DNA of 64,000 bases from the NCBI RefSeq assembly GCF_003807585.1, contig NZ_RMBX01000001.1:434001-498000 (forward strand), written 5' to 3'. Below the pieces are notes generated by a model. That model did no database searches, was not told the origin of the DNA, and was given only the letters and a program-made list of their open reading frames with translations. Positions 1 through 64,000 of this stretch are shown piece by piece (the first letter of the stretch is position 1; each line of letters begins with the position of its first letter). Source of the stretch: Chitinophaga barathri (GTDB taxonomy: Bacteria > Bacteroidota > Bacteroidia > Chitinophagales > Chitinophagaceae). The translations under genes were made by a program, and so were the position numbers.

Positions 1-2289
1 GAGGAATGCAACGTAGAATTTTCCATTACCATAACCGGTCACATAATTCAACTGTTCGTTATCAATTGTTAAAACCTGTTTGGGCATCCATAAATAAACC
101 TTCTGATCGCCATAAAAGCTCCCGGGCTTGTCTCCATATACCTTGCTCTTCAAATAAGCATAGCCAGGAGAAAACTGTCCGGGAAAACTAACGTTCCCTT
201 TTGACAGTACAAATGCATCAGAAACCAGGTAGTCGAAAAGCAGTGCAATTTGCGGCCATACATGGTTGTAGTATACCTGGTTATAGGAGATCTGGTTATA
301 TGCACGCAGGGGATAATCGGCGCGGGCGTACACTGTGTTAAAAATTCCGTCGATGTCATACCCGGGATAATTGGAATACCTGCCTACCACGGCGGAACGG
401 CCAACTGAACGAAAAAATTCATCTTTGGAATAATAGGCCAGCCTTAATAAATGTGCGGCATAATGTGTCAGGAAAATAGCAGGATTGGATCCGTACGTAT
501 TGCTCGCCTCCGGGGTAAGCCCTATTTGCGATACACGCCAGGCCGGCACCAATTGTTCCGGCGCCGCCATTTTCGCCATTCCGTCACGCTCGGCTTCGTG
601 GCTCAGGTTTTCAACGATCCCACCTTTATTGATTGTAATGTCCTTGTTAGGAATTAAAGGATAGAACCAGATATACTGCATATAAAGTTTAGCTCCTTTA
701 ATAGACGCTTCCAGGTATTTTGGTTCTTTAGTTTCTTCATACAGATCCAGCAGTTCTATCCACCAGGGAGCAAAATCTGTCCAGAACTGTGCAGCCTGTT
801 CCACCCCGCTGAAATCCTCGGCTTTTTTATCGACCCTGGTCTTTATATATTCATCGGCTCTTTTTTTTGCTTTTTCCAGTACAGCTTTATCGCCGTTCAT
901 GCGATACAATGCCAGTAAGTTTGGCCAGGTGTCTCCCCTGCTGGTAGTATTCAGGTTCAGGCTGCGGCTCACCCGGCTCAGGCTGTCCGCATAGTACCTG
1001 AACACCGGGCTTCCCTGCTGGTAGAATGACTGCAGCGCAGCAAGTTCTGCGACTTCCATGGAAGGACCGGCCATTTTGCTGGAAGCGTTCTGCCTGGTGA
1101 CGTCTTTGTTCAGCGCAAAAAGGTACTTTTCCCGTGACATTAAAAACTCAATAATGGGAAGGCCCCTGTTCCGATAAATGCTTTCATTGTCAGTAATAAG
1201 AGCCACCGAAAGAGGATGAAGTCCTGAAACGACTTTCACCGTCTGCGCCACGTCGGTAGAATAATCGAACCCCCGGAGATCTGCATTCCAGCCACTGTAA
1301 ACATCATTCATCGCAAAATCGATCGTATTTTCGATGGTTTGATTAAGGTTGTTGTACACGTTTTCCCGGTAATCCTTAAAGCCAAACATCTTTTGCGCAA
1401 CATAACGGAAAGAATTCGGCTGGTTTCCTTTAAACATTAATACTCTGAACTTAAATGAAAACGGCTTGCCTCCTTCCAGTTTCGAAGCTTTTGTTCCAAA
1501 CAGTGGCGCAAAGATCATGGGCTGAGCTTTACCTGACTGGTTCCGTACGAGCACGCCAAATTTGAGATTGCCCTGTCCGGCTGAAGGAAGTTCGTAAGGA
1601 ATATCACCAGGTTCTGCCACAACACCAACGGTTAAACCATCTTTTTCAACCATGGTGGCGGGCAGGCTGCACATATTTTCAGGAGAAAGAAAAGACAGCT
1701 GAGGAAAGCGCTTTTCCTGCCAGACGTGAGGTTGCCAGATGGCATCGGCATCTTTTGCAGCCGTTTCGGGCATCCCGGCATAACCAATGGTATACCAGGC
1801 AGATTCAGCAGGGGTAAATGTATATTCAATTGCCGGCTCATTCGTCCCTTCCTTAAAAGACATGGATGCCTCGAGTTTATACTCAGGGTTGTACGGGAAA
1901 GTCCATTTTACCCGGTCTGCTTCAATTTCCGCAGCAACTGCTTTCACTATTACCGGTTTGGCTGCTTTAAAAAAATCAGCTGTTCTTTCCTCGCTTCCCG
2001 GCAGCTGCCAGGTCGGAATAGTTACGACGCCTCTAAATCCTTTCACGATCCTGTGGGCGTTCACTGTACCTGATTTCGGATTCTCGCTTCGCTTCATCAC
2101 AATAAACCGGGGGTAAAAATGTTGCTTTTTATGGCTGTTGTCTTTCCAGCTTATAATAACAGCAGCGCTTTTACCTATTTCAACGCGGTAAGGCGTAATA
2201 TCCAGTCGGTTTGAAGGGCGTTCCTGGGCTTTTGTCCAAAGCGTTGAAAAGACCAGGTTGATTAAAAACAGGCACTTTAATTTTTTCAT
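1..2289 (-). CDS. Large secreted protein of unknown function, C-terminus off the window
   Basis: The reading frame is open from an ATG at 2289 to the left edge (763 codons), so the C-terminus is missing. It begins with a signal peptide (MKKLKCLFLINLVFSTLWTKAQ, split here only for description: charged start, hydrophobic core, end at AQ near residue 22). Residues about 25-330 look beta-rich. Residues about 350-760 look mostly helical, with recurring Trp/Tyr-rich segments like those of alpha/alpha-toroid glycan enzymes. I recognise no family with confidence. It is divergent from the lacI-type gene, and the operator at 2382-2416 lies 93 bp before its start. Co-regulation with the glucuronidase/lyase locus is therefore likely, and a role in breaking down the same glycan is an inference. 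Confidence 0.75.
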   Translation of the reverse strand, partial: MKKLKCLFLINLVFSTLWTKAQERPSNRLDITPYRVEIGKSAAVIISWKDNSHKKQHFYPRFIVMKRSENPKSGTVNAHRIVKGFRGVVTIPTWQLPGSEERTADFFKAAKPVIVKAVAAEIEADRVKWTFPYNPEYKLEASMSFKEGTNEPAIEYTFTPAESAWYTIGYAGMPETAAKDADAIWQPHVWQEKRFPQLSFLSPENMCSLPATMVEKDGLTVGVVAEPGDIPYELPSAGQGNLKFGVLVRNQSGKAQPMIFAPLFGTKASKLEGGKPFSFKFRVLMFKGNQPNSFRYVAQKMFGFKDYRENVYNNLNQTIENTIDFAMNDVYSGWNADLRGFDYSTDVAQTVKVVSGLHPLSVALITDNESIYRNRGLPIIEFLMSREKYLFALNKDVTRQNASSKMAGPSMEVAELAALQSFYQQGSPVFRYYADSLSRVSRSLNLNTTSRGDTWPNLLALYRMNGDKAVLEKAKKRADEYIKTRVDKKAEDFSGVEQAAQFWTDFAPWWIELLDLYEETKEPKYLEASIKGAKLYMQYIWFYPLIPNKDITINKGGIVENLSHEAERDGMAKMAAPEQLVPAWRVSQIGLTPEASNTYGSNPAIFLTHYAAHLLRLAYYSKDEFFRSVGRSAVVGRYSNYPGYDIDGIFNTVYARADYPLRAYNQISYNQVYYNHVWPQIALLFDYLVSDAFVLSKGNVSFPGQFSPGYAYLKSKVYGDKPGSFYGDQKVYLWMPKQVLTIDNEQLNYVTGYGNGKFYVAFL

Positions 2290-2381
2290 TAACGGAATTG
2301 TTTTCTATAGGTGGAATTATTTTGTATGCCTAAGATAGATGGCCACCCCATAAAAATGGAAGAAAACACCTTTTTTTTTGA

Positions 2382-2416
2382 GTGGGAACGGGCCTATTTT
2401 GTGGGACGGCTCCCAC
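2382..2416 (+). promoter_or_regulatory. Putative LacI-family operator pair in the lacI promoter region
   Basis: Two 16-bp sites start 19 bp apart. The second, GTGGGACGGCTCCCAC at 2401-2416, has perfect 6-bp inverted arms. The first, GTGGGAACGGGCCTAT at 2382-2397, keeps the left arm and loses most of the right. The reverse complement of 20799-20833, before the first susC of the locus, matches this 35-bp block at 27 positions with the same spacing. The block sits 62 bp before lacI and 93 bp before the divergent gene, so it could control both. Assignment to the LacI-type protein at 2479-3492 is inferred from position and palindromic form. Confidence 0.7.
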
Positions 2417-2437
2417 ATTGTGAAAATTCCAAGGGAA

Positions 2438-2469
2438 TTGGTTAGATTTAGATTCCACAACCTAACCAA
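2438..2469 (+). promoter_or_regulatory. Stem-loop in the lacI leader
   Basis: TTGGTTAG (2438-2445) and CTAACCAA (2462-2469) form an 8-bp stem with a 16-nt loop ending 9 nt before the lacI ATG. It could partly hide the ribosome-binding region of the regulator mRNA. Alternatively it is a second protein-binding palindrome. Only the inverted repeat itself is seen. Confidence 0.35.
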
Positions 2470-2478
2470 ATCTACAAC

Positions 2479-3492
2479 ATGAAGCAGCATCAGATCACCA
2501 TCAACGATATTGCGAGAGAGTTAAACATCTCAAAGTCTACCGTTTCCAGGGCTTTAACAGGGCACCCTAAAGTCAGTCCGGCGAAGAGAACAGCGATCTT
2601 AGAACTCGCAGAGAAACTTGATTACCAGCGTAATATGCTGGCGATAAGCCTGTGTAACAACAGGACAAATACCATAGGCGTGATAGTTCCCGAATTCCGG
2701 ACCTCATTTTTTCCAAAGATTCTCGTAGCTATACAGGAGACTGCCGCGCAAAGCGGGTACAATGTGATCGTATGCCAATCCGGTGAATCTTATGAAACAG
2801 AGGTGAAGAACACGAAAGTGATGTTAACAAATCATGTGGATGGGCTGATTATTTCCATCACCAAGGAGACAAAAAATTATGAGCATCTGAAAATATTTCA
2901 AAGGAAAGGGATCCCCCTGGTCTTTATCAACAGAATAGTTAATGAAATGGCTGTTCCGAAGGTTGTGGTGGATGACTATGAAGGCGCCTTTCGTGCTGTG
3001 GAACATCTGATACAAACCGGCAAGAAGAGAATTGCGCACCTCGCTGGACCAGAAAACCTGCTCATCAGCAGGAACAGGCTCAACGGGTACCTTGATGCTC
3101 TAAGAAAATATAATCTGCCCATCATCCAGGAACTTATCATTCCCTATGATTTCAACCTGGAAAAGGTGAAAATCTACACAAAGCATCTCCTGGAGCTGAA
3201 AGAACGGCCTGATGCGCTATTTGCAATAAATGACCCGACAGCTGTTGAAGCTATACAGGTCATTAAAGCAAAAAAACTTAAGATCCCGAAGGATATTGCC
3301 GTGGTGGGCTTCAGCAATGAATACTCCTCCGCTTATATAGACCCTAGTCTCACCACGGTCGCCCAGCCCCTGGAAGAAATGGGTATCCGCGCTACACAGG
3401 CGCTGATAGAACAACTTAATAAAGATATTTCCGAATGGAAGGCTGTAACCCAGGTGTTAAAACCAGAATTGATCATTAGAAAATCCAGTTAA
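2479..3492 (+). CDS. LacI/GalR-family transcriptional regulator
   Basis: This is a cytoplasmic DNA-binding regulator of 337 residues, the usual LacI length. Residues 5-50 form the N-terminal helix-turn-helix and hinge helix (TINDIARELNISKSTVSRAL is the typical LacI start). The rest is a periplasmic-binding-protein-like sensor domain of two lobes, with the family segment ending in SLTTVAQPLEEMG near residue 300. It is the only plus-strand gene in the left locus, convergent with the lyase gene (85 bp between the stop codons) and divergent from the gene at 1-2289. Palindrome pairs at 2382-2416 and 20799-20833 are its probable operators, which implies autoregulation and control of the susC-led operon. 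The effector is probably a sugar or uronic acid from the target glycan and cannot be named from the sequence. Confidence 0.95.
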   Translation: MKQHQITINDIARELNISKSTVSRALTGHPKVSPAKRTAILELAEKLDYQRNMLAISLCNNRTNTIGVIVPEFRTSFFPKILVAIQETAAQSGYNVIVCQSGESYETEVKNTKVMLTNHVDGLIISITKETKNYEHLKIFQRKGIPLVFINRIVNEMAVPKVVVDDYEGAFRAVEHLIQTGKKRIAHLAGPENLLISRNRLNGYLDALRKYNLPIIQELIIPYDFNLEKVKIYTKHLLELKERPDALFAINDPTAVEAIQVIKAKKLKIPKDIAVVGFSNEYSSAYIDPSLTTVAQPLEEMGIRATQALIEQLNKDISEWKAVTQVLKPELIIRKSS

Positions 3493-3576
3493 CAGACTGG
3501 AAAGCCTTCAGCTAAGCAGTTAGTTTAAGGTGCATCAGGCAAACCTGCCATTCCACGATATTGACGATTCACATTA

Positions 3577-5814
3577 CTATTTAGTTTTGATACCGGTAAA
3601 AGATTCAGCGACTGTTTTCCCGGTTGGGTCTTTGATCCGGCCTTCCGCCACCCATGGGGCCTTCCCCGCAGATAAGACCGCACAGGCGCCTTCCAAAATC
3701 AGGCCGTTTGACAATTTTACCGCCTCTTCCCCATCCGTGCGAACTGCGATCTCCACCGCTGACTGACCGGGAATAAATATTTTCATCCTCATGGTGCCTT
3801 CCGGTGATGGTAGTACTTCTGTTTTTATGGAAGGTATTTTACCAACCCCCGGCAGCATTACCCAGGCAAAAGTGGATGACTGCTTTATGTTGGCATCATA
3901 TTGCGCACAATAGTTCGGCTCCACCTTATTATAACTCTCGCTGTACCAGCCCTGTATCTCGGGTTTTTCCCGGCCTTTTATTAAGTTAACGTCCCACTTT
4001 ATAGCCGATACAGGCGTAATGCGTAGGTTCCCCCTGCCAGCGTTGGTCGTAACAATGGAATTACCCTCCATCTTTACTTCGCAGGTGGGATTAAAATGCC
4101 AAAGCGGTGAGATTTTTCGTTGTTGATCAACTTTCATCCTGTCAACCACTACCCAAAATTTGTTTTTGATATAAATTACTGCCCGGGTATGCTCCACCGG
4201 GATATTATCCGTAGTAGTATGGTACTGCCAACTGCCGCCAGCAAAATCCCATTTGTCGCCAAAGCCGCCCTTAAATGTGGCCATGCAAAAATCAAATCCA
4301 GGTTGTATGCTTTGTACTACCGGAAGCGGAGCGTTTACCGTTCCCGGGGGCTCCTGGTTTTGCCCCATCCCGTCTACCAGGATCGTATTATGGCTTCTGG
4401 CTAAATTAAAATATGTCCGCCATTCGTCTCTTTTATAATACATGCGCCCGGCATCCACCAAAAGATCCTGTCCGTTGGCAAAAAGGGAAAAATGCAGTTT
4501 ATCATTGTGCTGATGAGAAAGCCCCCAGGGGCCTGCATCAAAAAACGACCAATGGGCGTTGTTTGTCCAACCATTGCGCATTACCATGTGCCCGGCGTAG
4601 GGATAAAATACCGAAGCAGGTCTTTTAGGCATCTTCCCTTGCCTGCCGTTGGTCGCTACATATTTCCAATCCTCCCGTTCCATCCTATTCGCTGCCCGGA
4701 TCAAAAAAGGCCGGTCGTCGTTCAGATCCGAGTCGTTGTTCAGCAATGCAAAACCATCAGGCCTTAATACACCGGCATCATAATCATACATACTTTCAAT
4801 GGTTTTTATAAAAGCATCGGGAAGTTTTTTGCCTGCTTTCTCACTATTGGTCATAAATCCTTCGAAATTTACTAAGGCAACATTGTGGTAGTGATTGGTA
4901 AGCTCTTTCTGTGTGCCGTCCGGATATACTTCCAGGGTAAGTTCTTCCACCATTTTCTGCACTGCGTGATCGTACCACCCGGGGGCATCTTTAAATTCGG
5001 GCCAGGCTAAAGCGACCATACACAGGCCATTCAGTTCCATCGCAACATGATTATGCTGTTTACCATGCTGGCTTTTGATATAATTGGCATGGTCTGTAAG
5101 ACTGGAAAGCATTAAGATCCGGGTTGCATCTGAAAATTTATCGCAGAGCTGCAGGTTGTAGAATGCAAACGGCCAAACTTCACCCATGCGCAGGCCAGCC
5201 TCCAGGAGCCTCCAGGGAGGCGTATTGTTCTTTTTCAAATTAGCCGGAATAGGATTACTGATCACCCAATCCGCAACCAAACTTGAAAACTTCGCCACAT
5301 AATCTTCATTCCCCGTGGCTTTATAGGCCTTTAACAGCGGCGCATAAAAAAAATGCCGGTTTATAAAAAATGCCCATTCCTGATCATTCGTAGGCCCCAG
5401 GTGATACCAGTCCAGGTAATTATTTGGCAGCCTGGCTTGCTTGCCTGATACAGATTGAAAAGTAAAAATATCGGCGAGAATGGAATCTCCCTGCGGCGAG
5501 CGGGCTGCTGAAGCAGGTACATTCTTCATTCTTAACCAGGACCCGGATTTGGCTGCCCTGTAATATTTAACCAGTTCCCTGCAGGCACCTGCCATGTCAT
5601 TTTTTTTAACCGCTGCTTTTACCTGGCTCAATCCCGCATAATCTAAGTTCAGCGAAGAAAAAAGGCGTTGTATGCGCTCGGGATATTTCGCGCAAATTTC
5701 CTCGATAGAGATGGCTGGAATTTCACCATGGTGTTGTTTAACCCCAAAAGAAAAGTGCGACAATAAGATGAATGACAGGAATAAAGTTGTTTCTTTTATT
5801 CGAGAAAATTTCAT
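3577..5814 (-). CDS. Heparinase II/III-family polysaccharide lyase, secreted
   Basis: This 745-residue exported protein has the layout of heparinase II/III-like lyases, which cleave uronic-acid-containing polysaccharides by beta-elimination. The N-terminal two thirds is an alpha/alpha toroid, followed by a beta-sandwich C-terminal part. Candidate catalytic residues on this numbering are Asn255/His256 (in QHNHVAMEL), Tyr309 (in NHYHNVAL) and His434/His436 (in SHQHNDKLHF); Arg474-His475 in RSHNT is also typical. I chose the ATG at 5814 because it opens a good signal peptide (MKFSRIKETTLFLSFILLS); an ATG at 5832 would add six residues. It is the last gene of the minus-strand operon, 66 bp after the oxidoreductase. 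Exact substrate is unknown. With a GH79-like neighbour, a glucuronate- or iduronate-containing chain is plausible. Confidence 0.88.
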   Translation of the reverse strand: MKFSRIKETTLFLSFILLSHFSFGVKQHHGEIPAISIEEICAKYPERIQRLFSSLNLDYAGLSQVKAAVKKNDMAGACRELVKYYRAAKSGSWLRMKNVPASAARSPQGDSILADIFTFQSVSGKQARLPNNYLDWYHLGPTNDQEWAFFINRHFFYAPLLKAYKATGNEDYVAKFSSLVADWVISNPIPANLKKNNTPPWRLLEAGLRMGEVWPFAFYNLQLCDKFSDATRILMLSSLTDHANYIKSQHGKQHNHVAMELNGLCMVALAWPEFKDAPGWYDHAVQKMVEELTLEVYPDGTQKELTNHYHNVALVNFEGFMTNSEKAGKKLPDAFIKTIESMYDYDAGVLRPDGFALLNNDSDLNDDRPFLIRAANRMEREDWKYVATNGRQGKMPKRPASVFYPYAGHMVMRNGWTNNAHWSFFDAGPWGLSHQHNDKLHFSLFANGQDLLVDAGRMYYKRDEWRTYFNLARSHNTILVDGMGQNQEPPGTVNAPLPVVQSIQPGFDFCMATFKGGFGDKWDFAGGSWQYHTTTDNIPVEHTRAVIYIKNKFWVVVDRMKVDQQRKISPLWHFNPTCEVKMEGNSIVTTNAGRGNLRITPVSAIKWDVNLIKGREKPEIQGWYSESYNKVEPNYCAQYDANIKQSSTFAWVMLPGVGKIPSIKTEVLPSPEGTMRMKIFIPGQSAVEIAVRTDGEEAVKLSNGLILEGACAVLSAGKAPWVAEGRIKDPTGKTVAESFTGIKTK

Positions 5815-5880
5815 GTTGATAATTCTAAGCATAAAAGTGGATGATATGGGTAAAAGATTATTACGTTTTATTTTCTTTTT

Positions 5881-7992
5881 TTACAAAGAAATGAATTCAG
5901 GATTCAAATAGCCCAAAGCAGCAGCCCGCGTGATGGTCCGGGGCATGACGGGTAACTTTTCAGTTGTCGGATTTGACTGGTTTTGATTAGTGAGGACACC
6001 TTCGTTTTTAAGAACGGCAATCATTTCCAACAATTCTTCTCCGGATATAGTTCCATCCGGGTTAAAATTCCAAAAACCATAATCCTGCTTAAACCCGGAA
6101 TGTTTTTTTGCATCATAACCATTTTGTTCCTTCCATTTTGGTTTAATACCCAGCGCCGAAAGCGCTCCATGATCAAAAAGCGTCTCAATTTCCCGAAACG
6201 CCGGGTGGGTATAGGGAACGTCCTTGAAATGAGCATTGCTGACACTTGGGCTAAGTCCGAACACCCTGGCCAGCAACACCGCAGCGTCCGCCCTGGTAAA
6301 CAGAGAATCAGGATGAAAATCACGGTTAGCATCGCCTGTCAGCTTTTGTGCAATACTCATTTTTTGAATAATTTCAAACTGCGGGTGATCCAACGGTACG
6401 TCCCAATAAAATACCAGTTTGCATTTTTGTTTAATGAGTTCGGCCTGTATTTTCCGCACCTCGACGTTTCTGACATCAACACCTTCCCGGATGCTCAACA
6501 CAGCCGCAATGCCCGCTGTCTGGCCGGTGGCTGTCCACGTGGGGTCCATCCTGACGGCAGAGAAAGCAACATGTGTGGCCGAAAGTGCTACCGGCACCAA
6601 AAGGCCGTCAACATTTTTAGGTACAATTGCACCGTAAGGTACCTGGAACGCGGTAGCGGCATTTTTTAAGAAAAAATCGCCTTCTCCTTTATCCGGCGTT
6701 GAGAAATCCGTTTTTTTGCGTACCAGTTTAGCATCAATCGGATAATGGCCAATGGCGATGCTGCTGGTTTGAAAGGGCGGTGCCAAAGAATTGCCCGACA
6801 CAAAAGGATTGATGTCAGCTTCCGTCATGGTTGCTTCTCCTTCGATCCTGCGCGCTTCACGGACAAATACCCTGTAGGGAACATTTCCATTATCCCGAAA
6901 CTCATCATTTGCCAGGCCCAGATGTTTCTTCCCGTTAACATGCTGCACGTAATATAAAAACCCCAGGGCCTGGTTCTTATATATTTCATAGAGCTTTTTC
7001 CGCTCCTTGTAATTTGCCTCAGGCCAGCTCCAGTTTATTTCCTGCAATTCATTGCCATTGGGATTGATGTTCATTTCTACCTTCCCGTTCGCAATTTTAG
7101 GACTGCCGCCAAAACTCGATGCAGTATATTTTAAGGGGTCATAGCCTGGGGGAGGATTTTTGAGTATATGTGCATTCCCATCATCCGATTTGTAATTCTT
7201 AACGATCAGGCGCAATCCATAGGAAACAATGGCCGCATCCTGCCGGCCGGTTGACCCCGGCAAGATCTCACCGGTATCATTAAAATAAAAAATGCTGCCG
7301 GCATGAGGTTCCAACGCTGATCTGGGCTCCCTGCCTACCCGGTAGGGAACACCCCCCCAGGCAGCGATGTCCGCTTCGTGGGTAGCATCTATGACAACTT
7401 TGCCCAAAAAGGTTCTTTCATCGCCATCGTCCGTAGTGGTAATCACGCCACAAATACGGTCAAGATCTTTTATGATACCTGTAGCATACCTTTTATAGAA
7501 TATTTTTAACCTGGGATATTTTGCTGCCATCTTTTTGAAGATCATATCTGCTACTTTTGGCTCCCAGGTTCCGCCCTGGTTAGCCTGGTTAACCTGGAAG
7601 GAGCGTTTATCTATATGGTTGGCTTCAAATTTCCGGTCTTTCAGTTTATCCGGCATTTTTTTCAGGTAAACCGGGTCAGTATCCATCAAAGGCGCATAAT
7701 GCCTTTTAACCTCCTGCCGGAATTCCTCGAAAACACCGCTCAATGATTCATATGAGAATGCATCTATGTTTGAAATTCCGTTGCTTAGCATCCCTCCGAG
7801 AACCGGGGTATCCTCAATCAGGGCCACTGAAGCGCCAAGACGAGCCGCCCCGATTGCAGCACCGATCCCCCCTGAACTTCCGCTGACGATCACCACATCG
7901 AATGATTCAGTTGCCTGTGCCTGGGAAACGGAGGGATTCAAAAAATGAATACAGGCAAAAATTGCGGCCAGTTTTGCAGGTTTTATTTTCAT
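5881..7992 (-). CDS. Secreted FAD-dependent oxidoreductase with C-terminal SLH-like repeats
   Basis: The 703-residue protein has a signal peptide ending near AQA (residue 27) and a dinucleotide-binding N-terminus (VIVSGSSGGIGAAIGAARLG, about 33-52) of the FAD_oxidored type often met in Bacteroidota and Planctomycetes glycan loci. Reaction and substrate are not known for most of these proteins. The C-terminal 145 residues carry three stretches resembling S-layer homology repeats: FHPDSLFTRADAAVLLARVF from residue 559, FNPDGTISGEELLEMIAVL from about 643, and a shorter RTITRAAALGYL near 685. FKDVPYTHPAF at about 589 also fits the first repeat. Its start codon overlaps the stop of the upstream helical protein by 4 bp (ATGA at 7989-7992), so the two are translationally coupled and may work together. 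Confidence 0.85.
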   Translation of the reverse strand: MKIKPAKLAAIFACIHFLNPSVSQAQATESFDVVIVSGSSGGIGAAIGAARLGASVALIEDTPVLGGMLSNGISNIDAFSYESLSGVFEEFRQEVKRHYAPLMDTDPVYLKKMPDKLKDRKFEANHIDKRSFQVNQANQGGTWEPKVADMIFKKMAAKYPRLKIFYKRYATGIIKDLDRICGVITTTDDGDERTFLGKVVIDATHEADIAAWGGVPYRVGREPRSALEPHAGSIFYFNDTGEILPGSTGRQDAAIVSYGLRLIVKNYKSDDGNAHILKNPPPGYDPLKYTASSFGGSPKIANGKVEMNINPNGNELQEINWSWPEANYKERKKLYEIYKNQALGFLYYVQHVNGKKHLGLANDEFRDNGNVPYRVFVREARRIEGEATMTEADINPFVSGNSLAPPFQTSSIAIGHYPIDAKLVRKKTDFSTPDKGEGDFFLKNAATAFQVPYGAIVPKNVDGLLVPVALSATHVAFSAVRMDPTWTATGQTAGIAAVLSIREGVDVRNVEVRKIQAELIKQKCKLVFYWDVPLDHPQFEIIQKMSIAQKLTGDANRDFHPDSLFTRADAAVLLARVFGLSPSVSNAHFKDVPYTHPAFREIETLFDHGALSALGIKPKWKEQNGYDAKKHSGFKQDYGFWNFNPDGTISGEELLEMIAVLKNEGVLTNQNQSNPTTEKLPVMPRTITRAAALGYLNPEFISL

Positions 7993-9131
7993 ACTTCAAC
8001 ATTACTGGTCATATGCAGCTGTAGGTCGCTGAAAATATCCGTCCACTGCACATCATCATAAAATATCTCAGGATTAAGCCGTTGCAATAAGCCAAACGTA
8101 CCCACTCCGGCAAGAACAAAATGCGGATGAAGTTTAAAATAGTCTTCCTTGTTGTTTTTGTAATAATTCAATACCACCTTGCTGTATCTATCTATGGAAT
8201 CCTGAATGTCCTTCCTGCGGTAATCCGGGCTCATCTTTTTCATGAAGTAATAGGCATACAGTGCATCCAATTCCAGGTAGTGCATAACATTGATGTTCTC
8301 AGTTCTGAACCAGCGGCCATTTTCCAGCTGCAAGGCAAGCACACTGTCAATAACCTTTTCAGGGTAAGGAAACTTCCGCTTGTGATGCTCATAAAGCGGC
8401 AGAATATGTACACTGCCTCCCAGCGGCTGATGGCGGTCAGAATGCGCTACGCCTCTTTTCCACCAGCCCGTAGCAGGGTCCAGGTTACTATCCAGCCATT
8501 TAAATACTGCGTCCAGCCAACCCGGGGGACAACTCTTGCTTAAGCTAAAACAAACCATTCCACCCCAAAACAGGTGCGAGGCCTGCCATTGCCGACTCCA
8601 ATTAAGCGATTCCAGCCAGGGCACTACTTTTTCGACAGTATTGAACGCATCATACAACTTGACGTGAAATTTCTGTTTTCCTCCCAGAACGCCCAAAGCG
8701 CCTACAACCATACCATTGGCATGAAAGGTAGAATGACCGTAGGTATCAAAGTATGTCCCATCTGTAGCAGTACCGAAATTATTGTTGGAAAATGTATTGA
8801 TGTGATCGATCCATTCCCTGCGTTGTGTTTCGCTCAGCTTTTTTTTCAGGTTAATTCCCATGATCTGATACATCAGCGCTACATCCAGGCTGGAATAGAG
8901 ATCCGGACGGGCACCCGGCGCGGAACGATAGCTGCCGTACAGCCCATCCTTGTCCTGTAAACTGTTGCAATACGCTATCACCTCCTTTTTTACTGTAGCA
9001 AGCGAAAGTTTGTCCGGAAAAGGCAACGCCTCATGAAAGTTATGGCTTTCCGTCTGACCCATTAACGGTTTGGCCGCCATGGCAGCTATTGTACCACTTA
9101 CTAAACTTATAAAATGTCTTCTGGTATTCAT
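7989..9131 (-). CDS. Exported helical-repeat protein of unknown function
   Basis: The 380-residue product starts with a twin-arginine-like leader (NTRRHFISLVSGTIAAMAAK). After it come repeated helical units with conserved short motifs such as DGLYGSY, DGTYFDTYGHSTFHANGM, ATGWWKRG and ENGRWFR. The pattern resembles the alpha/alpha-toroid folds of terpene-cyclase-like or uronate-enzyme families, but I cannot assign a family or reaction. Many His, Trp and Asp residues line the repeats, as in a carbohydrate-binding cleft. Its stop overlaps the start of the FAD oxidoreductase gene by 4 bp, so the pair is probably made in fixed ratio. The 190-bp gap before it contains two stem-loops and may weaken its expression relative to the GH79 gene. 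Confidence 0.8.
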   Translation of the reverse strand: MNTRRHFISLVSGTIAAMAAKPLMGQTESHNFHEALPFPDKLSLATVKKEVIAYCNSLQDKDGLYGSYRSAPGARPDLYSSLDVALMYQIMGINLKKKLSETQRREWIDHINTFSNNNFGTATDGTYFDTYGHSTFHANGMVVGALGVLGGKQKFHVKLYDAFNTVEKVVPWLESLNWSRQWQASHLFWGGMVCFSLSKSCPPGWLDAVFKWLDSNLDPATGWWKRGVAHSDRHQPLGGSVHILPLYEHHKRKFPYPEKVIDSVLALQLENGRWFRTENINVMHYLELDALYAYYFMKKMSPDYRRKDIQDSIDRYSKVVLNYYKNNKEDYFKLHPHFVLAGVGTFGLLQRLNPEIFYDDVQWTDIFSDLQLHMTSNVEV

Positions 9132-9235
9132 GTTAAACGGCTTCTTTCTACTATTTAAATTATTAACAACACTGACATTCTATTGTAAACCCTACTGATC
9201 AGGACTACGTACATGTCATATTGAATTACTAACAA

Positions 9236-9266
9236 AGTACCGGCCATCCAAAAGACGACCGGTACT
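9236..9266 (-). terminator. Stem-loop after the GH79 gene, possible partial terminator
   Basis: AGTACCGG (9236-9243) pairs with CCGGTACT (9259-9266) around a 15-nt loop. Read on the minus strand, the stem is followed by a short T-rich stretch (TTTGTT). It lies inside the operon, so it may be an attenuator or RNA-stability element rather than a full stop. Confidence 0.4.
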
Positions 9267-9295
9267 CAATCACATATAAAAGGCTATACCTTTGT

Positions 9296-9319
9296 TTCCT
9301 GAAACCGCCTTTTCAGGAA
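9296..9319 (-). other. Stem-loop directly after the GH79 stop codon
   Basis: TTCCTGAAA (9296-9304) and TTTCAGGAA (9311-9319) form a perfect 9-bp stem with a 6-nt loop starting 3 nt after the GH79 coding region on the minus strand. There is no T-tract, so mRNA 3'-end protection or differential expression within the operon is more likely than termination. Confidence 0.45.
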
Positions 9320-9321
9320 GG

Positions 9322-10854
9322 TCAATTAATTACCATTAACACTGCCTGCGCCGCACGAATGGTAAAGGTGGAAACGTTTCCTGATCCATTTGCGGTAACT
9401 GTTGAAGTTGAAGAAGAGGCCCAGTTTCCATTGGCATCCACCTTACTTCCGGCCAGCATAACTTTTCCAGTCAATGCGGCGGCGTAATTTGACGTCACAG
9501 TGGCATCGGTTGTTAATTTATGCAGGGTCAATACAGCGTTTGCCGGTAGTCCGGATATGGACAACCCCGCATTTTCTGTTTCTTCTTTGTTGATAAACAG
9601 GATTGCCCTTTTGCCGTCCGTTCTCTGAAAATAATAGGATGTAACGTTCAGTCCGTTAGCAGTGAGCGCTGCTTTCCTGAATTGGTTGATCGCGCTGATT
9701 TTCCACATCAGCATAGCGTAGTATATGGGAGTTGCCGTATACGTTCCGCTGTTGTTTTTGATCGGCGTATAATATGGCGCATTTATCGCGGGATTTAATC
9801 CCCCGTGGAAGTTAACACCATCCACTCCTTTTGACGCGCAGTAGAACATGTAATCTATACCCCACAATGCTGATGCAAATGCGTTGCTGACGCCATTAAC
9901 ACCGCCGTTCGAAATAGAATTACATTCGCTAAACCTGAATGGCTTGTTGCCTTTCGCCGCATAGGATATAAATGTTGGCAGGTTGGTAATTAACCCGTTA
10001 TCCGGTTCAAGCATACCGGCTATGGTGGCACTACCTGTAGAAGGATTACTTTGACTTACGTTATAATAATGATGATTCACTATGGCTACATCGTTAATAT
10101 AACTCGTTGTAAAATCGTCCAGCCAGGGAATATTCCCGGCAAACGTCGGTCCGGCATAAGGTGGGAGCGGTTCCCCGGCACTGGTAAAGCCACCATTTAT
10201 TGTGCTGCGGAAGTTAGTCCAGTCGCTGAAGAAATTTATGCGGCTGTACCCCGGCGGCTTAAGGTAACCACCCCAGAGGTCGGCTTCGTTACCTAATTCA
10301 AAAGCCAGCAAACGGCTGCCGAATACATCGCTGGCATACAAAGCTTCCTGCCTGGCAATGGTCGCATTTGTATTGCTATTACCCATGTTCAGGCCAAACA
10401 TGATCTTCCAGTCAGGAAGTTCATTTTCCACGAACGAATTAAAACGGGTAATATCATCCTGATAAATAACAGTATCACGGGTGTCGGAACCCCGTGTGGT
10501 GTTATGCCAGAAAGTTTTATCCGCAGCGTTGCCGCCTATACGAATAACACCTTTACCCAGCCCATTGATCAGGTTTATGAAAGTTGTATTACCTGAATTA
10601 AAGTAGTCATCCGTACATACAGTACTCGTTTCATAACTCAACCCGGTAAAATCAGAGGGAATAACGGAGCCTGCATATCCTCCGGGATCATTTATGGCCA
10701 GGCTGACCGCTGTGGTTGAAAGAGGCGTAAATACGCCTTTTTTTGAAGACGCTGCGTCCGCGTTGCTGCCATCATCGGGTAACTTACTCTTGCTGCATGA
10801 ATACAGGCAAGCACCCCCGATTAACAGGCAGGATAATAGTTTGATCAGTTTCAT
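9322..10854 (-). CDS. GH79-like beta-glucuronidase/heparanase-family lipoprotein
   Basis: The 510-residue protein begins with a lipoprotein signal (LYSC at residues 17-20), so it is probably anchored in the outer membrane. The body is a (beta/alpha)8 hydrolase with the GH79-type motif VIRIGGNAADKTFW near 103-116. The likely acid/base is Glu190 (in FELGNEADLW) and the likely nucleophile Glu310 (in FRFSECNS). The C-terminal 110 residues look like the beta-sandwich that caps this clan. GH79 enzymes release glucuronic acid or its 4-O-methyl form from arabinogalactan proteins, heparan-type chains and related glycans. It follows the second susD gene by 144 bp and precedes the helical protein. Distantly related GH30 or GH39 members are the alternative. 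The two Glu residues and the IGG motif favour GH79. Confidence 0.78.
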   Translation of the reverse strand: MKLIKLLSCLLIGGACLYSCSKSKLPDDGSNADAASSKKGVFTPLSTTAVSLAINDPGGYAGSVIPSDFTGLSYETSTVCTDDYFNSGNTTFINLINGLGKGVIRIGGNAADKTFWHNTTRGSDTRDTVIYQDDITRFNSFVENELPDWKIMFGLNMGNSNTNATIARQEALYASDVFGSRLLAFELGNEADLWGGYLKPPGYSRINFFSDWTNFRSTINGGFTSAGEPLPPYAGPTFAGNIPWLDDFTTSYINDVAIVNHHYYNVSQSNPSTGSATIAGMLEPDNGLITNLPTFISYAAKGNKPFRFSECNSISNGGVNGVSNAFASALWGIDYMFYCASKGVDGVNFHGGLNPAINAPYYTPIKNNSGTYTATPIYYAMLMWKISAINQFRKAALTANGLNVTSYYFQRTDGKRAILFINKEETENAGLSISGLPANAVLTLHKLTTDATVTSNYAAALTGKVMLAGSKVDANGNWASSSTSTVTANGSGNVSTFTIRAAQAVLMVIN

Positions 10855-10998
10855 AACGGATGAATGTGGTTTAAATAGTGATAATAAATAAAGCTATTTG
10901 ATCATTGGCCTTTCTTTATACGCTATAGTTCATCTGTCGTTCTTCTCCAGGCATATGTTGCTAAACAAGCTTTGTTGATCCCGGGATCCCCGGCATAC

Positions 10999-12681
10999 TT
11001 AATAACCTGCATTCTGCACCAGGTTATCCGTTTTATTCAATTCACCCTGTGGAAACGGGTAATAATAATTTTTAACGGTAAAAATCCTTGATTCAACCTG
11101 GAACCTGTTATAAGTGTAGCTAAACGCAGGAGCAATACCAGACCGCGTAATCTGTATTCCCGTCACAGGCTTATTAAAAAACAGCTCTCCTTCTTTCCAC
11201 CTCCTGACATCAAAAAACCGGTGCCCTTCAAAGCAAAGCTCCACCCGCCTTTCATTGTGAATCTTTTCGCGCATTTGCTCCTTAGAAAGTCCCGCGGGCA
11301 AAGCAGGCATGCCAGCCCTGCTCCTTATCGCGTTTACAGCGGTATAAACTTCTGCATCGGGAACCGGAAGTGTTTCATTCAGTGCTTCTGCGTAGTTCAA
11401 CAACACTTCTGCATACCGAAATAGTACCCAGGGCCTTCTTTGGTTGGAAGCGGTTTTTCCTGATTCCCACGCGGCACTTTCAGATAAAAATTTACGCAGG
11501 TAATACCCCGTCTTCGTCGAATTTTGATTTTGAGGGTTATTGTCTTTGCCACCAGTAAAGATGTCAACATCTAAAGTTTTAAATTTTGCCTTGTTAAAAA
11601 TAATAAACATCGCGAGGCGGGGATCCCTGTTAATATAGGGGTTGGTGTCCAGGTAACCGCTACCCGGATCATTAATCGGAGCACTGCTTAAAATGGGGCC
11701 TGAGGTAGCATTGCCTGCTCTCTTCACCGCTTCGAAAGCATCCACCATTTCCTGTGTGGGATTGGTACGGGCTTTACCTTCAAAACTTATGGGTGCATTA
11801 TCTTTTTCTATCTGGTTCACATTATCCGCACTGGTGGCAAATATCACTTCTTTATTATATACGGTAGCGCTGACCGAAAAATTCCAAAGGTTTGGCAGCT
11901 GAGCCACCGTAATCAATGAGTGTTTGTTCAGATCCATCACAGCTTTGGCAGCCATGACGGCATCTCTCCATTTATTGACGTCGTTTTCAGGATTGTGCAA
12001 GGGACTGGCGGCATACAGTAACGTGCGGGCCTTAAGTGCCAGCGCAGCGGCTTTTGTGGCCCGGCCCTTGTCTCCAGCCCCCCAGTCGGTTACCGCGGCA
12101 GCGACGATATTGCTGGCCGCTGAATCACAATCCGACGTGATTTGCGCTACTACCTCCTGAAATGAATTTTTAGGAACATCCAGGTTGTCTGTTGCCGCAA
12201 AGGAACGGTTGGCTATGATAATGGCGCCATACCTTTTCATTAATTCAAAATGATACATCGCCCTTAAAAAAAATGCTTCCCCCCTCAACCTGGGTATGTC
12301 TGTTGCCGGAGATATTGCACTGGTCGGGCTTTTCTCCAAAAAAAGATTGGTCCTGCGGATGTAGTTATACATGTTTCCATACTGATCATCAATTGTTCTT
12401 AAGGCACCCCATGTTCCATTATTGATAATATTTATCGCAGAACTCGGGTTGGAGTTTACCGCCTCGTCACTGGCTGCGGCGAGCAGGGCTCCATCTCCGT
12501 CTACGCTATAGGATCTGATCAAACCAGCATAACTTGCATTCAAAAACCCCCTGGTGTACAGATCTGACTCCCACACATCATTGTCCCTGATTGCACCATC
12601 CGTATAGTCAAAACTGAGATAATCTTTCTTGCAGGAAGACAACAGGACGGCAATAATAATTAACCACCTTAAACTATTCAT
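10999..12681 (-). CDS. SusD/RagB-family glycan-binding lipoprotein (second pair of the left locus)
   Basis: This 560-residue protein has a lipoprotein signal (LLSSCKKDYL, lipid Cys about residue 17). The SusD-like TPR fold follows, with the usual C-terminal signature NERRVELCFEGHRFFDVRRW near residue 480. SusD proteins sit on the cell surface as a lid over the partner SusC and capture oligosaccharides. The partner is the SusC encoded 41 bp upstream. NPYINRDPRLAMFI near residue 345 is also typical of the family. It is clearly a paralogue of the other SusD in this operon (the same NERxVEL and NRDPR blocks), so this locus may take up two fragment types. Confidence 0.94.
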   Translation of the reverse strand: MNSLRWLIIIAVLLSSCKKDYLSFDYTDGAIRDNDVWESDLYTRGFLNASYAGLIRSYSVDGDGALLAAASDEAVNSNPSSAINIINNGTWGALRTIDDQYGNMYNYIRRTNLFLEKSPTSAISPATDIPRLRGEAFFLRAMYHFELMKRYGAIIIANRSFAATDNLDVPKNSFQEVVAQITSDCDSAASNIVAAAVTDWGAGDKGRATKAAALALKARTLLYAASPLHNPENDVNKWRDAVMAAKAVMDLNKHSLITVAQLPNLWNFSVSATVYNKEVIFATSADNVNQIEKDNAPISFEGKARTNPTQEMVDAFEAVKRAGNATSGPILSSAPINDPGSGYLDTNPYINRDPRLAMFIIFNKAKFKTLDVDIFTGGKDNNPQNQNSTKTGYYLRKFLSESAAWESGKTASNQRRPWVLFRYAEVLLNYAEALNETLPVPDAEVYTAVNAIRSRAGMPALPAGLSKEQMREKIHNERRVELCFEGHRFFDVRRWKEGELFFNKPVTGIQITRSGIAPAFSYTYNRFQVESRIFTVKNYYYPFPQGELNKTDNLVQNAGY

Positions 12682-12722
12682 GTTAATAATTTTAATATTG
12701 TTTTATCCGGGTATTTCTACAA

Positions 12723-15700
12723 TTAAAATTTGGCGTTTAGCCCCACGGTCCATGTTTTAAGATAAGGATAGGCTTCGCCACGGCCTGAACCTGGTATTTC
12801 GGGGTCAACATTTACATCCAGGCTGTTTGAAGTAAAGAGATTGTAACCACCCACGAAAATCCTAAGCCCATTCATCCGGAGCGGCCCTGCTTTGGTTACA
12901 GGGAGATTTATCCCTGCCTCCACGGATTTCAGGCGTAAAAAATCACCTGAACGCAGCCAGAAGTCAGAATCCGCGGTGTTGTTACCGCGGTCTTCCAGGC
13001 CCAACCGGGGATATTTTGCCGTTGCAGCCGTTGCCGGTGTCCAGCGGTAAAAGCTTTCCTGGTTTAAATCGAAAGGCCCGCTATTGACATAACTCTCCAC
13101 ATCGATCGTACGCCCTTCAACGCCCTGGAACTGAACTGAGAAGTCCACCATACCGTATCTCAGATTGGCTCCGAATCCATAATAGGTATGGGGATTACTT
13201 GCCTTATTGATCCGTACCCGGTCGTCATTGTTAATGATCCCGTCAGGCTTCCCACCAGGCCCGCCAATATCACGGTACCTGATATCTCCCGGAACAATTT
13301 TACCCGCAAGGGTAGATTTCGCGGGACTGTTATCGATTTCAGCCTGGTCCTGGTAAAATCCGTCTGATAAAAACACCAGGTAGGCGCCCGGGAACCTACC
13401 CAAAGTCTGCTGATACTCAGGCAGGCCGTTCTGTCCGTTTTCAGCGATCACTTTACTGTCGGACAACAGGAGATTACCGTTGAGCGTTATGCTCAGTTTC
13501 CCGAAAGTTCTAGTGTAGAAGACGGAAGCATCAATGCCCTTGCTTTCCACAATACCGGCATTTACCATCCCGATATTTTGCCCTAAAATGCCTGGAATTA
13601 CGTTTGCGGTCAATATATCCTCACGCCTGGTGTGATAGAAATCAGCAGTAATACTTAAAGCATTATTTAAAAACCTGGCGTCAAAGCCGGCATTTGCCAT
13701 TTTTACTGTTTCCCAGGTAAGATCAGGGTTACCCAGGTTGCTTTCGGTGGTAGAATTGGTGGCTGCAAAAGAATTACCAAAAGGATATCCGCCACCGGTG
13801 GCATTCCGGTTGTAAAAACTTTCGAATGCAAACCTGGATCCGCCAATCTCATCGTTACCTACGGTACCGTAGGAAGCACGAACCTTAAAATAATTAAGAA
13901 CACTGTTATTCTTCAAAAACGGTTCTTCGGACACCACCCAGCCAGCCGCTACAGCAGGGAAAAATCCATACCGCTTCTCGGGAGAAATATTTTCGGAACC
14001 CGAATACCCGCCAACAAGGCTTAAAAAATAACGTTGCTTAAATCCATACTCAACCCGCGCAGAGATCCCCTGGTTCCTGGAATCCAGCCTTTCAGGCTGT
14101 TTTTCCGCAAATCGCTGGCCCCTGACCGAAGCATTAATAGTATGGGCTCCAAAAATGCGGTCATAATCAAGTCCTATCCATAACTCATTCTGGAGATTAT
14201 TGGCACTGTATCCTGCTGCCCTGTAGGTAGTAGGCGTTGAGGTCAGGTATGACTTTCCAAGTTGTGCATCATATACAGTATACTGCTGGGTTATACCTGA
14301 AGTATAGGTTCCTGAGCCATCGTATGAAAACAATACGTTTGCGGACAAGCCCGGAACCCAGAAATCCAGCTTTTGTTTTACATTCAGGGTAGCCAGCAGT
14401 ACCCGTTGAAGATTGCTGATGTAGCCCCTTTGCTGTAAAAGCCCCCTTGGGTTGGAGGTATAATCAGCGGTACCGCCTAAAGAACCATCTTCATTTAAGA
14501 TCGGGAAAGCATTTGGCGGTGTTTCATAAATGGCGCCCAATACATCGGAAAGACCACTGCCGGGAGACAGGCGGTTTTCCGTCCGCATGCCTGCGTTAAG
14601 CGCTATTGTCAAATATTTATTTACATCAAAATCCACATTGCCACGGAAATTGAATTTCTTATAACCAGCGTTTGAATTGAAACTTGGTGCTTTGGTCTGG
14701 TCGAGCAACCCGCCCTGGTTAAAGTAACTTAAGAGCGCGAAGTAACGGATAGAATTACTGCCGCCCCCTGCGGACAGCACATACCGCTGGACAATGGAGG
14801 ATTTTTTAAGGTAGTCCCGTGAATAATTATTGTTTGGGTAACGAAAAGGATCCGCCCCGCTTTTATAGGCTTCCAGGTCTGCCGCGGAAAAGGGCGCAAC
14901 GGCCGCACCGTCGTTCAGGGCTGCTTCATTATATAGCTGCGCATAATCGTAAGAATTAAGCGGGGTTTGTAAATTTGATGATGTTTGAACACCTATTTGC
15001 GTATCAAAATTGATATAGGACTTGGAAGCATTTCCTTTTTTAGTATTGATCAGCACAATGCCATTACCTCCCCTGAGACCATACCAGGCCAAAGAAGCAG
15101 CATCTTTTAATACAGTGATGCTCTCAATTTCCGCGATATCCATATCTCCGAATTCCCGCTGAACGCCATCTACGTAACCTTTAGCACTTTTATCGCCAAA
15201 GGAGTTCCTGCTGCGGATAAACATGCCTGTCCCATCGTCGCCGGGAGCTGTATTTGATTGTGGCAGGTAAAGCCCTGAAACACGCCCGGAAAAAAGATTC
15301 TTCACGTCACCAAGGGGTGCCTGCGGAACAGCGTCAGATTTAACCGTTGTAATGGCGGCAGACACCTGCCTTTTTTTACGGATGCCAAATGGGATATAAA
15401 CATCATCATCGTCCCCGGCATCGATGCCCGCTTCCAGCAACGTCATCCGGATTACGTCAGTATTGCTTATCGTCAGCTGGCCTGACAGAAATCCGGGCAT
15501 TTTAAAGATCAGAACGTCTCTCAGCCCCGCATTAATGCTGAATTCGCCCCTGGCGTTTGTGGTCGCAACAGCATTTCCCTCCTGCACCGAAACAGTTGCT
15601 CCTTGCAGGGGAACCTTCTTTTCATCCAGGACGATCCCCGTGAATGCGTGATCCTGCTTAACGCCAGACTGGGCATATGCCTCCTGAAAAAACAGGATAC

Positions 15701-15743
15701 ACAATAGCGGAAAAAACAACTTATATATGTTGGAATAATTCAT
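12723..15743 (-). CDS. SusC/RagA-family TonB-dependent transporter (second pair of the left locus)
   Basis: This 1006-residue outer-membrane transporter imports glycan fragments with energy from TonB/ExbBD. It has a signal peptide ending at AQS, a carboxypeptidase-regulatory-like domain at about 35-110, a plug domain at about 130-235, and a 22-strand barrel ending in the aromatic C-terminus LNAKF. There is no STN signalling domain. That fits control by the LacI-type regulator rather than by sigma/FecR. The plug segment reads ASLAWYGLRGGNG where most SusC proteins have ASAxAIYGxRAANG, a small departure. It lies 42 bp after the first susD and 41 bp before its own susD. Confidence 0.95.
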   Translation of the reverse strand: MNYSNIYKLFFPLLCILFFQEAYAQSGVKQDHAFTGIVLDEKKVPLQGATVSVQEGNAVATTNARGEFSINAGLRDVLIFKMPGFLSGQLTISNTDVIRMTLLEAGIDAGDDDDVYIPFGIRKKRQVSAAITTVKSDAVPQAPLGDVKNLFSGRVSGLYLPQSNTAPGDDGTGMFIRSRNSFGDKSAKGYVDGVQREFGDMDIAEIESITVLKDAASLAWYGLRGGNGIVLINTKKGNASKSYINFDTQIGVQTSSNLQTPLNSYDYAQLYNEAALNDGAAVAPFSAADLEAYKSGADPFRYPNNNYSRDYLKKSSIVQRYVLSAGGGSNSIRYFALLSYFNQGGLLDQTKAPSFNSNAGYKKFNFRGNVDFDVNKYLTIALNAGMRTENRLSPGSGLSDVLGAIYETPPNAFPILNEDGSLGGTADYTSNPRGLLQQRGYISNLQRVLLATLNVKQKLDFWVPGLSANVLFSYDGSGTYTSGITQQYTVYDAQLGKSYLTSTPTTYRAAGYSANNLQNELWIGLDYDRIFGAHTINASVRGQRFAEKQPERLDSRNQGISARVEYGFKQRYFLSLVGGYSGSENISPEKRYGFFPAVAAGWVVSEEPFLKNNSVLNYFKVRASYGTVGNDEIGGSRFAFESFYNRNATGGGYPFGNSFAATNSTTESNLGNPDLTWETVKMANAGFDARFLNNALSITADFYHTRREDILTANVIPGILGQNIGMVNAGIVESKGIDASVFYTRTFGKLSITLNGNLLLSDSKVIAENGQNGLPEYQQTLGRFPGAYLVFLSDGFYQDQAEIDNSPAKSTLAGKIVPGDIRYRDIGGPGGKPDGIINNDDRVRINKASNPHTYYGFGANLRYGMVDFSVQFQGVEGRTIDVESYVNSGPFDLNQESFYRWTPATAATAKYPRLGLEDRGNNTADSDFWLRSGDFLRLKSVEAGINLPVTKAGPLRMNGLRIFVGGYNLFTSNSLDVNVDPEIPGSGRGEAYPYLKTWTVGLNAKF

Positions 15744-15785
15744 ATACGTGGATTAAATAATTAAAATGTGTGCGGAAAAATCAGG

Positions 15786-17495
15786 CTAGTTCCAGCCGGC
15801 ATTTTGCTTTAAAATATTATTCGATTTATTGATCTCGCTCCTGGGAATCGGATAATAATACATGAAGTCCTCGAACGGCGCGCGCTGAAATGCCGCATCA
15901 ACCGGAACGACGTTATAATTAAAGCCTGTAGGCGTTTTTTCCACATCCATGGCGGTCAGTGTCCGGGAAACCAGCTCTGGTCCTTTTTTCCATCTCAATA
16001 TGTCCCACCATCTCAGTTCTTCGAACGCCAGTTCCACCCCTCTTTCATTGTGAATACGTTCCCGCATCTGATCCTTCGTTAACCCGGCAGGCAGGCCCGG
16101 CATCCCCACACGGGCCCTGATCTCATTTACATACTTATAAACATCACTTACCGGCCCCGCTGCTTCATTTAAAGCCTCGGCATAATTCAGTAAAACTTCC
16201 CCATAACGGAACATGATGTAATTGACCAGTGCGGTTGAAGTGCTTCCTTGTTTATACACCTCGGGCCACAATTTTTTGCAGTAGTAGCGGGTTTTGGTAT
16301 AGATCGCCGTAGTTCCGTAATCCGGCACCTGACCAGCAGGTGGCGTCTCATTGATATACATCACTATTTTCCGGCCCTGCCAGTCCATATCGTTGTAAAC
16401 GATATTTGAATAAAAACGCGGATCCCTGTTGTTATAAGGTTTTTGCGGATCATATCCTGATCCTGTTTCCCCGATGGGTGAACTGCTGATGATTGGATCA
16501 GTGGCTTCATTTCCGGCCCTTATTACCGCCTCGTAGAGGTCTACATGATTTTGTGTGGGATTAAGATTTCCCTGGGCACCACCCGATCCTTTGGACATGA
16601 TAAAATCATTCATCATTCCTGCCAATGCCCGCGGCGGCCTTACCTTTATCATGATATATTCGGGCGAGGTATTCACATTTAACAGCGTGCTATAATCTGC
16701 ATGTAACGCATATTTATTCATGTCGATAATATCCTTTGCCGCTGCGGCCGCTATATTCCATTTAGCTGCGTCTCCCCCCGGGTTGTGAAGCGGACTGGCG
16801 TCCAGCAGGAGTAAACGGGCTTTCAGGGCTTTCACTGCGCCAACTGTTACCCGGCCATAATTGCCGGCATCCCATTCATCAGCAGGAGAATAATTCGGAG
16901 AGCTTTCGGCAGCTAAAAGTGTTTCTGATTCCTGCAGATCACCCAGGATATAGGAAACCACCTCAGCATACGGGCTACGCGGAAGATCAGTATTATCCAG
17001 CGGGCCAAGGGCGGAAGGCACGATAACCGCATCTCCGAAACGCTTTACCAGCTCGAAGTAAAACATCCCTCTTAAAAACAGCATTTGCGCGCGGATCAAT
17101 CCCGGGTTGTAGTCACTGGTCCAGGGAACTATGTCTAGTTTGGACAAGGTAGTATTGATGATCCTGATACCCTGGTACATCCTGGGATAAATAGTAGTTA
17201 CATCGCTGCACGCCTGGAAATTGCCCGATCCCATTGCCAGTACCGAAGACACCGATCCGGTGGCCTCATCGCTGAACATACCGGTCGTGCCCTTGTAGGT
17301 GTCATTGAGCCTGCCATATTCATCGATCATAAAGTTATAGGCATTGTCCGCATATCTTGAAGCCAGCAAAGGATCAGCAAATACCTTTTCTTCAGGTAAA
17401 GCAGTGCCGAGGTCAAACTGCAAAAAATCTTTTTTGCAGGACGTTGAACATGCCACAATCAGCAGGGCGTATATTTTTATAAAATTTGCTTTCAT
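15786..17495 (-). CDS. SusD/RagB-family glycan-binding lipoprotein (first pair of the left locus)
   Basis: The 569-residue product opens with a lipoprotein signal (KIYALLIVACSTSCKKDF). I chose the ATG at 17495; an upstream ATG at 17519 would overlap the susC end by 14 bp and put an asparagine-rich start before the signal. The usual SusD blocks are present: YNNRDPRFY near 370 and NERGVELAFEELRWWDILRW near 490. It is the surface lid for the SusC encoded directly upstream. Together with the second pair, two complete transport complexes share one promoter region and one regulator. Confidence 0.93.
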   Translation of the reverse strand: MKANFIKIYALLIVACSTSCKKDFLQFDLGTALPEEKVFADPLLASRYADNAYNFMIDEYGRLNDTYKGTTGMFSDEATGSVSSVLAMGSGNFQACSDVTTIYPRMYQGIRIINTTLSKLDIVPWTSDYNPGLIRAQMLFLRGMFYFELVKRFGDAVIVPSALGPLDNTDLPRSPYAEVVSYILGDLQESETLLAAESSPNYSPADEWDAGNYGRVTVGAVKALKARLLLLDASPLHNPGGDAAKWNIAAAAAKDIIDMNKYALHADYSTLLNVNTSPEYIMIKVRPPRALAGMMNDFIMSKGSGGAQGNLNPTQNHVDLYEAVIRAGNEATDPIISSSPIGETGSGYDPQKPYNNRDPRFYSNIVYNDMDWQGRKIVMYINETPPAGQVPDYGTTAIYTKTRYYCKKLWPEVYKQGSTSTALVNYIMFRYGEVLLNYAEALNEAAGPVSDVYKYVNEIRARVGMPGLPAGLTKDQMRERIHNERGVELAFEELRWWDILRWKKGPELVSRTLTAMDVEKTPTGFNYNVVPVDAAFQRAPFEDFMYYYPIPRSEINKSNNILKQNAGWN

Positions 17496-17505
17496 TTTCT
17501 TTAGA

Positions 17506-20500
17506 TTAGAATTGAACATTCATCCCAAACTGGTACACCCTGGAAAGGGGATAAATATTTGAGGAACCAAAATTTCCGGCTGCCGCCCTTTTGTTGGCAT
17601 TCTCCGGATCCAGGCCTTTAAATTTTGTCCAGGTGTACAAATTCTGGCCGGTTAAAGAAAGTCTTATACTTTGCACCCTGAGCTTCCTGCTCAGAGGAGC
17701 AGGAACCTGGTAGGCAACTTCCATGTTTCTGAGCTTCACATAACTTGCATCATTCATCAGAAATGAGTTGAACTGGTAGCTTGAGTTACCGCCGCCGAGA
17801 TCAGTTGGCTTTATCACCGGCCATGTTGCGGTATTATTGTCTGCGGGGGAACGCCATCTGCCCTGCATATATTCAAAATACTGCGGGCGCCCGGTTTCCA
17901 ATGCGATCAGATTGGAGCTTACCTTAAAAGAACCCTGGAAAAGTGCAGAAATGGATAACCCCTTGTAGCTGATGTTTGGCTGAAAACCAACCACATCCTG
18001 GGGAATATCGGTATCGCCAATCGGCACCCTGTCCTGCCCGTCTATGTTTCCGTTCCCATCGGTATCCTGGTATTTTAAATCACCCGGTATCAGTTTGGTA
18101 TTCAGCCTGTTGGTGGGGCTGGCATCAATATCTGCCTGGTCCTGGTAAAAACCAATAACCTTATATCCCCGGTACTGGCCCAGCCTTTCCCCGATTAAAT
18201 TTTGCCATTCGGGTATGTTAACAGGCTGGTCAAGAATTACATATTCATTGTCCGTGTGTGTAAATTGCAGGTTAAATCCGTAATTGAATCCTTCATTTAA
18301 ACTATTATAGCCGATCTCCAATTCAAATCCGCTTTTATAATTCTCTCCATAATTTACATTTGGAAGCGTTTGCCCGTAAATTGCCAGCGTAGAATTATTT
18401 CTTTGTGCGAGGATATCTGTTCTCTGCTCATCGTAAACGTCAAAAACCACTTTTAACCTGCTCTTAAATAAATTGGATTCAAAACCTATGTTCCGCTGAA
18501 GCGCATTTTCCCAGGTTACGTCAGGATTGCCAAACAGGCTTTGATACACTACCGGGTTAATCGTCGCACCGGTTCCATTGCCAAAATTCACCCTGGCATT
18601 CGGACTGGATAATCCTCCACGGGTATCATAACCACCTCCCCCGTTGGTGAAATCGCTCAGGTATAAAAACCGCGCGCCACCCGCAGATGGATTGGAATAG
18701 CCGGTTTTCCCATAGGAGCCCCTGATCTTTAAGAAATCAATCCATTTGATATTTTTCATAAAGGATTCTTGCGACAGGTTATAACCCGCGGAAATTGCCG
18801 GGAAAAAGCCATACCGTTTCCCCTGAGCAAAATTCTCGGAACCATTATAAGCTCCGTTAAACTCAACAAAATACCGGTTGTTAAAATTATATGTGGCGCG
18901 AAGTACGATCCCCTGGTAGCCAAAAGGCGCCTCAGCCAGGCCATTGTTAACCCCTTGCAGCTCCCTTTGTGCCAGCGTAACCGCAGATATATTGTGCTTT
19001 TTAAATGAGCGGTTGTAGTTGAACCCAAGCTGGATATTGGATTTGTTATACCCGGACCTATAAGTGGTCACTCCGGCCAATGGGTCATTGTATCTGCCTT
19101 TTACCAGGTCAACTTCCCTGTTATCCCGGTTGATCTCATACCTGGCGAAAGAATTGACACCCTGCCCTCTTACCCCTGTAATAAAAGCATCCAGGCCCAA
19201 TGTGGCTTTAAACGTTAAGCCTTCCGTCACAAAGTCCAATTTCTGATCCAGCGTAAAAACGCTTTCGATGGCGTTATTTATCCGGTCAAAATAGCCATTC
19301 CTGGTAAGAAGCGCGTAGGGATTAAAGGTATTCACCCCTGTAAGATCCTGGTTGTCGATCATATTGTATATGTCATCCAGGCGGCGTTCTTCCTCATTTC
19401 CCCGCCTGGCGTATTCAGGGAAGAACGGGATAGCGTAGGATGGAAGCGCCAGTATCCTGCTGATCAGGCTGGTTGCTCCGTCTGTAGCGCTGCCGGAACT
19501 ATTGCCACGGGGGCCGTACATGTCTTCCAGGCGGCCTCCGAGCTTAAGGCTTAGTACGGTCGTTTTGCTGATATTGAAATCCAGATTGGAACGGAAGTTA
19601 TAACGGGTAAAAGAATTGGTGGTACGGTACCCGTTGATGCGCTGGAAATCTTTGTACATCCCGTCTTCGAACATATAACCAAATGAAACAAAATACCTGG
19701 CAACTTTTGTTCCGCCGCTGAAATTTAGGTTATGCTGCGTTCTCATCCAGTTTTTCCTGGTCAGCGTTTCGTACCAATTTACGTCCGGGTACAAAAGCGG
19801 GTCAGAACGATCTTTGAATTTCAGCAATTCTTCATCTGAAAATCTTCTGACTGCGCCAACGTTATCCTGTGCTTCAGAAAAAAGTGACGCAGCATCGTAG
19901 GCATTCAACGCGCGGGGTATACCTGTAAAACTAAGCAGGCCAGCACTTCCCGAATAGGATACCCGGGTCTTGCCTGGTTTCCCTGTTTTTGTGGTCACCA
20001 CGATAACCCCGTTACCAGCTTTTATTCCATACAATGCCGTAGCTGAGGCGTCTTTCAATACGCTGATGGATTCAATCTCGTTGGGATCGATATCCCCGAA
20101 TTCCTGGCGTTCTACGCCGTCAACGACAATTAAAGCGGCGGAGTTAAATGAAGAGCGCCCCCTGATAAAAATATCTGCCGGATCATCACCTGGCACGCCG
20201 CTGGGTTGACGTGTGATCACCCCGGCTACTTTCCCTATGAGTGAGTTCGTAAGGTTAGACACCGGGGATTTGAGAATTTCAGTACCGCTAATGGTGCCAA
20301 CAGCCCCGGTTTGCTCCGTTCGTTTAGCTTTAATTCCAAAGCCAAGTACAACTACTGCATTGAGACTATTATTTACAGGCTCCAGTTTTACCAGCAACGG
20401 CTCAGTACCTGAAATAGTCACTTCTTTTGGTGAATACCCAATAAAGGTAAAAATAAAGGTAGCCCCGGATGTTGCCGGGAGAGAAAAAGATCCTGTGTTA

Positions 20501-20667
20501 CTGGTAATGGTGCCCTGAGATGTACCTTTTATTTTTACGGTGACACCTGGAATTGGGAGTTGATCGTCCGCACCAACCACTTTCCCATTAATATTTCTTG
20601 TTTGTGCTATTGCCAGTGGAGGTAGCAGGCACACAGCAAAAGAAAAGAACAGTAATATTCTTATCAT
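17506..20667 (-). CDS. SusC/RagA-family TonB-dependent transporter (first gene of the left operon)
   Basis: The 1053-residue protein is the first gene of the minus-strand operon. It has a signal peptide (ending LAIAQ near residue 22), a carboxypeptidase-regulatory-like domain (about 28-100), a plug with the typical block ASATALYGIKAGNGVIVVT near 205-225, and a beta-barrel ending in GMNVQF. As in the other LacI-linked transporter, the STN domain is absent. The operator-like block at 20799-20833 lies 132 bp before its ATG, and two 12-bp direct repeats lie between them. It works with the SusD encoded immediately downstream to bring oligosaccharides into the periplasm. Confidence 0.95.
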   Translation of the reverse strand: MIRILLFFSFAVCLLPPLAIAQTRNINGKVVGADDQLPIPGVTVKIKGTSQGTITSNTGSFSLPATSGATFIFTFIGYSPKEVTISGTEPLLVKLEPVNNSLNAVVVLGFGIKAKRTEQTGAVGTISGTEILKSPVSNLTNSLIGKVAGVITRQPSGVPGDDPADIFIRGRSSFNSAALIVVDGVERQEFGDIDPNEIESISVLKDASATALYGIKAGNGVIVVTTKTGKPGKTRVSYSGSAGLLSFTGIPRALNAYDAASLFSEAQDNVGAVRRFSDEELLKFKDRSDPLLYPDVNWYETLTRKNWMRTQHNLNFSGGTKVARYFVSFGYMFEDGMYKDFQRINGYRTTNSFTRYNFRSNLDFNISKTTVLSLKLGGRLEDMYGPRGNSSGSATDGATSLISRILALPSYAIPFFPEYARRGNEEERRLDDIYNMIDNQDLTGVNTFNPYALLTRNGYFDRINNAIESVFTLDQKLDFVTEGLTFKATLGLDAFITGVRGQGVNSFARYEINRDNREVDLVKGRYNDPLAGVTTYRSGYNKSNIQLGFNYNRSFKKHNISAVTLAQRELQGVNNGLAEAPFGYQGIVLRATYNFNNRYFVEFNGAYNGSENFAQGKRYGFFPAISAGYNLSQESFMKNIKWIDFLKIRGSYGKTGYSNPSAGGARFLYLSDFTNGGGGYDTRGGLSSPNARVNFGNGTGATINPVVYQSLFGNPDVTWENALQRNIGFESNLFKSRLKVVFDVYDEQRTDILAQRNNSTLAIYGQTLPNVNYGENYKSGFELEIGYNSLNEGFNYGFNLQFTHTDNEYVILDQPVNIPEWQNLIGERLGQYRGYKVIGFYQDQADIDASPTNRLNTKLIPGDLKYQDTDGNGNIDGQDRVPIGDTDIPQDVVGFQPNISYKGLSISALFQGSFKVSSNLIALETGRPQYFEYMQGRWRSPADNNTATWPVIKPTDLGGGNSSYQFNSFLMNDASYVKLRNMEVAYQVPAPLSRKLRVQSIRLSLTGQNLYTWTKFKGLDPENANKRAAAGNFGSSNIYPLSRVYQFGMNVQF

Positions 20668-20697
20668 TTTTAGCTAGTTTTTTGGTTGATTAGGTAT

Positions 20698-20725
20698 GAA
20701 TTGTATCAGTATAGAATTGTATCAG
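20698..20725. repeat. Two 12-bp direct repeats in the susC leader
   Basis: GAATTGTATCAG occurs at 20698-20709 and again at 20714-20725, a period of 16 bp, 31 bp before the susC start on the minus strand. It may be a second regulator-binding site, an RNA element, or a small duplication. Nothing in the sequence decides between these. Confidence 0.5.
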
Positions 20726-20798
20726 AAAAACCATAAAATGGTTCAGCCAATGTAATACACTTACTAAAAATCCCTTAATAAAATCACGGTTAATTTTT

Positions 20799-20833
20799 GT
20801 GGGAGCCGTCCCATAATGGGGGACCGCTCCCAC
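20799..20833 (-). promoter_or_regulatory. Putative LacI-family operator pair before the left susC operon
   Basis: GTGGGAGCCGTCCCAT (20799-20814) and GGGGGACCGCTCCCAC (20818-20833) are two near-perfect 16-bp palindromes 19 bp apart. On the minus strand the block matches 2382-2416 at 27 of 35 positions, including 14 identical bases at the gene-proximal end. The rest of the 376-bp gap 20668-21043 shows only the direct repeats at 20698-20725 and no convincing gene. Confidence 0.7.
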
Positions 20834-21043
20834 TTTGCAATAAGGAATAACATAAATTCCGAGAAATTTTCTTTCAGAAGATCGCCGGGAAAAGAATTTC
20901 TATCGTACACCGATGAGGAGGGATTTTATCGCCATTCGGGAAGACAACTGGAAGGTCAGTTTTATAGAGTTGTATCATGCAGGGAAAGTGGCTGGAGCTA
21001 TGATTTAGAACCTCTACCCGCAATATTCAATGATGAATTCCGA

Positions 21044-21451
21044 TTATTTCGAATTAGCTATTTCCACAAAATGGTTGATCAGGGATATAAGTTTTGATAT
21101 TTCGTTTGGCTTTGTTATAAAACTATGAGCGCCTAACTGCATGCACCGCTGTTCTTCAGCCAGATCATACGATGTAGTATATACGATAACTGGAATTCCC
21201 TGAAAACGTTTATCACATTTCAACGTGGTTAAAACTTCGAAGCCACTCATCAGCGGCATGTTTAGATCCAGAATAATGAGGTCTGGCAAACAACCACCAT
21301 TCTCAAAATCTTTTTTGAGTTTTGTTAACGCGTCGACCACATCACTTTCACAAGAAACGGCAATTTCGCTCGAGTGGCCACTTATTGCCATCTGAAATAT
21401 TTCGTGCTCCTCCGGATCATCATCAATATATAAAAAGTGGCAGCGTGACAT
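21044..21451 (-). CDS. Single-domain response regulator (CheY/Rcp1-like receiver)
   Basis: This 135-residue protein is a receiver domain with no output domain. Asp10-Asp12 form the acidic pocket (YIDDDPEEHE), Asp62 is the likely phosphorylation site (LIILDLNMP), the switch threonine is in YTTS, and the conserved Lys is in ITKPN. I chose the ATG at 21451; the longer frame adds 49 residues with no receiver homology. Proteins of this type in Bacteroidota usually pass phosphate from hybrid or phytochrome-like kinases. No kinase gene is adjacent, so the partner is encoded elsewhere. The 255 bp before its start hold nothing I can identify. Confidence 0.9.
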   Translation of the reverse strand: MSRCHFLYIDDDPEEHEIFQMAISGHSSEIAVSCESDVVDALTKLKKDFENGGCLPDLIILDLNMPLMSGFEVLTTLKCDKRFQGIPVIVYTTSYDLAEEQRCMQLGAHSFITKPNEISKLISLINHFVEIANSK

Positions 21452-21706
21452 TATGAGATTTTTTAATATCAATGTCTTATACAGCACAAAAATAATATAT
21501 TTCTCCCGATTGCATTGTGATGAGTAGTGAAATTGACCCATTGCTTGCCCGTGAAAAACCAGAGAATAAAGAAAAGGAGGTGGATACAGAAAGTACAAGT
21601 TGCTATTCCACAGTCACTTTCTTCAAAAAAGGTCCAAATAGTGACGAACCTGTCCTAAAACTACGAAGCCTGCCTCATGAAAGCCGGCCTCGTAAGGAAT
21701 ACCCAT

Positions 21707-22174
21707 CTAATCCTGCCGCCTGGTTAAACCCAGGAACAATATTATTGATAAAACAACAAGAAATGATAATCTTACCAGGCTTAATGTTTCCCATAACCCA
21801 GCTCTTTTCGTTAGCGAAATATCCGCATTTTCCGACATTGCACTGCCTGTGATAGCAACCAATTCAGGCACAAAGAATGCAAATGTGACCGCCAATATCA
21901 ACAAATAACCAATGGATGTGATCAGCAGGTGTGACCGGCTGCCGGTTTTCCAAAAAAGAATAATGGAAACAGCCAGCAATGCCAAAGTTACCGGATGGAT
22001 AGCTATCCAGAATGGAGTTGGATTTAATCCGTATTCCCCCTGGAACATGCTGAGGGAAAGAGGCGGAGCCGCACTCCACCTGGGCACCACGGCAATATGT
22101 TCATAAATGGCGGCGCCGATAACAACTGAAAAAGAAAGACAGGTAAATGCGTATACAATACTCTTGATGTTCAT
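21707..22174 (-). CDS. Small membrane protein with four predicted helices (DUF1772-like)
   Basis: The 155-residue product has four hydrophobic segments at about 5-25, 53-75, 82-105 and 130-150. The layout and the segment WSAAPPLSLSMFQGEYGLNP followed by FWIAIHP resemble the DUF1772 group of small membrane proteins, whose function is unknown. It starts 14 bp after the stop of the membrane-anchored cupin gene, so the two are probably co-transcribed. The order cupin then small membrane protein suggests a shared role at the membrane, but no reaction can be named. Confidence 0.75.
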   Translation of the reverse strand: MNIKSIVYAFTCLSFSVVIGAAIYEHIAVVPRWSAAPPLSLSMFQGEYGLNPTPFWIAIHPVTLALLAVSIILFWKTGSRSHLLITSIGYLLILAVTFAFFVPELVAITGSAMSENADISLTKRAGLWETLSLVRLSFLVVLSIILFLGLTRRQD

Positions 22175-22188
22175 GGTAAAAAGTGTTT

Positions 22189-22866
22189 CTATTTTTGATT
22201 ATAAAATGGATCGAATTCCCGATAGTAGCTGCTATATCCCAAAAGTCTTGACATTGGGACAACGACCCAGCCCATTGTTTTCTGCATAAAAACCGGCGGG
22301 CCATCCGCCAGGTAAGAATCGAAGCCGTTAGTTTGGAATAAAGGCATTTGCAGTATGGCTTGGGAAGACCGTTCAAATCCGGGCTGCCTGTCCATTGCCC
22401 CATACACCTGGACAAGGCAGAATGCAAATTTTTCCGGGAATGCGATCGGGCCTTTTGTTCGAATGGTATCGGCAGTTTCATTGTATGGTTTATGAGGTGT
22501 GCCCCTGGGGATACGCAGCACCTCCCCGGCATGGAGTTTTTTTATTTCACCGTTAACCCATACCGTCAATTCCCCGCTTTCAATCTCAAACACTTCGTCG
22601 AAACCCATATGGATATGACTGGGAGGCCCGGCGGCAAATGGTTCTATTTCCAAAGTGCAGTGGACATACCCACTTTCCTGTTTTAATACGGTTTGACGGA
22701 AGCCTTCCGTTTTACTATACAATTCTTGTCCCGGTTTAAACCAGGTGGACACTGCCGGCTTTTTTTCGGGGAAAACAACCCTGTGAAGCAAATTGCCTAT
22801 CACCAGGTAAGAAGTAATAAAAATGAGCGCCAGCATTACTATCCTTTTAAAAATTATTGATCTCAT
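22189..22866 (-). CDS. Membrane-anchored cupin-domain protein
   Basis: The 225-residue protein has one N-terminal membrane helix (about 8-28) and then a cupin fold. Metal-ligand candidates are in PPSHIHMGFDEVFEIESGEL (two His and a Glu near 82-92) and in RIPRGTPHKPYN (His near 123). The cupin core is usual for this fold, and the C-terminal 80 residues are not assigned. It lies 14 bp after the stop of the TPR protein gene and 14 bp before the small membrane protein, suggesting a three-gene unit. Substrate is unknown. It could be a small-molecule-binding protein or a dioxygenase-like enzyme. Confidence 0.8.
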   Translation of the reverse strand: MRSIIFKRIVMLALIFITSYLVIGNLLHRVVFPEKKPAVSTWFKPGQELYSKTEGFRQTVLKQESGYVHCTLEIEPFAAGPPSHIHMGFDEVFEIESGELTVWVNGEIKKLHAGEVLRIPRGTPHKPYNETADTIRTKGPIAFPEKFAFCLVQVYGAMDRQPGFERSSQAILQMPLFQTNGFDSYLADGPPVFMQKTMGWVVVPMSRLLGYSSYYREFDPFYNQK

Positions 22867-22880
22867 AAATTGTTTATTTA

Positions 22881-24902
22881 TTACCGGGCTAATGCGCCCT
22901 TTTCTTCTATGCTTTCCTTATAACCGCCGTGAAGGCTCATGGTATTGCTTACTTCAATACCGGCCAGATTGCCACCGATCTTTATATTAGGGCCAAAGGG
23001 AATAGGCGTACCGGTAATGCCTAGCTCAGCGGTGTTCTTCACACCAAAGTCAGCAAACTGCTTTTTACCGTCGAAGGTGATGTACAGCTGGCTTTTAAAT
23101 TCTGCCTTTAATCCCAAAAATTCAGCCTTCGCCGCCGGCCCAAATAGTATGGTAGAATTCCCGGTTTTGAATTCATGTTCAAAACCGCCCATAACCGAGC
23201 CGCCTACCTCGATCACATATTTGTTACAATCAGCTTTTACTACCAGGCCATTAAATTTAACTTCCGCATTCAGCCAGGGCGGGCAGCTCAACTGCCAGTG
23301 CTGGTCACTCTCAATCAGGCTGTCCAGCTCCGCCGTGTTGTAGGGCTCAAAGCATTTTGGAAGCAAGGTGTGCACCTCCCAAACCGGGAATGAAACAAAG
23401 GCCACCGATAAAAAATTGAAGTACCCCGTAACGGCATGATAAACCAAGGCTTTATTAGCGGGGCTGGGGTCCAATTGTACAATCTCCACCAACTGGTTGA
23501 TATAGGCCTTCCATCTTCCCTCGCCCTTGCGAATAATTGGCTGCACATAAGAGGCAATTTCATACACCATTTTGTCGGCCACGGGCTCCATTAATTCCCG
23601 GCAGCATTTTATAGCATAGGCTTCCTGGGCATCTATCCCTTTGCTGGCGGCCTCCTCCGGGCACTTCAGCTTAATGAGCATATCGGATCCCTGGCTAAGG
23701 ATCTCCAGAATATGATCACGATCGCTTTGGCTGAAGGCGGACAAATATTCGGGCGTGAACTCTTCCTGCAATTCCTCCAGCATGGCCGTTACCAGTTCGC
23801 TGTACAACCCCGGGTGCCGGTTACCTGCCTCCGCCGTGTGGACAACAGAGATCCGGACAGCATGATCCCTCCAGGCCATTTCTTCCGCCTGTATGCTGGC
23901 CCCATATGTATTATAAAACTGCCGGTCAGCCATAATCTGCCTGGCCGAATTTGGCAGTGGGGGAAAGGAAAACTTCCCCATCGTGATCTCTTCAAAATGA
24001 TCTTTCTGCGGCTGCCCGTTGCGGCGCTGTTTTCGTTGCATTATAGCGCGCAGGTTAAATTTTTTTCCCATCCGGTAGGCCATGGCCAATGTGTTGCTGC
24101 GAACGGCCACGCTCATCTCGCGTTCAAAACAGGTCATGGCCGCATCGTATTCTTTTTTGAAATAATGCAGCATGCCCATGCTGTGATTGGCCTCGATGTT
24201 TAAAGAATCCACCGAAAGACATTGATTGAAATATGCCGCTGCTTTCAACGCATCACCCAGTCTCATAAAACTTTGCCCTATATTATTAAGCACAGTACTG
24301 CTTGCAGGCAATTTTTGCAGGCAGTACTGCAGGACCGGGATAGCCGTTTCCGGCGCGCCCTGCAGATTCAGCATAGCGCCCAGGTTGTTCAGCAGCAATA
24401 ACGATTCAGGCGAACGGGCCGTCGCTTCCATCATCATCAATACAGCACCTTTGGGATCGGCAGTATAAAATTCCATGATAGCATTATCGTTGATGGTTTC
24501 CACCGGCAACGTGGCTGCAACCCGTTTAATTTCGTCCACCCGCGGGGCAGGGATCTCTTTTTGTATTTGCTGCGCCGATTTTTGCAATAAACTTACCAGC
24601 CCGGCCCGGTCAGGCGGTTGCGAAGGAAGCAATTGCAGCCGCCTAAAATCTTTAACAGGCGGCTGAAGCTCAACGCCTGGCAGCCCGGCCTGGTTGATAG
24701 AAATACTATTTTTCGCGGCAACATTCAACGCTTTTGCACCGGCCTCCTTTATCACTTTTTGCTTATATGCTTCCAACTCGGCCGGGGTCAAATTCTGGAG
24801 TTGCCCGTATCCGGGCATATTGACACCTGTAGCATTTTGTTGCGCAGCAACTGCAATTGTCATGGAAAAACTGAATAACAGGAATAAACTTCGCTTTAGC
24901 AT
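22881..24902 (-). CDS. Secreted TPR-repeat protein of unknown function
   Basis: The 673-residue product has a signal peptide (MLKRSLFLLFSFSMTIAVAA, then QQ). At about 165-265 it has tetratricopeptide repeats (for example SSTVLNNIGQSFMRLGDALK and NIEANHSMGMLHYFKKEYDA), which mediate protein contacts. A long helical middle follows. The last 120 residues are Gly- and beta-rich (GGSVMGGFEHEFKTGNSTIL and similar) and may form a sandwich or barrel-like end. It is divergent from the OmpA-domain gene at 25160, with 257 bp between the starts. A role in the cell envelope is inferred from export and neighbours only. Confidence 0.82.
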   Translation of the reverse strand: MLKRSLFLLFSFSMTIAVAAQQNATGVNMPGYGQLQNLTPAELEAYKQKVIKEAGAKALNVAAKNSISINQAGLPGVELQPPVKDFRRLQLLPSQPPDRAGLVSLLQKSAQQIQKEIPAPRVDEIKRVAATLPVETINDNAIMEFYTADPKGAVLMMMEATARSPESLLLLNNLGAMLNLQGAPETAIPVLQYCLQKLPASSTVLNNIGQSFMRLGDALKAAAYFNQCLSVDSLNIEANHSMGMLHYFKKEYDAAMTCFEREMSVAVRSNTLAMAYRMGKKFNLRAIMQRKQRRNGQPQKDHFEEITMGKFSFPPLPNSARQIMADRQFYNTYGASIQAEEMAWRDHAVRISVVHTAEAGNRHPGLYSELVTAMLEELQEEFTPEYLSAFSQSDRDHILEILSQGSDMLIKLKCPEEAASKGIDAQEAYAIKCCRELMEPVADKMVYEIASYVQPIIRKGEGRWKAYINQLVEIVQLDPSPANKALVYHAVTGYFNFLSVAFVSFPVWEVHTLLPKCFEPYNTAELDSLIESDQHWQLSCPPWLNAEVKFNGLVVKADCNKYVIEVGGSVMGGFEHEFKTGNSTILFGPAAKAEFLGLKAEFKSQLYITFDGKKQFADFGVKNTAELGITGTPIPFGPNIKIGGNLAGIEVSNTMSLHGGYKESIEEKGALAR

Positions 24903-25159
24903 AATGAAAAGGGGTTTAATGAATCCGGGTGCAAGTTAGGCTGTCACCTGCCTGCGGTCAATTACGCGTGCGATGAAACGTAGTAATTTGCGTACGAAAC
25001 TGAAATGTGGCAAGCCGTGTCCGTAATCATAGTTCCCTTCTGGCCTTACCGGCTATAATACCAGGCCGCCGCTTCATTCATGATTACCTCCGTTTGATAA
25101 CAACTACGCTTTCCTTTGTTTTCCCGCGCCCTCATCTTTGCATCAGAAAACAAATCGAT

Positions 25160-26443
25160 ATGAACAAAAAATTCTTCATGTTATTGCTGGCCGTTTGCCC
25201 GGTAATGGCTCAGGCACAGGGAAATGCCTGGCTGAATAAAATAAACAATAAGATCAAAACAAAGGCAACCGCCCGCGCCGACAAAAAAATCGACCATGCC
25301 ATCGACAAGGGCCTGGATATAGCGGAAGGAAAAAACCTGCCGGAAGGAAAAACTGAGGCTGTGCAAAAAAAGCGGCAAGACACGGATGTTTTCGGCGCCA
25401 AAAAGTATGTAAAATATGACTTTGTTCCAGGCGAGCAGGTGGTCTATAGCAACGATTTTGCCGTCGACAATATGGGCGAACTGCCCACCGGCTGGAACAG
25501 TAACGGCACCGGCGCCGTAGTCGCCCTGGAAGCGCCGGGTGGCAACTGGGCGCAATTATACCAAAACACTGCCTACCTTACAGACAATAAAGTACCATTC
25601 ACTGAGAACTTCACCGTTGAATTTGACCTCATCCTGCGCCGTACCAATCCTAACGCGGCTTTTCCGGAATTCGTCTGGGGAATATTATCCTCGGGAAATT
25701 TAGAAACAACCGACAATGAACTGCTGAAAAATTATGCGGCTACTTTTGCCACGGAAATGCATGTTCAGCCTTCCGGTAACAATCAATCACAGATCAATCT
25801 GCAAACGTTCCACAATGGCAAAAACTATTTTAGAACGGACATTTCCAGGCCAGGAGCCCTGCTGCAGCAGTATAACAAAGTGATACATATAGCCATGCAG
25901 GTGCAGAAGGAAAGGCTGCGCATCTGGTTCGATGAAGAAAAATTATATGACCTGCCCAAAGCCGTAACACCCGGTGCGAACATCAACCAGCTCTATTTCA
26001 TCGTGAAAAGATATGGCGGCCCCGATCAGGAAGTGGGTTATGCCATTAGTCGCATAAAAATCGCAAAGGGTTTGCCGGACACCAGGCATAAGCTGATCGA
26101 CGAAGGTAAATTTTCCACTACCGGGATATTGTTCGAGGTGAACTCATATGTTATACTGCCCGAAAGCATTGGTGTACTAAACGAGATCGCAGGGGTGCTT
26201 ACAAAGCACCCTGAATTAAAAATAAGTATCATCGGTCATACCGATAGCGATGGCAATGACCTGGCCAACCTGGAACTGTCAAAGAAAAGGGCAGCTGAAG
26301 TAAAACAAGCCCTGGTAAATCATTTCAATATCGACGCTGTAAGGATCGGGAGCGACGGGGCCGGAGAATCGCAACCTACCAGCGACAACAATACCAAAGA
26401 GGGCAAAGCCAATAACCGGCGTGTTGAATTTATAAAACGCTGA
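25160..26443 (+). CDS. OmpA C-terminal-domain protein, outer-membrane or periplasmic
   Basis: This 427-residue protein starts at an ATG that opens a signal peptide (MNKKFFMLLLAVCPVMAQAQ). A longer frame begins at 25007 but adds 51 unrelated residues. Residues about 90-300 look like a jelly-roll, lectin-like domain (VVYSNDFAVDNMGELPTGWN and EFDLILRR blocks). The C-terminal 110 residues are an OmpA/MotB domain that binds peptidoglycan: ISIIGHTDSDGNDLANLELS then KKRAAEV, ending GKANNRRVEFIKR. Such proteins tether the outer membrane to the wall. It is followed 69 bp later by another exported protein, and both may be one transcript. Confidence 0.9.
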   Translation: MNKKFFMLLLAVCPVMAQAQGNAWLNKINNKIKTKATARADKKIDHAIDKGLDIAEGKNLPEGKTEAVQKKRQDTDVFGAKKYVKYDFVPGEQVVYSNDFAVDNMGELPTGWNSNGTGAVVALEAPGGNWAQLYQNTAYLTDNKVPFTENFTVEFDLILRRTNPNAAFPEFVWGILSSGNLETTDNELLKNYAATFATEMHVQPSGNNQSQINLQTFHNGKNYFRTDISRPGALLQQYNKVIHIAMQVQKERLRIWFDEEKLYDLPKAVTPGANINQLYFIVKRYGGPDQEVGYAISRIKIAKGLPDTRHKLIDEGKFSTTGILFEVNSYVILPESIGVLNEIAGVLTKHPELKISIIGHTDSDGNDLANLELSKKRAAEVKQALVNHFNIDAVRIGSDGAGESQPTSDNNTKEGKANNRRVEFIKR

Positions 26444-26512
26444 TGGCGCCAGCCCTGATAAATTCCTAACCTACGTACACTTTAAACCTAAAAATTCTAA
26501 AATATATCGATC

Positions 26513-27337
26513 ATGAAACGACTTTCTAAAATCCTCATCGCTATCCTGACAGGAGGCACATTATCACTCTTTTTGGTTTCTTTCACCATTCACCAAAAAA
26601 TATCCGATGATTTCCTGAAGCAGTTAGGGATCAGCAGGACCGATGCCAACAGTAAGATCACCGGCAGTCTGCTGGCGGGGAGCCTGGATAGTGAAGAACT
26701 AAAAAACATCAAAAACATTGCCTTGGGGAATAGGACTGCTATTGCAAAAGATCTGTTGGTATATACGAAGCAGCACCTGGGCAGCGCTGCCTTTATCAAA
26801 GAATATAATGCCCTACGGGAGAGAAAAAAACCCGTAAAGTCCCCGGTACAAACACCTGAAGAAATGCAGCAGGCTATTATCGGCAATGCAAAAAAGAGCA
26901 TCGCCGACCTGGAAGACAAACTGAAACAGGCAGATGCGTCCACCAAACCCATGTACGAGAAAATAGTGGCAACGGTCCGCCAGCAGCTGCAGCAGGCCGA
27001 AGACCCCAATAACAAATCGGTGGCCGGTTACAGGAAAGGTTATCCGGGTATGGTAAAGGACAACGATCTTCGCCATCAGCAGAGAATTACCGAATGGGAA
27101 ACGAAATATCCCGCCAATCATCAGCTTTTCGTAAAGCAGCGCCTGTTGCAGTTCCTGGATGAAACAAAGGATATTGATTTCAGTGCCGCACTTTTTGAAA
27201 AAAACGGTATAAAATACTTCACCAACCCCGACTATGAACGAAAAAGCTACCGCTGGAAGATGGCTTTCCGCGCCGGCGCCGCGGTGACGGGTACGGCAAG
27301 GGACTTTGTACAGGAGTGGATACAATCGCTGCCATAA
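26513..27337 (+). CDS. Exported protein of unknown function with a helical middle
   Basis: The 274-residue product has an N-terminal hydrophobic segment (about 7-24, a signal or anchor). A largely helical body follows, with a coiled-coil-like stretch at about 120-165 (EEMQQAIIGNAKKSIADLED and following). I do not recognise a family. It sits between the OmpA-domain gene and the LytS/LytTR pair on the same strand. Export and neighbourhood make a cell-envelope role possible, but this is only context. Confidence 0.8.
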   Translation: MKRLSKILIAILTGGTLSLFLVSFTIHQKISDDFLKQLGISRTDANSKITGSLLAGSLDSEELKNIKNIALGNRTAIAKDLLVYTKQHLGSAAFIKEYNALRERKKPVKSPVQTPEEMQQAIIGNAKKSIADLEDKLKQADASTKPMYEKIVATVRQQLQQAEDPNNKSVAGYRKGYPGMVKDNDLRHQQRITEWETKYPANHQLFVKQRLLQFLDETKDIDFSAALFEKNGIKYFTNPDYERKSYRWKMAFRAGAAVTGTARDFVQEWIQSLP

Positions 27338-27446
27338 GTACAAAAGGACATTTCATGCTGACATTTCTCCATTTCATGACAATATTGGCTGGATTGATAC
27401 AGGGAAACATTCATAAAATCTGAATTTTCAGGTATTTTTGATCCAA

Positions 27447-28484
27447 ATGCAGCCAGATTCCCGCAAAAAAACTGATATTTTGTTAATGGTAGCCTTGATG
27501 CCACCGACACTCATTGCGCTCAATTATTTTATGCTTGGTGGAGTTTACTTTTCAAGCTTTAAAAATTTTTGCATAGCATCGGCCGTTTCATTATCCGTCC
27601 TGTTGGGAGTATGGATAGCTCAAGGTATGCTGGCAAAGAAGATGCTGCAATTATTTCCCTCGCATCGCGATACGGTGAAAAGAGTGGCGATATTCTACAG
27701 CCTTAACCTGGCGATAGTGGCACTGACGGTAACGCTTATTTGCTGGATATTCGACCTGTTCAACATTCTGGGATTCCGGTTTACCGCGGAAGCCTGGACG
27801 AGATGCCTGATCGCAGGCGGCATCTGCACTATCGTAAACCAGGCCGTGTATGAAACAGAGATCTCCTTTGGCAGGATAAAGGCTTCCCAACTTGAGGCAG
27901 AGCAGTTAAAGAAAGCGCAATTGCAAACCCAGTTCGATTCACTGAAAGAGCAGGTGAATCCACACTTTTTATTCAATAGTTTAAATTCGCTGTTGTCTCT
28001 GATCGCTATCGATCCCAATAAGGCGGAAGAGTTTGTTGAGGAAATGAGCAGCGTATACCGTTACCTGTTACGAAGCAATGAAGAACAGCTCACCACCTTG
28101 CAAAAAGAACTGGAATTTATAGAGTCCTACAACCTTCTACTAAAAACCCGCTTTTCAAGTGGATTTCAGCCGGTGATCAGGGTAGAGGAGAAAATGAAAG
28201 AGTATTTGCTGCCGCCTATGACGCTGCAGCTGCTGGTAGAAAATGCCGTGAAGCACAATATCGTGGATCCTGATACACCACTCACGGTACAGATCTACAC
28301 GCAGGATGAGAAACTGGTCGTCATCAATAACCTGCAAAAGAAAAACAAAGCCGTTGTTTCAAATAAAATAGGGTTGAGCAATATCATACAAAAATATAAC
28401 CTGCTCAAGTGCGCGGGCGTAGAGATAAAAGAAACAGTCAATGAATTCAGCGTCGTATTACCTTTGATTAAGAACACGAAATAG
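27447..28484 (+). CDS. LytS-type sensor histidine kinase
   Basis: The 345-residue kinase has four N-terminal membrane helices (about 12-130) and then a short coiled linker. The His_kinase domain has phospho-acceptor His173 in QVNPHFLFNSLNSLLSLI. An N-box (LLVENAVKHNI) and a short G-rich ATP lid (NKIGLSNI) follow. I chose the ATG at 27447; a TTG at 27438 is an in-frame alternative adding three residues. The LytTR-type regulator begins 4 bp after its stop, so the two are a cognate pair. No separate sensor domain is present, so the signal is probably sensed within or near the membrane. Confidence 0.95.
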   Translation: MQPDSRKKTDILLMVALMPPTLIALNYFMLGGVYFSSFKNFCIASAVSLSVLLGVWIAQGMLAKKMLQLFPSHRDTVKRVAIFYSLNLAIVALTVTLICWIFDLFNILGFRFTAEAWTRCLIAGGICTIVNQAVYETEISFGRIKASQLEAEQLKKAQLQTQFDSLKEQVNPHFLFNSLNSLLSLIAIDPNKAEEFVEEMSSVYRYLLRSNEEQLTTLQKELEFIESYNLLLKTRFSSGFQPVIRVEEKMKEYLLPPMTLQLLVENAVKHNIVDPDTPLTVQIYTQDEKLVVINNLQKKNKAVVSNKIGLSNIIQKYNLLKCAGVEIKETVNEFSVVLPLIKNTK

Positions 28485-28488
28485 TACT

Positions 28489-29253
28489 ATGGAAATATTG
28501 ATCATCGAAGACGAACAATTAGGCGCCGAAAAGCTGATGCGCCTGCTCACATCCATCGACTCATCCATCCAGGTAGTCGGCAATACCCGTAGTATTAAAT
28601 CGTCGGTGGAGTGGCTGCTACAACACGAACATCCTGATATTATCCTTATGGATATTGAACTGACAGACGGGCAGAGTTTTGAAATATTCAACCATGTGAC
28701 CATAAAAAGCATGGTCATATTCACGACTTCTTACGACGAATATGCTTTACAGGCATTTAAAGTGAACAGCGTTGATTACCTTTTAAAACCCATCAAAAGA
28801 GAGGAATTAAAAAATGCACTGGATAAGTTCCAGCAGTGGCAGCAAAAGTTCACTTCCACTTCGCTGAGCATCGAGCACCTAATTAATGAATTGAAACAAC
28901 AACAATCTAAGATCTGGCGTTCGCGTTTTCTTGTAAAGCAGGGGCAAAAGCTGGTATCTGTTGAAACCTGTGATATTGCATATTTTTACGCTGATGGCAG
29001 GCTCAGTTATTTTATTACCCGGGACAAGCAGAAGCATGTACTGGACTATACCATCGAAGAACTGGAGCAAATGCTGGACCCTCAACAATTTTACCGTGCA
29101 AACCGTGCATTTCTGATACACATTAAGTCCGTCTTGCAGATACATAATTATTTCAATGGCAAATTAAAGCTGGAACTTAAGCCCGCTATTAATAAAGAGG
29201 TAATGATAAGCCGGGAAAAGGCGATGGAGTTCAAGGAGTGGATGGGAAAGTGA
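28489..29253 (+). CDS. LytTR-family response regulator
   Basis: The 254-residue protein has a receiver domain (1-120) with the acidic pair Glu7-Asp8, phosphorylation site Asp55 (IILMDIEL) and conserved Lys in LLKPIK. A C-terminal LytTR DNA-binding domain (about 140-250) follows. In it, the block FYRANRAFLIHIKSV is the usual signature. It is the partner of the kinase directly upstream. LytTR regulators bind direct repeats near the genes they control, often of the cell envelope; here no repeat pair could be assigned. The 96-bp gap to the convergent efflux gene is T-rich and holds no clear hairpin. Confidence 0.95.
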   Translation: MEILIIEDEQLGAEKLMRLLTSIDSSIQVVGNTRSIKSSVEWLLQHEHPDIILMDIELTDGQSFEIFNHVTIKSMVIFTTSYDEYALQAFKVNSVDYLLKPIKREELKNALDKFQQWQQKFTSTSLSIEHLINELKQQQSKIWRSRFLVKQGQKLVSVETCDIAYFYADGRLSYFITRDKQKHVLDYTIEELEQMLDPQQFYRANRAFLIHIKSVLQIHNYFNGKLKLELKPAINKEVMISREKAMEFKEWMGK

Positions 29254-29349
29254 ATGATAGCCACCTTACATCACTTAAAGAGATATGAAATTTTCTTTTT
29301 TTCTTCCTCTTCTTCTTTTATATGATCAGGTAGGATGCATTCCATAGGA

Positions 29350-30429
29350 TTATGATTTTATTTTCCAGACAGCAGTGGTTTCGGGTTTCCGTTCGTCTGT
29401 GCCTTTCACCAGAATGGTATCGCCAGGCTGGATGTCACCGAAAATCTCGATCCCTTTATCAGTCGTCATACCCTGGCGAACGTCTACCCATTGAGCTTTT
29501 CCGTACTTTACCCGGATAATGAATTTCCGTTCCTGTGTGGTAACGATGGCGGTTGGTGGTACAATCAACGATAATCCTTCACGCGACATGCCGAGTTTCA
29601 CGTAGGCGAAGGCACCCGCTTTAAGGGATTGGTCACGGTTGTCGGCGATGAACTCCCAGAGCTCCGTTCTGGTGGCGGGATCGATGGCGCCTGATTTACG
29701 CATTAGTTTTGCCGCGAATTGCCGTGTTGGGTAAGCATCCACGCGAAACGATATTTCCCTGATGTCTGGCATTGTGCTGACGTAAATTTCTGGTACAGCA
29801 GCGCGCAGGCGCAGTGTGGAATTGTTTTGAACGGTAAATAAAACCGTGCCTGGCCCCGTCATCGCGCCGGGATCGGCGAGCCTGGCAGTCACGATACCAT
29901 CGAAAGGTGCGGTGATGTGCAGGTATCCGGAAACGGCCTTGTAGGATTGCGCCTGTTTGGCGGCGGCAAGGAACGTCGCGCTGTCGGCTAGCATCTGCTG
30001 GCGCTGACGTTCGAGATCGGCAGGAGCAACAATGCCGGGTGTTTTTGCCTGGGAAGCCCGATAAAGTCTCTCGTAGTGGTCCTTGCTCGAATTCCATTTG
30101 GCTTTTTCGGATTGAATGGCGGCTTCGGATTCGGCGAGCCGGCTGTTGACTTCCGGTGCTTCGATCACGGCGAGCGTCTGGCCTTTCCGGATGTGGTCGC
30201 CCATTTCCACGTTCACTGTTTTTACGAAGCCTTGTACTTTACTATATAAATCTGCCTGTTCGAATGGTTTGAGTTCTGCAGGCAATTCGACCGTTTTGCG
30301 GGCGGTCTCTGTTTTTAGCAAAAAGACAAGCACCGTGTCTTGAGCGGGCTTTGATTGCCCGGCCGGTTTCTTTTCCCCGCCGCAGGCAGCCAGCAGGATA
30401 ATGGTGATAATACTCCAAATATGTCGCAT
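29350..30429 (-). CDS. RND efflux periplasmic adaptor (membrane-fusion) lipoprotein
   Basis: The 359-residue protein is the periplasmic bridge of a tripartite efflux pump. It has a lipoprotein signal (MRHIWSIITIILLAACGGEK), a lipoyl-like half (VQGFVKTVNVEMGDHIRKGQ, about 64-83), a coiled-coil hairpin (about 95-160), the second lipoyl half (GYLHITAPFDGIVTARL) and a beta-barrel part. I chose the ATG at 30429. The ATG at 30444 would overlap the transporter gene by 14 bp and add five residues. It is the third gene of the efflux operon, after the outer-membrane factor and the RND pump. Confidence 0.92.
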   Translation of the reverse strand: MRHIWSIITIILLAACGGEKKPAGQSKPAQDTVLVFLLKTETARKTVELPAELKPFEQADLYSKVQGFVKTVNVEMGDHIRKGQTLAVIEAPEVNSRLAESEAAIQSEKAKWNSSKDHYERLYRASQAKTPGIVAPADLERQRQQMLADSATFLAAAKQAQSYKAVSGYLHITAPFDGIVTARLADPGAMTGPGTVLFTVQNNSTLRLRAAVPEIYVSTMPDIREISFRVDAYPTRQFAAKLMRKSGAIDPATRTELWEFIADNRDQSLKAGAFAYVKLGMSREGLSLIVPPTAIVTTQERKFIIRVKYGKAQWVDVRQGMTTDKGIEIFGDIQPGDTILVKGTDERKPETTAVWKIKS

Positions 30430-30430
30430 G

Positions 30431-33400
30431 TTATTGATTGTCATAAGTTGAACTGTTTACGTCTTCGGGATCAAGTGAAACGGATGTATAAGCTTTTCTG
30501 CCCGCCATGGATTGATATACATGCGGCAGGAAAAAGAGTACGGAAATAGCGGAAAATGCGAGCCCGCCGATCACAGCGACGCCCAGCGGGGCCGTCTGAT
30601 CGCCGCCTTCACCTAACCCCAATGCCATCGGTATCATACCGGCGATCATGGCGAGGCTCGTCATGAGGATGGGCCGCAAGCGTGATTCAGCGGCATGCAT
30701 ATATCCACCGGGAAGGTGCTGCCGCCGCATTTGTTCTGCATTCGTCACATATAATACCGCATTGGCAATCGCCACGCCCACGGCCATGATGGTGCCCATG
30801 TATGATTGGATGTTCAGGGAATGGCCGGTGAGCAGCAGGAATACGAGCGAGCCCGCCACCACAGCCGGCACGATACAAAGCACGGCGAGAGCGGTGCGGA
30901 ACGACTGGAAGTATACCGCCATGACGAGTAATATCACGATTACGGCGATAAGCAAACCGGAGGCAAGACTGTCGAGCGTTTCGTGAAGCAGCACCGGTTG
31001 CCCGCGCAGCTGGATTTTAGACCCGTTCGCTGGTTTGCCGATCCCGGCGATCACCTGGTTCACTTTTTTGAATACGCCACCGAGATCTTCGCCATGTACG
31101 TTTGCGGTAATAGTGATATATCGTTGCTGGTTCAGGCGATCGTATTCCCCCGGTACCATCTGGCGCTTCCAGGCGGCTATTTCACCAAGATAATGGCTGC
31201 CGCCCGCTCCGCCGGAAACCGGGATGGCTTCCAGTTGCACCATGTTGTTCATGCGGTATTCGGGGTATTGCACCTGTATCTGGTAGGCGTTCCCACTGGC
31301 TTTATCTAGCCAGTAACTGGGTGAGGTGAAGCGGCTGGATGAAGTGGCGGCAGTTGTTGAACGAGCCACCTGGTCGCTGGTGATGCCCAGCTGCCCGGCT
31401 TTTACGCGGTCTACCTCCAGTTTGATAGCCGGGTAATCCATCGGCGTCGCTATCTGGAGATCACGGAGGGAAGTAATTTCCCGCAGGCGCTGTAGGAGTT
31501 CCTGAGCAGTTTTGCGGCCTTCGGTTAGGTTGCGGTTGATGACGGCAATCTCCACGGGATTCGTACTGCCGAGGTTTAGCACCTGCTCCACGATGTCACC
31601 GGGCTCGAATGAAATGCCTGCGCCCGGCATGGACTGTGCCGCAGCCGCGCGCAGTTTTTCCTTGTATTGAGTAATCGGAATAACGCTGCGCTTCAGTTTG
31701 ATGCGGGTGACAGATTCGTGGGGGCCTCCTGTCCACAGGTGAATGTAATTTACGGGATAACTCGAAGGCTGGGTGCCGACAAATGCTGAGGTGATGTCTG
31801 TATTACCGGCACCAACAATGCTGTCAGACAAAGCAAGCAACTTGCGGGTGGCGTCTTCCGTCCGTTCAAAACGGGTGCCCACGGGCAACCGGAGCCGCAC
31901 CTGTGCCTGGCCGCTGTCTGTTTCAGGAAACAGTTCCGTACCTGTTGCCATATACAGTATCCCCGCTGCCGCGATGGAAAACAGCATGTATGCAACCGAA
32001 AGAATGCCGCTTTTCCCATCCAGCCGGCGGCCGGCGGCGTTGTAACGCGTTTTCCAACCTTCCAGCCAGGCAATTTCCTTGCCTGCCGCATGTTCGGGCA
32101 GCAGTTTGCTGGCCAGCACTGGCACAAATGTTTGCGACAGCAGGAAAGATGCAATCATGGCAAAACCGACGGCCAGCGAAAGTGGCAGAAACATGGCTTT
32201 GGGTACTCCCGTCATAAAAAGAGCCGGCACAAACACAGCCAGTATGCTCAGCAGGATGAGGAGCTTTGGCGCCGCAATTTCCCGGCACGCGTCCAGGATG
32301 GCGCGGGCTTTACCTTTGCCCAGTTCCGCATGCCGGTGAATATTCTCTACTGTTACCGTCGCCTCATCCACCAAAATTCCCACCGATAATGCCAGGCCGC
32401 CCAGCGTCATGATGTTGATGGTTTGGCCGGCGAGATACAACAGGGTGGCTGAGCTCAGCAACGCCAGCGGTATAGTGAGGATAACAATCAGGGCACTGCG
32501 GCGGTCACCAAGAAAGATCAGCACCATCAGGCCGGTGAGCAGGGCGCCGAGCCCGCCTTCGAACAGCAGGCTTTTGAGGGAGTTCACCACATAGCCCGAT
32601 TGATCAAAGGCGTAGGTAACTTTTATATCGTCCGGGATAGCGGCCTGCATGTCCGGCAGCGCTGCTTTCACCCGCTGCACCACCTCCCAGGTGGAAGCAT
32701 CCGCGCGTTTGGTAACTGGAATATAAACCGATCGTTTACCGTTGACGAGCGCGTAACTGGTCGTCACATCAGCCCCCATACTCACCTGCGCAACGTCTTT
32801 CACATACACGGCGGGGCCTGCACCGAGTTGAAGCGGCATGTTCTGCAAATCTTCCAGTGTTTCAATCATGCTGTTTTGCGGCGTGAGGTACGTGGTATCG
32901 CCCATCCGCAGATTCCCCGCCGGCGCGATGGTGTTAAAACGCGCCAACGACTGCACTACCTGGTCGGGCGACAGGTTATGCCCGCGGATCTTTTCCGGAT
33001 CAACCGTGATGAGCACCGTTTTCTGGTTGCCGCCAAACGGCGGCGGTGCTGAAACACCTGGCAGGGTGGAGAACATGGGGCGCACCCGGAACAGCGCCAG
33101 GTCGGATATCTCGCTTAGGGAGCGGGCTTCGGAACTGAACACCAGCTGCCCCACCGGTACGCTGCCTGCATCGAAGCGGGTAATGAACGGCGGCACTGTG
33201 CCGGGCGGCATAAATGCGCGGGAGCGGTTCACGTAACCTACTACTTCCGCCATCGCCTGCGCCATGTCGGTCCCCTCGTTAAATTCCAGTTTGATGATGG
33301 CGGCGCCCTGGATGCTGCGCGATTCCACATATTTTACGCCGGTAATGTAAAGGAAGTGGTATTCGTAATAGGAAGTGACCAATCCTTCCATCTGTTCCGG

Positions 33401-33565
33401 TGATAGACCGCCGTAAGGCTGCGCTACGTATACAACCGGCAGGCCCAGTTTTGGAAAGATGTCCACTTTTGCATTCCGGATAGAAAGGAATGAAAAGAAA
33501 CAGATGGCGATCACGGACACCAGGATGGTTACTGGATGCCGCAAAGCGGCGGTAATAAGTTTCAT
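30431..33565 (-). CDS. RND-family inner-membrane efflux transporter
   Basis: The 1044-residue protein has the standard RND layout: one membrane helix near residues 10-30, a large periplasmic loop, six helices, then the same again. In the fourth helix, the proton-relay region reads GILVDEATVTVENIHRH, so a Glu follows the first Asp where AcrB has Asp-Asp. The pump exports small compounds through the adaptor and outer-membrane factor encoded beside it, using the proton gradient. The start lies 4 bp after the stop of the outer-membrane factor gene. Substrate cannot be told from the sequence; it belongs to the hydrophobe/amphiphile-like group rather than the heavy-metal group by general appearance. 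Confidence 0.93.
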   Translation of the reverse strand: MKLITAALRHPVTILVSVIAICFFSFLSIRNAKVDIFPKLGLPVVYVAQPYGGLSPEQMEGLVTSYYEYHFLYITGVKYVESRSIQGAAIIKLEFNEGTDMAQAMAEVVGYVNRSRAFMPPGTVPPFITRFDAGSVPVGQLVFSSEARSLSEISDLALFRVRPMFSTLPGVSAPPPFGGNQKTVLITVDPEKIRGHNLSPDQVVQSLARFNTIAPAGNLRMGDTTYLTPQNSMIETLEDLQNMPLQLGAGPAVYVKDVAQVSMGADVTTSYALVNGKRSVYIPVTKRADASTWEVVQRVKAALPDMQAAIPDDIKVTYAFDQSGYVVNSLKSLLFEGGLGALLTGLMVLIFLGDRRSALIVILTIPLALLSSATLLYLAGQTINIMTLGGLALSVGILVDEATVTVENIHRHAELGKGKARAILDACREIAAPKLLILLSILAVFVPALFMTGVPKAMFLPLSLAVGFAMIASFLLSQTFVPVLASKLLPEHAAGKEIAWLEGWKTRYNAAGRRLDGKSGILSVAYMLFSIAAAGILYMATGTELFPETDSGQAQVRLRLPVGTRFERTEDATRKLLALSDSIVGAGNTDITSAFVGTQPSSYPVNYIHLWTGGPHESVTRIKLKRSVIPITQYKEKLRAAAAQSMPGAGISFEPGDIVEQVLNLGSTNPVEIAVINRNLTEGRKTAQELLQRLREITSLRDLQIATPMDYPAIKLEVDRVKAGQLGITSDQVARSTTAATSSSRFTSPSYWLDKASGNAYQIQVQYPEYRMNNMVQLEAIPVSGGAGGSHYLGEIAAWKRQMVPGEYDRLNQQRYITITANVHGEDLGGVFKKVNQVIAGIGKPANGSKIQLRGQPVLLHETLDSLASGLLIAVIVILLVMAVYFQSFRTALAVLCIVPAVVAGSLVFLLLTGHSLNIQSYMGTIMAVGVAIANAVLYVTNAEQMRRQHLPGGYMHAAESRLRPILMTSLAMIAGMIPMALGLGEGGDQTAPLGVAVIGGLAFSAISVLFFLPHVYQSMAGRKAYTSVSLDPEDVNSSTYDNQ

Positions 33566-33569
33566 AAAA

Positions 33570-34946
33570 TTATTTCAGCGTGTCTGTGAGTGTTTCAATG
33601 TTTCCTTGTGCAACGGAGATGTCCAGCAGCGAACGCCAGACCTGCAACGTGGCACCGGCCTGTGCAGCTTCCGCTCGAAGCAGGTCTAGCTGGCCCTGCA
33701 TGAGACGGGTATAATCTACCAGCCCGCTTTCATAACTGATCCGCAGGCCCTCATAGGCAAAACGGGCGGCTTCCGTTTGGACAGAGGATTTACGGGCGAT
33801 CTCACTGTTCTGCTCAAATGCCAGCTGCGCTTTTTCGAGTTGTGTGCGCAGGTTGAGCCTTGTTTGCTCCAGGCGCGCTTCCTCTGCCTTCAACAGCGAG
33901 CGGTATTGATTTTTGCGGATATTGGTACGTGTAAAACCTAATAAGGGAAAACTCAATTGAATCCCGGCGCCATAATTACGGTGCGAAAGCGACCAGCCGT
34001 CAGACTTTGTAACCGTACCATCAGCAGCTACCCCGGACCCGCGGGCATAAGCATTGGCCCATACGTCGAACCGGGGCCGCCATTCCCGTTGTACTTCCTT
34101 CAGCGACGCCTTGCGTACTTCCACCCGCGACACGGCGACCTGTAGCGCGGGATGCGCGGGATCAGTTTCCGCTCCGCCCGAAGTTCCCGGAAGCTCCCGT
34201 ATGAATGCTGTATCTGATAGTACGATGTTTTGCGGTGTGGAAGAAAGGCCGGTAAGGCGGATCAACTCTGCCGTCTGATCAAAAAAGCGCCGGCGCAGTG
34301 TGAGAATGTCCATTTCCGCCTGGGCAAGCGCCGACTGGAATTGCATGGTATCTATTCCAGGCTTCAGCCCTTCGCGGGCAAGTACCAGCGCTTGTTCCAG
34401 CCCGGTTTTGGTCCGGTCGATATTGCCCTGGTAACTGCGGGTGAGTGAATAGAGATATGCGGCGTCGAGATAGGTAACAATGATGGCGTATTGTTCCCGG
34501 AAAAGCTCGTCGTTATATTCGCTGGCAGCCAGCCGATATTGACTGGCTGCTTTCTCCGCCGCTGCCTGCCGCTGACCGAAAGTCAGCGGTTCCCATTTCA
34601 GTAAAGCGGATAGCACCGTGCCCGGCACTGGGTCGAATGTGTTTCCAGTGGAAGGAGGTCCGCTGATGGGGAGAAATAGTCCTGGATATGTAAGACCGGT
34701 AATATTATTGTACGTAGCATATCCTGCCTGGTAGCCTGCGGTGAGCTCAGGAACAAGGGTATTTTTTATCAGGTCGCCGTACTTTGCGGCGGCATTTGTT
34801 TCCTCACGGAAAACTTTGAGCGCCGGAGCTTGCGCAGCTGCGGTGCTGAGGGCTTCCCGGAGGGATAAGGGTTGGTGCTGTGCTTTCAGCACGAGTGAAA
34901 CCGCCAAAAGAATGCCCGTGGCGGATAAAACCTTAAAAAACTTCAT
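33570..34946 (-). CDS. TolC-like outer-membrane efflux factor
   Basis: The 458-residue product has a signal peptide (MKFFKVLSATGILLAVSLVL) and two internally similar OEP halves of long helices with strand pairs. Examples are SLREALSTAAAQAPALKVFR near the start and EGLRISYESGLVDYTRLMQG near the end. It forms the trimeric exit duct of the pump. I chose the ATG at 34946; the longer frame to 34985 only adds residues before the signal. It is the first of the three efflux genes. Two 12-bp direct repeats at 35023-35054 lie 77 bp before the start and are the likely binding site of the AraC-family regulator encoded just upstream. Confidence 0.9.
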   Translation of the reverse strand: MKFFKVLSATGILLAVSLVLKAQHQPLSLREALSTAAAQAPALKVFREETNAAAKYGDLIKNTLVPELTAGYQAGYATYNNITGLTYPGLFLPISGPPSTGNTFDPVPGTVLSALLKWEPLTFGQRQAAAEKAASQYRLAASEYNDELFREQYAIIVTYLDAAYLYSLTRSYQGNIDRTKTGLEQALVLAREGLKPGIDTMQFQSALAQAEMDILTLRRRFFDQTAELIRLTGLSSTPQNIVLSDTAFIRELPGTSGGAETDPAHPALQVAVSRVEVRKASLKEVQREWRPRFDVWANAYARGSGVAADGTVTKSDGWSLSHRNYGAGIQLSFPLLGFTRTNIRKNQYRSLLKAEEARLEQTRLNLRTQLEKAQLAFEQNSEIARKSSVQTEAARFAYEGLRISYESGLVDYTRLMQGQLDLLRAEAAQAGATLQVWRSLLDISVAQGNIETLTDTLK

Positions 34947-35022
34947 GGTTTGTTTTTGATGCATGAATGGCAATACAGTAGCCATTCGCCGGGCACAAAA
35001 GTATGTTAAGCCGGTAGGGTTA

Positions 35023-35054
35023 TATGGTATATTTGAAAATGTTATGGTATATTT
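35023..35054 (-). promoter_or_regulatory. Direct-repeat pair, likely AraC-family operator for the efflux operon
   Basis: On the plus strand TATGGTATATTT occurs at 35023-35034 and 35043-35054, exactly 20 bp apart (AAATATACCATA on the minus, coding strand). Direct half-sites at about two helical turns are usual for AraC-family proteins. The pair lies between the AraC-family gene and the first efflux gene. Confidence 0.65.
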
Positions 35055-35869
35055 TATGAGGTCTTGTACTGCAGCGGGGTTGTACCGGCGTGACGCTTAA
35101 AGAATTTCACGAAATGGGATGTGTCGTTGAAGTTGAGTAGCATAGAAATCTCGGAAACATTTTTATGGGTATAACGTAAAAGGCGTTTTGCTTCGTTGGT
35201 GATGTGTTCGGCGATCACTTCCGCTGCCGATTGGTTGACGGCTTTCCTGCACGCGGCGTTGAGATTTTGGGGGGTTGTGTTGAGCAGGGCGGCGAAATCC
35301 GCTACTTTCATTTTGGCAGGTTTCTCCGGCAGCAGGCCAATGAAGGTTTCATACAGTTCATGCCTTACCGGTTTCCGGGAAGAATAAACGTCTGCCGAAT
35401 CCATGATCTTCGCCAGCAATGCCTTTATCAGTCCTTCTTTCATGAGGAAAGACAGGTTGGAAGTGGCGTTATTTTCAATGGTCAGTAATTCAAATATCCG
35501 GTTCAGCGACGGCGCTTCTTCCGTATACAGACATGGAAACCGGCTCACCTGCTGGATGAGCAGCGGGAGTTCATTGTCCAGGCTTCGCTCAGTAAAACTG
35601 TTTTTGAGGATCAAAACGAAACCTTCAGGCTCGGTTTGGATATCCCAGCTGTGTACCTGGTCGTAGGAAATGAAGAAAAGAACATTGGGGCGGATCTCAT
35701 ATTGTATCCCGTCTATCCAGTGGAAGCCCGATCCTCTAGTAAGAAAAATAATTTCAAAGTATTGTTTATGTTTATGCGGTTCCGTTTTCCAGGATGTTTT
35801 TCTGAAGGGCTCAGCTTTTATATGATTGCTGGCAGCAATCTTGTTTTTAACGGGGATTGAATTTTCCAT
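35054..35869 (-). CDS. AraC-family transcriptional regulator
   Basis: The 271-residue protein has an N-terminal cupin-like sensing domain (about 15-130, with EPHKHKQYFEIIFLTRGSG). The C-terminal AraC DNA-binding domain (about 170-270) has two helix-turn-helix units, the second in VSEISMLLNFNDTSHFVKFF and ending in AGTTPLQYK. It is 107 bp before the efflux operon on the same strand, so it probably controls or is co-transcribed with it. The repeats at 35023-35054 begin at its stop codon. The inducer is unknown. A compound exported by the pump would be the usual arrangement. Confidence 0.92.
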   Translation of the reverse strand: MENSIPVKNKIAASNHIKAEPFRKTSWKTEPHKHKQYFEIIFLTRGSGFHWIDGIQYEIRPNVLFFISYDQVHSWDIQTEPEGFVLILKNSFTERSLDNELPLLIQQVSRFPCLYTEEAPSLNRIFELLTIENNATSNLSFLMKEGLIKALLAKIMDSADVYSSRKPVRHELYETFIGLLPEKPAKMKVADFAALLNTTPQNLNAACRKAVNQSAAEVIAEHITNEAKRLLRYTHKNVSEISMLLNFNDTSHFVKFFKRHAGTTPLQYKTS

Positions 35870-36026
35870 CTGCTAATTAAATGCACTGAGATGCCGACCA
35901 GACACACCAGACATACTGTCCATAATTATACAAAATATTACCCCAAAAATATAAATACAATTTAAAGAAAGCTCTTATTTCCAGATACAGAATTTTTTCC
36001 TGATTTTAGCTATAAACTCTATTACC

Positions 36027-36470
36027 TTGAACAAACTCCTTCAAAAAATAGCCCCCTTAGGATTAATCCTGCTGCTCGGCTGCCTGTTGCTTTTTCATTT
36101 TGCCGTTATTTCCGGCATGCTGCCGTTTGATATGATCTGGGGCGGACAACTGCAAACGCAGGCACAAATGATCAGGCAGGAAATTATTGCCATTGCATTC
36201 ATCCTGGTTTTTCTGATTGTCGCCCTTTGCAAAGCGGAATTACTTCCAGTGAAAGCGCCGGTCAGGATGATCAATGTATTGTTGTGGATAATGGCCGTCT
36301 TCTTTTTACTCAATTCCGTGGCTAATATCTTGTCGGAAAACAACCTGGAACGATTGATCTTCACACCTATCAGCCTTCTACTTTTTATTTTCTGCGTTAT
36401 CCTTGCCCGGGGAAATGCCGCCCGGAAAAATAAAATTTCTCCGGGGAACACAACCCAGGCACCTTTGTAA
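36027..36470 (+). CDS. Small membrane protein with four predicted helices, TTG start
   Basis: The 147-residue product begins at a TTG; I found no better in-frame ATG close upstream. Hydrophobic segments at about 9-29, 51-68, 83-103 and 112-127 suggest four membrane helices. The charged C-terminus (NAARKNKISPGN) is probably cytoplasmic. The layout is like many small uncharacterised Bacteroidota membrane proteins and I name no family. It is a lone plus-strand gene followed by a bidirectional terminator at 36489-36510, so it is probably its own transcript. Confidence 0.72.
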   Translation: MNKLLQKIAPLGLILLLGCLLLFHFAVISGMLPFDMIWGGQLQTQAQMIRQEIIAIAFILVFLIVALCKAELLPVKAPVRMINVLLWIMAVFFLLNSVANILSENNLERLIFTPISLLLFIFCVILARGNAARKNKISPGNTTQAPL

Positions 36471-36488
36471 TGCCATACCTCGGAAAAA

Positions 36489-36510
36489 ATCCCGGCAATA
36501 ATGCCGGGAT
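36489..36510. terminator. Bidirectional terminator between convergent genes
   Basis: ATCCCGGCA (36489-36497) and TGCCGGGAT (36502-36510) form a perfect 9-bp GC-rich stem with a 4-nt loop. Six A residues precede it, giving a T-run for minus-strand transcripts of locus A. CATTTTC follows for the plus-strand gene. Confidence 0.8.
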
Positions 36511-36555
36511 CATTTTCACATACAGGATTCCACTAACTAAGCGTTCCAATTTCTA

Positions 36556-37824
36556 TTACACAAAAGATTTCATAATTTTCAAACAATCATCATACCGGGC
36601 GTCTACCGTTTTCCTGGCATCTTTTACCTTTTTCAGGGCAGCCTGGTAATTTTCGTGAATTTCCAATAACCGCTCCGTGATCTGCTCCCCAGTCGTATCG
36701 TCTATCTCAAAAACCCAGTCATTGAAGCCCAGATCATAATACATTTGTCCTTTTATCGTATCGGTTGGCTGGCGCAGGTAGAAACTGGGTGTTCCGTTTG
36801 CCGCTGCTATAATGGGCGAATGGCATTCAAAACTCAACACCGCACTGGCTTTTTCATAAACAGAAGCCGCCTCGTCTGGCAGCCAGTAATCATGCGTGAC
36901 GATAAACGGCTTGATCTCTTCCGGCAGCGGATCGATCAGCAGTTCTTTCATGATATCCACCTCGTAGGTCATTTCCGGGCATACCAGTATCTTGTTGCCC
37001 GTTTTTTTCACCCATGCGATCATCGCCGTACGTAATTTGGCATGGTCTATTTCCTTGTATTGCTCATTGACTTCATCCACCTGTTTTATCTTTTCATCGG
37101 ACCAGCCAGCCCTGTTCGGGTTGATCCTGTAATAAGGCGTGTACCGCAGGCGTGGAATGGCGCAGATGAATTTCCTGGGCAGCAGGCCGTTTTTCGCCAT
37201 AAATTCCCCTGCCTTGGTTTTATCGTGTATATCCAGCACAAACGTGGCATCAGGGGCAAACGCGATATGTTTTCCTTCCAGTCCGTTCTTCTTCAGCACC
37301 GCTATCGAAGCGGTTTCGCGGGTAAAAATAAACGAAGATTTTTCCAGCAGGGCTTTTAGGGCAGGGGGCACGTCCTGTATGGTGACTCCAAATATACCGA
37401 ACCCTTTATCCGTATTTTTATTCCAGCAGCGTAAGTTCTCAGCCGCAACCACCGAAGGGCCGGAGCCGTGAATAAAAAAGTCCGCCTCTTTGAATGCCAG
37501 CTCCAGTTCCGGTGACTGCAATGCATAATCCTTATCAAATTTGCCGTGAATGATCTGCACGTCCGGGTAGTGCTTATGTAGCATGGCGTCCGACATTTCA
37601 CTGTCCGTTCTTTTCCAAAGAATGATCCTGGCATTTTTCATCCTGCTTTTCAGCAGTGCGATCAATCCGGGCGTATGAGCGATATCGCCGATGTTCACAT
37701 CCTGCCAGCCCGATACCAGTAGCAATACTGGATCCTTTTTTCCTGTCGCTTTCAGGATATGCGGTATCAGCAATGAACCTGCGGCCATTGCCGCGGTTTT
37801 TTGTATAAAATCTCTGCGTTTCAT
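36556..37824 (-). CDS. Exported polysaccharide pyruvyl transferase-family protein (locus A)
   Basis: The 422-residue product carries a twin-arginine-like leader (MKRRDFIQKTAAMAAGSLLI), then a pyruvyl-transferase-family fold. The block VSGWQDVNIGDIAHTPGLIA near 37-56 is the usual start, and FIHGSGPSVVAAENLRCW near 113-130 the usual glycine-rich stretch. The family transfers pyruvate from phosphoenolpyruvate to sugars in the cytoplasm, so an exported member must do something else, or act before export. It follows the susD stop by 11 bp and is the last gene of locus A, which makes it part of glycan handling. I would call it pyruvyl-transferase-like rather than claim the reaction. Confidence 0.8.
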   Translation of the reverse strand: MKRRDFIQKTAAMAAGSLLIPHILKATGKKDPVLLLVSGWQDVNIGDIAHTPGLIALLKSRMKNARIILWKRTDSEMSDAMLHKHYPDVQIIHGKFDKDYALQSPELELAFKEADFFIHGSGPSVVAAENLRCWNKNTDKGFGIFGVTIQDVPPALKALLEKSSFIFTRETASIAVLKKNGLEGKHIAFAPDATFVLDIHDKTKAGEFMAKNGLLPRKFICAIPRLRYTPYYRINPNRAGWSDEKIKQVDEVNEQYKEIDHAKLRTAMIAWVKKTGNKILVCPEMTYEVDIMKELLIDPLPEEIKPFIVTHDYWLPDEAASVYEKASAVLSFECHSPIIAAANGTPSFYLRQPTDTIKGQMYYDLGFNDWVFEIDDTTGEQITERLLEIHENYQAALKKVKDARKTVDARYDDCLKIMKSFV

Positions 37825-37835
37825 AAATAATAATA

Positions 37836-39488
37836 TTAGTTGTAGTCTGGGTTTTGTTTAAGTTCCGCGCCATAGTTAGCGTCGATAGCGGATTGAGGAA
37901 TGGGAAAGAACAGGTGTTTGTCTTTAATGCTGCTCCTGGTGTCGGGCCTGATATTGTATATCCTGACCCTTTCCACGAGATTGCCCATGCGGCAGAGCGT
38001 TCTCCTGCGTGGCTCTTCCACGGTCAGTTCCCGTGCCCGCTCATCCAGGATATAATCGATCGTAACATCGCCGGAACCGATGAGCTTCGCGCCCGCGCGG
38101 GCTCTCACTGCATTGATGTCATCCGCGGCGGGGCCCGGCTCCCCTTTCCGGAAATAAGCTTCGGCACGAAGCAGGTAAGTTTCCGCCAGGCGATACACCA
38201 TCATATCTGTAAATGTTCTGCCTGTTGAGTTGTCGCCGGACTTCGGAAGATTTCCTTCCACCTTACGTATGGTGGGAAACATGTAAAACATAGTATCGTC
38301 CGCGAGTGTTCTTTTTTCTACTATTTTCCCGAAGAAAGTGGACCCCGGGTTGTTGTAAACGAATGTCCTCCGGATATTGTAAGTGGAGTTGCGCATGTCG
38401 TTTTCCCAATTATCTTTCCAGATATCATAAAAGAAATAATTATTGGGTCGTACCCAACCCACTCCCCTGCCCATGGAATCGGCGAGAATGAAGCCCGCCT
38501 TGCCATCGGGCGCCCTGAAGTTGCCGCTGGAATAAAACGGTGCCCATCCGCGGAGGTTATTGTTGCCACCCGTCCCGCCCTGGCCCCCTGGCGTCTGGTC
38601 CTCGATCTGTAGCACATAAATACTTTCAAGATTGCCCGAACTCCTGTTTTGGTTGCCGTTCCTGAAAAGATCGGAGAAAACGTCGCCCGGTTTTGATTTC
38701 TCTGAACCGAACCGGATGGTCATAAGATTGTACAAGCCCGAGTTTATCACCCTCGTAGCCGCTTCTACCGACTTATCGTACATTTCAAGGGAAATATATA
38801 CCTCTGCAAGCAGGTGATCGGCCGCAGCCTTAACGATCCGGCCTTCCCTGGCTTTGGGAACAGTAGCTGGCAGCCACTGCGATGCGAATTCCAGGTCGCG
38901 CACAGCCTGTTCATATGTTTCTTTGCGTGAAGCCCTCGTAAAGTCCGCTTTCGGCGATGAATAAATCGTATCTACCAAGGGAACGCCGCCGTACAGGTTG
39001 GCCAGCAGGTTAAAGGTATAACCCCGGAAAAAACGGGCTTCGGCTATAATGGCATTTCTTTGCGCGTCCGATTTCCAGTAAGCCGCGGCTTCCGGCTTAC
39101 CGGCATAAGCGATAATAGTATTCGCACGAAGCAGCATGGTGCCGTAGGCCCAGTTCCAGTAAAAACCGACCACCAGCTGGGTGGAAGTAAGATAAGTTTC
39201 GTAATTCCGGAAAGGTGCAATGGTCGGGCTGCCGGTAGTGGCAATGTCCGTTCCGAACTGCATGTTGAAATTATGATTGATGCCGTCCGTGTTGGTAAAT
39301 TCGTCGCGCGCGCCCTGGTGTAGCGCAGTAATATAATTTTCAAACCCGATGGAATCCTTCAATACTGCGGTATTGCTCAGGTTGGAAAGCGGCACTTCGT
39401 CCAGCGACTTGCTGCATCCCTGCGAAAATATGATGATCCCGGTTGCCAGGATTATCAGGATTCTTCTTTTTAGGTATTGCGATAACAT
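37836..39488 (-). CDS. SusD/RagB-family glycan-binding lipoprotein (locus A)
   Basis: The 550-residue protein has a lipoprotein signal (IIIFSQGCSKSLDEVPLS, Cys near residue 25) and a SusD fold. Its C-terminal region has the usual blocks MVYRLAETYLLRAEAYFRKG and ILDERARELTVEEPRRRTLC. It is the surface lid for the SusC encoded 18 bp upstream. The pyruvyl-transferase-like protein follows 11 bp downstream. Gly- and Asn-rich stretches near 285-310 (GGQGGTGGNNNLRGW) are a loop characteristic of many SusD binding faces. Confidence 0.94.
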   Translation of the reverse strand: MLSQYLKRRILIILATGIIIFSQGCSKSLDEVPLSNLSNTAVLKDSIGFENYITALHQGARDEFTNTDGINHNFNMQFGTDIATTGSPTIAPFRNYETYLTSTQLVVGFYWNWAYGTMLLRANTIIAYAGKPEAAAYWKSDAQRNAIIAEARFFRGYTFNLLANLYGGVPLVDTIYSSPKADFTRASRKETYEQAVRDLEFASQWLPATVPKAREGRIVKAAADHLLAEVYISLEMYDKSVEAATRVINSGLYNLMTIRFGSEKSKPGDVFSDLFRNGNQNRSSGNLESIYVLQIEDQTPGGQGGTGGNNNLRGWAPFYSSGNFRAPDGKAGFILADSMGRGVGWVRPNNYFFYDIWKDNWENDMRNSTYNIRRTFVYNNPGSTFFGKIVEKRTLADDTMFYMFPTIRKVEGNLPKSGDNSTGRTFTDMMVYRLAETYLLRAEAYFRKGEPGPAADDINAVRARAGAKLIGSGDVTIDYILDERARELTVEEPRRRTLCRMGNLVERVRIYNIRPDTRSSIKDKHLFFPIPQSAIDANYGAELKQNPDYN

Positions 39489-39506
39489 TACTTCCTGTTT
39501 TAAAAG

Positions 39507-42500
39507 TTAGAAGCTTACATTCAGCCCCGCCGCCACACTGCGTGGTGTGGGGAAATATTCACCCTGTGTACTGTACCCGCTTTCGGGGTCAGGACCGATC
39601 CAGTCGGTGAGCGTATAAAGGTTCCTTCCACTAACGTAAATGCGCAGCGAGTTGACCCCGAACCGCTCCAGCGTTTTTTTCGGCACTTCGTAGCTGAGGG
39701 ACACATCCTGTAAGCGGATAAAATCCCTGCTCATGTAATAACCGTGCAAAAAGGGATTGGTATACACCAGCGAAGGACGCGTTGTTGATTTATTTTCCTC
39801 CGTCCACCAGCCTGCATCGAGCATATTCACCGCGCGGCCGGGATAGTTATTGCCCAGGGAACTGCCGGTGAAATCCAGCTGGTTGAAGCTTTTGATCCAG
39901 CCCTGCATGGCGTTCACAAATATGGAAAGTGAAAAGTCTTTATACCTGAAATTATTCGTGATCCCCCAGCGGTATTTGGGCTCCAGCTGGCCGATCACTT
40001 TCCGGTCGGCAGTATTGATGGTCTTATCGCCGTTAACGTCCCTGAGCCTTACAAACCCGGGCTTGTAGCCCGTCGGCAGTACGTCGCCTTCCTGGTAGAT
40101 ACCGTCCTGCTCATAATCATACGCTACAAAAACCGGCTCCCCGATAAACCATTTGTTGGCCACGTCGTTGTCCTCTTTACCATCTCCGTCTATATCCGAG
40201 TTGTAAAGATGCACCAGTTTGTTTTTGTTAGTTGAAAAAACGGCGTTGGTGTTCCATTCAAAATTTTTCCGCTGGATGTTCGCGCTGTTGATCGTGATCT
40301 CAATACCCCGGTTGTTTGTTTCACCGAGATTGGTCAGGATGCTTGTATAACCGGTCATGATGGGTATGGACCTTCGTACGATAAGATTCTTCGTTTTTAT
40401 ATTATATCCTTCAATCGTGGCTGCCAGGCGGCCATCAAAAAACTCGGCGTCCAATGCCAGGTTGGCCGTGGCGGTGGTTTCCCACTTAAGGTCCGGGTTC
40501 GCGATGGAAACTGGATAAACGCCTGTGGAGGTAGAACCGCCGTCCCCATAAACATATTGATTGGAAGCCGACAGGCTCAGCGATTGGTAAGGTCCGATCG
40601 CCTGGTTGCCCACTGAACCATAAGAAGCCCGCAGCTTAAGAGAATTGACGAAAGTTACCGGCTTGAAAAATTGCTCGTCGGACAATATCCATGCAAAGGC
40701 AGCGGAAGGGAACGTTGCATACTTATTGTTCTCCGCAAAAACTGAACTGCCATCCCTCCGCGCGGTAAAAGTAAAAATGTACCGGGAAAGCAATTCATAG
40801 TTCAGCCTGGCCATGGAGGAAACACCGTCTGTCTGTTCCGCATCGGATGTGACCGTTTGTACTTCTCCCAACGTAAGACTGTTCCACTTCAGCGCAGGAT
40901 TGGCGAGCGGGGAGGCGTTGGCAGTGGTGTTTTCCAATTGCGTATGAGTTTGCCCGTACAGCAACGTAACGTCAAACGCATGATTCTCATTAATTCTTTT
41001 TTTGTAGGTCAGGATATTCTCAAACACCCAATCGAAGTTTTCCTGGTTAAACTTGCTGGCACTCGTAGTATTGGAATTCATCTTTTTGTCCTGGGCAAAA
41101 AAATTGTAGTTATGACGCCAGCGGTAGTTGGGAGAATAGTTGAAGCGGTAGCTCAAACCAGGAACGCCGGGAAGATTGAGCAACGCGTAAAAATTCGTGA
41201 AAAGGTTGTGGTACGCCTCCTCATTTTCGGTCAGCAACGCCGCCCTCATGGGATTTAAAACCAGCTGTTCCTCGGGTACCGGGAACCTCGTCGGATCGCC
41301 GTCATCGTAATACAGGCGCCCATATGGGCTTGTGTGATATGCGTAATGTACGGCGGCTTCCTTGCCGGACAAATCCCGTTTGATATAAGTTGAATGCAGG
41401 CCAAGCGTCAGCCAGCTGGTGATCTTGTTCTCGATATTCGCCCGCAGCGAGATCCTTTTCTGGTTATCGTTATAGATCAGCCCTTTTTCGTCGGTATAAG
41501 AAGCGGAAAGGAAATAATTCGTTGCTTTCGAGCGGCCTGATACGTTCAGGTCGTAGGTGGCAACCCTTCCCTGCTGGGCGATTTCCTCCCAGGGATCGAC
41601 GGTGTGGCCGGCCTGGTAGTTTTCCGCTTCGGAAGACTGCAGATATTTTTCGATCTGAGCCGGGTCGCTTTCCAGCCCGCTTTGTTTCCGCCAATCCAGC
41701 AGTGCCTGGATATAACGCTCCGGTGAAAGTGTTTTCAGTTTGTAGCTCCATCCGGAAAAGCCCTGGAATACATTAGCGCGGATAACCGGCTTTTCCGATT
41801 TCCCTTTTTTGGAAGTGATAAGGATCACGCCGTTGGCCGCTCTTGAACCGTAAATTGCCGCTGCGCTGGCATCTTTCAGTACTTCCATGGATTCGATATC
41901 GTTCGGGTTGATGTCTGCCAGGCTGCTGTTGAACTGAATACCGTCTACAATGATCAGGGGATTATTACCGCCATTCAGGGATTTTGTACCCCTGATGAGG
42001 ATAGATCCTCCCTGGCCGGGGCGGCCGTTATCCACGAATTGCACGCCGGCGATCCGCCCCCTCAATGCCTGGCTGACGTTGGTGGTAGGCAGATTTTCCA
42101 TCTGCTTCATGTCCACCTTGGAAATGGCGCCGGTTACATTTCGTTTGTTCTGCGCGCCATAGCCTACCACTACCACCTCACCCATCCTGGTGTTGGAAGC
42201 GGCCAATGTTACCTGCAAAGCCTGACGGTTATCGACGGGCACTTCCTGCATGCTGTATCCGACAATACTAAAAACCAGTACTGCGGACCCGCTGGCAACG
42301 TTAATTGAAAATCCTCCCTGTTCGTTTGAAATAGTGCCGTTCTTCGTGCCTTTCTCCAAAATGCTGACGCCGGGAAGCGTCTCGCCATGCTCGCCTTTCA
42401 CTGAGCCTTTGACCGTAAGTGCGGCAACTTCGCTGATGGCATGGCTTTCGGGAAGGCCCTGCGATGATTTGCCTCCGTCCTGTTCTCTTTTCAGCAACAG

Positions 42501-42878
42501 GATGGTGTTATTCCGCACGGTGTATCGCAGATCTGTCTGGTAAAGCAATAAAGCCAGGGTATAGCCAACTGACCTTTCAGCCCGGCTCAACACTAGTTTA
42601 TCGTAAACATTCACCTGCGATTCAACGTAGGCAAACCTGTAACTGGTCTGTTCCTCGATTTGCCTTAGTGCGCTCAGCAGCGGCTGCTTTTTCAGCGCCA
42701 CGGTCACTTTAACGTCGTTAACACCCTGCGCGCTTCCGGGAGAAGCGGTCAACAGCTGTATACTGAACAGGACACCGGCGATGGTGAGACAACCCAGTTT
42801 CATAAGTGAATACCATTTTCGAGGAAAAATAGTTAGGGCAAGAGGAAGGAAACGCTTCCCCCAGTCAATAAATTTCAT
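39507..42878 (-). CDS. SusC/RagA-family TonB-dependent transducer with STN domain (locus A)
   Basis: The 1123-residue transporter has a long start (MKFIDWGKRFLPLALTIFPR) with the signal core near 28-45. An STN domain at about 60-125 follows, then a carboxypeptidase-regulatory-like domain (155-230), a plug (250-350, with ASAAAIYGSRAANGVILIT) and the barrel. The STN domain contacts FecR, so binding of the glycan outside can release the sigma factor. The FecR gene is immediately upstream, 82 bp away. This is the usual SusC-type transenvelope signalling arrangement. The gap carries an opposite-strand hairpin and T-run at 42923-42958, discussed as a possible antisense RNA. Confidence 0.96.
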   Translation of the reverse strand: MKFIDWGKRFLPLALTIFPRKWYSLMKLGCLTIAGVLFSIQLLTASPGSAQGVNDVKVTVALKKQPLLSALRQIEEQTSYRFAYVESQVNVYDKLVLSRAERSVGYTLALLLYQTDLRYTVRNNTILLLKREQDGGKSSQGLPESHAISEVAALTVKGSVKGEHGETLPGVSILEKGTKNGTISNEQGGFSINVASGSAVLVFSIVGYSMQEVPVDNRQALQVTLAASNTRMGEVVVVGYGAQNKRNVTGAISKVDMKQMENLPTTNVSQALRGRIAGVQFVDNGRPGQGGSILIRGTKSLNGGNNPLIIVDGIQFNSSLADINPNDIESMEVLKDASAAAIYGSRAANGVILITSKKGKSEKPVIRANVFQGFSGWSYKLKTLSPERYIQALLDWRKQSGLESDPAQIEKYLQSSEAENYQAGHTVDPWEEIAQQGRVATYDLNVSGRSKATNYFLSASYTDEKGLIYNDNQKRISLRANIENKITSWLTLGLHSTYIKRDLSGKEAAVHYAYHTSPYGRLYYDDGDPTRFPVPEEQLVLNPMRAALLTENEEAYHNLFTNFYALLNLPGVPGLSYRFNYSPNYRWRHNYNFFAQDKKMNSNTTSASKFNQENFDWVFENILTYKKRINENHAFDVTLLYGQTHTQLENTTANASPLANPALKWNSLTLGEVQTVTSDAEQTDGVSSMARLNYELLSRYIFTFTARRDGSSVFAENNKYATFPSAAFAWILSDEQFFKPVTFVNSLKLRASYGSVGNQAIGPYQSLSLSASNQYVYGDGGSTSTGVYPVSIANPDLKWETTATANLALDAEFFDGRLAATIEGYNIKTKNLIVRRSIPIMTGYTSILTNLGETNNRGIEITINSANIQRKNFEWNTNAVFSTNKNKLVHLYNSDIDGDGKEDNDVANKWFIGEPVFVAYDYEQDGIYQEGDVLPTGYKPGFVRLRDVNGDKTINTADRKVIGQLEPKYRWGITNNFRYKDFSLSIFVNAMQGWIKSFNQLDFTGSSLGNNYPGRAVNMLDAGWWTEENKSTTRPSLVYTNPFLHGYYMSRDFIRLQDVSLSYEVPKKTLERFGVNSLRIYVSGRNLYTLTDWIGPDPESGYSTQGEYFPTPRSVAAGLNVSF

Positions 42879-42885
42879 AACTTTG
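42878..42885 (+). promoter_or_regulatory. TAnnTTTG element on the strand opposite to susC (locus A)
   Basis: TAACTTTG at 42878-42885 fits the Bacteroidota -7 element TAnnTTTG on the plus strand. It overlaps the first base of the susC start codon read the other way. No convincing -33 TTTG lies 19-21 bp upstream, so promoter activity is not certain. Confidence 0.35.
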
Positions 42886-42891
42886 GAATGT

Positions 42892-42958
42892 TTTAAATGT
42901 TATCGTAGATATTTAAACGCACGGCTGCTTTGATTCCACTCGGGCAGCCATTTTTTTT
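42892..42958 (+). ncRNA. Predicted antisense RNA to the susC leader (locus A)
   Basis: A plus-strand RNA starting about 7 nt after the element at 42878-42885 and ending at the T-run at 42958 would be about 67 nt. It would be fully complementary to the susC leader and the fecR-susC gap. The same design occurs in loci B and C. In Bacteroides, DonS-type cis-antisense RNAs lie in the same place. Start point is inferred. Confidence 0.35.
42923..42958 (+). terminator. Plus-strand terminator in the fecR-susC gap (locus A)
   Basis: GGCTGCTT (42923-42930) pairs with GGGCAGCC (42942-42949), 8 bp with two G-T pairs, loop 11 nt. Eight T residues follow at 42951-42958. All neighbouring genes are on the other strand. 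Confidence 0.55.
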
Positions 42959-42960
42959 AG

Positions 42961-43986
42961 TCAATTAACGCATCCTTCGCCATTTATTTTGATTGATTTG
43001 TCGCTTTCTGCTTTCCAACTGGTATTGGTCAATGTTGTGATCACGTCCATCACCTGCTTCAACCCCGCGTCCTTTCCTGCAAAGCGTGCCGTGAACCTAC
43101 AATTACCGGTTGCATTCCCTTCAAACTGAACCTGCACGTTGAAGTGCGTGGAAATTTTTGCCATGGCCTCTTCCAGCGTTACATTGTCGAAAAACAGTTC
43201 CTGCAGCCGCCAGTTGGCAACCATTTCCCCGTCCACTTTTGATATCTCAGCCCGGATGCTTTTCCGGCCCACTACCAGCTGTTCGCCGGCAGACAGAAGG
43301 CCGAGCACAGTATCCTCACCTTTCTGTACCTGCACTTTCCCCGTGGACACCGTAACGACCACGCCGCTATCACCGCCATAGGCCCTTACATTGAAGGAAG
43401 TACCCAATACCCGCGTGGTTAAGCCTTCACTATGTACAAGGAACGGCCGGGAATGGTCATTTTTCACTTCAAAGTATGCCTCGCCGTGGAGGTATACTTC
43501 CCTCGTTTTTCCAGCGAACCCGGCAGGGTATTCAAGAGTGCTTTGCCGGTTGAGCGTTACCACCGTGCCATCAGGCAGCGTTACCGTTCGTGGCTGCAAG
43601 ACGCTTTCACTGAGCACCATTTGTTGCGTGACCTGTTTTCCCGAGGGAGAAAAGATGAATAATGCCGTCAAGCCAACGATGAAAAGCAGGGATGCCGCCA
43701 CTGCCAGGCGTTTCCAGTTAAATGGCCTCCGGGAAGCGATGCGATGGTAGTCCAATGTATCCTTTTCCTTCTGTTTGAGAAGGTTCTGATAAAGCATATC
43801 CCAATCGGGTGCGTTGCCGTCCTGCATGGCCGGCGCATCCCAGAACTGCCGGAGGTCCAGCTCTCGCAGCCGTTCGTCGGGAAGACGGTCCAGCAAGGCC
43901 CAGAACTCCCTTAACTCATCTGCATTGATGGTGTGATGGAAATACTTGTCGAGAAGGTGCTGTATTCTTTGAATATCGTGTGACAT
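42961..43986 (-). CDS. FecR-family anti-sigma factor (locus A)
   Basis: The 341-residue protein is an inner-membrane anti-sigma factor. It has a cytoplasmic N-terminus (about 1-90) that holds the sigma factor, one membrane helix (about 93-112, LAVAASLLFIVGLTALFIF), and a periplasmic FecR domain (about 125-235, with VTLPDGTVVTLNRQSTLEYP). The C-terminal DUF4974 domain (about 265-341) has the usual FDNVTLEEAMAKISTHFNVQ. It senses the STN domain of the partner SusC. It follows the sigma gene by 45 bp and precedes susC by 82 bp. Confidence 0.95.
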   Translation of the reverse strand: MSHDIQRIQHLLDKYFHHTINADELREFWALLDRLPDERLRELDLRQFWDAPAMQDGNAPDWDMLYQNLLKQKEKDTLDYHRIASRRPFNWKRLAVAASLLFIVGLTALFIFSPSGKQVTQQMVLSESVLQPRTVTLPDGTVVTLNRQSTLEYPAGFAGKTREVYLHGEAYFEVKNDHSRPFLVHSEGLTTRVLGTSFNVRAYGGDSGVVVTVSTGKVQVQKGEDTVLGLLSAGEQLVVGRKSIRAEISKVDGEMVANWRLQELFFDNVTLEEAMAKISTHFNVQVQFEGNATGNCRFTARFAGKDAGLKQVMDVITTLTNTSWKAESDKSIKINGEGCVN

Positions 43987-44031
43987 ATCATGCGCTTACA
44001 GGAATAAGACGCAGAATTGAACCGGCAGGTA

Positions 44032-44595
44032 CTATAGAAAACTGAAAAATTTTATGATATCCTGGCTTTTAAGGTAACTCCGCACCGTTTTCAGTGCTTC
44101 CACCACGGTATTGCGGACGGTATGGCGGGATAAGTTGAGCCTGACGGCGATCTCTTCGTGAGAAAAGCCATAATCGCGGCTGAGAGAGAAGATAAGCCGG
44201 CGCTGAGGGGATAACTGTTCCATCGCCTTATGCAGTACCAGCTGGTATTCCCTTTCAATAACAGCCTGGTCCAATGCGGATTCTCCTGCCATCAGCTCCC
44301 TTTCTATCAATTCCTGCAAACGCTTGTGCCTGGAGGCAACCCTTAAAAAATCCAGGGCCTTGTTGCAGGCTACCTTTTGTATAAACCCTTCGAAATTCCG
44401 GATTTCGGTGATAAAATCGCGGCCCATCCAGATTTTCAGGAATACATCCGTCAATATTTCCTCGGAAATTTCCTTTGATTTTGTGATGCGGAAAATATAG
44501 TTGTACAATTTGACCTTATACGCTTCGAACAATGTACGGAAGGCTTTTTCGTTGCCCTGCGCTATCTCATGAAGCAAAATACTTTCATTACTCAT
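44032..44595 (-). CDS. ECF-type RNA polymerase sigma factor (locus A)
   Basis: The 187-residue protein has sigma region 2 (about 15-85, with LFEAYKVKLYNYIFRITKSK) and region 4 (about 120-180, with DYGFSHEEIAVRLNLSRHTV for promoter -35 contact). I chose the ATG at 44595, which opens MSNESILLHEIAQGNEKAFR, the usual start for this family. The longer frame to 44658 adds 21 residues with no sigma features. It is the first gene of locus A and is presumably held inactive by FecR until the glycan is bound. It would activate its own SusC-led transcript. Confidence 0.94.
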   Translation of the reverse strand: MSNESILLHEIAQGNEKAFRTLFEAYKVKLYNYIFRITKSKEISEEILTDVFLKIWMGRDFITEIRNFEGFIQKVACNKALDFLRVASRHKRLQELIERELMAGESALDQAVIEREYQLVLHKAMEQLSPQRRLIFSLSRDYGFSHEEIAVRLNLSRHTVRNTVVEALKTVRSYLKSQDIIKFFSFL

Positions 44596-44713
44596 GGAAA
44601 GGCGATTAAACGTGGATACTGGGACTAAAATAACAATTCTTAGCGGGTTTAACAGCAATAATTCCTATACGGCAATTTGACCAGGTATTAATATCTGCTA
44701 TGGAGCCATAAAC

Positions 44714-44743
44714 AACGATCCCGGCAAGACTACCGGGATCGTT
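44714..44743 (-). terminator. Terminator hairpin between loci A and B
   Basis: AACGATCCCGG (44714-44724) and CCGGGATCGTT (44733-44743) form a perfect 11-bp stem with an 8-nt loop, 51 bp after the GH28-like stop codon. The T-rich stretch after it on the minus strand is weak (GTTTATGG), so termination may be incomplete. Confidence 0.7.
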
Positions 44744-44794
44744 ACACTTACAGGTATATTTACTACACATACAAAAACAAATCCGTTACCTGGA

Positions 44795-46129
44795 TTATTG
44801 CATCTTTTCACCGTTCAGCTGAAGCCCGGACTTCGTTACCCCGCTGATTCCGGTCAACCTGTATGGCGCACTATTGTCTCTCCCTGTCACAAAGCGAACG
44901 TTGTTCAAAATAACTTCTTTCCCCTCTGACATCTGCAATAGCGGTTGATGATCAAGCCTTTCCAGAGTAATATTTGTCAACGAAATTTTAGAGAAGTTTC
45001 TGGCGTTGAAAAAGCCGGTTGAAGAAAGTTTTGCCCCTTCAAAAGATCCAGGAGCTGAACCGGCTCTTTCCCGGAAGCGGAACTGGCTGCCACTGATCTC
45101 CAGCACCAGGCTTTGATCCAGATCCCCGATTATATTAAATGCACTGAGCAATCCTTTGGCCCTGATATTTTCAAAACGGATGCTTGTGACAGGCTGCCCG
45201 GTTTGCCATAGTCCTTCCTGGAAATTATAATTGTAAAGATGGTCTACATTTTCGATTTCCACATCCCGAACAACCCAGTTACCGCTTTTGAGCACCGGGT
45301 GTTCATCCTTCGGTGAAAAATGAACGAAGGCGGAAAGCATGTTCGTCCGGCGTTGTATTTTGTGCATGTATTCCCCGGGGCCCCAGATCTTGCATCTTTC
45401 CACTCGTAAGCCGAGGCAGCCGATGCGGAATCCGTTGCAGGAAGTGTTCACCTTGCAATCAGTGATCACAAAGTCACGGTTGTCGTTCCCCGCAAATGCA
45501 TCATCCCCCGTACGAAAGTCACAGCCTGAAACTGTGAATGAGCTGCAAAACCGTGTATGCAGCCCGTCATGGCCACCCAGTATGGTGACGCCGGTAACTT
45601 TCCCCCCGCTGCAATTGCGGCAGTTGATAGCCCAGTTTGCGGAATTTTTTATCGTAATTCCATCGATCACTATCTGTTGGCAATCGATGAGCCGGATGCA
45701 ATGCGGTCCCCGAAACCCTTCTTCTCCTTTAGGATTGTAACAGTCCACCCCGTCGATCGTGCCACCGCCGGTAATGGCCACATCCGAAAGCCCTTTACCG
45801 TAAATAAAAGCGTCGTTCCGATAATCTGCATATTTATCGCTGCCTTTCAGCAATGCCCCCTTATCCAGCTGTAACCGCACCTTGCTTTTCAGGGTGATGC
45901 TGCCGCAAAGGTATTCTCCGGGAGCTAATACTACGGTTCCTCCTCCAGCCCCAGCGCAGGAATCAATTGCTTGCTGAATCATCTGTGTTGACAGGGAAGT
46001 TACATCCGGCTTCAAAGTTATGCGCAGCCCCGATTGTGCACCCGCCTGCAGGCAGGTGATTAAAACAAGCAGTCCTGCGTAGAATAAAACATGAAGGAAC
46101 CTTTTACATTCGTTGATCATAGGTCGCAT
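44795..46129 (-). CDS. GH28-like right-handed beta-helix enzyme, secreted (locus B)
   Basis: The 444-residue exported protein has a signal peptide near residues 7-32. The body is a right-handed beta-helix of the GH28 type (polygalacturonase/rhamnogalacturonase), with repeated ITGGGTIDG and SxxFTVSGC turns. The GDD pair is present as Asp209-Asp210, and Asp188 in GHDGLHTR matches the first catalytic Asp of the family. The usual GHG histidine is replaced: the equivalent segment reads SCNGFRIGCLG (Asn near 232). The canonical RIK motif is not clear. It may be an atypical glycan hydrolase. The start is uncertain among ATGs at 46168, 46129 and 46120. It is the last gene of locus B. Confidence 0.78.
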   Translation of the reverse strand: MRPMINECKRFLHVLFYAGLLVLITCLQAGAQSGLRITLKPDVTSLSTQMIQQAIDSCAGAGGGTVVLAPGEYLCGSITLKSKVRLQLDKGALLKGSDKYADYRNDAFIYGKGLSDVAITGGGTIDGVDCYNPKGEEGFRGPHCIRLIDCQQIVIDGITIKNSANWAINCRNCSGGKVTGVTILGGHDGLHTRFCSSFTVSGCDFRTGDDAFAGNDNRDFVITDCKVNTSCNGFRIGCLGLRVERCKIWGPGEYMHKIQRRTNMLSAFVHFSPKDEHPVLKSGNWVVRDVEIENVDHLYNYNFQEGLWQTGQPVTSIRFENIRAKGLLSAFNIIGDLDQSLVLEISGSQFRFRERAGSAPGSFEGAKLSSTGFFNARNFSKISLTNITLERLDHQPLLQMSEGKEVILNNVRFVTGRDNSAPYRLTGISGVTKSGLQLNGEKMQ

Positions 46130-46284
46130 GATTGTCCATTTTACGTTAGCATGTTGGCATTTGAGCATAGCTCATTGTTAAAATTTCCCCCTGCGATTAA
46201 CAGCACTGGGGTACCGCTATGTAGCCAGTTCGTTCGCATATGATGGCGGCGATACGCCTTTATTAAAGAGCAGCGCTATATCTG

Positions 46285-48000
46285 TTAATAATTTGGATTT
46301 TGTACCATCTTCGGGTTTACCTGCATCTCCTGGATGGGAATAGGCTGGGCATAAGAACGATTGTCGTTCCATTGTATTTCCCCTGTAGTCACTCTCACAA
46401 AATAATCCGCCTCTTTGCTACCGATGCGCCAGCGGCAGACGTCAAACCACCAATGCCCCTCCCCGAATAACTCGGCCCATCGCTCGTATTTCAGCGGATC
46501 GTTCGCCAGCTGGTCAGGCGCACCATGCTTATCAGTGCCCTTTGCCATTGTGCCCGCGGTAAGACTGGGATAATCTGCCGGTGAAGCACCGTTTACCGGG
46601 TAACCGTAAGCTCTCCGTTTTACCTTGTTGATATATTCCAAAGCATTCACATTATCACCGGTATTTTTGCAGGCTTCGGCGAAGAGCAGGTAAACATCCG
46701 CAAGCCGGATAAAATAAAAATTGTCGTTGATCTGACCATTGAAGCTCCAGATAGGATGGTCGATTGGTCCGTATTTCCGCAGGAGCCACGCGTGGTATTG
46801 CGTTCTTTCGCCAGGTTTGACATATTGCGGTACGATGGTCTTTGGTGCGTTCACATCATCTCCCACTTTATCTATGTAAGGCTCCAGCGCACAGATGTAC
46901 AGCCGCGGATCAACCGCATTGCCCTGACGCAGCTGCAAGCTTTGTGTCAGGTAGGCCGGGTCGTTGATATTCTTTTCATCGGCTGTGAGCGTTGGGATCG
47001 GTAACGTAAAACCGAACCGTGCAAGGTTGCGGTCGTGCATGAAGAGATTATCAAACCCATATCCTTCCAAACCATAATACAAGCCCATGGTGGCTCCGGT
47101 AGTAGGACCACCAAACACACCCCAGCCCGCGGTAAAATCAACTTCGGAATTCAACTCGAACAGCGATTCGTTGTTGAATTTCTTTTTTCCATTGAACATT
47201 TGTTTGTAGTCATTCAAAGGCAGCAGTTGGCGGCCGCTGTTTTCAATAACTTCCAGCAGCTTGGCCCTGGCTTCTGTCCAGTTTTCCGTGAAAACATACG
47301 CTTTTCCGAGGAATGCCTTGACACTCCATTTGTTTACACGCCTGATGTCTGTAAAGCCGTCCAGCAAGGTCTCTGCTTTTTCCAGGTCATCAATCATAAA
47401 ATCCCACACCTCACCTACTTTAGCCCTCTCCACATACAGCTCCTCCTGTTTGCGGGGAATGTTTGTGACGATGGGTACTCCGGGCTTGTCGAAATTGGCT
47501 TTACCCATACCATCTCCCCACAAATTAACCAGGAAAAAATAATACAGCGCGCGCAATCCCAGCGCCTGACCCTCGATCTGATCCGTAACATTCTTTTCAT
47601 CCGGCTTCATATAGTTTGCGCGGAAATTCTGCAACGCTTCCAATACTACATTACATGCGGCCACTCCCCGCCAGGCATCTGAATACACGGAGGCAAAGTC
47701 ACCACATTGGGGCTTTGTATTGTTCTGGTGCAGCTCATTCCACCAGGCGTCATTCCGCCATTGCTGATCGGTTATATGACCCAGCGGGTAAGTGCCTTTA
47801 GGAAAAAGGAAAGCACCATACAAGCCGGCCGTCCGGGTCATTGCGTAGGCATTGTTCAGCATCAGCGAAATGTCCTGTGTGCTTTTACCCAGTTCTGCCG
47901 CGGGAATCGCGTCGGGATCCTTTATATTGAGGAAATCTTTATTGCATCCGGTTGCTGCAGTCAGCATTGCTGCTGCTATGATGATAAACCTGTATTTCAT
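46285..48000 (-). CDS. SusD/RagB-family glycan-binding lipoprotein (locus B)
   Basis: The 571-residue protein has a lipoprotein signal (MLTAATGCNKDFLNIKDPDA, Cys near 19). Its C-terminus has KYERWAELFGEGHWWFDVCR, the usual SusD block. It is the surface lid for the SusC encoded 41 bp upstream, and precedes the GH28-like enzyme by 155 bp. The middle region holds Gly/Tyr-rich loops (GLYYGLEGYGFDNLFMHD) that are probably near the binding face. Ligand specificity cannot be told from the sequence. Confidence 0.94.
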   Translation of the reverse strand: MKYRFIIIAAAMLTAATGCNKDFLNIKDPDAIPAAELGKSTQDISLMLNNAYAMTRTAGLYGAFLFPKGTYPLGHITDQQWRNDAWWNELHQNNTKPQCGDFASVYSDAWRGVAACNVVLEALQNFRANYMKPDEKNVTDQIEGQALGLRALYYFFLVNLWGDGMGKANFDKPGVPIVTNIPRKQEELYVERAKVGEVWDFMIDDLEKAETLLDGFTDIRRVNKWSVKAFLGKAYVFTENWTEARAKLLEVIENSGRQLLPLNDYKQMFNGKKKFNNESLFELNSEVDFTAGWGVFGGPTTGATMGLYYGLEGYGFDNLFMHDRNLARFGFTLPIPTLTADEKNINDPAYLTQSLQLRQGNAVDPRLYICALEPYIDKVGDDVNAPKTIVPQYVKPGERTQYHAWLLRKYGPIDHPIWSFNGQINDNFYFIRLADVYLLFAEACKNTGDNVNALEYINKVKRRAYGYPVNGASPADYPSLTAGTMAKGTDKHGAPDQLANDPLKYERWAELFGEGHWWFDVCRWRIGSKEADYFVRVTTGEIQWNDNRSYAQPIPIQEMQVNPKMVQNPNY

Positions 48001-48041
48001 AACGATGATAATTATTAGGGTAAGTCAATGCATGTGAGAAT

Positions 48042-51000
48042 CTAAAAACTTAATTCAAGGCCGAAACCGATATAACGTGTTTGAGGATAAAGGCCCTGGT
48101 TTTCGATGCCTCTTTCCCGTACGCCGCCGCCAAGTTCCGGATCTAGCCCGCTATACTTTGTAAACGTGAGAAGATTTTGTGCGTTCAGTGAAATCCTCAG
48201 CTGGCTGAGCTTTGCTTTCTCCAGTATCCTTTTTGGAAGGTCGTATGCTACCTGTAAAGTTTTCAGCTTTACATATGCGCCATTTTCCACGAAGTAGGAA
48301 GATATCTCCTTATAATTACCACTGGGATCCTGTTTGTAATTATTCCCAGCGTCAAAATAACCCATGCGGGGTTTCTCAGTAAGGCCATTATTCCCAAAAT
48401 AGGAAAGGCCGAATATATCCGCCGTTGTATTGTAATCGGCGCTGAATGTCTGGTTCAGCCTCCGGTTGCCGTAATAAATATCCATTCCGTTTACGCCCTG
48501 GAAAAGGACTGTCAGGGATATTCCCTTGTATTGTGCCTGTAAGTTCAGCCCGTAAATCATGGCGGGCCATGGGTTGCCGATATATGTTTTATCGCGGTCA
48601 TCAATCTTCCCGTCGCCATTGAGGTCTCTGTACCGCAGATCTCCTGCTCCTGTTTCCGCCTTCCAGTAGAGGCCGCCGGGCGCTTTGCTGTTCAGCTGCT
48701 GCACCTCGTCGTTGGTAGTAAACAGGCCGTCAGTGATAAAGCCGTAGAATTGTCCCATGGGGTAACCGTCTTCCGTGCGGCTGGTGTTGCCGTTCCAGTA
48801 ATCGCCCGGCCAGCCGTTCTGCAATACGGCATTGGGAAGCCCCAGCTTCAGCACCTTGTTGCTGTTGAACGATGCATTGCCGCTGACGGAATAATTGAAT
48901 GCGCCATGAGTTTCCTGCCAGGTTGCAGCAATTTCAAATCCCTTATTCTGTATCTTGCCCAGGTTCACTTTGGTGGTGCTAAATCCGAGGCCGCCGGTGG
49001 CGGGCATCGGAAGGTCATACAGCATGTTGCTGGTAATGCGGTTGTACCAGTCCGCCGTAATGGAGAGCCGTTCGCGAAGCACAGATAGATCAATCCCCAG
49101 GTCTGTCTGTGCCACCTCTTCCCATTTTATATCTTCATTGGGAAATTTGCTGATACCCCAGCCGGTTACCACGCCATTTCCATAATTATGCCTGCTTATG
49201 TAGCGATAGGAACGGTCGTAAAGAAACTGGCCGATGCCGTCATTCCCCAGCTTCCCCCAACCTGCGCGCAGCTTCAGGTTATCAAGCCACGCAAACTTTC
49301 CTTTTACAAAACTTTCCTCGCTGATGCGCCAGCCGCCCGACACGGAAGGGAATACGCCCCATTTGTTGGCGGGGCTGAACTTGTCTGATCCGTCGCGGCG
49401 TATGCTGGCCGCCAGCAGGTACCTGCCGCCGTATCCATAGTTGATCCTGCCGAACTGCGACAGGGTACGGGATAAGGTGATACCGCCATCTCCCGTGCGG
49501 GTATTCTGGATAGAGAGCGCGGTATTGTATGAGGGAGATAACTTAAAATCCTGCGCGCCGACGCTGGTAAAGCTGCCATCGTTTTTCAGCACCTCGTAGC
49601 CTGCCATGGCTTTCAGGTCGTGTGCGCCGAAACTGCGCGCATAGGTGAGCACCAGGTTAGCGGACAGGTTTTCCCAATGGTCCTGCGCCTTGTTCAGTTT
49701 GCTGATGCCGTTATTGACCTTGCCCCAGAAATATATAGGCTCGAAGGTGGTTTCATCTTTCCCGCCAATGGCCGCACCAAATGTAGTGCGGAGGTTAAGA
49801 CCCTCAATGATCTGCCAGTCTGCATAAGCATTGCCTTCGAGCGCAAAATAATTGTTATTGATATCGCGCACCAGTGCCTGGCCCACCGGGTTATCCCCAC
49901 CGAATCCATCAGGTACCACGCCCCAGGTCTTATCTGTCGGATTGTTTGGATCATACACCAGCATGGTCGGAATGGAGCGGTAAGGAATCCCGCCATCCAC
50001 AGGCCGGTTGCGGGTCTTCCAGGCATATAAGTTTTCCCCGAACTTCAGGCGCTTGCTCAGCTGGTGCTCGGAGTTAATGCGCAACCCGTACCGTTCAAAC
50101 CAGTTCCCTGTTTTGATGCCTTCTTCTTTCTGGTAGTTGGCCGACAAAAAATAAACAGATTTGTTGCTCCCACCCGACACGGAAAGATTATAAGTTTGCT
50201 CCACCCCGCTGCGGAACAGGGCCTCCATCCAGTCTGTATCAGGCAGCTCGTTTACCGGTTTGCCCTGGGTATAATCCTGACCTATATTTTTGCGGGCTGC
50301 AATGTAATCGGGAGTACCTAATAATACAGGCAGACTAACAGCATTCCGCCATCCGTAGTTGGCGGAAAAGTTAACCTGCATCTTTTGCTGGTTGCGTCCT
50401 TTTTTTGTTGTAATGAGAATTACCCCGCCTGCGGCCTGTGCGCCGTATATGGAAGCGGAAGCCGCGTCTTTCAAGACCTCCACAGAGGCAACGTCCTGAA
50501 TGTTGAAATTATTGCCGGTGCCCATGCGCACCCCGTCTACAATGTACAGGGGGCCGATACCGTTGATGGATGCCGCTCCCCTGATAATAATATCTGAACC
50601 TGCCCCGGCTGCTCCGCTGCCTTTGGTCACATATACACCGGCAGCCCTGCCCTGCAAGGCTTCATTCATGCTCCTTACGGGGAGATCTTTAATTTCAGCT
50701 GCCCTGACGGAAGATATAGCCCCGGTAAGATCACTTTTCCGCTGTGTGCCATACCCCACCACCACAAGCTGGTCAAGATTGTTGATCTTTTCAACCAGCA
50801 TTATCCGTAAACCTTCCTTACCGGCCGGTACAGTCACGTCCTGCATTTCATAACCCAGGGCTGAGAACTGCAAAACGGCGCCAGGATCCGCCAGTACACG
50901 GAACTGCCCGTTGGCGTCCGTTACCGCGCCGCTGCTTCCACCCTTCACTTTAACGGTAACGCCTGGCAAAGGTTCTCCCTCCTTGTTCCGCACCTGTCCG

Positions 51001-51407
51001 GTTATTTCCTCGCGAACGGGAGTTGGCGCCGTTGAAGCGGAAGTGTCGGGCACGGGCTTGTAGATCACGACCAATCCCTTGTTCTCTTCAAAGACCAGGT
51101 CTGTTTCGGATAACAATGTTTCCAGTATCCTGCGGACGGTAGTCCTGTTAAATTGCAACTGTGAAGACTTCAGCGATTCCAATTCCGCGGGATTAAACGC
51201 AAACTGGATACTGCTGAGGGCGCTCACCCGTTGCAGGCAGGAGGTAAGCGGCTCGTTGCGAAAACTGACTTTCAGCCTGGTATTATCCAGCCGCTGCGCA
51301 AGGCCGGGTGAGGCATACAATACGCCTGCGCTGATTATAAGAGCAGACAAAGCAAGTAACGACAGTTTCATAAGAAATGAAGAAACGTGGATAATCTTTT
51401 TTTGCAT
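48042..51407 (-). CDS. SusC/RagA-family TonB-dependent transducer with STN domain (locus B)
   Basis: The 1121-residue transporter has a signal peptide (LSLLALSALIISAGVLYAS, ending near AQ at 38), an STN domain (about 45-115), a carboxypeptidase-regulatory-like domain (130-210), a plug (220-335, with ASASIYGAQAAGGVILITTK) and the barrel. The plug has Gln-Ala where most members have Arg-Ala in the AxRAANG block. STN plus adjacent FecR and sigma genes give a full signalling relay from surface to promoter. It is 115 bp after fecR. That gap contains an opposite-strand terminator (51482-51515). Confidence 0.96.
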   Translation of the reverse strand: MQKKIIHVSSFLMKLSLLALSALIISAGVLYASPGLAQRLDNTRLKVSFRNEPLTSCLQRVSALSSIQFAFNPAELESLKSSQLQFNRTTVRRILETLLSETDLVFEENKGLVVIYKPVPDTSASTAPTPVREEITGQVRNKEGEPLPGVTVKVKGGSSGAVTDANGQFRVLADPGAVLQFSALGYEMQDVTVPAGKEGLRIMLVEKINNLDQLVVVGYGTQRKSDLTGAISSVRAAEIKDLPVRSMNEALQGRAAGVYVTKGSGAAGAGSDIIIRGAASINGIGPLYIVDGVRMGTGNNFNIQDVASVEVLKDAASASIYGAQAAGGVILITTKKGRNQQKMQVNFSANYGWRNAVSLPVLLGTPDYIAARKNIGQDYTQGKPVNELPDTDWMEALFRSGVEQTYNLSVSGGSNKSVYFLSANYQKEEGIKTGNWFERYGLRINSEHQLSKRLKFGENLYAWKTRNRPVDGGIPYRSIPTMLVYDPNNPTDKTWGVVPDGFGGDNPVGQALVRDINNNYFALEGNAYADWQIIEGLNLRTTFGAAIGGKDETTFEPIYFWGKVNNGISKLNKAQDHWENLSANLVLTYARSFGAHDLKAMAGYEVLKNDGSFTSVGAQDFKLSPSYNTALSIQNTRTGDGGITLSRTLSQFGRINYGYGGRYLLAASIRRDGSDKFSPANKWGVFPSVSGGWRISEESFVKGKFAWLDNLKLRAGWGKLGNDGIGQFLYDRSYRYISRHNYGNGVVTGWGISKFPNEDIKWEEVAQTDLGIDLSVLRERLSITADWYNRITSNMLYDLPMPATGGLGFSTTKVNLGKIQNKGFEIAATWQETHGAFNYSVSGNASFNSNKVLKLGLPNAVLQNGWPGDYWNGNTSRTEDGYPMGQFYGFITDGLFTTNDEVQQLNSKAPGGLYWKAETGAGDLRYRDLNGDGKIDDRDKTYIGNPWPAMIYGLNLQAQYKGISLTVLFQGVNGMDIYYGNRRLNQTFSADYNTTADIFGLSYFGNNGLTEKPRMGYFDAGNNYKQDPSGNYKEISSYFVENGAYVKLKTLQVAYDLPKRILEKAKLSQLRISLNAQNLLTFTKYSGLDPELGGGVRERGIENQGLYPQTRYIGFGLELSF

Positions 51408-51414
51408 AATTTTG
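51407..51414 (+). promoter_or_regulatory. TAnnTTTG element on the strand opposite to susC (locus B)
   Basis: TAATTTTG at 51407-51414 fits TAnnTTTG on the plus strand and starts at the same place relative to the susC start codon as in locus A. A -33 element is not apparent. Confidence 0.35.
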
Positions 51415-51420
51415 GTTGTC

Positions 51421-51515
51421 TTTGGGTGATACTCAATACACTTGCATCCTCCAGCTTAACGGGCCGCGGGGTGCATTTTAGCCGTGCCTGCTCTAACAGG
51501 CACGGTCTTTTTTTT
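51421..51515 (+). ncRNA. Predicted antisense RNA to the susC leader (locus B)
   Basis: A plus-strand RNA from about 51421 to the T-run at 51515 would be about 95 nt and complementary to the fecR-susC gap and the susC leader. Evidence is the strong terminator and the -7-like element; the start is inferred. Confidence 0.38.
51482..51515 (+). terminator. Strong plus-strand terminator in the fecR-susC gap (locus B)
   Basis: CCGTGCCTG (51482-51490) and CAGGCACGG (51497-51505) form a perfect 9-bp GC-rich stem with a 6-nt loop, followed by TC and eight T residues. This is the clearest of the three. Confidence 0.72.
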
Positions 51516-51522
51516 CAGGATG

Positions 51523-52506
51523 TTAAGGTTGACAAGGCCGGCCGGTGACCGTAATCGTGGAATCTTTCTTATAACATTTTATACGGTAAATTCTTTCCAA
51601 TGCGTTTAATACGTTCTGCAGCGAATCCTGTTTGCTGAAGCTGATGCTGATCCTGCAATGACGCAAACCCGTCGCCAATTGCACCTTCACGCCATACATA
51701 TTGCGCAGTGAATGTGCCAGCTCTTCGAAGCCTGCATTCTCAAGCACCGTCCTGCCGGCTCTCCATCCATCTATCATATCTCCGGATAACCGCAACTGTT
51801 TTATACCGCCAGGCCCCGATCCTACTTCAATCCCCTCCAGCGCCCCTAGTACGCCAGACAACTGCTTCCCGGAATGTACCTGCACTTTGCCTGTTTTCAC
51901 CAGCACCTTCACTTCCGTCTGTTGGTATGCCTTTACAGAAAAGGAAGTACCCAGCACCCTGGCAGTAATGCCGTTTGCAGCACGGACAATGAAGGGCAGT
52001 TGTTCGTGCGGTGCCACTTCAAAATAAGCCTCACCAGTTTCCAGGTCCAGCTCCCTGGACAGTTCCAGGTCAGCCGGGTAGCGGACGCGGCTGTAACTAT
52101 TCAGCCACATAACCGATCCATCGCTCAACGCAATGCGTTTGACCTCAGGCCCTGTTGCCTCCGCAAGATATTTCAATGGTGCACTGGCCTGGTATGATAC
52201 TTTCTTTTGCAGGAAATATGCAGCCAGGCAAATAACACCGGCCACGGTCGCAGCCGCCAGCAGCCGCATCCTTCTTTGTACAATCACCTTACCCCTACCC
52301 TGTGACCGCGCAGCCATTTTACGGCTTACGTGCTCCCACATGCCATCGCGGACGGCAGCCTTTTCCAGGTTGCCATCGAAAGGCTCTCCCGCATCGCCCG
52401 CTTCATCCAGCGAAGCGTACCACTGCTCTACCTGTTTGCGTTCTTCCGGTGTGGCGGTGCCTTTTTCATACCGGTCCAATAAATAAGCGAGTAATTCCCT
52501 GTCCAC
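51523..52506 (-). CDS. FecR-family anti-sigma factor (locus B)
   Basis: The 327-residue protein has a short cytoplasmic anti-sigma part (about 1-80), a membrane helix (about 83-100, LLAAATVAGVICLAAYFL), a periplasmic FecR domain (about 115-225, with IALSDGSVMWLNSYSRVRYP) and the C-terminal DUF4974 domain (about 250-327). It binds the sigma factor encoded 111 bp upstream and receives the signal from the STN domain of the SusC downstream. It starts with MDRELLAYLLDRYEKGTATP, the usual form. Confidence 0.95.
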   Translation of the reverse strand: MDRELLAYLLDRYEKGTATPEERKQVEQWYASLDEAGDAGEPFDGNLEKAAVRDGMWEHVSRKMAARSQGRGKVIVQRRMRLLAAATVAGVICLAAYFLQKKVSYQASAPLKYLAEATGPEVKRIALSDGSVMWLNSYSRVRYPADLELSRELDLETGEAYFEVAPHEQLPFIVRAANGITARVLGTSFSVKAYQQTEVKVLVKTGKVQVHSGKQLSGVLGALEGIEVGSGPGGIKQLRLSGDMIDGWRAGRTVLENAGFEELAHSLRNMYGVKVQLATGLRHCRISISFSKQDSLQNVLNALERIYRIKCYKKDSTITVTGRPCQP

Positions 52507-52617
52507 AAATAGTATGGTTTTGCGCAGCCTCAGCGGCGGCGCGGTGCAAATAGTTTGCTGTCACGGTTATATAGACAACCATACAGGCAGAGCATACTAG
52601 TCGGCAGGAAAAAAAAG

Positions 52618-53187
52618 TCAGCGGTGTTGCAGGCGGCAACGAAGTCGTTTGAGTGCAGCTGTAATATGGTTCCTGACAGTTTGTTCAGAAATAGACAGCT
52701 TGCTGGCTATCTGGTTGGCGGTAAGCTCGTTATTTCGGCTGAGAAGAAATACCCTGCGCATTTTGTCAGGCATGGATGTTATTTCCTCGTCAATGTTCAC
52801 ATGAAGCTCGCGGCGGATCACTGCTTCGCAGGCAGTTTCCGGTTCAACCCGGAAAGCGTCGGAAACGCCGGGAATATGTTTATCACGAACGGCCTGGTGC
52901 TTGAAATAATTGAGTATGCGGTTCTTTAATGCAGCGTGGAGATAGGTGGCTAGAGTGGTTTGAACCTGCAATGTGCCCCGTTTTTCCCAAAGAGCGACAA
53001 ACAGGTCTTGTACAAGGTCGGAAGCATCTTCCCTGGAATGAACCTTGTGGAAAGCATCCACATACAACCGTTCCCAATAACGCAAATACAGCGCCTGAAA
53101 GGCGTGCGCGTCATCATTCCGGCAGATGCGGTCCAGGAGTTCTATATCAGTTACTTCCAACAGCAAAATTTTGGTTGTATTTGGCAT
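52618..53187 (-). CDS. ECF-type RNA polymerase sigma factor (locus B)
   Basis: The 189-residue protein has sigma region 2 (about 20-90, with FQALYLRYWERLYVDAFHKV and DLVQDLFVALWEKRG) and region 4 (about 125-185, with NELTANQIASKLSISEQTV). It is the first gene of locus B and is presumably released by FecR to activate that locus. The 464-bp gap before it contains three terminator hairpins that end transcription from locus C. Confidence 0.94.
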   Translation of the reverse strand: MPNTTKILLLEVTDIELLDRICRNDDAHAFQALYLRYWERLYVDAFHKVHSREDASDLVQDLFVALWEKRGTLQVQTTLATYLHAALKNRILNYFKHQAVRDKHIPGVSDAFRVEPETACEAVIRRELHVNIDEEITSMPDKMRRVFLLSRNNELTANQIASKLSISEQTVRNHITAALKRLRCRLQHR

Positions 53188-53362
53188 CCAGGCAGGGTGG
53201 CAAGATATTCGAGCAGTTAAAGCCGTGTTGTCTTAGTCATCTAATCAGGTTGAAGCCACCCCGGGTGAAATAAAGATAGAGATTCTTTTTTTTATCAAAA
53301 AGAAAAAACAAGTGGCCATTACATATTGCGTTTGCAGCTGCCAGCCGGGAATTATAAAAAAT

Positions 53363-53386
53363 GGTCCCGGCAAAAATGCCGGGACC
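53363..53386 (-). terminator. Third of three terminator hairpins before locus B
   Basis: GGTCCCGGCA (53363-53372) and TGCCGGGACC (53377-53386) form a perfect 10-bp stem with a 4-A loop. On the minus strand six T residues follow one base later, so the direction is that of locus C. Confidence 0.8.
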
Positions 53387-53443
53387 GGTACACTAACAGA
53401 ATATACAATACAAGTTATGAAAAAAAATCTTTATTAAAATTCC

Positions 53444-53466
53444 CCCGGCGATAAAAATCGCCAGGG
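53444..53466 (-). terminator. Second of three terminator hairpins before locus B
   Basis: CCCGGCGAT (53444-53452) pairs with ATCGCCAGGG (53457-53466), with one bulged A, around a 4-nt loop. Minus-strand sequence after it is GGAATTTTAAT, a fair T-rich tail. Confidence 0.6.
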
Positions 53467-53513
53467 TTATGCCTATGGATTTATCTTAATGTTTACATGA
53501 ACCTTAGGAAAAA

Positions 53514-53546
53514 AGGAGCGGCCGCACCCTATTTTTGACCGCTCCT
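53514..53546 (-). terminator. First of three terminator hairpins after the cupin gene
   Basis: AGGAGCGG (53514-53521) and CCGCTCCT (53539-53546) form an 8-bp stem with a 17-nt loop. On the minus strand the stem runs into a T-run (CCGCTCCTTTTTTCC). It lies about 105 bp after the cupin stop codon. Confidence 0.7.
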
Positions 53547-53651
53547 ACGGCAATCCATCATTCAGTAAATGCTTATTCACATTGCCGCACTTCTTTAAAC
53601 ACATTCAGGATCGCCGGGAACGTAATTTGCCACAGCTTCTGTTCATTGCAT

Positions 53652-54104
53652 TTATTTTTTAACTTCAGGATAGGCACGTGTATACCCCTTTCTACCATCT
53701 TTAATGATGAAGATCAACAGTATCTTTGTCTGCCTGGTTTTATCAGGATTCCGGGTGAGACTGTGGAGGATATTCCTTTCTTCAAAAAACATTTCCCCGG
53801 CTTTGAAAACTTTCGGTTGCTCCCCGCCAAGGGTAATCTCTACAGCGCCTTCCAGTACATAACCGAATAGCTCACAATCGTGGCGATGGCTTACAGTATC
53901 CGCGCCGCCGGGAATGATCGTCATTACGCTTGATTCCATTTTGTAAGCTTTCAGTTCAGGGTCGGAAAGCGGTGTACTTCTTATGCCCACGAAGCTGAGA
54001 GGCGCCTGGGGCATGGACGTTGCGGCATGATGGTCGTGCTGCTGGGAATAAGCTATACTATGCAACAGCACCGCCGGCAAAAACAAATTGAGCAGTTTTT
54101 TCAT
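53652..54104 (-). CDS. Secreted single-domain cupin protein (locus C)
   Basis: The 150-residue product has a signal peptide (MKKLLNLFLPAVLLHSIAYS) and one cupin domain. Metal-ligand candidates are the two His and the Glu in SHRHDCELFGYVLEGAVEI near 73-85, and the His in RNILHSLTRN near 113. A His-rich stretch (QQHDHHAATS) follows the signal. Its start overlaps the stop of the GH78-like gene by 4 bp (ATGA), so it is translationally coupled. A sugar- or metal-binding role, or an isomerase-like activity, is possible but not shown. It ends locus C. Confidence 0.85.
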   Translation of the reverse strand: MKKLLNLFLPAVLLHSIAYSQQHDHHAATSMPQAPLSFVGIRSTPLSDPELKAYKMESSVMTIIPGGADTVSHRHDCELFGYVLEGAVEITLGGEQPKVFKAGEMFFEERNILHSLTRNPDKTRQTKILLIFIIKDGRKGYTRAYPEVKK

Positions 54105-56497
54105 TGTTTATGGCTGTTTATAGGTAAATCAATATTGTTGACGCCAGGCTTTAATACCAGGATTTTGCCATTCCATTCCAGTATTGCTTTTGGGCCGGCG
54201 GGTACTTCTATGGAAACGTCCCAGCCACCGGAGCTTCGGAGATATTTAACTGAAATCAGGCCTGCGGGATGCGGCACAGCCGCTTCCACGCGCTGAAGGC
54301 CGCCGAGGTGCGGATGAATGCGGATGGTATTAAAACCTGCTGCACCGGGCTGTATACCCGCGATGGTATTAAGAAAAAAATAAGCCGGATAGATGCTCCA
54401 GGCATGGCATTCCGAACGAGGGTTATCCGCCCATTCTGAAAAAGTATGCATACCGTTGGCCAGCATGGTTTGCCAGTCTCCCAGCTGTTCTATCAACTGA
54501 TCTCCCTCTCCTGCGTGCTTAAACGCCTCGAACAGGAAAAACTTAAAATAAAGCGATACCGGGAGCAGGCTGGTATCTTTGGTGATCTTTTCCAGTAACT
54601 GCCTGTTATCCGCCTTCGGAAGACAATTCGTTAATACCGCCATGATATTGGCATGTTGTGAAAATACCTTCTTATCCGGCGTATCGCTGAACAATCCACG
54701 CTCCTGGTCGAAACAGCTTTCTTTTACACGCGATTTTATACGGGCAGCAAGGTTTTTGTAGTGGGCGTACACATCCGGTTTAAAATACCGCCGCATGTAA
54801 TCATCCAGCTGCATGATGGTATACACATAAAACAAGTTGTAAGGGGTAAGACTTTTAGAAGCAGAGCGGGCAAGAATGGCATCCTTATCGTAGAAGGTGT
54901 CCAGGAAATCCAGGTAAGGCAGGTTGCCGATCATTCCTCCTTCGCTCACCTGCTTTTCGAACCAGTTCAACACTCCCTCTATCCCTTCCGCATATTGGGC
55001 GGCAAATGCAGTGTCCTGCCGGTGCATGCGGTAATCATTCACCATCAGCGCCCAGCACAGCGCATACAACGGGGTGTATTGCGGAAGGTCTGAGGGGTAA
55101 CGGCTCATGGTAAGGCCAGCGGGCGAACGGCTCTGGTCAAACTGCCGGATGGCGTTCATGGTCAGCCTGTCATCTTTAAAATGAAAATACGCGTGCAGTG
55201 CCTGGATACGTGTATCGCCAATGTATTGCATCTGCTCATAATAAGGATCTATGTATGTTTCCTGGGCAGCCAGCCGGGCCGTGAGCAGAGAGGCGTTGAA
55301 TATTTTTTCGTGCTCAGGGTTATTGGATCTGAAACTGGCTTCATTTTTAAAAGGATACATGGTGCTTTCAAAATCAAAGTCTTCAATTTCCAGCGGCTCT
55401 CCGGCCGTTTCAATGTCGAGCTGAACAAACCGGAATACCCGGAACCACAAAGGTATGAACGAGCGCTGATGGCCGCCATCGGGGCGGAATACATCGTATA
55501 CGCCATATAATTTTTTCCCTTCAATACTGTCACGGTGACCTTTGCGCCATTTACCAGGCTTGCCCTGGGGCGTTTCCAGCAGCGTTTCGGCATAGCTGAT
55601 TTTGACGTTTGCTCCCTTTCCCCTGCTGACCAGCAACCTGGGATAGCCCGTGGCCAGCACTTTATTGTCCAGTAACAGGGAAACCTTGCTGCCAGGTGGA
55701 ATGGTGATGGCGGAAGGCTTCGCCGGCCAGGCTTCCGGAGGAATTAGCCCTGAAACCCTAGCTACGGCTGCAAAACGCCGTTGTTCTCTTTCAAGCGTAT
55801 CAACAGGGCGGGGAACCAGCGTCCACCACCCGTCATTCACAGGGCCATCAGGATATCCGCGGCCAATAACCGCCGGTGTCACCCAGCCCGAATCATTAAA
55901 CGTGGGCTGTTCCCAGTTCCAGGGATATGCGGAAGCCTCCAGGCTGTCTAATGCGCCTGCAACATAGTATTGCCAGAAAAGCCGGGGATCGTTGCGTTGA
56001 AAAATAACCGGGCTGTAAGCGTTGTTCCGGTAAACTTTCCAATCCTTACCAGTCCGCAGTTCCGCTACATCACTTTCAAGGATGAACGCTGTTCTGTGCG
56101 AGTGTTGTGAATACCCGTTCCACTGTCCTTGATTCCAAACAATGGCCGCTATCACATTCTCCCCGGTTTCCAGATGCGTCTTAAGATCATACCGCTCGTA
56201 ATTCCAATGCCCCAGGTCGTTGCGGGCGGGCCCCAATCCTACCATCCGGCCATTGACGAATAGTTTATACCGGCTGTCTGCGCTTACATACACGGGAAAT
56301 TCATCCGGCACTGCACTCAGGTTGAGTTTTTTTCTGAAATGATAAACTTCATATGCCTTTAATCCGCTGCCGGGAAAGGTAATCCATGCCGCTTCCCAGG
56401 GCCTTTTCAATAACCTGCCGGGAATCTGCTGGCTGAAGCCGGAGAGCGAAAAAAAGCATAATAATATTGTAAAGTGAAAAAAGCTCGTTTTTGTCAT
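54101..56497 (-). CDS. GH78-like alpha-L-rhamnosidase, secreted (locus C)
   Basis: The 798-residue exported protein removes alpha-L-rhamnose if it behaves as its family. It has a signal peptide (MTKTSFFHFTILLCFFSLSG), N-terminal beta domains with an exposed carbohydrate-binding-like layout (about 25-380), and a C-terminal (alpha/alpha)6 barrel (about 390-720). The block DPYYEQMQYIGDTRIQALHA (Glu421, Asp428) matches the family's acid-residue segment, and SECHAWSIYP (His698) its usual C-terminal signature. I chose the ATG at 56497; one at 56524 adds nine residues. The stop overlaps the cupin start by 4 bp. GH106 is excluded by layout. Rhamnose-containing pectin or arabinogalactan is the likely target. 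Confidence 0.87.
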   Translation of the reverse strand: MTKTSFFHFTILLCFFSLSGFSQQIPGRLLKRPWEAAWITFPGSGLKAYEVYHFRKKLNLSAVPDEFPVYVSADSRYKLFVNGRMVGLGPARNDLGHWNYERYDLKTHLETGENVIAAIVWNQGQWNGYSQHSHRTAFILESDVAELRTGKDWKVYRNNAYSPVIFQRNDPRLFWQYYVAGALDSLEASAYPWNWEQPTFNDSGWVTPAVIGRGYPDGPVNDGWWTLVPRPVDTLEREQRRFAAVARVSGLIPPEAWPAKPSAITIPPGSKVSLLLDNKVLATGYPRLLVSRGKGANVKISYAETLLETPQGKPGKWRKGHRDSIEGKKLYGVYDVFRPDGGHQRSFIPLWFRVFRFVQLDIETAGEPLEIEDFDFESTMYPFKNEASFRSNNPEHEKIFNASLLTARLAAQETYIDPYYEQMQYIGDTRIQALHAYFHFKDDRLTMNAIRQFDQSRSPAGLTMSRYPSDLPQYTPLYALCWALMVNDYRMHRQDTAFAAQYAEGIEGVLNWFEKQVSEGGMIGNLPYLDFLDTFYDKDAILARSASKSLTPYNLFYVYTIMQLDDYMRRYFKPDVYAHYKNLAARIKSRVKESCFDQERGLFSDTPDKKVFSQHANIMAVLTNCLPKADNRQLLEKITKDTSLLPVSLYFKFFLFEAFKHAGEGDQLIEQLGDWQTMLANGMHTFSEWADNPRSECHAWSIYPAYFFLNTIAGIQPGAAGFNTIRIHPHLGGLQRVEAAVPHPAGLISVKYLRSSGGWDVSIEVPAGPKAILEWNGKILVLKPGVNNIDLPINSHKQ

Positions 56498-56543
56498 TGT
56501 CCTAAAACTTATCAACGTTGGCAACTATAAAATCTTCCGGTGA

Positions 56544-56573
56544 TGAAGGGACTAACCGATTCTACTCCCTTCA
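56544..56573 (-). other. Stem-loop between the GH5 fusion and GH78 genes
   Basis: TGAAGGGA (56544-56551) and TCCCTTCA (56566-56573) form a perfect 8-bp stem with a 14-nt loop in the 153-bp gap. There is no T-run on the minus strand, so an RNA-processing or stability role within the transcript is more likely than termination. Confidence 0.4.
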
Positions 56574-56650
56574 AAAGCTTTCCCGAATAATTCAGGAGCC
56601 GTGAAGTCAAAATGCACGCGGTGATTAGCATTTTTCTCATTCAAATTCCG

Positions 56651-58489
56651 CTAATAAGCAATTGATGTATATAAAAACATCGGCTTAACAGAAGTTTTCT
56701 TTATGCTGAAAGGATCGTCCAGTGCTGTTTCCCGGCCCCATCCATGCAGGGAATCAAAAACGCCGGTAGAAGTCATATCCATGCCCGGGCAGTCGCTGTT
56801 GCCCGGCCCCCAGCTCCATGCCATCCAGCCGATCTGTTGTTTATGCGCGTATTTCATAATAAACCGGTATGGTATGCAGCATTTACACTTTACTTCCATG
56901 GGCGCAAACTCGCCGATCACCAGGGGAATATCTTTTTCAATGGATTGATCGATTGCCCGGCTGATCCTTTCTTCTGAAATACCGGAATCCCAGATGTGCC
57001 AGGAAAAAAGGAGGTTCTTACCCGGGTCGTTCTTTAAGAGCGACGCTCCATTTTCGAGCAGGTATTGTTCATTCCGCCCCCAATTCGCCGCATCAATCAT
57101 CAGCGGCACGCGGATGCCAGCGTTCCGCATTTTTTTAACAATGGCAGTGTAGGTTTGTACAAAATCAGCCATGGTAATGGTATTATCACCTGCTTCATTG
57201 GCGATATTGATCACGAGGTACCGTTCGTATTTTTTTATAACTTTTACCACATCAGGCTGCAGCCAGAAAGCAAGGCATTCGGGCAGTTTGTCCCATTTAC
57301 CGGTAGCATCATGCAGTTCAAGCACAGGCAATAAGCCATGCCGGACCGCATTTCCGATCACCGTATCCAATGCCTGCCCGCCACCGCCGAATTTCATCCA
57401 CATTATCCGTACACAATTTGCCCCGGTTTTGGCAATCTCTTTAAAGGAGCGCTCTCCCGTTTTATCAGTTACAACGTTCATTTTGTTCACGCCGCGCAGT
57501 ATGATCTTTTCACCATCGGGCGCGTGCAAAAAACGCCCTGTCACATAACAGTGTGTTTTTACCGGCGATTTTTCAAGCCAGCCGTTTACTTTCAGCCAGT
57601 TCCTGCATCTTTCCATCCATTTTTCCCCGGTGGGTAATCGCAGGCCAAACCCATGGCCGCCTTCCTGGTAGATATGCAATTCGGCGGGCACCTGGTTTTC
57701 CCGCAGCGCTTCGTAGAACTGAACGGAATTTTCCGCTGGCACACCGGTATCATCTGCTGCATGTACCAGGAAAGCAGGGGGCGTTGTTGGGCTTACCTGC
57801 AAAACAGGAGAAAAGAGCGCCTGTTGTTCATCCGTTGCATGATTGCCGAGCAGTTTTTTATAGGATCCGGCATGCGCATAAGGAGCTACAAAGCTGGTGA
57901 CAGGATATATAAGCATCATAAAGTCAGGGCGCAGGCTTAACCCTTGCCGGTTAGCAACATACTGACGGTTGAATTGCGTGCCTGCACATGCTGCCAAATG
58001 CCCGCCAGCAGAAAAACCCAGGATGCCGACCTTCCGCGGATCGATGCCCCATTCTACAGCCCGACTGCGCACTAACAGCATTGCCTGTTGCGCATCCTGG
58101 ATGGGTGATATGGAGGGTTGCCGGGAAATGACTGAATCAGGTAAACGGTATTTGAGTACAAAGGCAGTAACGCCTATTTTGTTAAACTCCCTGGCAACAT
58201 CCTTTCCTTCGTGACCGGTTGCCAGCACCCAGTATCCGCCGCCCGGGCAGATAATCACAGCAGTGCCGGTAGCAATTCCCTTTGGGGGTTTGTACATCTC
58301 AAGCGAAGGGTTTACCACGTTGCTCGTCAGCTCAATACCATTCCTGTTTTCAATTTTTTCCTTCACGTTCTGCTCCAGCTGATCAGGAACGGCCCCTTCG
58401 TACAGGGGGATCACCTGCTGCGCGGATAATGACAATGTTAGAAAAAGCGTGCTACTAGACAGTAGCAACCATTTTTTTTTAGTTTCCAT
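56651..58489 (-). CDS. Two-domain protein: carbohydrate esterase fused to a GH5-like mannanase (locus C)
   Basis: The 612-residue exported protein joins two enzymes. Residues about 25-300 form an alpha/beta-hydrolase of the acetyl-esterase type, with Ser160 in GFSAGG, Asp246/247 in HAADDTGVP and His279 in GGHGFG. Residues about 310-600 form a GH5 catalytic domain close to subfamily 8 mannanases (LELHDATGKW, LMIDAANWGR, GWMAWSWG), with acid/base Glu432 in INIANEAG and nucleophile Glu527 in LVIGEF. One chain could thus remove acetyl groups and cut the backbone, most simply of acetylated mannan. I chose the ATG at 58489 (METKKKWLLLSSSTLFLTLS); longer starts to 58543 break the signal peptide. Confidence 0.87.
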   Translation of the reverse strand: METKKKWLLLSSSTLFLTLSLSAQQVIPLYEGAVPDQLEQNVKEKIENRNGIELTSNVVNPSLEMYKPPKGIATGTAVIICPGGGYWVLATGHEGKDVAREFNKIGVTAFVLKYRLPDSVISRQPSISPIQDAQQAMLLVRSRAVEWGIDPRKVGILGFSAGGHLAACAGTQFNRQYVANRQGLSLRPDFMMLIYPVTSFVAPYAHAGSYKKLLGNHATDEQQALFSPVLQVSPTTPPAFLVHAADDTGVPAENSVQFYEALRENQVPAELHIYQEGGHGFGLRLPTGEKWMERCRNWLKVNGWLEKSPVKTHCYVTGRFLHAPDGEKIILRGVNKMNVVTDKTGERSFKEIAKTGANCVRIMWMKFGGGGQALDTVIGNAVRHGLLPVLELHDATGKWDKLPECLAFWLQPDVVKVIKKYERYLVINIANEAGDNTITMADFVQTYTAIVKKMRNAGIRVPLMIDAANWGRNEQYLLENGASLLKNDPGKNLLFSWHIWDSGISEERISRAIDQSIEKDIPLVIGEFAPMEVKCKCCIPYRFIMKYAHKQQIGWMAWSWGPGNSDCPGMDMTSTGVFDSLHGWGRETALDDPFSIKKTSVKPMFLYTSIAY

Positions 58490-58588
58490 ATATGTTGTAT
58501 ACATTTTTTGCAGCATCCTGGACAGGAACCGCACGTAGTCCATGAATAAATAAAACCAAATAGTTATAGTACACCTTAGGAATAAAAA

Positions 58589-60115
58589 TTAGTAGCCAGG
58601 ATTTTGCCCGTCACTCAGCATATTTGGATTGGTCTCCATTTCAGAAACCGGTATCGGCATCAGTACATGCGTGCCTGCTGTGAATGAGAAGTTCGCATAA
58701 CTGACAGGGAACCCGAAATCCGCTTTTGTCCAATTACCGAGATTGATGTACCCAGCTGCGTGCCAGCGCTGGAGATCATTCCAGCGGATACCATCTTCAC
58801 CGGCCAGTTCAAGCAAACGTTCGTTCATGATGTCTGCCATGGTAACGGCCGCCAGGGCAGCAGGCTGCGCCGCTTCAGGGCCTGCCACTGATTTGCGGGC
58901 GCGGGCGCGAACGTCGTTTATCTCAGCGAGCGCTTCGGCGGGTTTGCCGGTTTGCAGGTACGCTTCCGCTACCAGGAGTTTAATATCAGCTAGCCGTAGT
59001 ATACGTGTATTGTTGATGGAATTAATGCTGGCAAGGCCTACATACTTTCCCCGTTCGCCATTAATATATTTTGTGAATTTGTAACCTCCGTTGAAAGACC
59101 AGGGGTCCGCAGGATTAGCGGCAATTGTTTCGCCTCTGCGCGGGTCCACAGGGCCAAACGACTGGATCAGCTTGAGGCTCGGCCCCATCAAGGTTCCAAG
59201 GTTCGTCCAGCTGTCCTCGAAATATTGGTAAAACGCGCCCATACTGCCTGTGCCCTTTCCAAAGTCGTTCATCAGCCAGGGGTTTTCCTGGCTGGATGCG
59301 CTGGCCTGGAACTCGAACAAGGATTCGGAATTGTTCTCTTTCCGGTAGTCGAAGTTATCACCGAAATGTGCCACCAGCGCGCGGCCTTTGATGTTTTGAT
59401 AAGCGGCAAGCGCATCGCCGTAATCCTGCAGGTTCTTGCTGTTAAAACATGCTCTTGTAACATATCCTTTCACCAGCATCCCGTAAGCCGAATTCTTTGT
59501 AACGCGCCCGGTTTGCGCTGCCGGCCAGCTATCCGGCAGCAGGGTGGCGGCATCTTTCCAGTCTTTGATCGCCTGGTCCAGCAGTTCCAGGTCTTTGGAG
59601 GGTTTAAGGTACAGATCACCTGAGTTGTCCTTGATCCTTACAACAGATACAGGGGCTTTCTTCCACCAGGTCCACAGCTTATAAAAAGCCCATCCGCGCA
59701 GGAACAACATTTCACCTTTGTTGAAATCCGCCAGGCCGGCGGTCATATACACCTGCTTGTTTTGTTCAGTGATCTCCAACATGGTGTTGGTGCGGTTCAC
59801 TATTTCGTAGAGTGTTTTCCAGACGTTGTTCAGGTCCCCATCTCCCCCGTTGAGGCCGCTGAAATTATCCATTACAGTGGGGTTGTTGGACATGAGATCG
59901 TCCCCGGGAAGCAGCCACAGGCGGTGCCGGGGGCTGTTTGCGTTGTAGGCATAAAGATCGGTCAGCTTTGCGTAAGCACCACCAATCCCCCGTTGCAGGT
60001 GATCTTCGTCCTTGAAATAATCCGCTTCAGGTTCCTGTGTAGGCAGTATGTCCAGCTTTTTATCGCATGCGCAAAACATGCAGATGGCCAGTATATAGGT
60101 GAGTTGTTTTCTCAT
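58589..60115 (-). CDS. SusD/RagB-family glycan-binding lipoprotein (locus C)
   Basis: The 508-residue product has a lipoprotein signal (MRKQLTYILAICMFCACDKK, Cys near 17) and a SusD fold with the usual IMNERLLELAGEDGIRWNDL near the C-terminus. I chose the ATG at 60115; the ATG at 60127 would overlap the susC stop by one base and add four residues. It is the surface lid for the SusC encoded directly upstream. The esterase-GH5 fusion follows, 99 bp downstream. It is somewhat shorter than the SusD proteins of loci A and B. Confidence 0.93.
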   Translation of the reverse strand: MRKQLTYILAICMFCACDKKLDILPTQEPEADYFKDEDHLQRGIGGAYAKLTDLYAYNANSPRHRLWLLPGDDLMSNNPTVMDNFSGLNGGDGDLNNVWKTLYEIVNRTNTMLEITEQNKQVYMTAGLADFNKGEMLFLRGWAFYKLWTWWKKAPVSVVRIKDNSGDLYLKPSKDLELLDQAIKDWKDAATLLPDSWPAAQTGRVTKNSAYGMLVKGYVTRACFNSKNLQDYGDALAAYQNIKGRALVAHFGDNFDYRKENNSESLFEFQASASSQENPWLMNDFGKGTGSMGAFYQYFEDSWTNLGTLMGPSLKLIQSFGPVDPRRGETIAANPADPWSFNGGYKFTKYINGERGKYVGLASINSINNTRILRLADIKLLVAEAYLQTGKPAEALAEINDVRARARKSVAGPEAAQPAALAAVTMADIMNERLLELAGEDGIRWNDLQRWHAAGYINLGNWTKADFGFPVSYANFSFTAGTHVLMPIPVSEMETNPNMLSDGQNPGY

Positions 60116-60126
60116 GGTAATAAGCA

Positions 60127-63100
60127 TTAAAATTTACTGTTCAGGCCAATGGAAAAGGTTCTGGGCATAGGTTGAAGATCGTTCTCAGGGTCCAGGCCTT
60201 TCCATTTAGTGATTAAAAACAGGTTGGAGGCGGACGCATAGATCCGCAGGTACCGCAAATGCCCGCCGGTTGCTTTATATACAGATGCAGGCAATGTATA
60301 TCCCAGCTGCAGGTTGCCCATTCGCAGGTATCCTGCATTTTCAACAAAACGGGAAGAAACACGGCCATTGGCATTCGGGTCTCCCACTACTGCCCTGGGC
60401 ATATCGGAGTTGGGGTTTTGCTGCGACCATGCGTTCAGCACGGAAGTGCTCATGTTGTTCCCACGTGTGCCCGTATTTTCCAGGTTCTGCCGGGCAGTAT
60501 TCAGTTTTTGTACATCGCCTACGCCCTGGAAGAAAGCAGACAGATCGATGCCTTTATAATTTAGCCCTACGTTGAACCCGTAAAAATACCCGGGTATGGT
60601 TTTACCCAGGTAGGTCTGGTCGAAGTTATCCACTGCGCTGTCGCCGCCGGGTGTGTAAAAGCGGTGCCCTTTGGCTGCGTTTGCCGGACCATTAATGTCC
60701 CTGAACCAGAGGTCGCCTGCTTTGTGAGGTTGTTGCGCGCTTTTATCATTATATACAGCATCGTATGCGGCTGCGGCTGCGTCATCGCGGAAAATACCCC
60801 CTACCTGGTAACCATAAATGTAATTCATGGAATACCCGGTTTCAATGCGGGATGTGCCATTATTCAAGGGTACACCACCATAGGTTGAAAGCACTTCGTT
60901 TTTGACCGTCGTAATGTTGGCACCGGCATTAAAACCGAAATCACCGATCTTGCCTTCATATCCAAGACTCAATTCCATGCCGCTGTTCCTCACGCTCGCA
61001 ATGTTTGCAATGGGCTGGTTTTTGGCCCCGACGCTGGGCGGCAGCGTGGTGGTCTGTAAAATACCCGTGGTTTTTTTGTTGTAATATTCCGCTGTAACGG
61101 TCAAGCCCCTCCACAACACAGCATCGACGCCGATATTGGTAGTGGCCGTCTTCTCCCATTGGATGGAAGGATTGGGAAAGGAAAACATAGCGGCACCCAG
61201 CATGTAATTGCCCATGCCATTACCACCCGGCATTGAACCGAAAGCATACATGGGATTTTTGTCTACCGTGGAGATATAAGCAAAATTGCGCACTTCCTGG
61301 TTACCCAGCTCACCCCAGCCTGCACGAAGTTTCAGGTCCGTAATCCATGCCTGGTCCTTCATGAACGGTTCGGCTGAAATGCGCCATGCTGCTGACATGG
61401 CAGGGAACACTCCCCACCTGTTGCCTTTGGCGAACCGGCTGCTGCCGTCGTACCGTACGATCGCATCCAGGTAATATTTCGATTTGTAGTTGTACGCCAC
61501 ACGCCCTAACAAACCTTCCAGCGCCCAGCGGAAATTATCAGTTTGCACCTCAGTATAGGGCCTGTCCGCATCAATCGTCCAAAGATGTGGTTCCAGCGTG
61601 GTCATATAATCAGAACTGCCGGACGAATACCCCGCACGGTATTGCTGGTCCATTACATTCGCCAGGAAGTCCAGCTGGTGGCCGTTAAAATTGCGGGAAT
61701 AGTTCAGGCTGAGTTCTTTTACCAGGTTAAAGTTTTTGGTCACTCTTTCTCCATAAAATCCCAGTGAGGTTCCGCCTCCTTTGTCTTTAGGACTGCCGGC
61801 TGTATAATCGTAAAAATTTGAGTTGTAATCCCCGAACTCCATCCTGTTATGCTCATAGGCATCAATGCTGACTGTTCCTTTCAACTTCAGGTTAGGCAGG
61901 GGTTCCAGTTCAAGATACACGCTGCCCATATTGCGAAGGGACTTGTATTTCCGGGTATTTAGCGCGATAGAACCAAACGTGTTGATCCGGGTGCCCTCAC
62001 CGTAGAGTTTATCCTTATTCCAGGAACCGTCAGGATTATACCCCTTTACGACTTGCGCATAGCCATTCAGGAAAGCAGGTCCATCTGCATAGATCGGCTG
62101 CCAGGGCGGCGTAAGAGCCCGGTCCATCAGGTCTGAATTGTTGTAATCCTCGCCGGCGATATGGGCTATGCGGTAGTTGATGCCGGTCCTCAGCCATTTG
62201 TAGATCTTTGTGTTGATCTTTACAGAACCTGAGTATCTTTCAAAGCCCTGGTTAATCAGCGCGCTTTCCGAATTGTTGTATCCCAGGGAGAAGCTGTAAT
62301 CGGTATTTTCCGATCCTCCGGAAACACGCACGGAATAATCCTGGTTCGGCGCGTTTTTATTGACAAGGGGTGTTTGCCAATCCTCATCTACCGTGGAATT
62401 ACCCAGGTAACCCGGACTGGCCGGGTTAAACCATGGGTCCAGTGTAACAGCGGGATTCGCAGCATATGAATTTTTGAAAAAATTAACGTAGTCCTTCGTC
62501 CCGAGCACGTCCCAGGTTTTGGCGAAGTTCTGCACGCCGTAACGGGCGCTGAAGTCCACGCTGGGAGCACCGGCCTGCCCTCTTTTAGTAGTGATCAGGA
62601 TAACGCCGTTGGAAGCGCGTACACCGTAGATGGCTGCGGCGGAAGCGTCTTTGAGCACCGAGATGGAAGCAATGTCGTTAGGATCGAGCATGGCAAAAAT
62701 ATTGATCCCACCACGCACGTCGGCTACCCTTGCATCAATCTGTCCTTCAATACCAGCGCCCAGTTCTGTAATGGGAATACCGTCCACCACATACAACGGG
62801 TCTGATACACCCCAGGTATTGACACCCCTTATGCGGATCGTAGGACGCGTCATGGGATTGGCGGCATTGCCGGAAACATGGATGCCCGTCATTCTCCCCT
62901 GGATAGCGAACTCAGGGCTCATGGCCACGCTTTGTGCGATCTGTTCTGAGCCGATGCTGCTGATAGAAGTTGTAACATCCTTTTTTTCACGGCTGCCATA
63001 TCCAATCACTACCACCTGGTTCAGCCCCGTAGAAGCCACGGTCAGTTGGATGTCGATGTTGGTGCGGCCGTTTACCGGTACCTCCTGCTGAATGTAGCCA

Positions 63101-63642
63101 ATATAGGAAATCACCAGGGTGGCATTATCCGGTGCAGTGAGGCTGAAGGCGCCCTGCGGGTCGGTTACAGCGCCTACTTTGCTGCCTTTCAGCTGAACGG
63201 TTACGCCTATCAGCGGCAGACCGTTGGCGGCATCTGTCACTTTTCCTTTAACGGTGACCTCCTTCAGAATCTCACCAGCCGGGGCAATCACTACCAGCTT
63301 GTTTTGCATGGCTTTGAAAGTAAGCCCGGTGGAAGCGAAAACTTTTTGCAGGATGTCCTTTACCGGCTCATCGCTGGCTGTTACCGATACCTTCTGACGG
63401 CCGGTGAACAGGTCGTCTTTATAAAGAAACCGGTAATCGCTCTTTTTCTCAATGGCTCTAAGCACCTCCTTAAGGTCGACTTTATCAAGCCGCAGGCTCA
63501 GCCTGGTATCCTGCGAGAATACGTTGGCGGAAACCTGCATGCTCAGCAGGAAGACTAAAGCAAAGGAAAGTTTCATACAGAGTAAAATGTTTAGTTTACC
63601 CAAATACAGGTAACCACACGGAATTCGTGGAATTTTTTTCAT
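60127..63642 (-). CDS. SusC/RagA-family TonB-dependent transducer with STN domain (locus C)
   Basis: The 1171-residue transporter starts MKKIPRIPCGYLYLGKLNIL, a usual SusC beginning, with the signal core near 20-40. Then come an STN domain (about 42-115), a carboxypeptidase-regulatory-like domain (130-205), a plug (215-330, with ASAAAIYGVRASNGVILITT) and the barrel. The frame could start at 63744, but the extra 34 residues have no signal features and would leave only 53 bp to fecR. STN and an adjacent FecR gene (partial at the right edge) indicate transenvelope signalling as in loci A and B. Confidence 0.95.
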   Translation of the reverse strand: MKKIPRIPCGYLYLGKLNILLCMKLSFALVFLLSMQVSANVFSQDTRLSLRLDKVDLKEVLRAIEKKSDYRFLYKDDLFTGRQKVSVTASDEPVKDILQKVFASTGLTFKAMQNKLVVIAPAGEILKEVTVKGKVTDAANGLPLIGVTVQLKGSKVGAVTDPQGAFSLTAPDNATLVISYIGYIQQEVPVNGRTNIDIQLTVASTGLNQVVVIGYGSREKKDVTTSISSIGSEQIAQSVAMSPEFAIQGRMTGIHVSGNAANPMTRPTIRIRGVNTWGVSDPLYVVDGIPITELGAGIEGQIDARVADVRGGINIFAMLDPNDIASISVLKDASAAAIYGVRASNGVILITTKRGQAGAPSVDFSARYGVQNFAKTWDVLGTKDYVNFFKNSYAANPAVTLDPWFNPASPGYLGNSTVDEDWQTPLVNKNAPNQDYSVRVSGGSENTDYSFSLGYNNSESALINQGFERYSGSVKINTKIYKWLRTGINYRIAHIAGEDYNNSDLMDRALTPPWQPIYADGPAFLNGYAQVVKGYNPDGSWNKDKLYGEGTRINTFGSIALNTRKYKSLRNMGSVYLELEPLPNLKLKGTVSIDAYEHNRMEFGDYNSNFYDYTAGSPKDKGGGTSLGFYGERVTKNFNLVKELSLNYSRNFNGHQLDFLANVMDQQYRAGYSSGSSDYMTTLEPHLWTIDADRPYTEVQTDNFRWALEGLLGRVAYNYKSKYYLDAIVRYDGSSRFAKGNRWGVFPAMSAAWRISAEPFMKDQAWITDLKLRAGWGELGNQEVRNFAYISTVDKNPMYAFGSMPGGNGMGNYMLGAAMFSFPNPSIQWEKTATTNIGVDAVLWRGLTVTAEYYNKKTTGILQTTTLPPSVGAKNQPIANIASVRNSGMELSLGYEGKIGDFGFNAGANITTVKNEVLSTYGGVPLNNGTSRIETGYSMNYIYGYQVGGIFRDDAAAAAYDAVYNDKSAQQPHKAGDLWFRDINGPANAAKGHRFYTPGGDSAVDNFDQTYLGKTIPGYFYGFNVGLNYKGIDLSAFFQGVGDVQKLNTARQNLENTGTRGNNMSTSVLNAWSQQNPNSDMPRAVVGDPNANGRVSSRFVENAGYLRMGNLQLGYTLPASVYKATGGHLRYLRIYASASNLFLITKWKGLDPENDLQPMPRTFSIGLNSKF

Positions 63643-63649
63643 ACATTTA
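63642..63649 (+). promoter_or_regulatory. TAnnTTTG-like element on the strand opposite to susC (locus C)
   Basis: TACATTTA at 63642-63649 fits TAnnTTTG except for the last base. It has the same position relative to the susC start codon as in loci A and B. No good -33 element is seen. Confidence 0.25.
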
Positions 63650-63655
63650 ACGTGG

Positions 63656-63763
63656 TTTATGGTGACAAAATGGCTCCCCCGAATGTTTATCAGGCAGTGA
63701 AGGGGAGAATAAAAAACCAGGACCCTGGGCGGGAAATGCAGCAAACATTTCCCGTTCTTTTTT
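63656..63763 (+). ncRNA. Predicted antisense RNA to the susC leader (locus C)
   Basis: A plus-strand RNA from about 63656 to the T-run ending at 63763 would be about 108 nt and complementary to the susC leader and gap. It is the weakest of the three because the -7 element has a mismatch. Confidence 0.3.
63730..63763 (+). terminator. Plus-strand terminator in the fecR-susC gap (locus C)
   Basis: CGGGAAATG (63730-63738) and CATTTCCCG (63746-63754) form a perfect 9-bp stem with a 7-nt loop. TTC and six T residues follow on the plus strand, opposite to all genes here. Confidence 0.65.
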
Positions 63764-63797
63764 AACAGGATTTAAGTCTTTTTCATAACGTATAGTT

Positions 63798-64000
63798 TTA
63801 CTCCTCAATAAATATTTCGTTCTTAACGATCCGGTATTTAAATGAACCGGTGAATTGCAGGGCGCTCAGCGCCTGTTCAAGCGTTTCATCCTCAAAAACG
63901 CCTGTGAATCTGTAGTTTTTAACCGTGGTGTCTGCAAAATTGATCTTTACGTTATACCAACGTTCGATTTTGGCTGCAAGGCTATAAAAAGGTTCACTGG
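63798..64000 (-). CDS. FecR-family anti-sigma factor, C-terminal end only (locus C)
   Basis: The last 66 codons of a gene that enters from the right edge. The protein ends with a DUF4974 domain as in the FecR proteins of loci A and B: IERWYNVKINFADTTVKNYR, then FEDETLEQALSALQFTGSF, and the stop. It is 155 bp before the STN-containing SusC on the same strand. The rest of the gene and its presumed sigma factor lie beyond the window. Confidence 0.88.
   Translation of the reverse strand, partial: SEPFYSLAAKIERWYNVKINFADTTVKNYRFTGVFEDETLEQALSALQFTGSFKYRIVKNEIFIEE

Follow-up and report, generated by a model that had tools for sequence, protein, structure and literature searches.

Candidate DonS-type antisense RNA genes in the fecR-susC gaps of Chitinophaga barathri and related genomes

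The window analyzed here, a 64,000-nucleotide stretch of the Chitinophaga barathri genome, contains three loci in which a minus-strand susC gene is preceded by fecR, the fecR gene of locus 3 lying past the window end (Table 1). Pfam searches identified FecR and a SusC/TonB receptor at all three loci, an ECF sigma factor at loci 1 and 2 (the two tested) and SusD at locus 1 (tested). The start of the locus 3 susC was set at the ATG at 63642, in place of a longer TTG frame. On the plus strand, each gap contains a hairpin with a T-tract, located where a preliminary description of this DNA had placed it, and a TAnnTTTG-type box whose first base is complementary to the A of a susC start codon; this box was exact at loci 1 and 2 and one base off at locus 3, as had also been reported. 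No sense-strand terminators were called in the three fecR-susC gaps of the window, and an Rfam covariance-model search of the 64 kb at gathering thresholds yielded 0 matches.

Table 1. Features of the three sigma/FecR-susC loci (window positions).
Feature	Positions	Strand	Details
Locus 1 antisense -7 box TAACTTTG	42878-42885	+	exact TAnnTTTG; overlaps susC ATG 42876-42878 (minus strand)
Locus 1 predicted antisense RNA, ~69 nt	42890-42958	+	start from published box-to-TSS spacing; end is the T-tract
Locus 1 terminator hairpin and T-tract	42923-42958	+	-13.5 kcal/mol
Locus 1 susC	39507-42878	-	Pfam: TonB plug, CarbopepD_reg_2
Locus 1 fecR (anti-sigma)	42961-43986	-	Pfam: FecR, FecR_C
Locus 1 ECF sigma factor	44032-44658	-	Pfam: Sigma70_r2, r4_2
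Locus 2 antisense -7 box TAATTTTG	51407-51414	+	exact TAnnTTTG; overlaps susC ATG 51405-51407
Locus 2 predicted antisense RNA, ~97 nt	51419-51515	+	computed as for locus 1
Locus 2 terminator hairpin and T-tract	51482-51515	+	-18.7 kcal/mol; picked up in two separate scans
Locus 2 susC	48042-51407	-	Pfam: plug, CarbopepD_reg_2; STN below cut-off
Locus 2 fecR	51523-52506	-	Pfam
Locus 2 ECF sigma factor	52618-53187	-	Pfam
Locus 3 antisense -7 box TACATTTA	63642-63649	+	5/6 consensus bases; overlaps susC ATG 63640-63642
Locus 3 predicted antisense RNA, ~110 nt	63654-63763	+	computed as for locus 1
Locus 3 terminator hairpin GGGAAATG-loop-CATTTCCC and T-tract	63730-63763	+	-17.2 kcal/mol; in conserved hairpin family
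Locus 3 susC	60127-63642	-	Pfam: STN, plug, beta-barrel
Locus 3 candidate ECF-type sense promoter element CGTTATGA	63783-63790	-	motif only; upstream of antisense terminator

The published spacing of the TAnnTTTG box, -12 to -5 (PMC9723704), puts the 5' end of each predicted RNA 12 nt upstream from the susC ATG; the RNAs would thus be complementary to the leader but leave out the start codon. By this spacing, the lengths originally proposed (67, 95 and 108 nt) are corrected to those of Table 1. None of the three boxes was preceded by a TTTG at a distance of 17-23 nt, which confirms that the -33 element is missing, as stated at the outset, and no conserved -33 element was seen in the 14 loci of this genome with an exact box and a terminator. 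A sigma-70 promoter scan relies on a consensus other than that of this phylum, and its promoter output was left aside. The other two susC-like genes of the window (12723-15743 and 17506-20667) had been described as LacI-controlled and as lacking both features; the lack held for the box and for antisense terminators of -10 kcal/mol or lower, but the first of them has weak antisense terminators (-8.7 and -7.5 kcal/mol).

We then counted both features throughout the genome. Ten of its 66 FecR genes, which lacked a frame of >800 aa starting 0-450 nt downstream, were dropped, and in the 56 kept the length and position of the frame served to call it susC, two being only 874 and 882 aa. An exact antisense box overlapping the first base of the susC ATG was found in 14/56 fecR-susC genes versus 1/731 other genes (Fisher p = 2e-16, with paralogs treated as independent), and in 0/31 susC genes without fecR, a set drawn from 56 scored of 204 SusC candidates; these numbers speak against the earlier worry that the A-rich susC start creates the box by chance. 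When any ATG in the first 45 codons was allowed as the start, the box was found in 18/56 versus 3/731, counts in which paralogs are not independent and some ATG calls are uncertain. Intrinsic terminators (-10 kcal/mol or lower, within 250 nt of the ATG) were antisense in 27/56 and sense in 2/56 of the fecR-susC gaps, compared with 5/31 and 5/31 for susC without fecR, and other co-directional gaps of 60-400 nt carried 29/197 antisense and 63/197 sense terminators. By the same measures, 29/56 loci are without an antisense terminator and 42/56 without an exact box at the first ATG. Box (at least 5/6 bases) and terminator occurred together: among gaps of at least 60 nt, 17 had both, 5 the box only, 7 the terminator only and 15 neither (Fisher p = 0.006). 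In the 20 loci with a near-consensus box and a terminator, the T-tract began 64-128 nt from the start codon.

Conservation of the hairpin and T-tract in related loci had been set beforehand as the test of the proposal, and antisense terminators outnumbered sense terminators in all three sets of loci. In gaps of at least 60 nt, they were found in 14/17 loci of the genus (sense, 1/17), in 14/25 homologs of loci 1 and 2 (sense, 3/25; one locus, L143 = L147, is counted twice) and in 21/28 locus 3 homologs (sense, 9/28). A search of 59 genomes turned up no close orthologs of loci 1 and 2, the best FecR identities being 38% and 37%, and the distant homologs recovered had FecR identities of 31-38% in one search and 32-37% in another; per-locus conservation is therefore judged from locus 3 and from the entire class. 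In locus 3 and the homologs aligned to it, the box is TACATTTA and not the consensus, with an identical CATACATTTA box in 18/18 aligned homologs and an exact box in only 1/28 usable ones. Mean pairwise identity among these 18 homologs was 1.0 over the CAT and the box, 0.84 between box and hairpin, 0.94 within the hairpin, 0.79 for the T-tract and 0.52 from the T-tract to the fecR stop, with 0.79 for the fecR end and 0.77 for the susC start. Thus, the stretch from box to terminator is conserved, and conservation is lost just past the terminator. There was almost no compensatory change inside this alignment.

Among other genomes, a Parabacteroides genome had 13 exact boxes and 12 antisense and 0 sense terminators at 21 loci. 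Exact boxes were rarer elsewhere (6/24 and 8/27 in two genus sets and 1/18 in a class set), and in further families the box-terminator geometry was present but less often, with exact boxes at 5/25 and 4/23 loci after removal of unusable ones (1/26 and 5/28, respectively). Unusable loci were likewise left out of the genus (5/29), class (11/29) and locus 3 homolog (1/29) sets, and 21 loci out of 38 FecR matches were examined in genome G165.

We also trained a model, R1, on 16 of 21 hairpins of other genomes, excluding L165 and L142 as unlike the rest and L212, L229 and L234 as near-duplicates. In this 6.86 Mb genome, R1 gave at least 14 distinct sites at E up to 1 (150 of 5118 first-look candidates scored): 9 antisense in fecR-susC gaps, which comprise 6,985 bases in total, 1 sense in such a gap and 4 elsewhere, with no FecR or SusC BLAST match alongside the latter. 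The locus 3 hairpin was itself matched (C11:497729) by this model built from other genomes. In the genus (89 candidates scored per genome), 30/30 fetched matches were antisense between FecR and SusC, and 17 of these loci were absent from our earlier locus sets. Of the four matches of this genome outside fecR-susC gaps, L261 comes after a long frame has ended, as an ordinary 3' terminator would, and L262 lies inside an open frame.

The hairpins commonly share an apex in which RTG and CAY flank a loop whose last bases are often AA, a feature that to our knowledge has not been noted for DonS. Defined by its last two pairs, the apex was found in 4/24 versus 35/1050; an earlier, stricter motif gave 3/24 versus 0/1049, and an in-register motif gave 10/24 versus 33/1050, with a p-value that is exploratory because this definition was changed after the hairpins had been seen. 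Covariation was counted high in one hairpin set, a count that is biased because its hairpins were selected for folding.

Since the same bases sit in the susC leader, the conserved stretch might instead be a sense element, i.e. a structured leader or a palindromic operator, with CAAAnnTATG belonging to the susC translation start. The two arms of the hairpin (GGRAARTG/CAYTTYCC) form a palindrome, R1 has sense-strand matches in three gaps (in two of which it matches antisense as well), and conservation of the stretch in locus 3 homologs would look identical for such an element. However, the T-tracts lie mostly on the antisense strand, and CAAAnnTATG co-occurs with the antisense terminator and is absent from the susC genes without fecR and from nearly all of the 731 other genes, which makes this explanation improbable. 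Slightly less probable still is that the hairpins are barrier terminators against stray antisense transcription from susC into fecR and the sigma gene, involving neither a dedicated promoter nor a regulatory RNA. The 7 loci with a terminator and no near-consensus box at the first ATG would fit such a barrier, but in 3 of them a later ATG carries an exact box, and a barrier would explain neither the tight spacing relative to the start codon, with a box at that codon, nor the conserved body between box and terminator in locus 3 homologs. That A-rich start regions and GC-rich hairpins produced both features by accident is very improbable. In favor of chance, dinucleotide-shuffled gaps gave a terminator at a loose cut-off of -7 in a mean of 11.85/56 (20 rounds, maximum 18), compared with 27 observed. 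The box and terminator controls, the whole-genome R1 search and the uniform orientation of the genus matches oppose chance for the class as a whole, although single loci could still be non-functional.

Antisense RNAs associated with polysaccharide utilization loci (PULs) in Bacteroides, including DonS, were reportedly described by Cao et al. in 2016. Such cis-antisense RNAs are known in Bacteroides fragilis, at 15 PULs, and in B. thetaiotaomicron, where 32 are reported (PMC7366714, PMC11697453, PMC10994844, PMC9723704; the 32 in PMC10994844); excerpts of these sources name cases from Bacteroides, plus a general remark on Flavobacterium. The features found here resemble them in lying antisense and divergent to a susC homolog, in the primary-sigma box at -7, in the intrinsic terminator in the leader region at three loci, and in being present in many copies, with 17 loci in this genome combining a near-consensus box and a terminator. 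Two of the predicted RNAs fall within the 78-128 nt of the DonS family (PMC7366714) and that of locus 1 is slightly shorter, the ends being predicted. They differ in the shared apex, in the host genus, which belongs to an order other than Bacteroidales and in which they are known from DNA alone, and in the missing -33 TTTG, which belongs to the promoter consensus of B. fragilis (PMC7366714) and is not shown to define the RNA family.

Type I toxin-antitoxin systems likewise use a short cis-antisense RNA with a terminator opposite a gene start, but the partner here is an outer-membrane receptor of ~1,120-1,170 aa and no small toxin.

Box and terminator, their register and strand bias, and their conservation and distribution are observed directly. 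From these we infer transcription, repression and its mode, and we consider it highly probable that each of the three fecR-susC gaps holds a DonS-type cis-antisense RNA gene, most likely repressing the susC operon. The original proposal of antisense RNAs to susC leaders is supported by box, terminator and conservation, but such genes would not be confined to three in tandem, as first suggested, and appear genome-wide and class-wide. In the mechanism that we propose, the housekeeping sigma factor would start plus-strand transcription at the box over the susC start codon, and the RNA, beginning ~12 nt upstream of the ATG, would run backwards through the leader and end at the intrinsic terminator, shortly before reaching the end of fecR and the probable sense promoter. 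The product would pair fully with the susC leader. Without glycan, susC would most likely be kept off by pairing near the ribosome start region and/or by RNA polymerase collision, and the ECF sigma factor released by FecR would then drive enough sense transcription to override the antisense RNA. Some antisense-PUL pairs are positively correlated in B. thetaiotaomicron, according to PMC10994844, and repression here is therefore not guaranteed.

More tentatively, and with somewhat less than even confidence, a single antisense gene design, with a primary-sigma box over the susC start codon and a terminator hairpin ~100 nt away, might be ancestral in ECF sigma/FecR-susC loci across Bacteroidia, with a selected hairpin apex acting beyond termination. 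The apex might, e.g., form a kissing loop with the sense leader or bind a protein.

Backward-facing small RNA genes at the starts of sugar-uptake genes have so far been described in gut Bacteroides; the DNA predicts a conserved set of them in a more distant relative. DonS-type RNAs are already published for Bacteroides, and the candidates found here seem to be new and widely distributed. Many glycan-uptake operons of environmental Bacteroidota are assumed to be under the sole control of sigma/anti-sigma pairs. If our counts hold as transcripts, a second layer made of RNA would act in this genome on roughly half of these operons (27/56, judged by the terminator) and, if this is true, it would be old enough to be common to different orders. 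The arrangement provides a rule for annotating such RNAs from DNA, a box over the start codon with a terminator ~100 nt from it, and could account for the stronger conservation of part of the susC leader relative to the flanking coding ends.

Pfam identified FecR and a SusC/TonB receptor at loci 1, 2 and 3; sigma was examined at loci 1 and 2, and both have an ECF sigma factor. The window covers positions 434001-498000 of contig 11; the genome, 6.86 Mb in size, contains 66 matches to FecR. The preliminary description had reported a plus-strand hairpin and T-tract in each fecR-susC gap and an antisense -7 promoter element (TAnnTTTG or a near match, hereafter the box) over each susC start codon; hairpins and T-tracts were found in place when their coordinates were rechecked, as were the boxes. 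The longest ORF of the locus-3 susC begins at a TTG within the antisense hairpin, and an ATG is the more likely start (see the table).

To score the position of the box across the genome, we took as susC any frame of >800 aa that started within 450 nt downstream of a FecR gene (56 of the 66), used the first ATG as the start, and asked whether an antisense TAnnTTTG starts at the complement of the A in ATG. Results from this analysis showed an exact box in this register at 14 of 56 fecR-susC genes, compared with controls of 1 in 731 for the remaining genes called on the same retrieved sequences and 0 of 31 susC genes without fecR. The 105-nt stretches around the 56 starts hold 18 antisense copies of the box, 14 of which are in the start-codon register. 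When any ATG within the first 45 codons was allowed, the counts were 18/56 for fecR-susC versus 3/731 for other genes. At three loci (C25:208504, C11:220525 and C6:136106) the box lies not on the first ATG but on a later one, so that susC may in fact start downstream of the longest-frame start.

Terminators were called identically in all sets, as a hairpin of -10 kcal/mol or lower followed by a T-tract, up to 250 nt upstream of the ATG. In the source genome, fecR-susC genes carried antisense terminators in 27/56 cases and sense terminators in 2/56; susC genes without fecR carried 5/31 of each, and in ordinary co-directional gaps of 60-400 nt the bias was reversed (antisense 29/197, sense 63/197). 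Box (at least 5/6 matching) and terminator co-occurred in gaps of at least 60 nt (17 gaps had both, 5 had just the box, 7 had just the terminator and 15 had neither; p = 0.006). With a looser choice of ATG, the T-tract started 64-128 nt from the start codon in 20 loci that have both, and 89-109 nt from it in 14 of these.

Conservation of the hairpin with its T-tract in related loci, a point raised in the preliminary description, was borne out: antisense terminators were present in 21 of 28 usable locus-3 homologs (29 fetched from a search of 79 genus genomes), with sense terminators in 9/28 and an exact box in 1/28, and in 14 of 25 gaps of at least 60 nt among homologs of loci 1 and 2 (sense, 3/25; one locus entered twice). 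The latter homologs, from 59 genomes, are all distant (maximum FecR identity 38% and 37%), and their hairpin sequences diverge, with the arrangement often retained, e.g. with exact boxes at L124 and L126. A locus-3-type hairpin occurs in 18 of the 28 homologs, and in these 18, which were chosen by hairpin and represent 16 distinct RNA stretches, a search with a slightly looser box pattern found CATACATTTA 81-90 nt ahead of the hairpin in every case (18/18). Mean pairwise identity was 1.0 for the CATACATTTA box, 0.84 from box to hairpin, 0.94 for the hairpin and 0.79 for the T-tract. It fell to 0.52 between the T-tract and the fecR stop; for the coding ends it was 0.79 (final 90 nt of fecR) and 0.77 (45 nt of susC beside the box). 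From this profile, the conserved stretch of locus 3 matches the extent of the predicted RNA plus its promoter. Compensatory changes were almost absent from the 18-homolog alignment.

Many antisense hairpins share an RTG-loop-CAY apex, a motif defined after the hairpins were inspected, which was present in 10/24 antisense terminators of the source genome, and 24/50 distinct hairpins at other fetched loci, against 33/1050 other terminator-like hairpins (1.22 Mb background). A covariance model (R1) was built from 16 such hairpins, all from other genomes. Over the whole source genome at E <=1, with 150 of 5118 first-look candidates scored, it gave at least 16 matches, representing 14 distinct sites: 9 antisense in fecR-susC gaps, including window locus 3, 1 in such a gap but on the sense strand, and 4 elsewhere; the 56 gaps sum to 6,985 bases. 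Across the genus, R1 matched 79/79 genomes searched (2 to 20 each among the matches listed, E <=0.01), and all 30 fetched matches (13 already obtained via FecR, 17 new) lay in antisense orientation, with a FecR gene on one side and a SusC gene on the other. The RTG-CAY loops often end in AA across different orders (CAGCAAA at window locus 3, CTGCAAA at L331, GTCGCAA at L246).

Beyond the genus, loci were taken as top-scoring FecR loci and not as a random sample, and the counts stand without a background for those genomes. A FecR of G165 matches a named record at 100%, which identifies this genome as Parabacteroides acidifaciens or a very close neighbour; its 21 fecR-susC loci held 13 exact boxes, 12 antisense terminators and 0 sense terminators. 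Family f60, of the same class and sampled at about one locus per genome, had exact boxes in 5/25 and, in gaps of at least 60 nt, antisense terminators in 13/17 (sense, 1/17). Corresponding values were 4/23, 7/14 and 2/14 for other members of the Parabacteroides order, and 1/18, 8/11 and 2/11 for the class sample. The RTG-loop-CAY apex was found in 4/11 (G165), 4/13 (f60) and 3/7 (Bacteroidales).

On the sense strand, CGTTATGA was found upstream of the antisense terminator in 4/24 source-genome loci and 4/47 other loci (shuffles, 0.0 and 0.06), and source-genome loci hold CGTTATG 5 times, at 131-189 nt ahead of a susC ATG; judged by sequence, CGTTATG/CGTTATGA is a candidate element of an ECF sigma promoter. 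Of the 21 Parabacteroides fecR-susC gaps (L240-L259, L181), 12 contain GCCTATG, in most cases around -120 relative to the first ATG; 111 kb has only 18 copies of it when both strands are counted, and it is a likely ECF promoter element of that lineage. For Flavobacterium psychrophilum, an ECF-type promoter is reported to have a CGT box at -10 (PMC9723704). We therefore infer that the parts probably follow one another as sense ECF promoter, antisense terminator, leader, and antisense promoter on the ATG.

Locus-3 features with window coordinates
Feature	Position	Strand	Basis
Longest ORF of susC, from TTG	60127-63744	minus	
More likely susC start, ATG	63642	minus	
Candidate ECF sigma promoter element CGTTATGA	63783-63790	minus	motif match

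The predicted antisense RNA would be complementary to the susC leader, beginning ~12 nt upstream of the ATG and running away from it. In this phylum, translation starts use an unstructured A-rich region, which RNA-leader pairing could mask; alternatively, the duplex could be exposed to RNase III, and convergent polymerases could collide. DonS of B. fragilis is reported to repress its own locus by an unknown mechanism (PMC11697453), and in B. thetaiotaomicron the correlation of antisense RNA with PUL is described as negative in some cases and positive in others (PMC10994844).

DonS and related RNAs have been published for Bacteroides, with ten and later 32 (PMC10994844) in B. thetaiotaomicron and DonS-type RNAs at 15 loci in B. 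fragilis. Searches of open-access papers, a set without the original DonS publication, turned up no DonS-type RNA reported from the source genus or the order to which it belongs. Thus, the antisense RNA genes predicted here extend a known kind in a new and broad way; the novel parts may be the hairpin apex that they share and the recurrence, in different orders, of a box set on the start codon.
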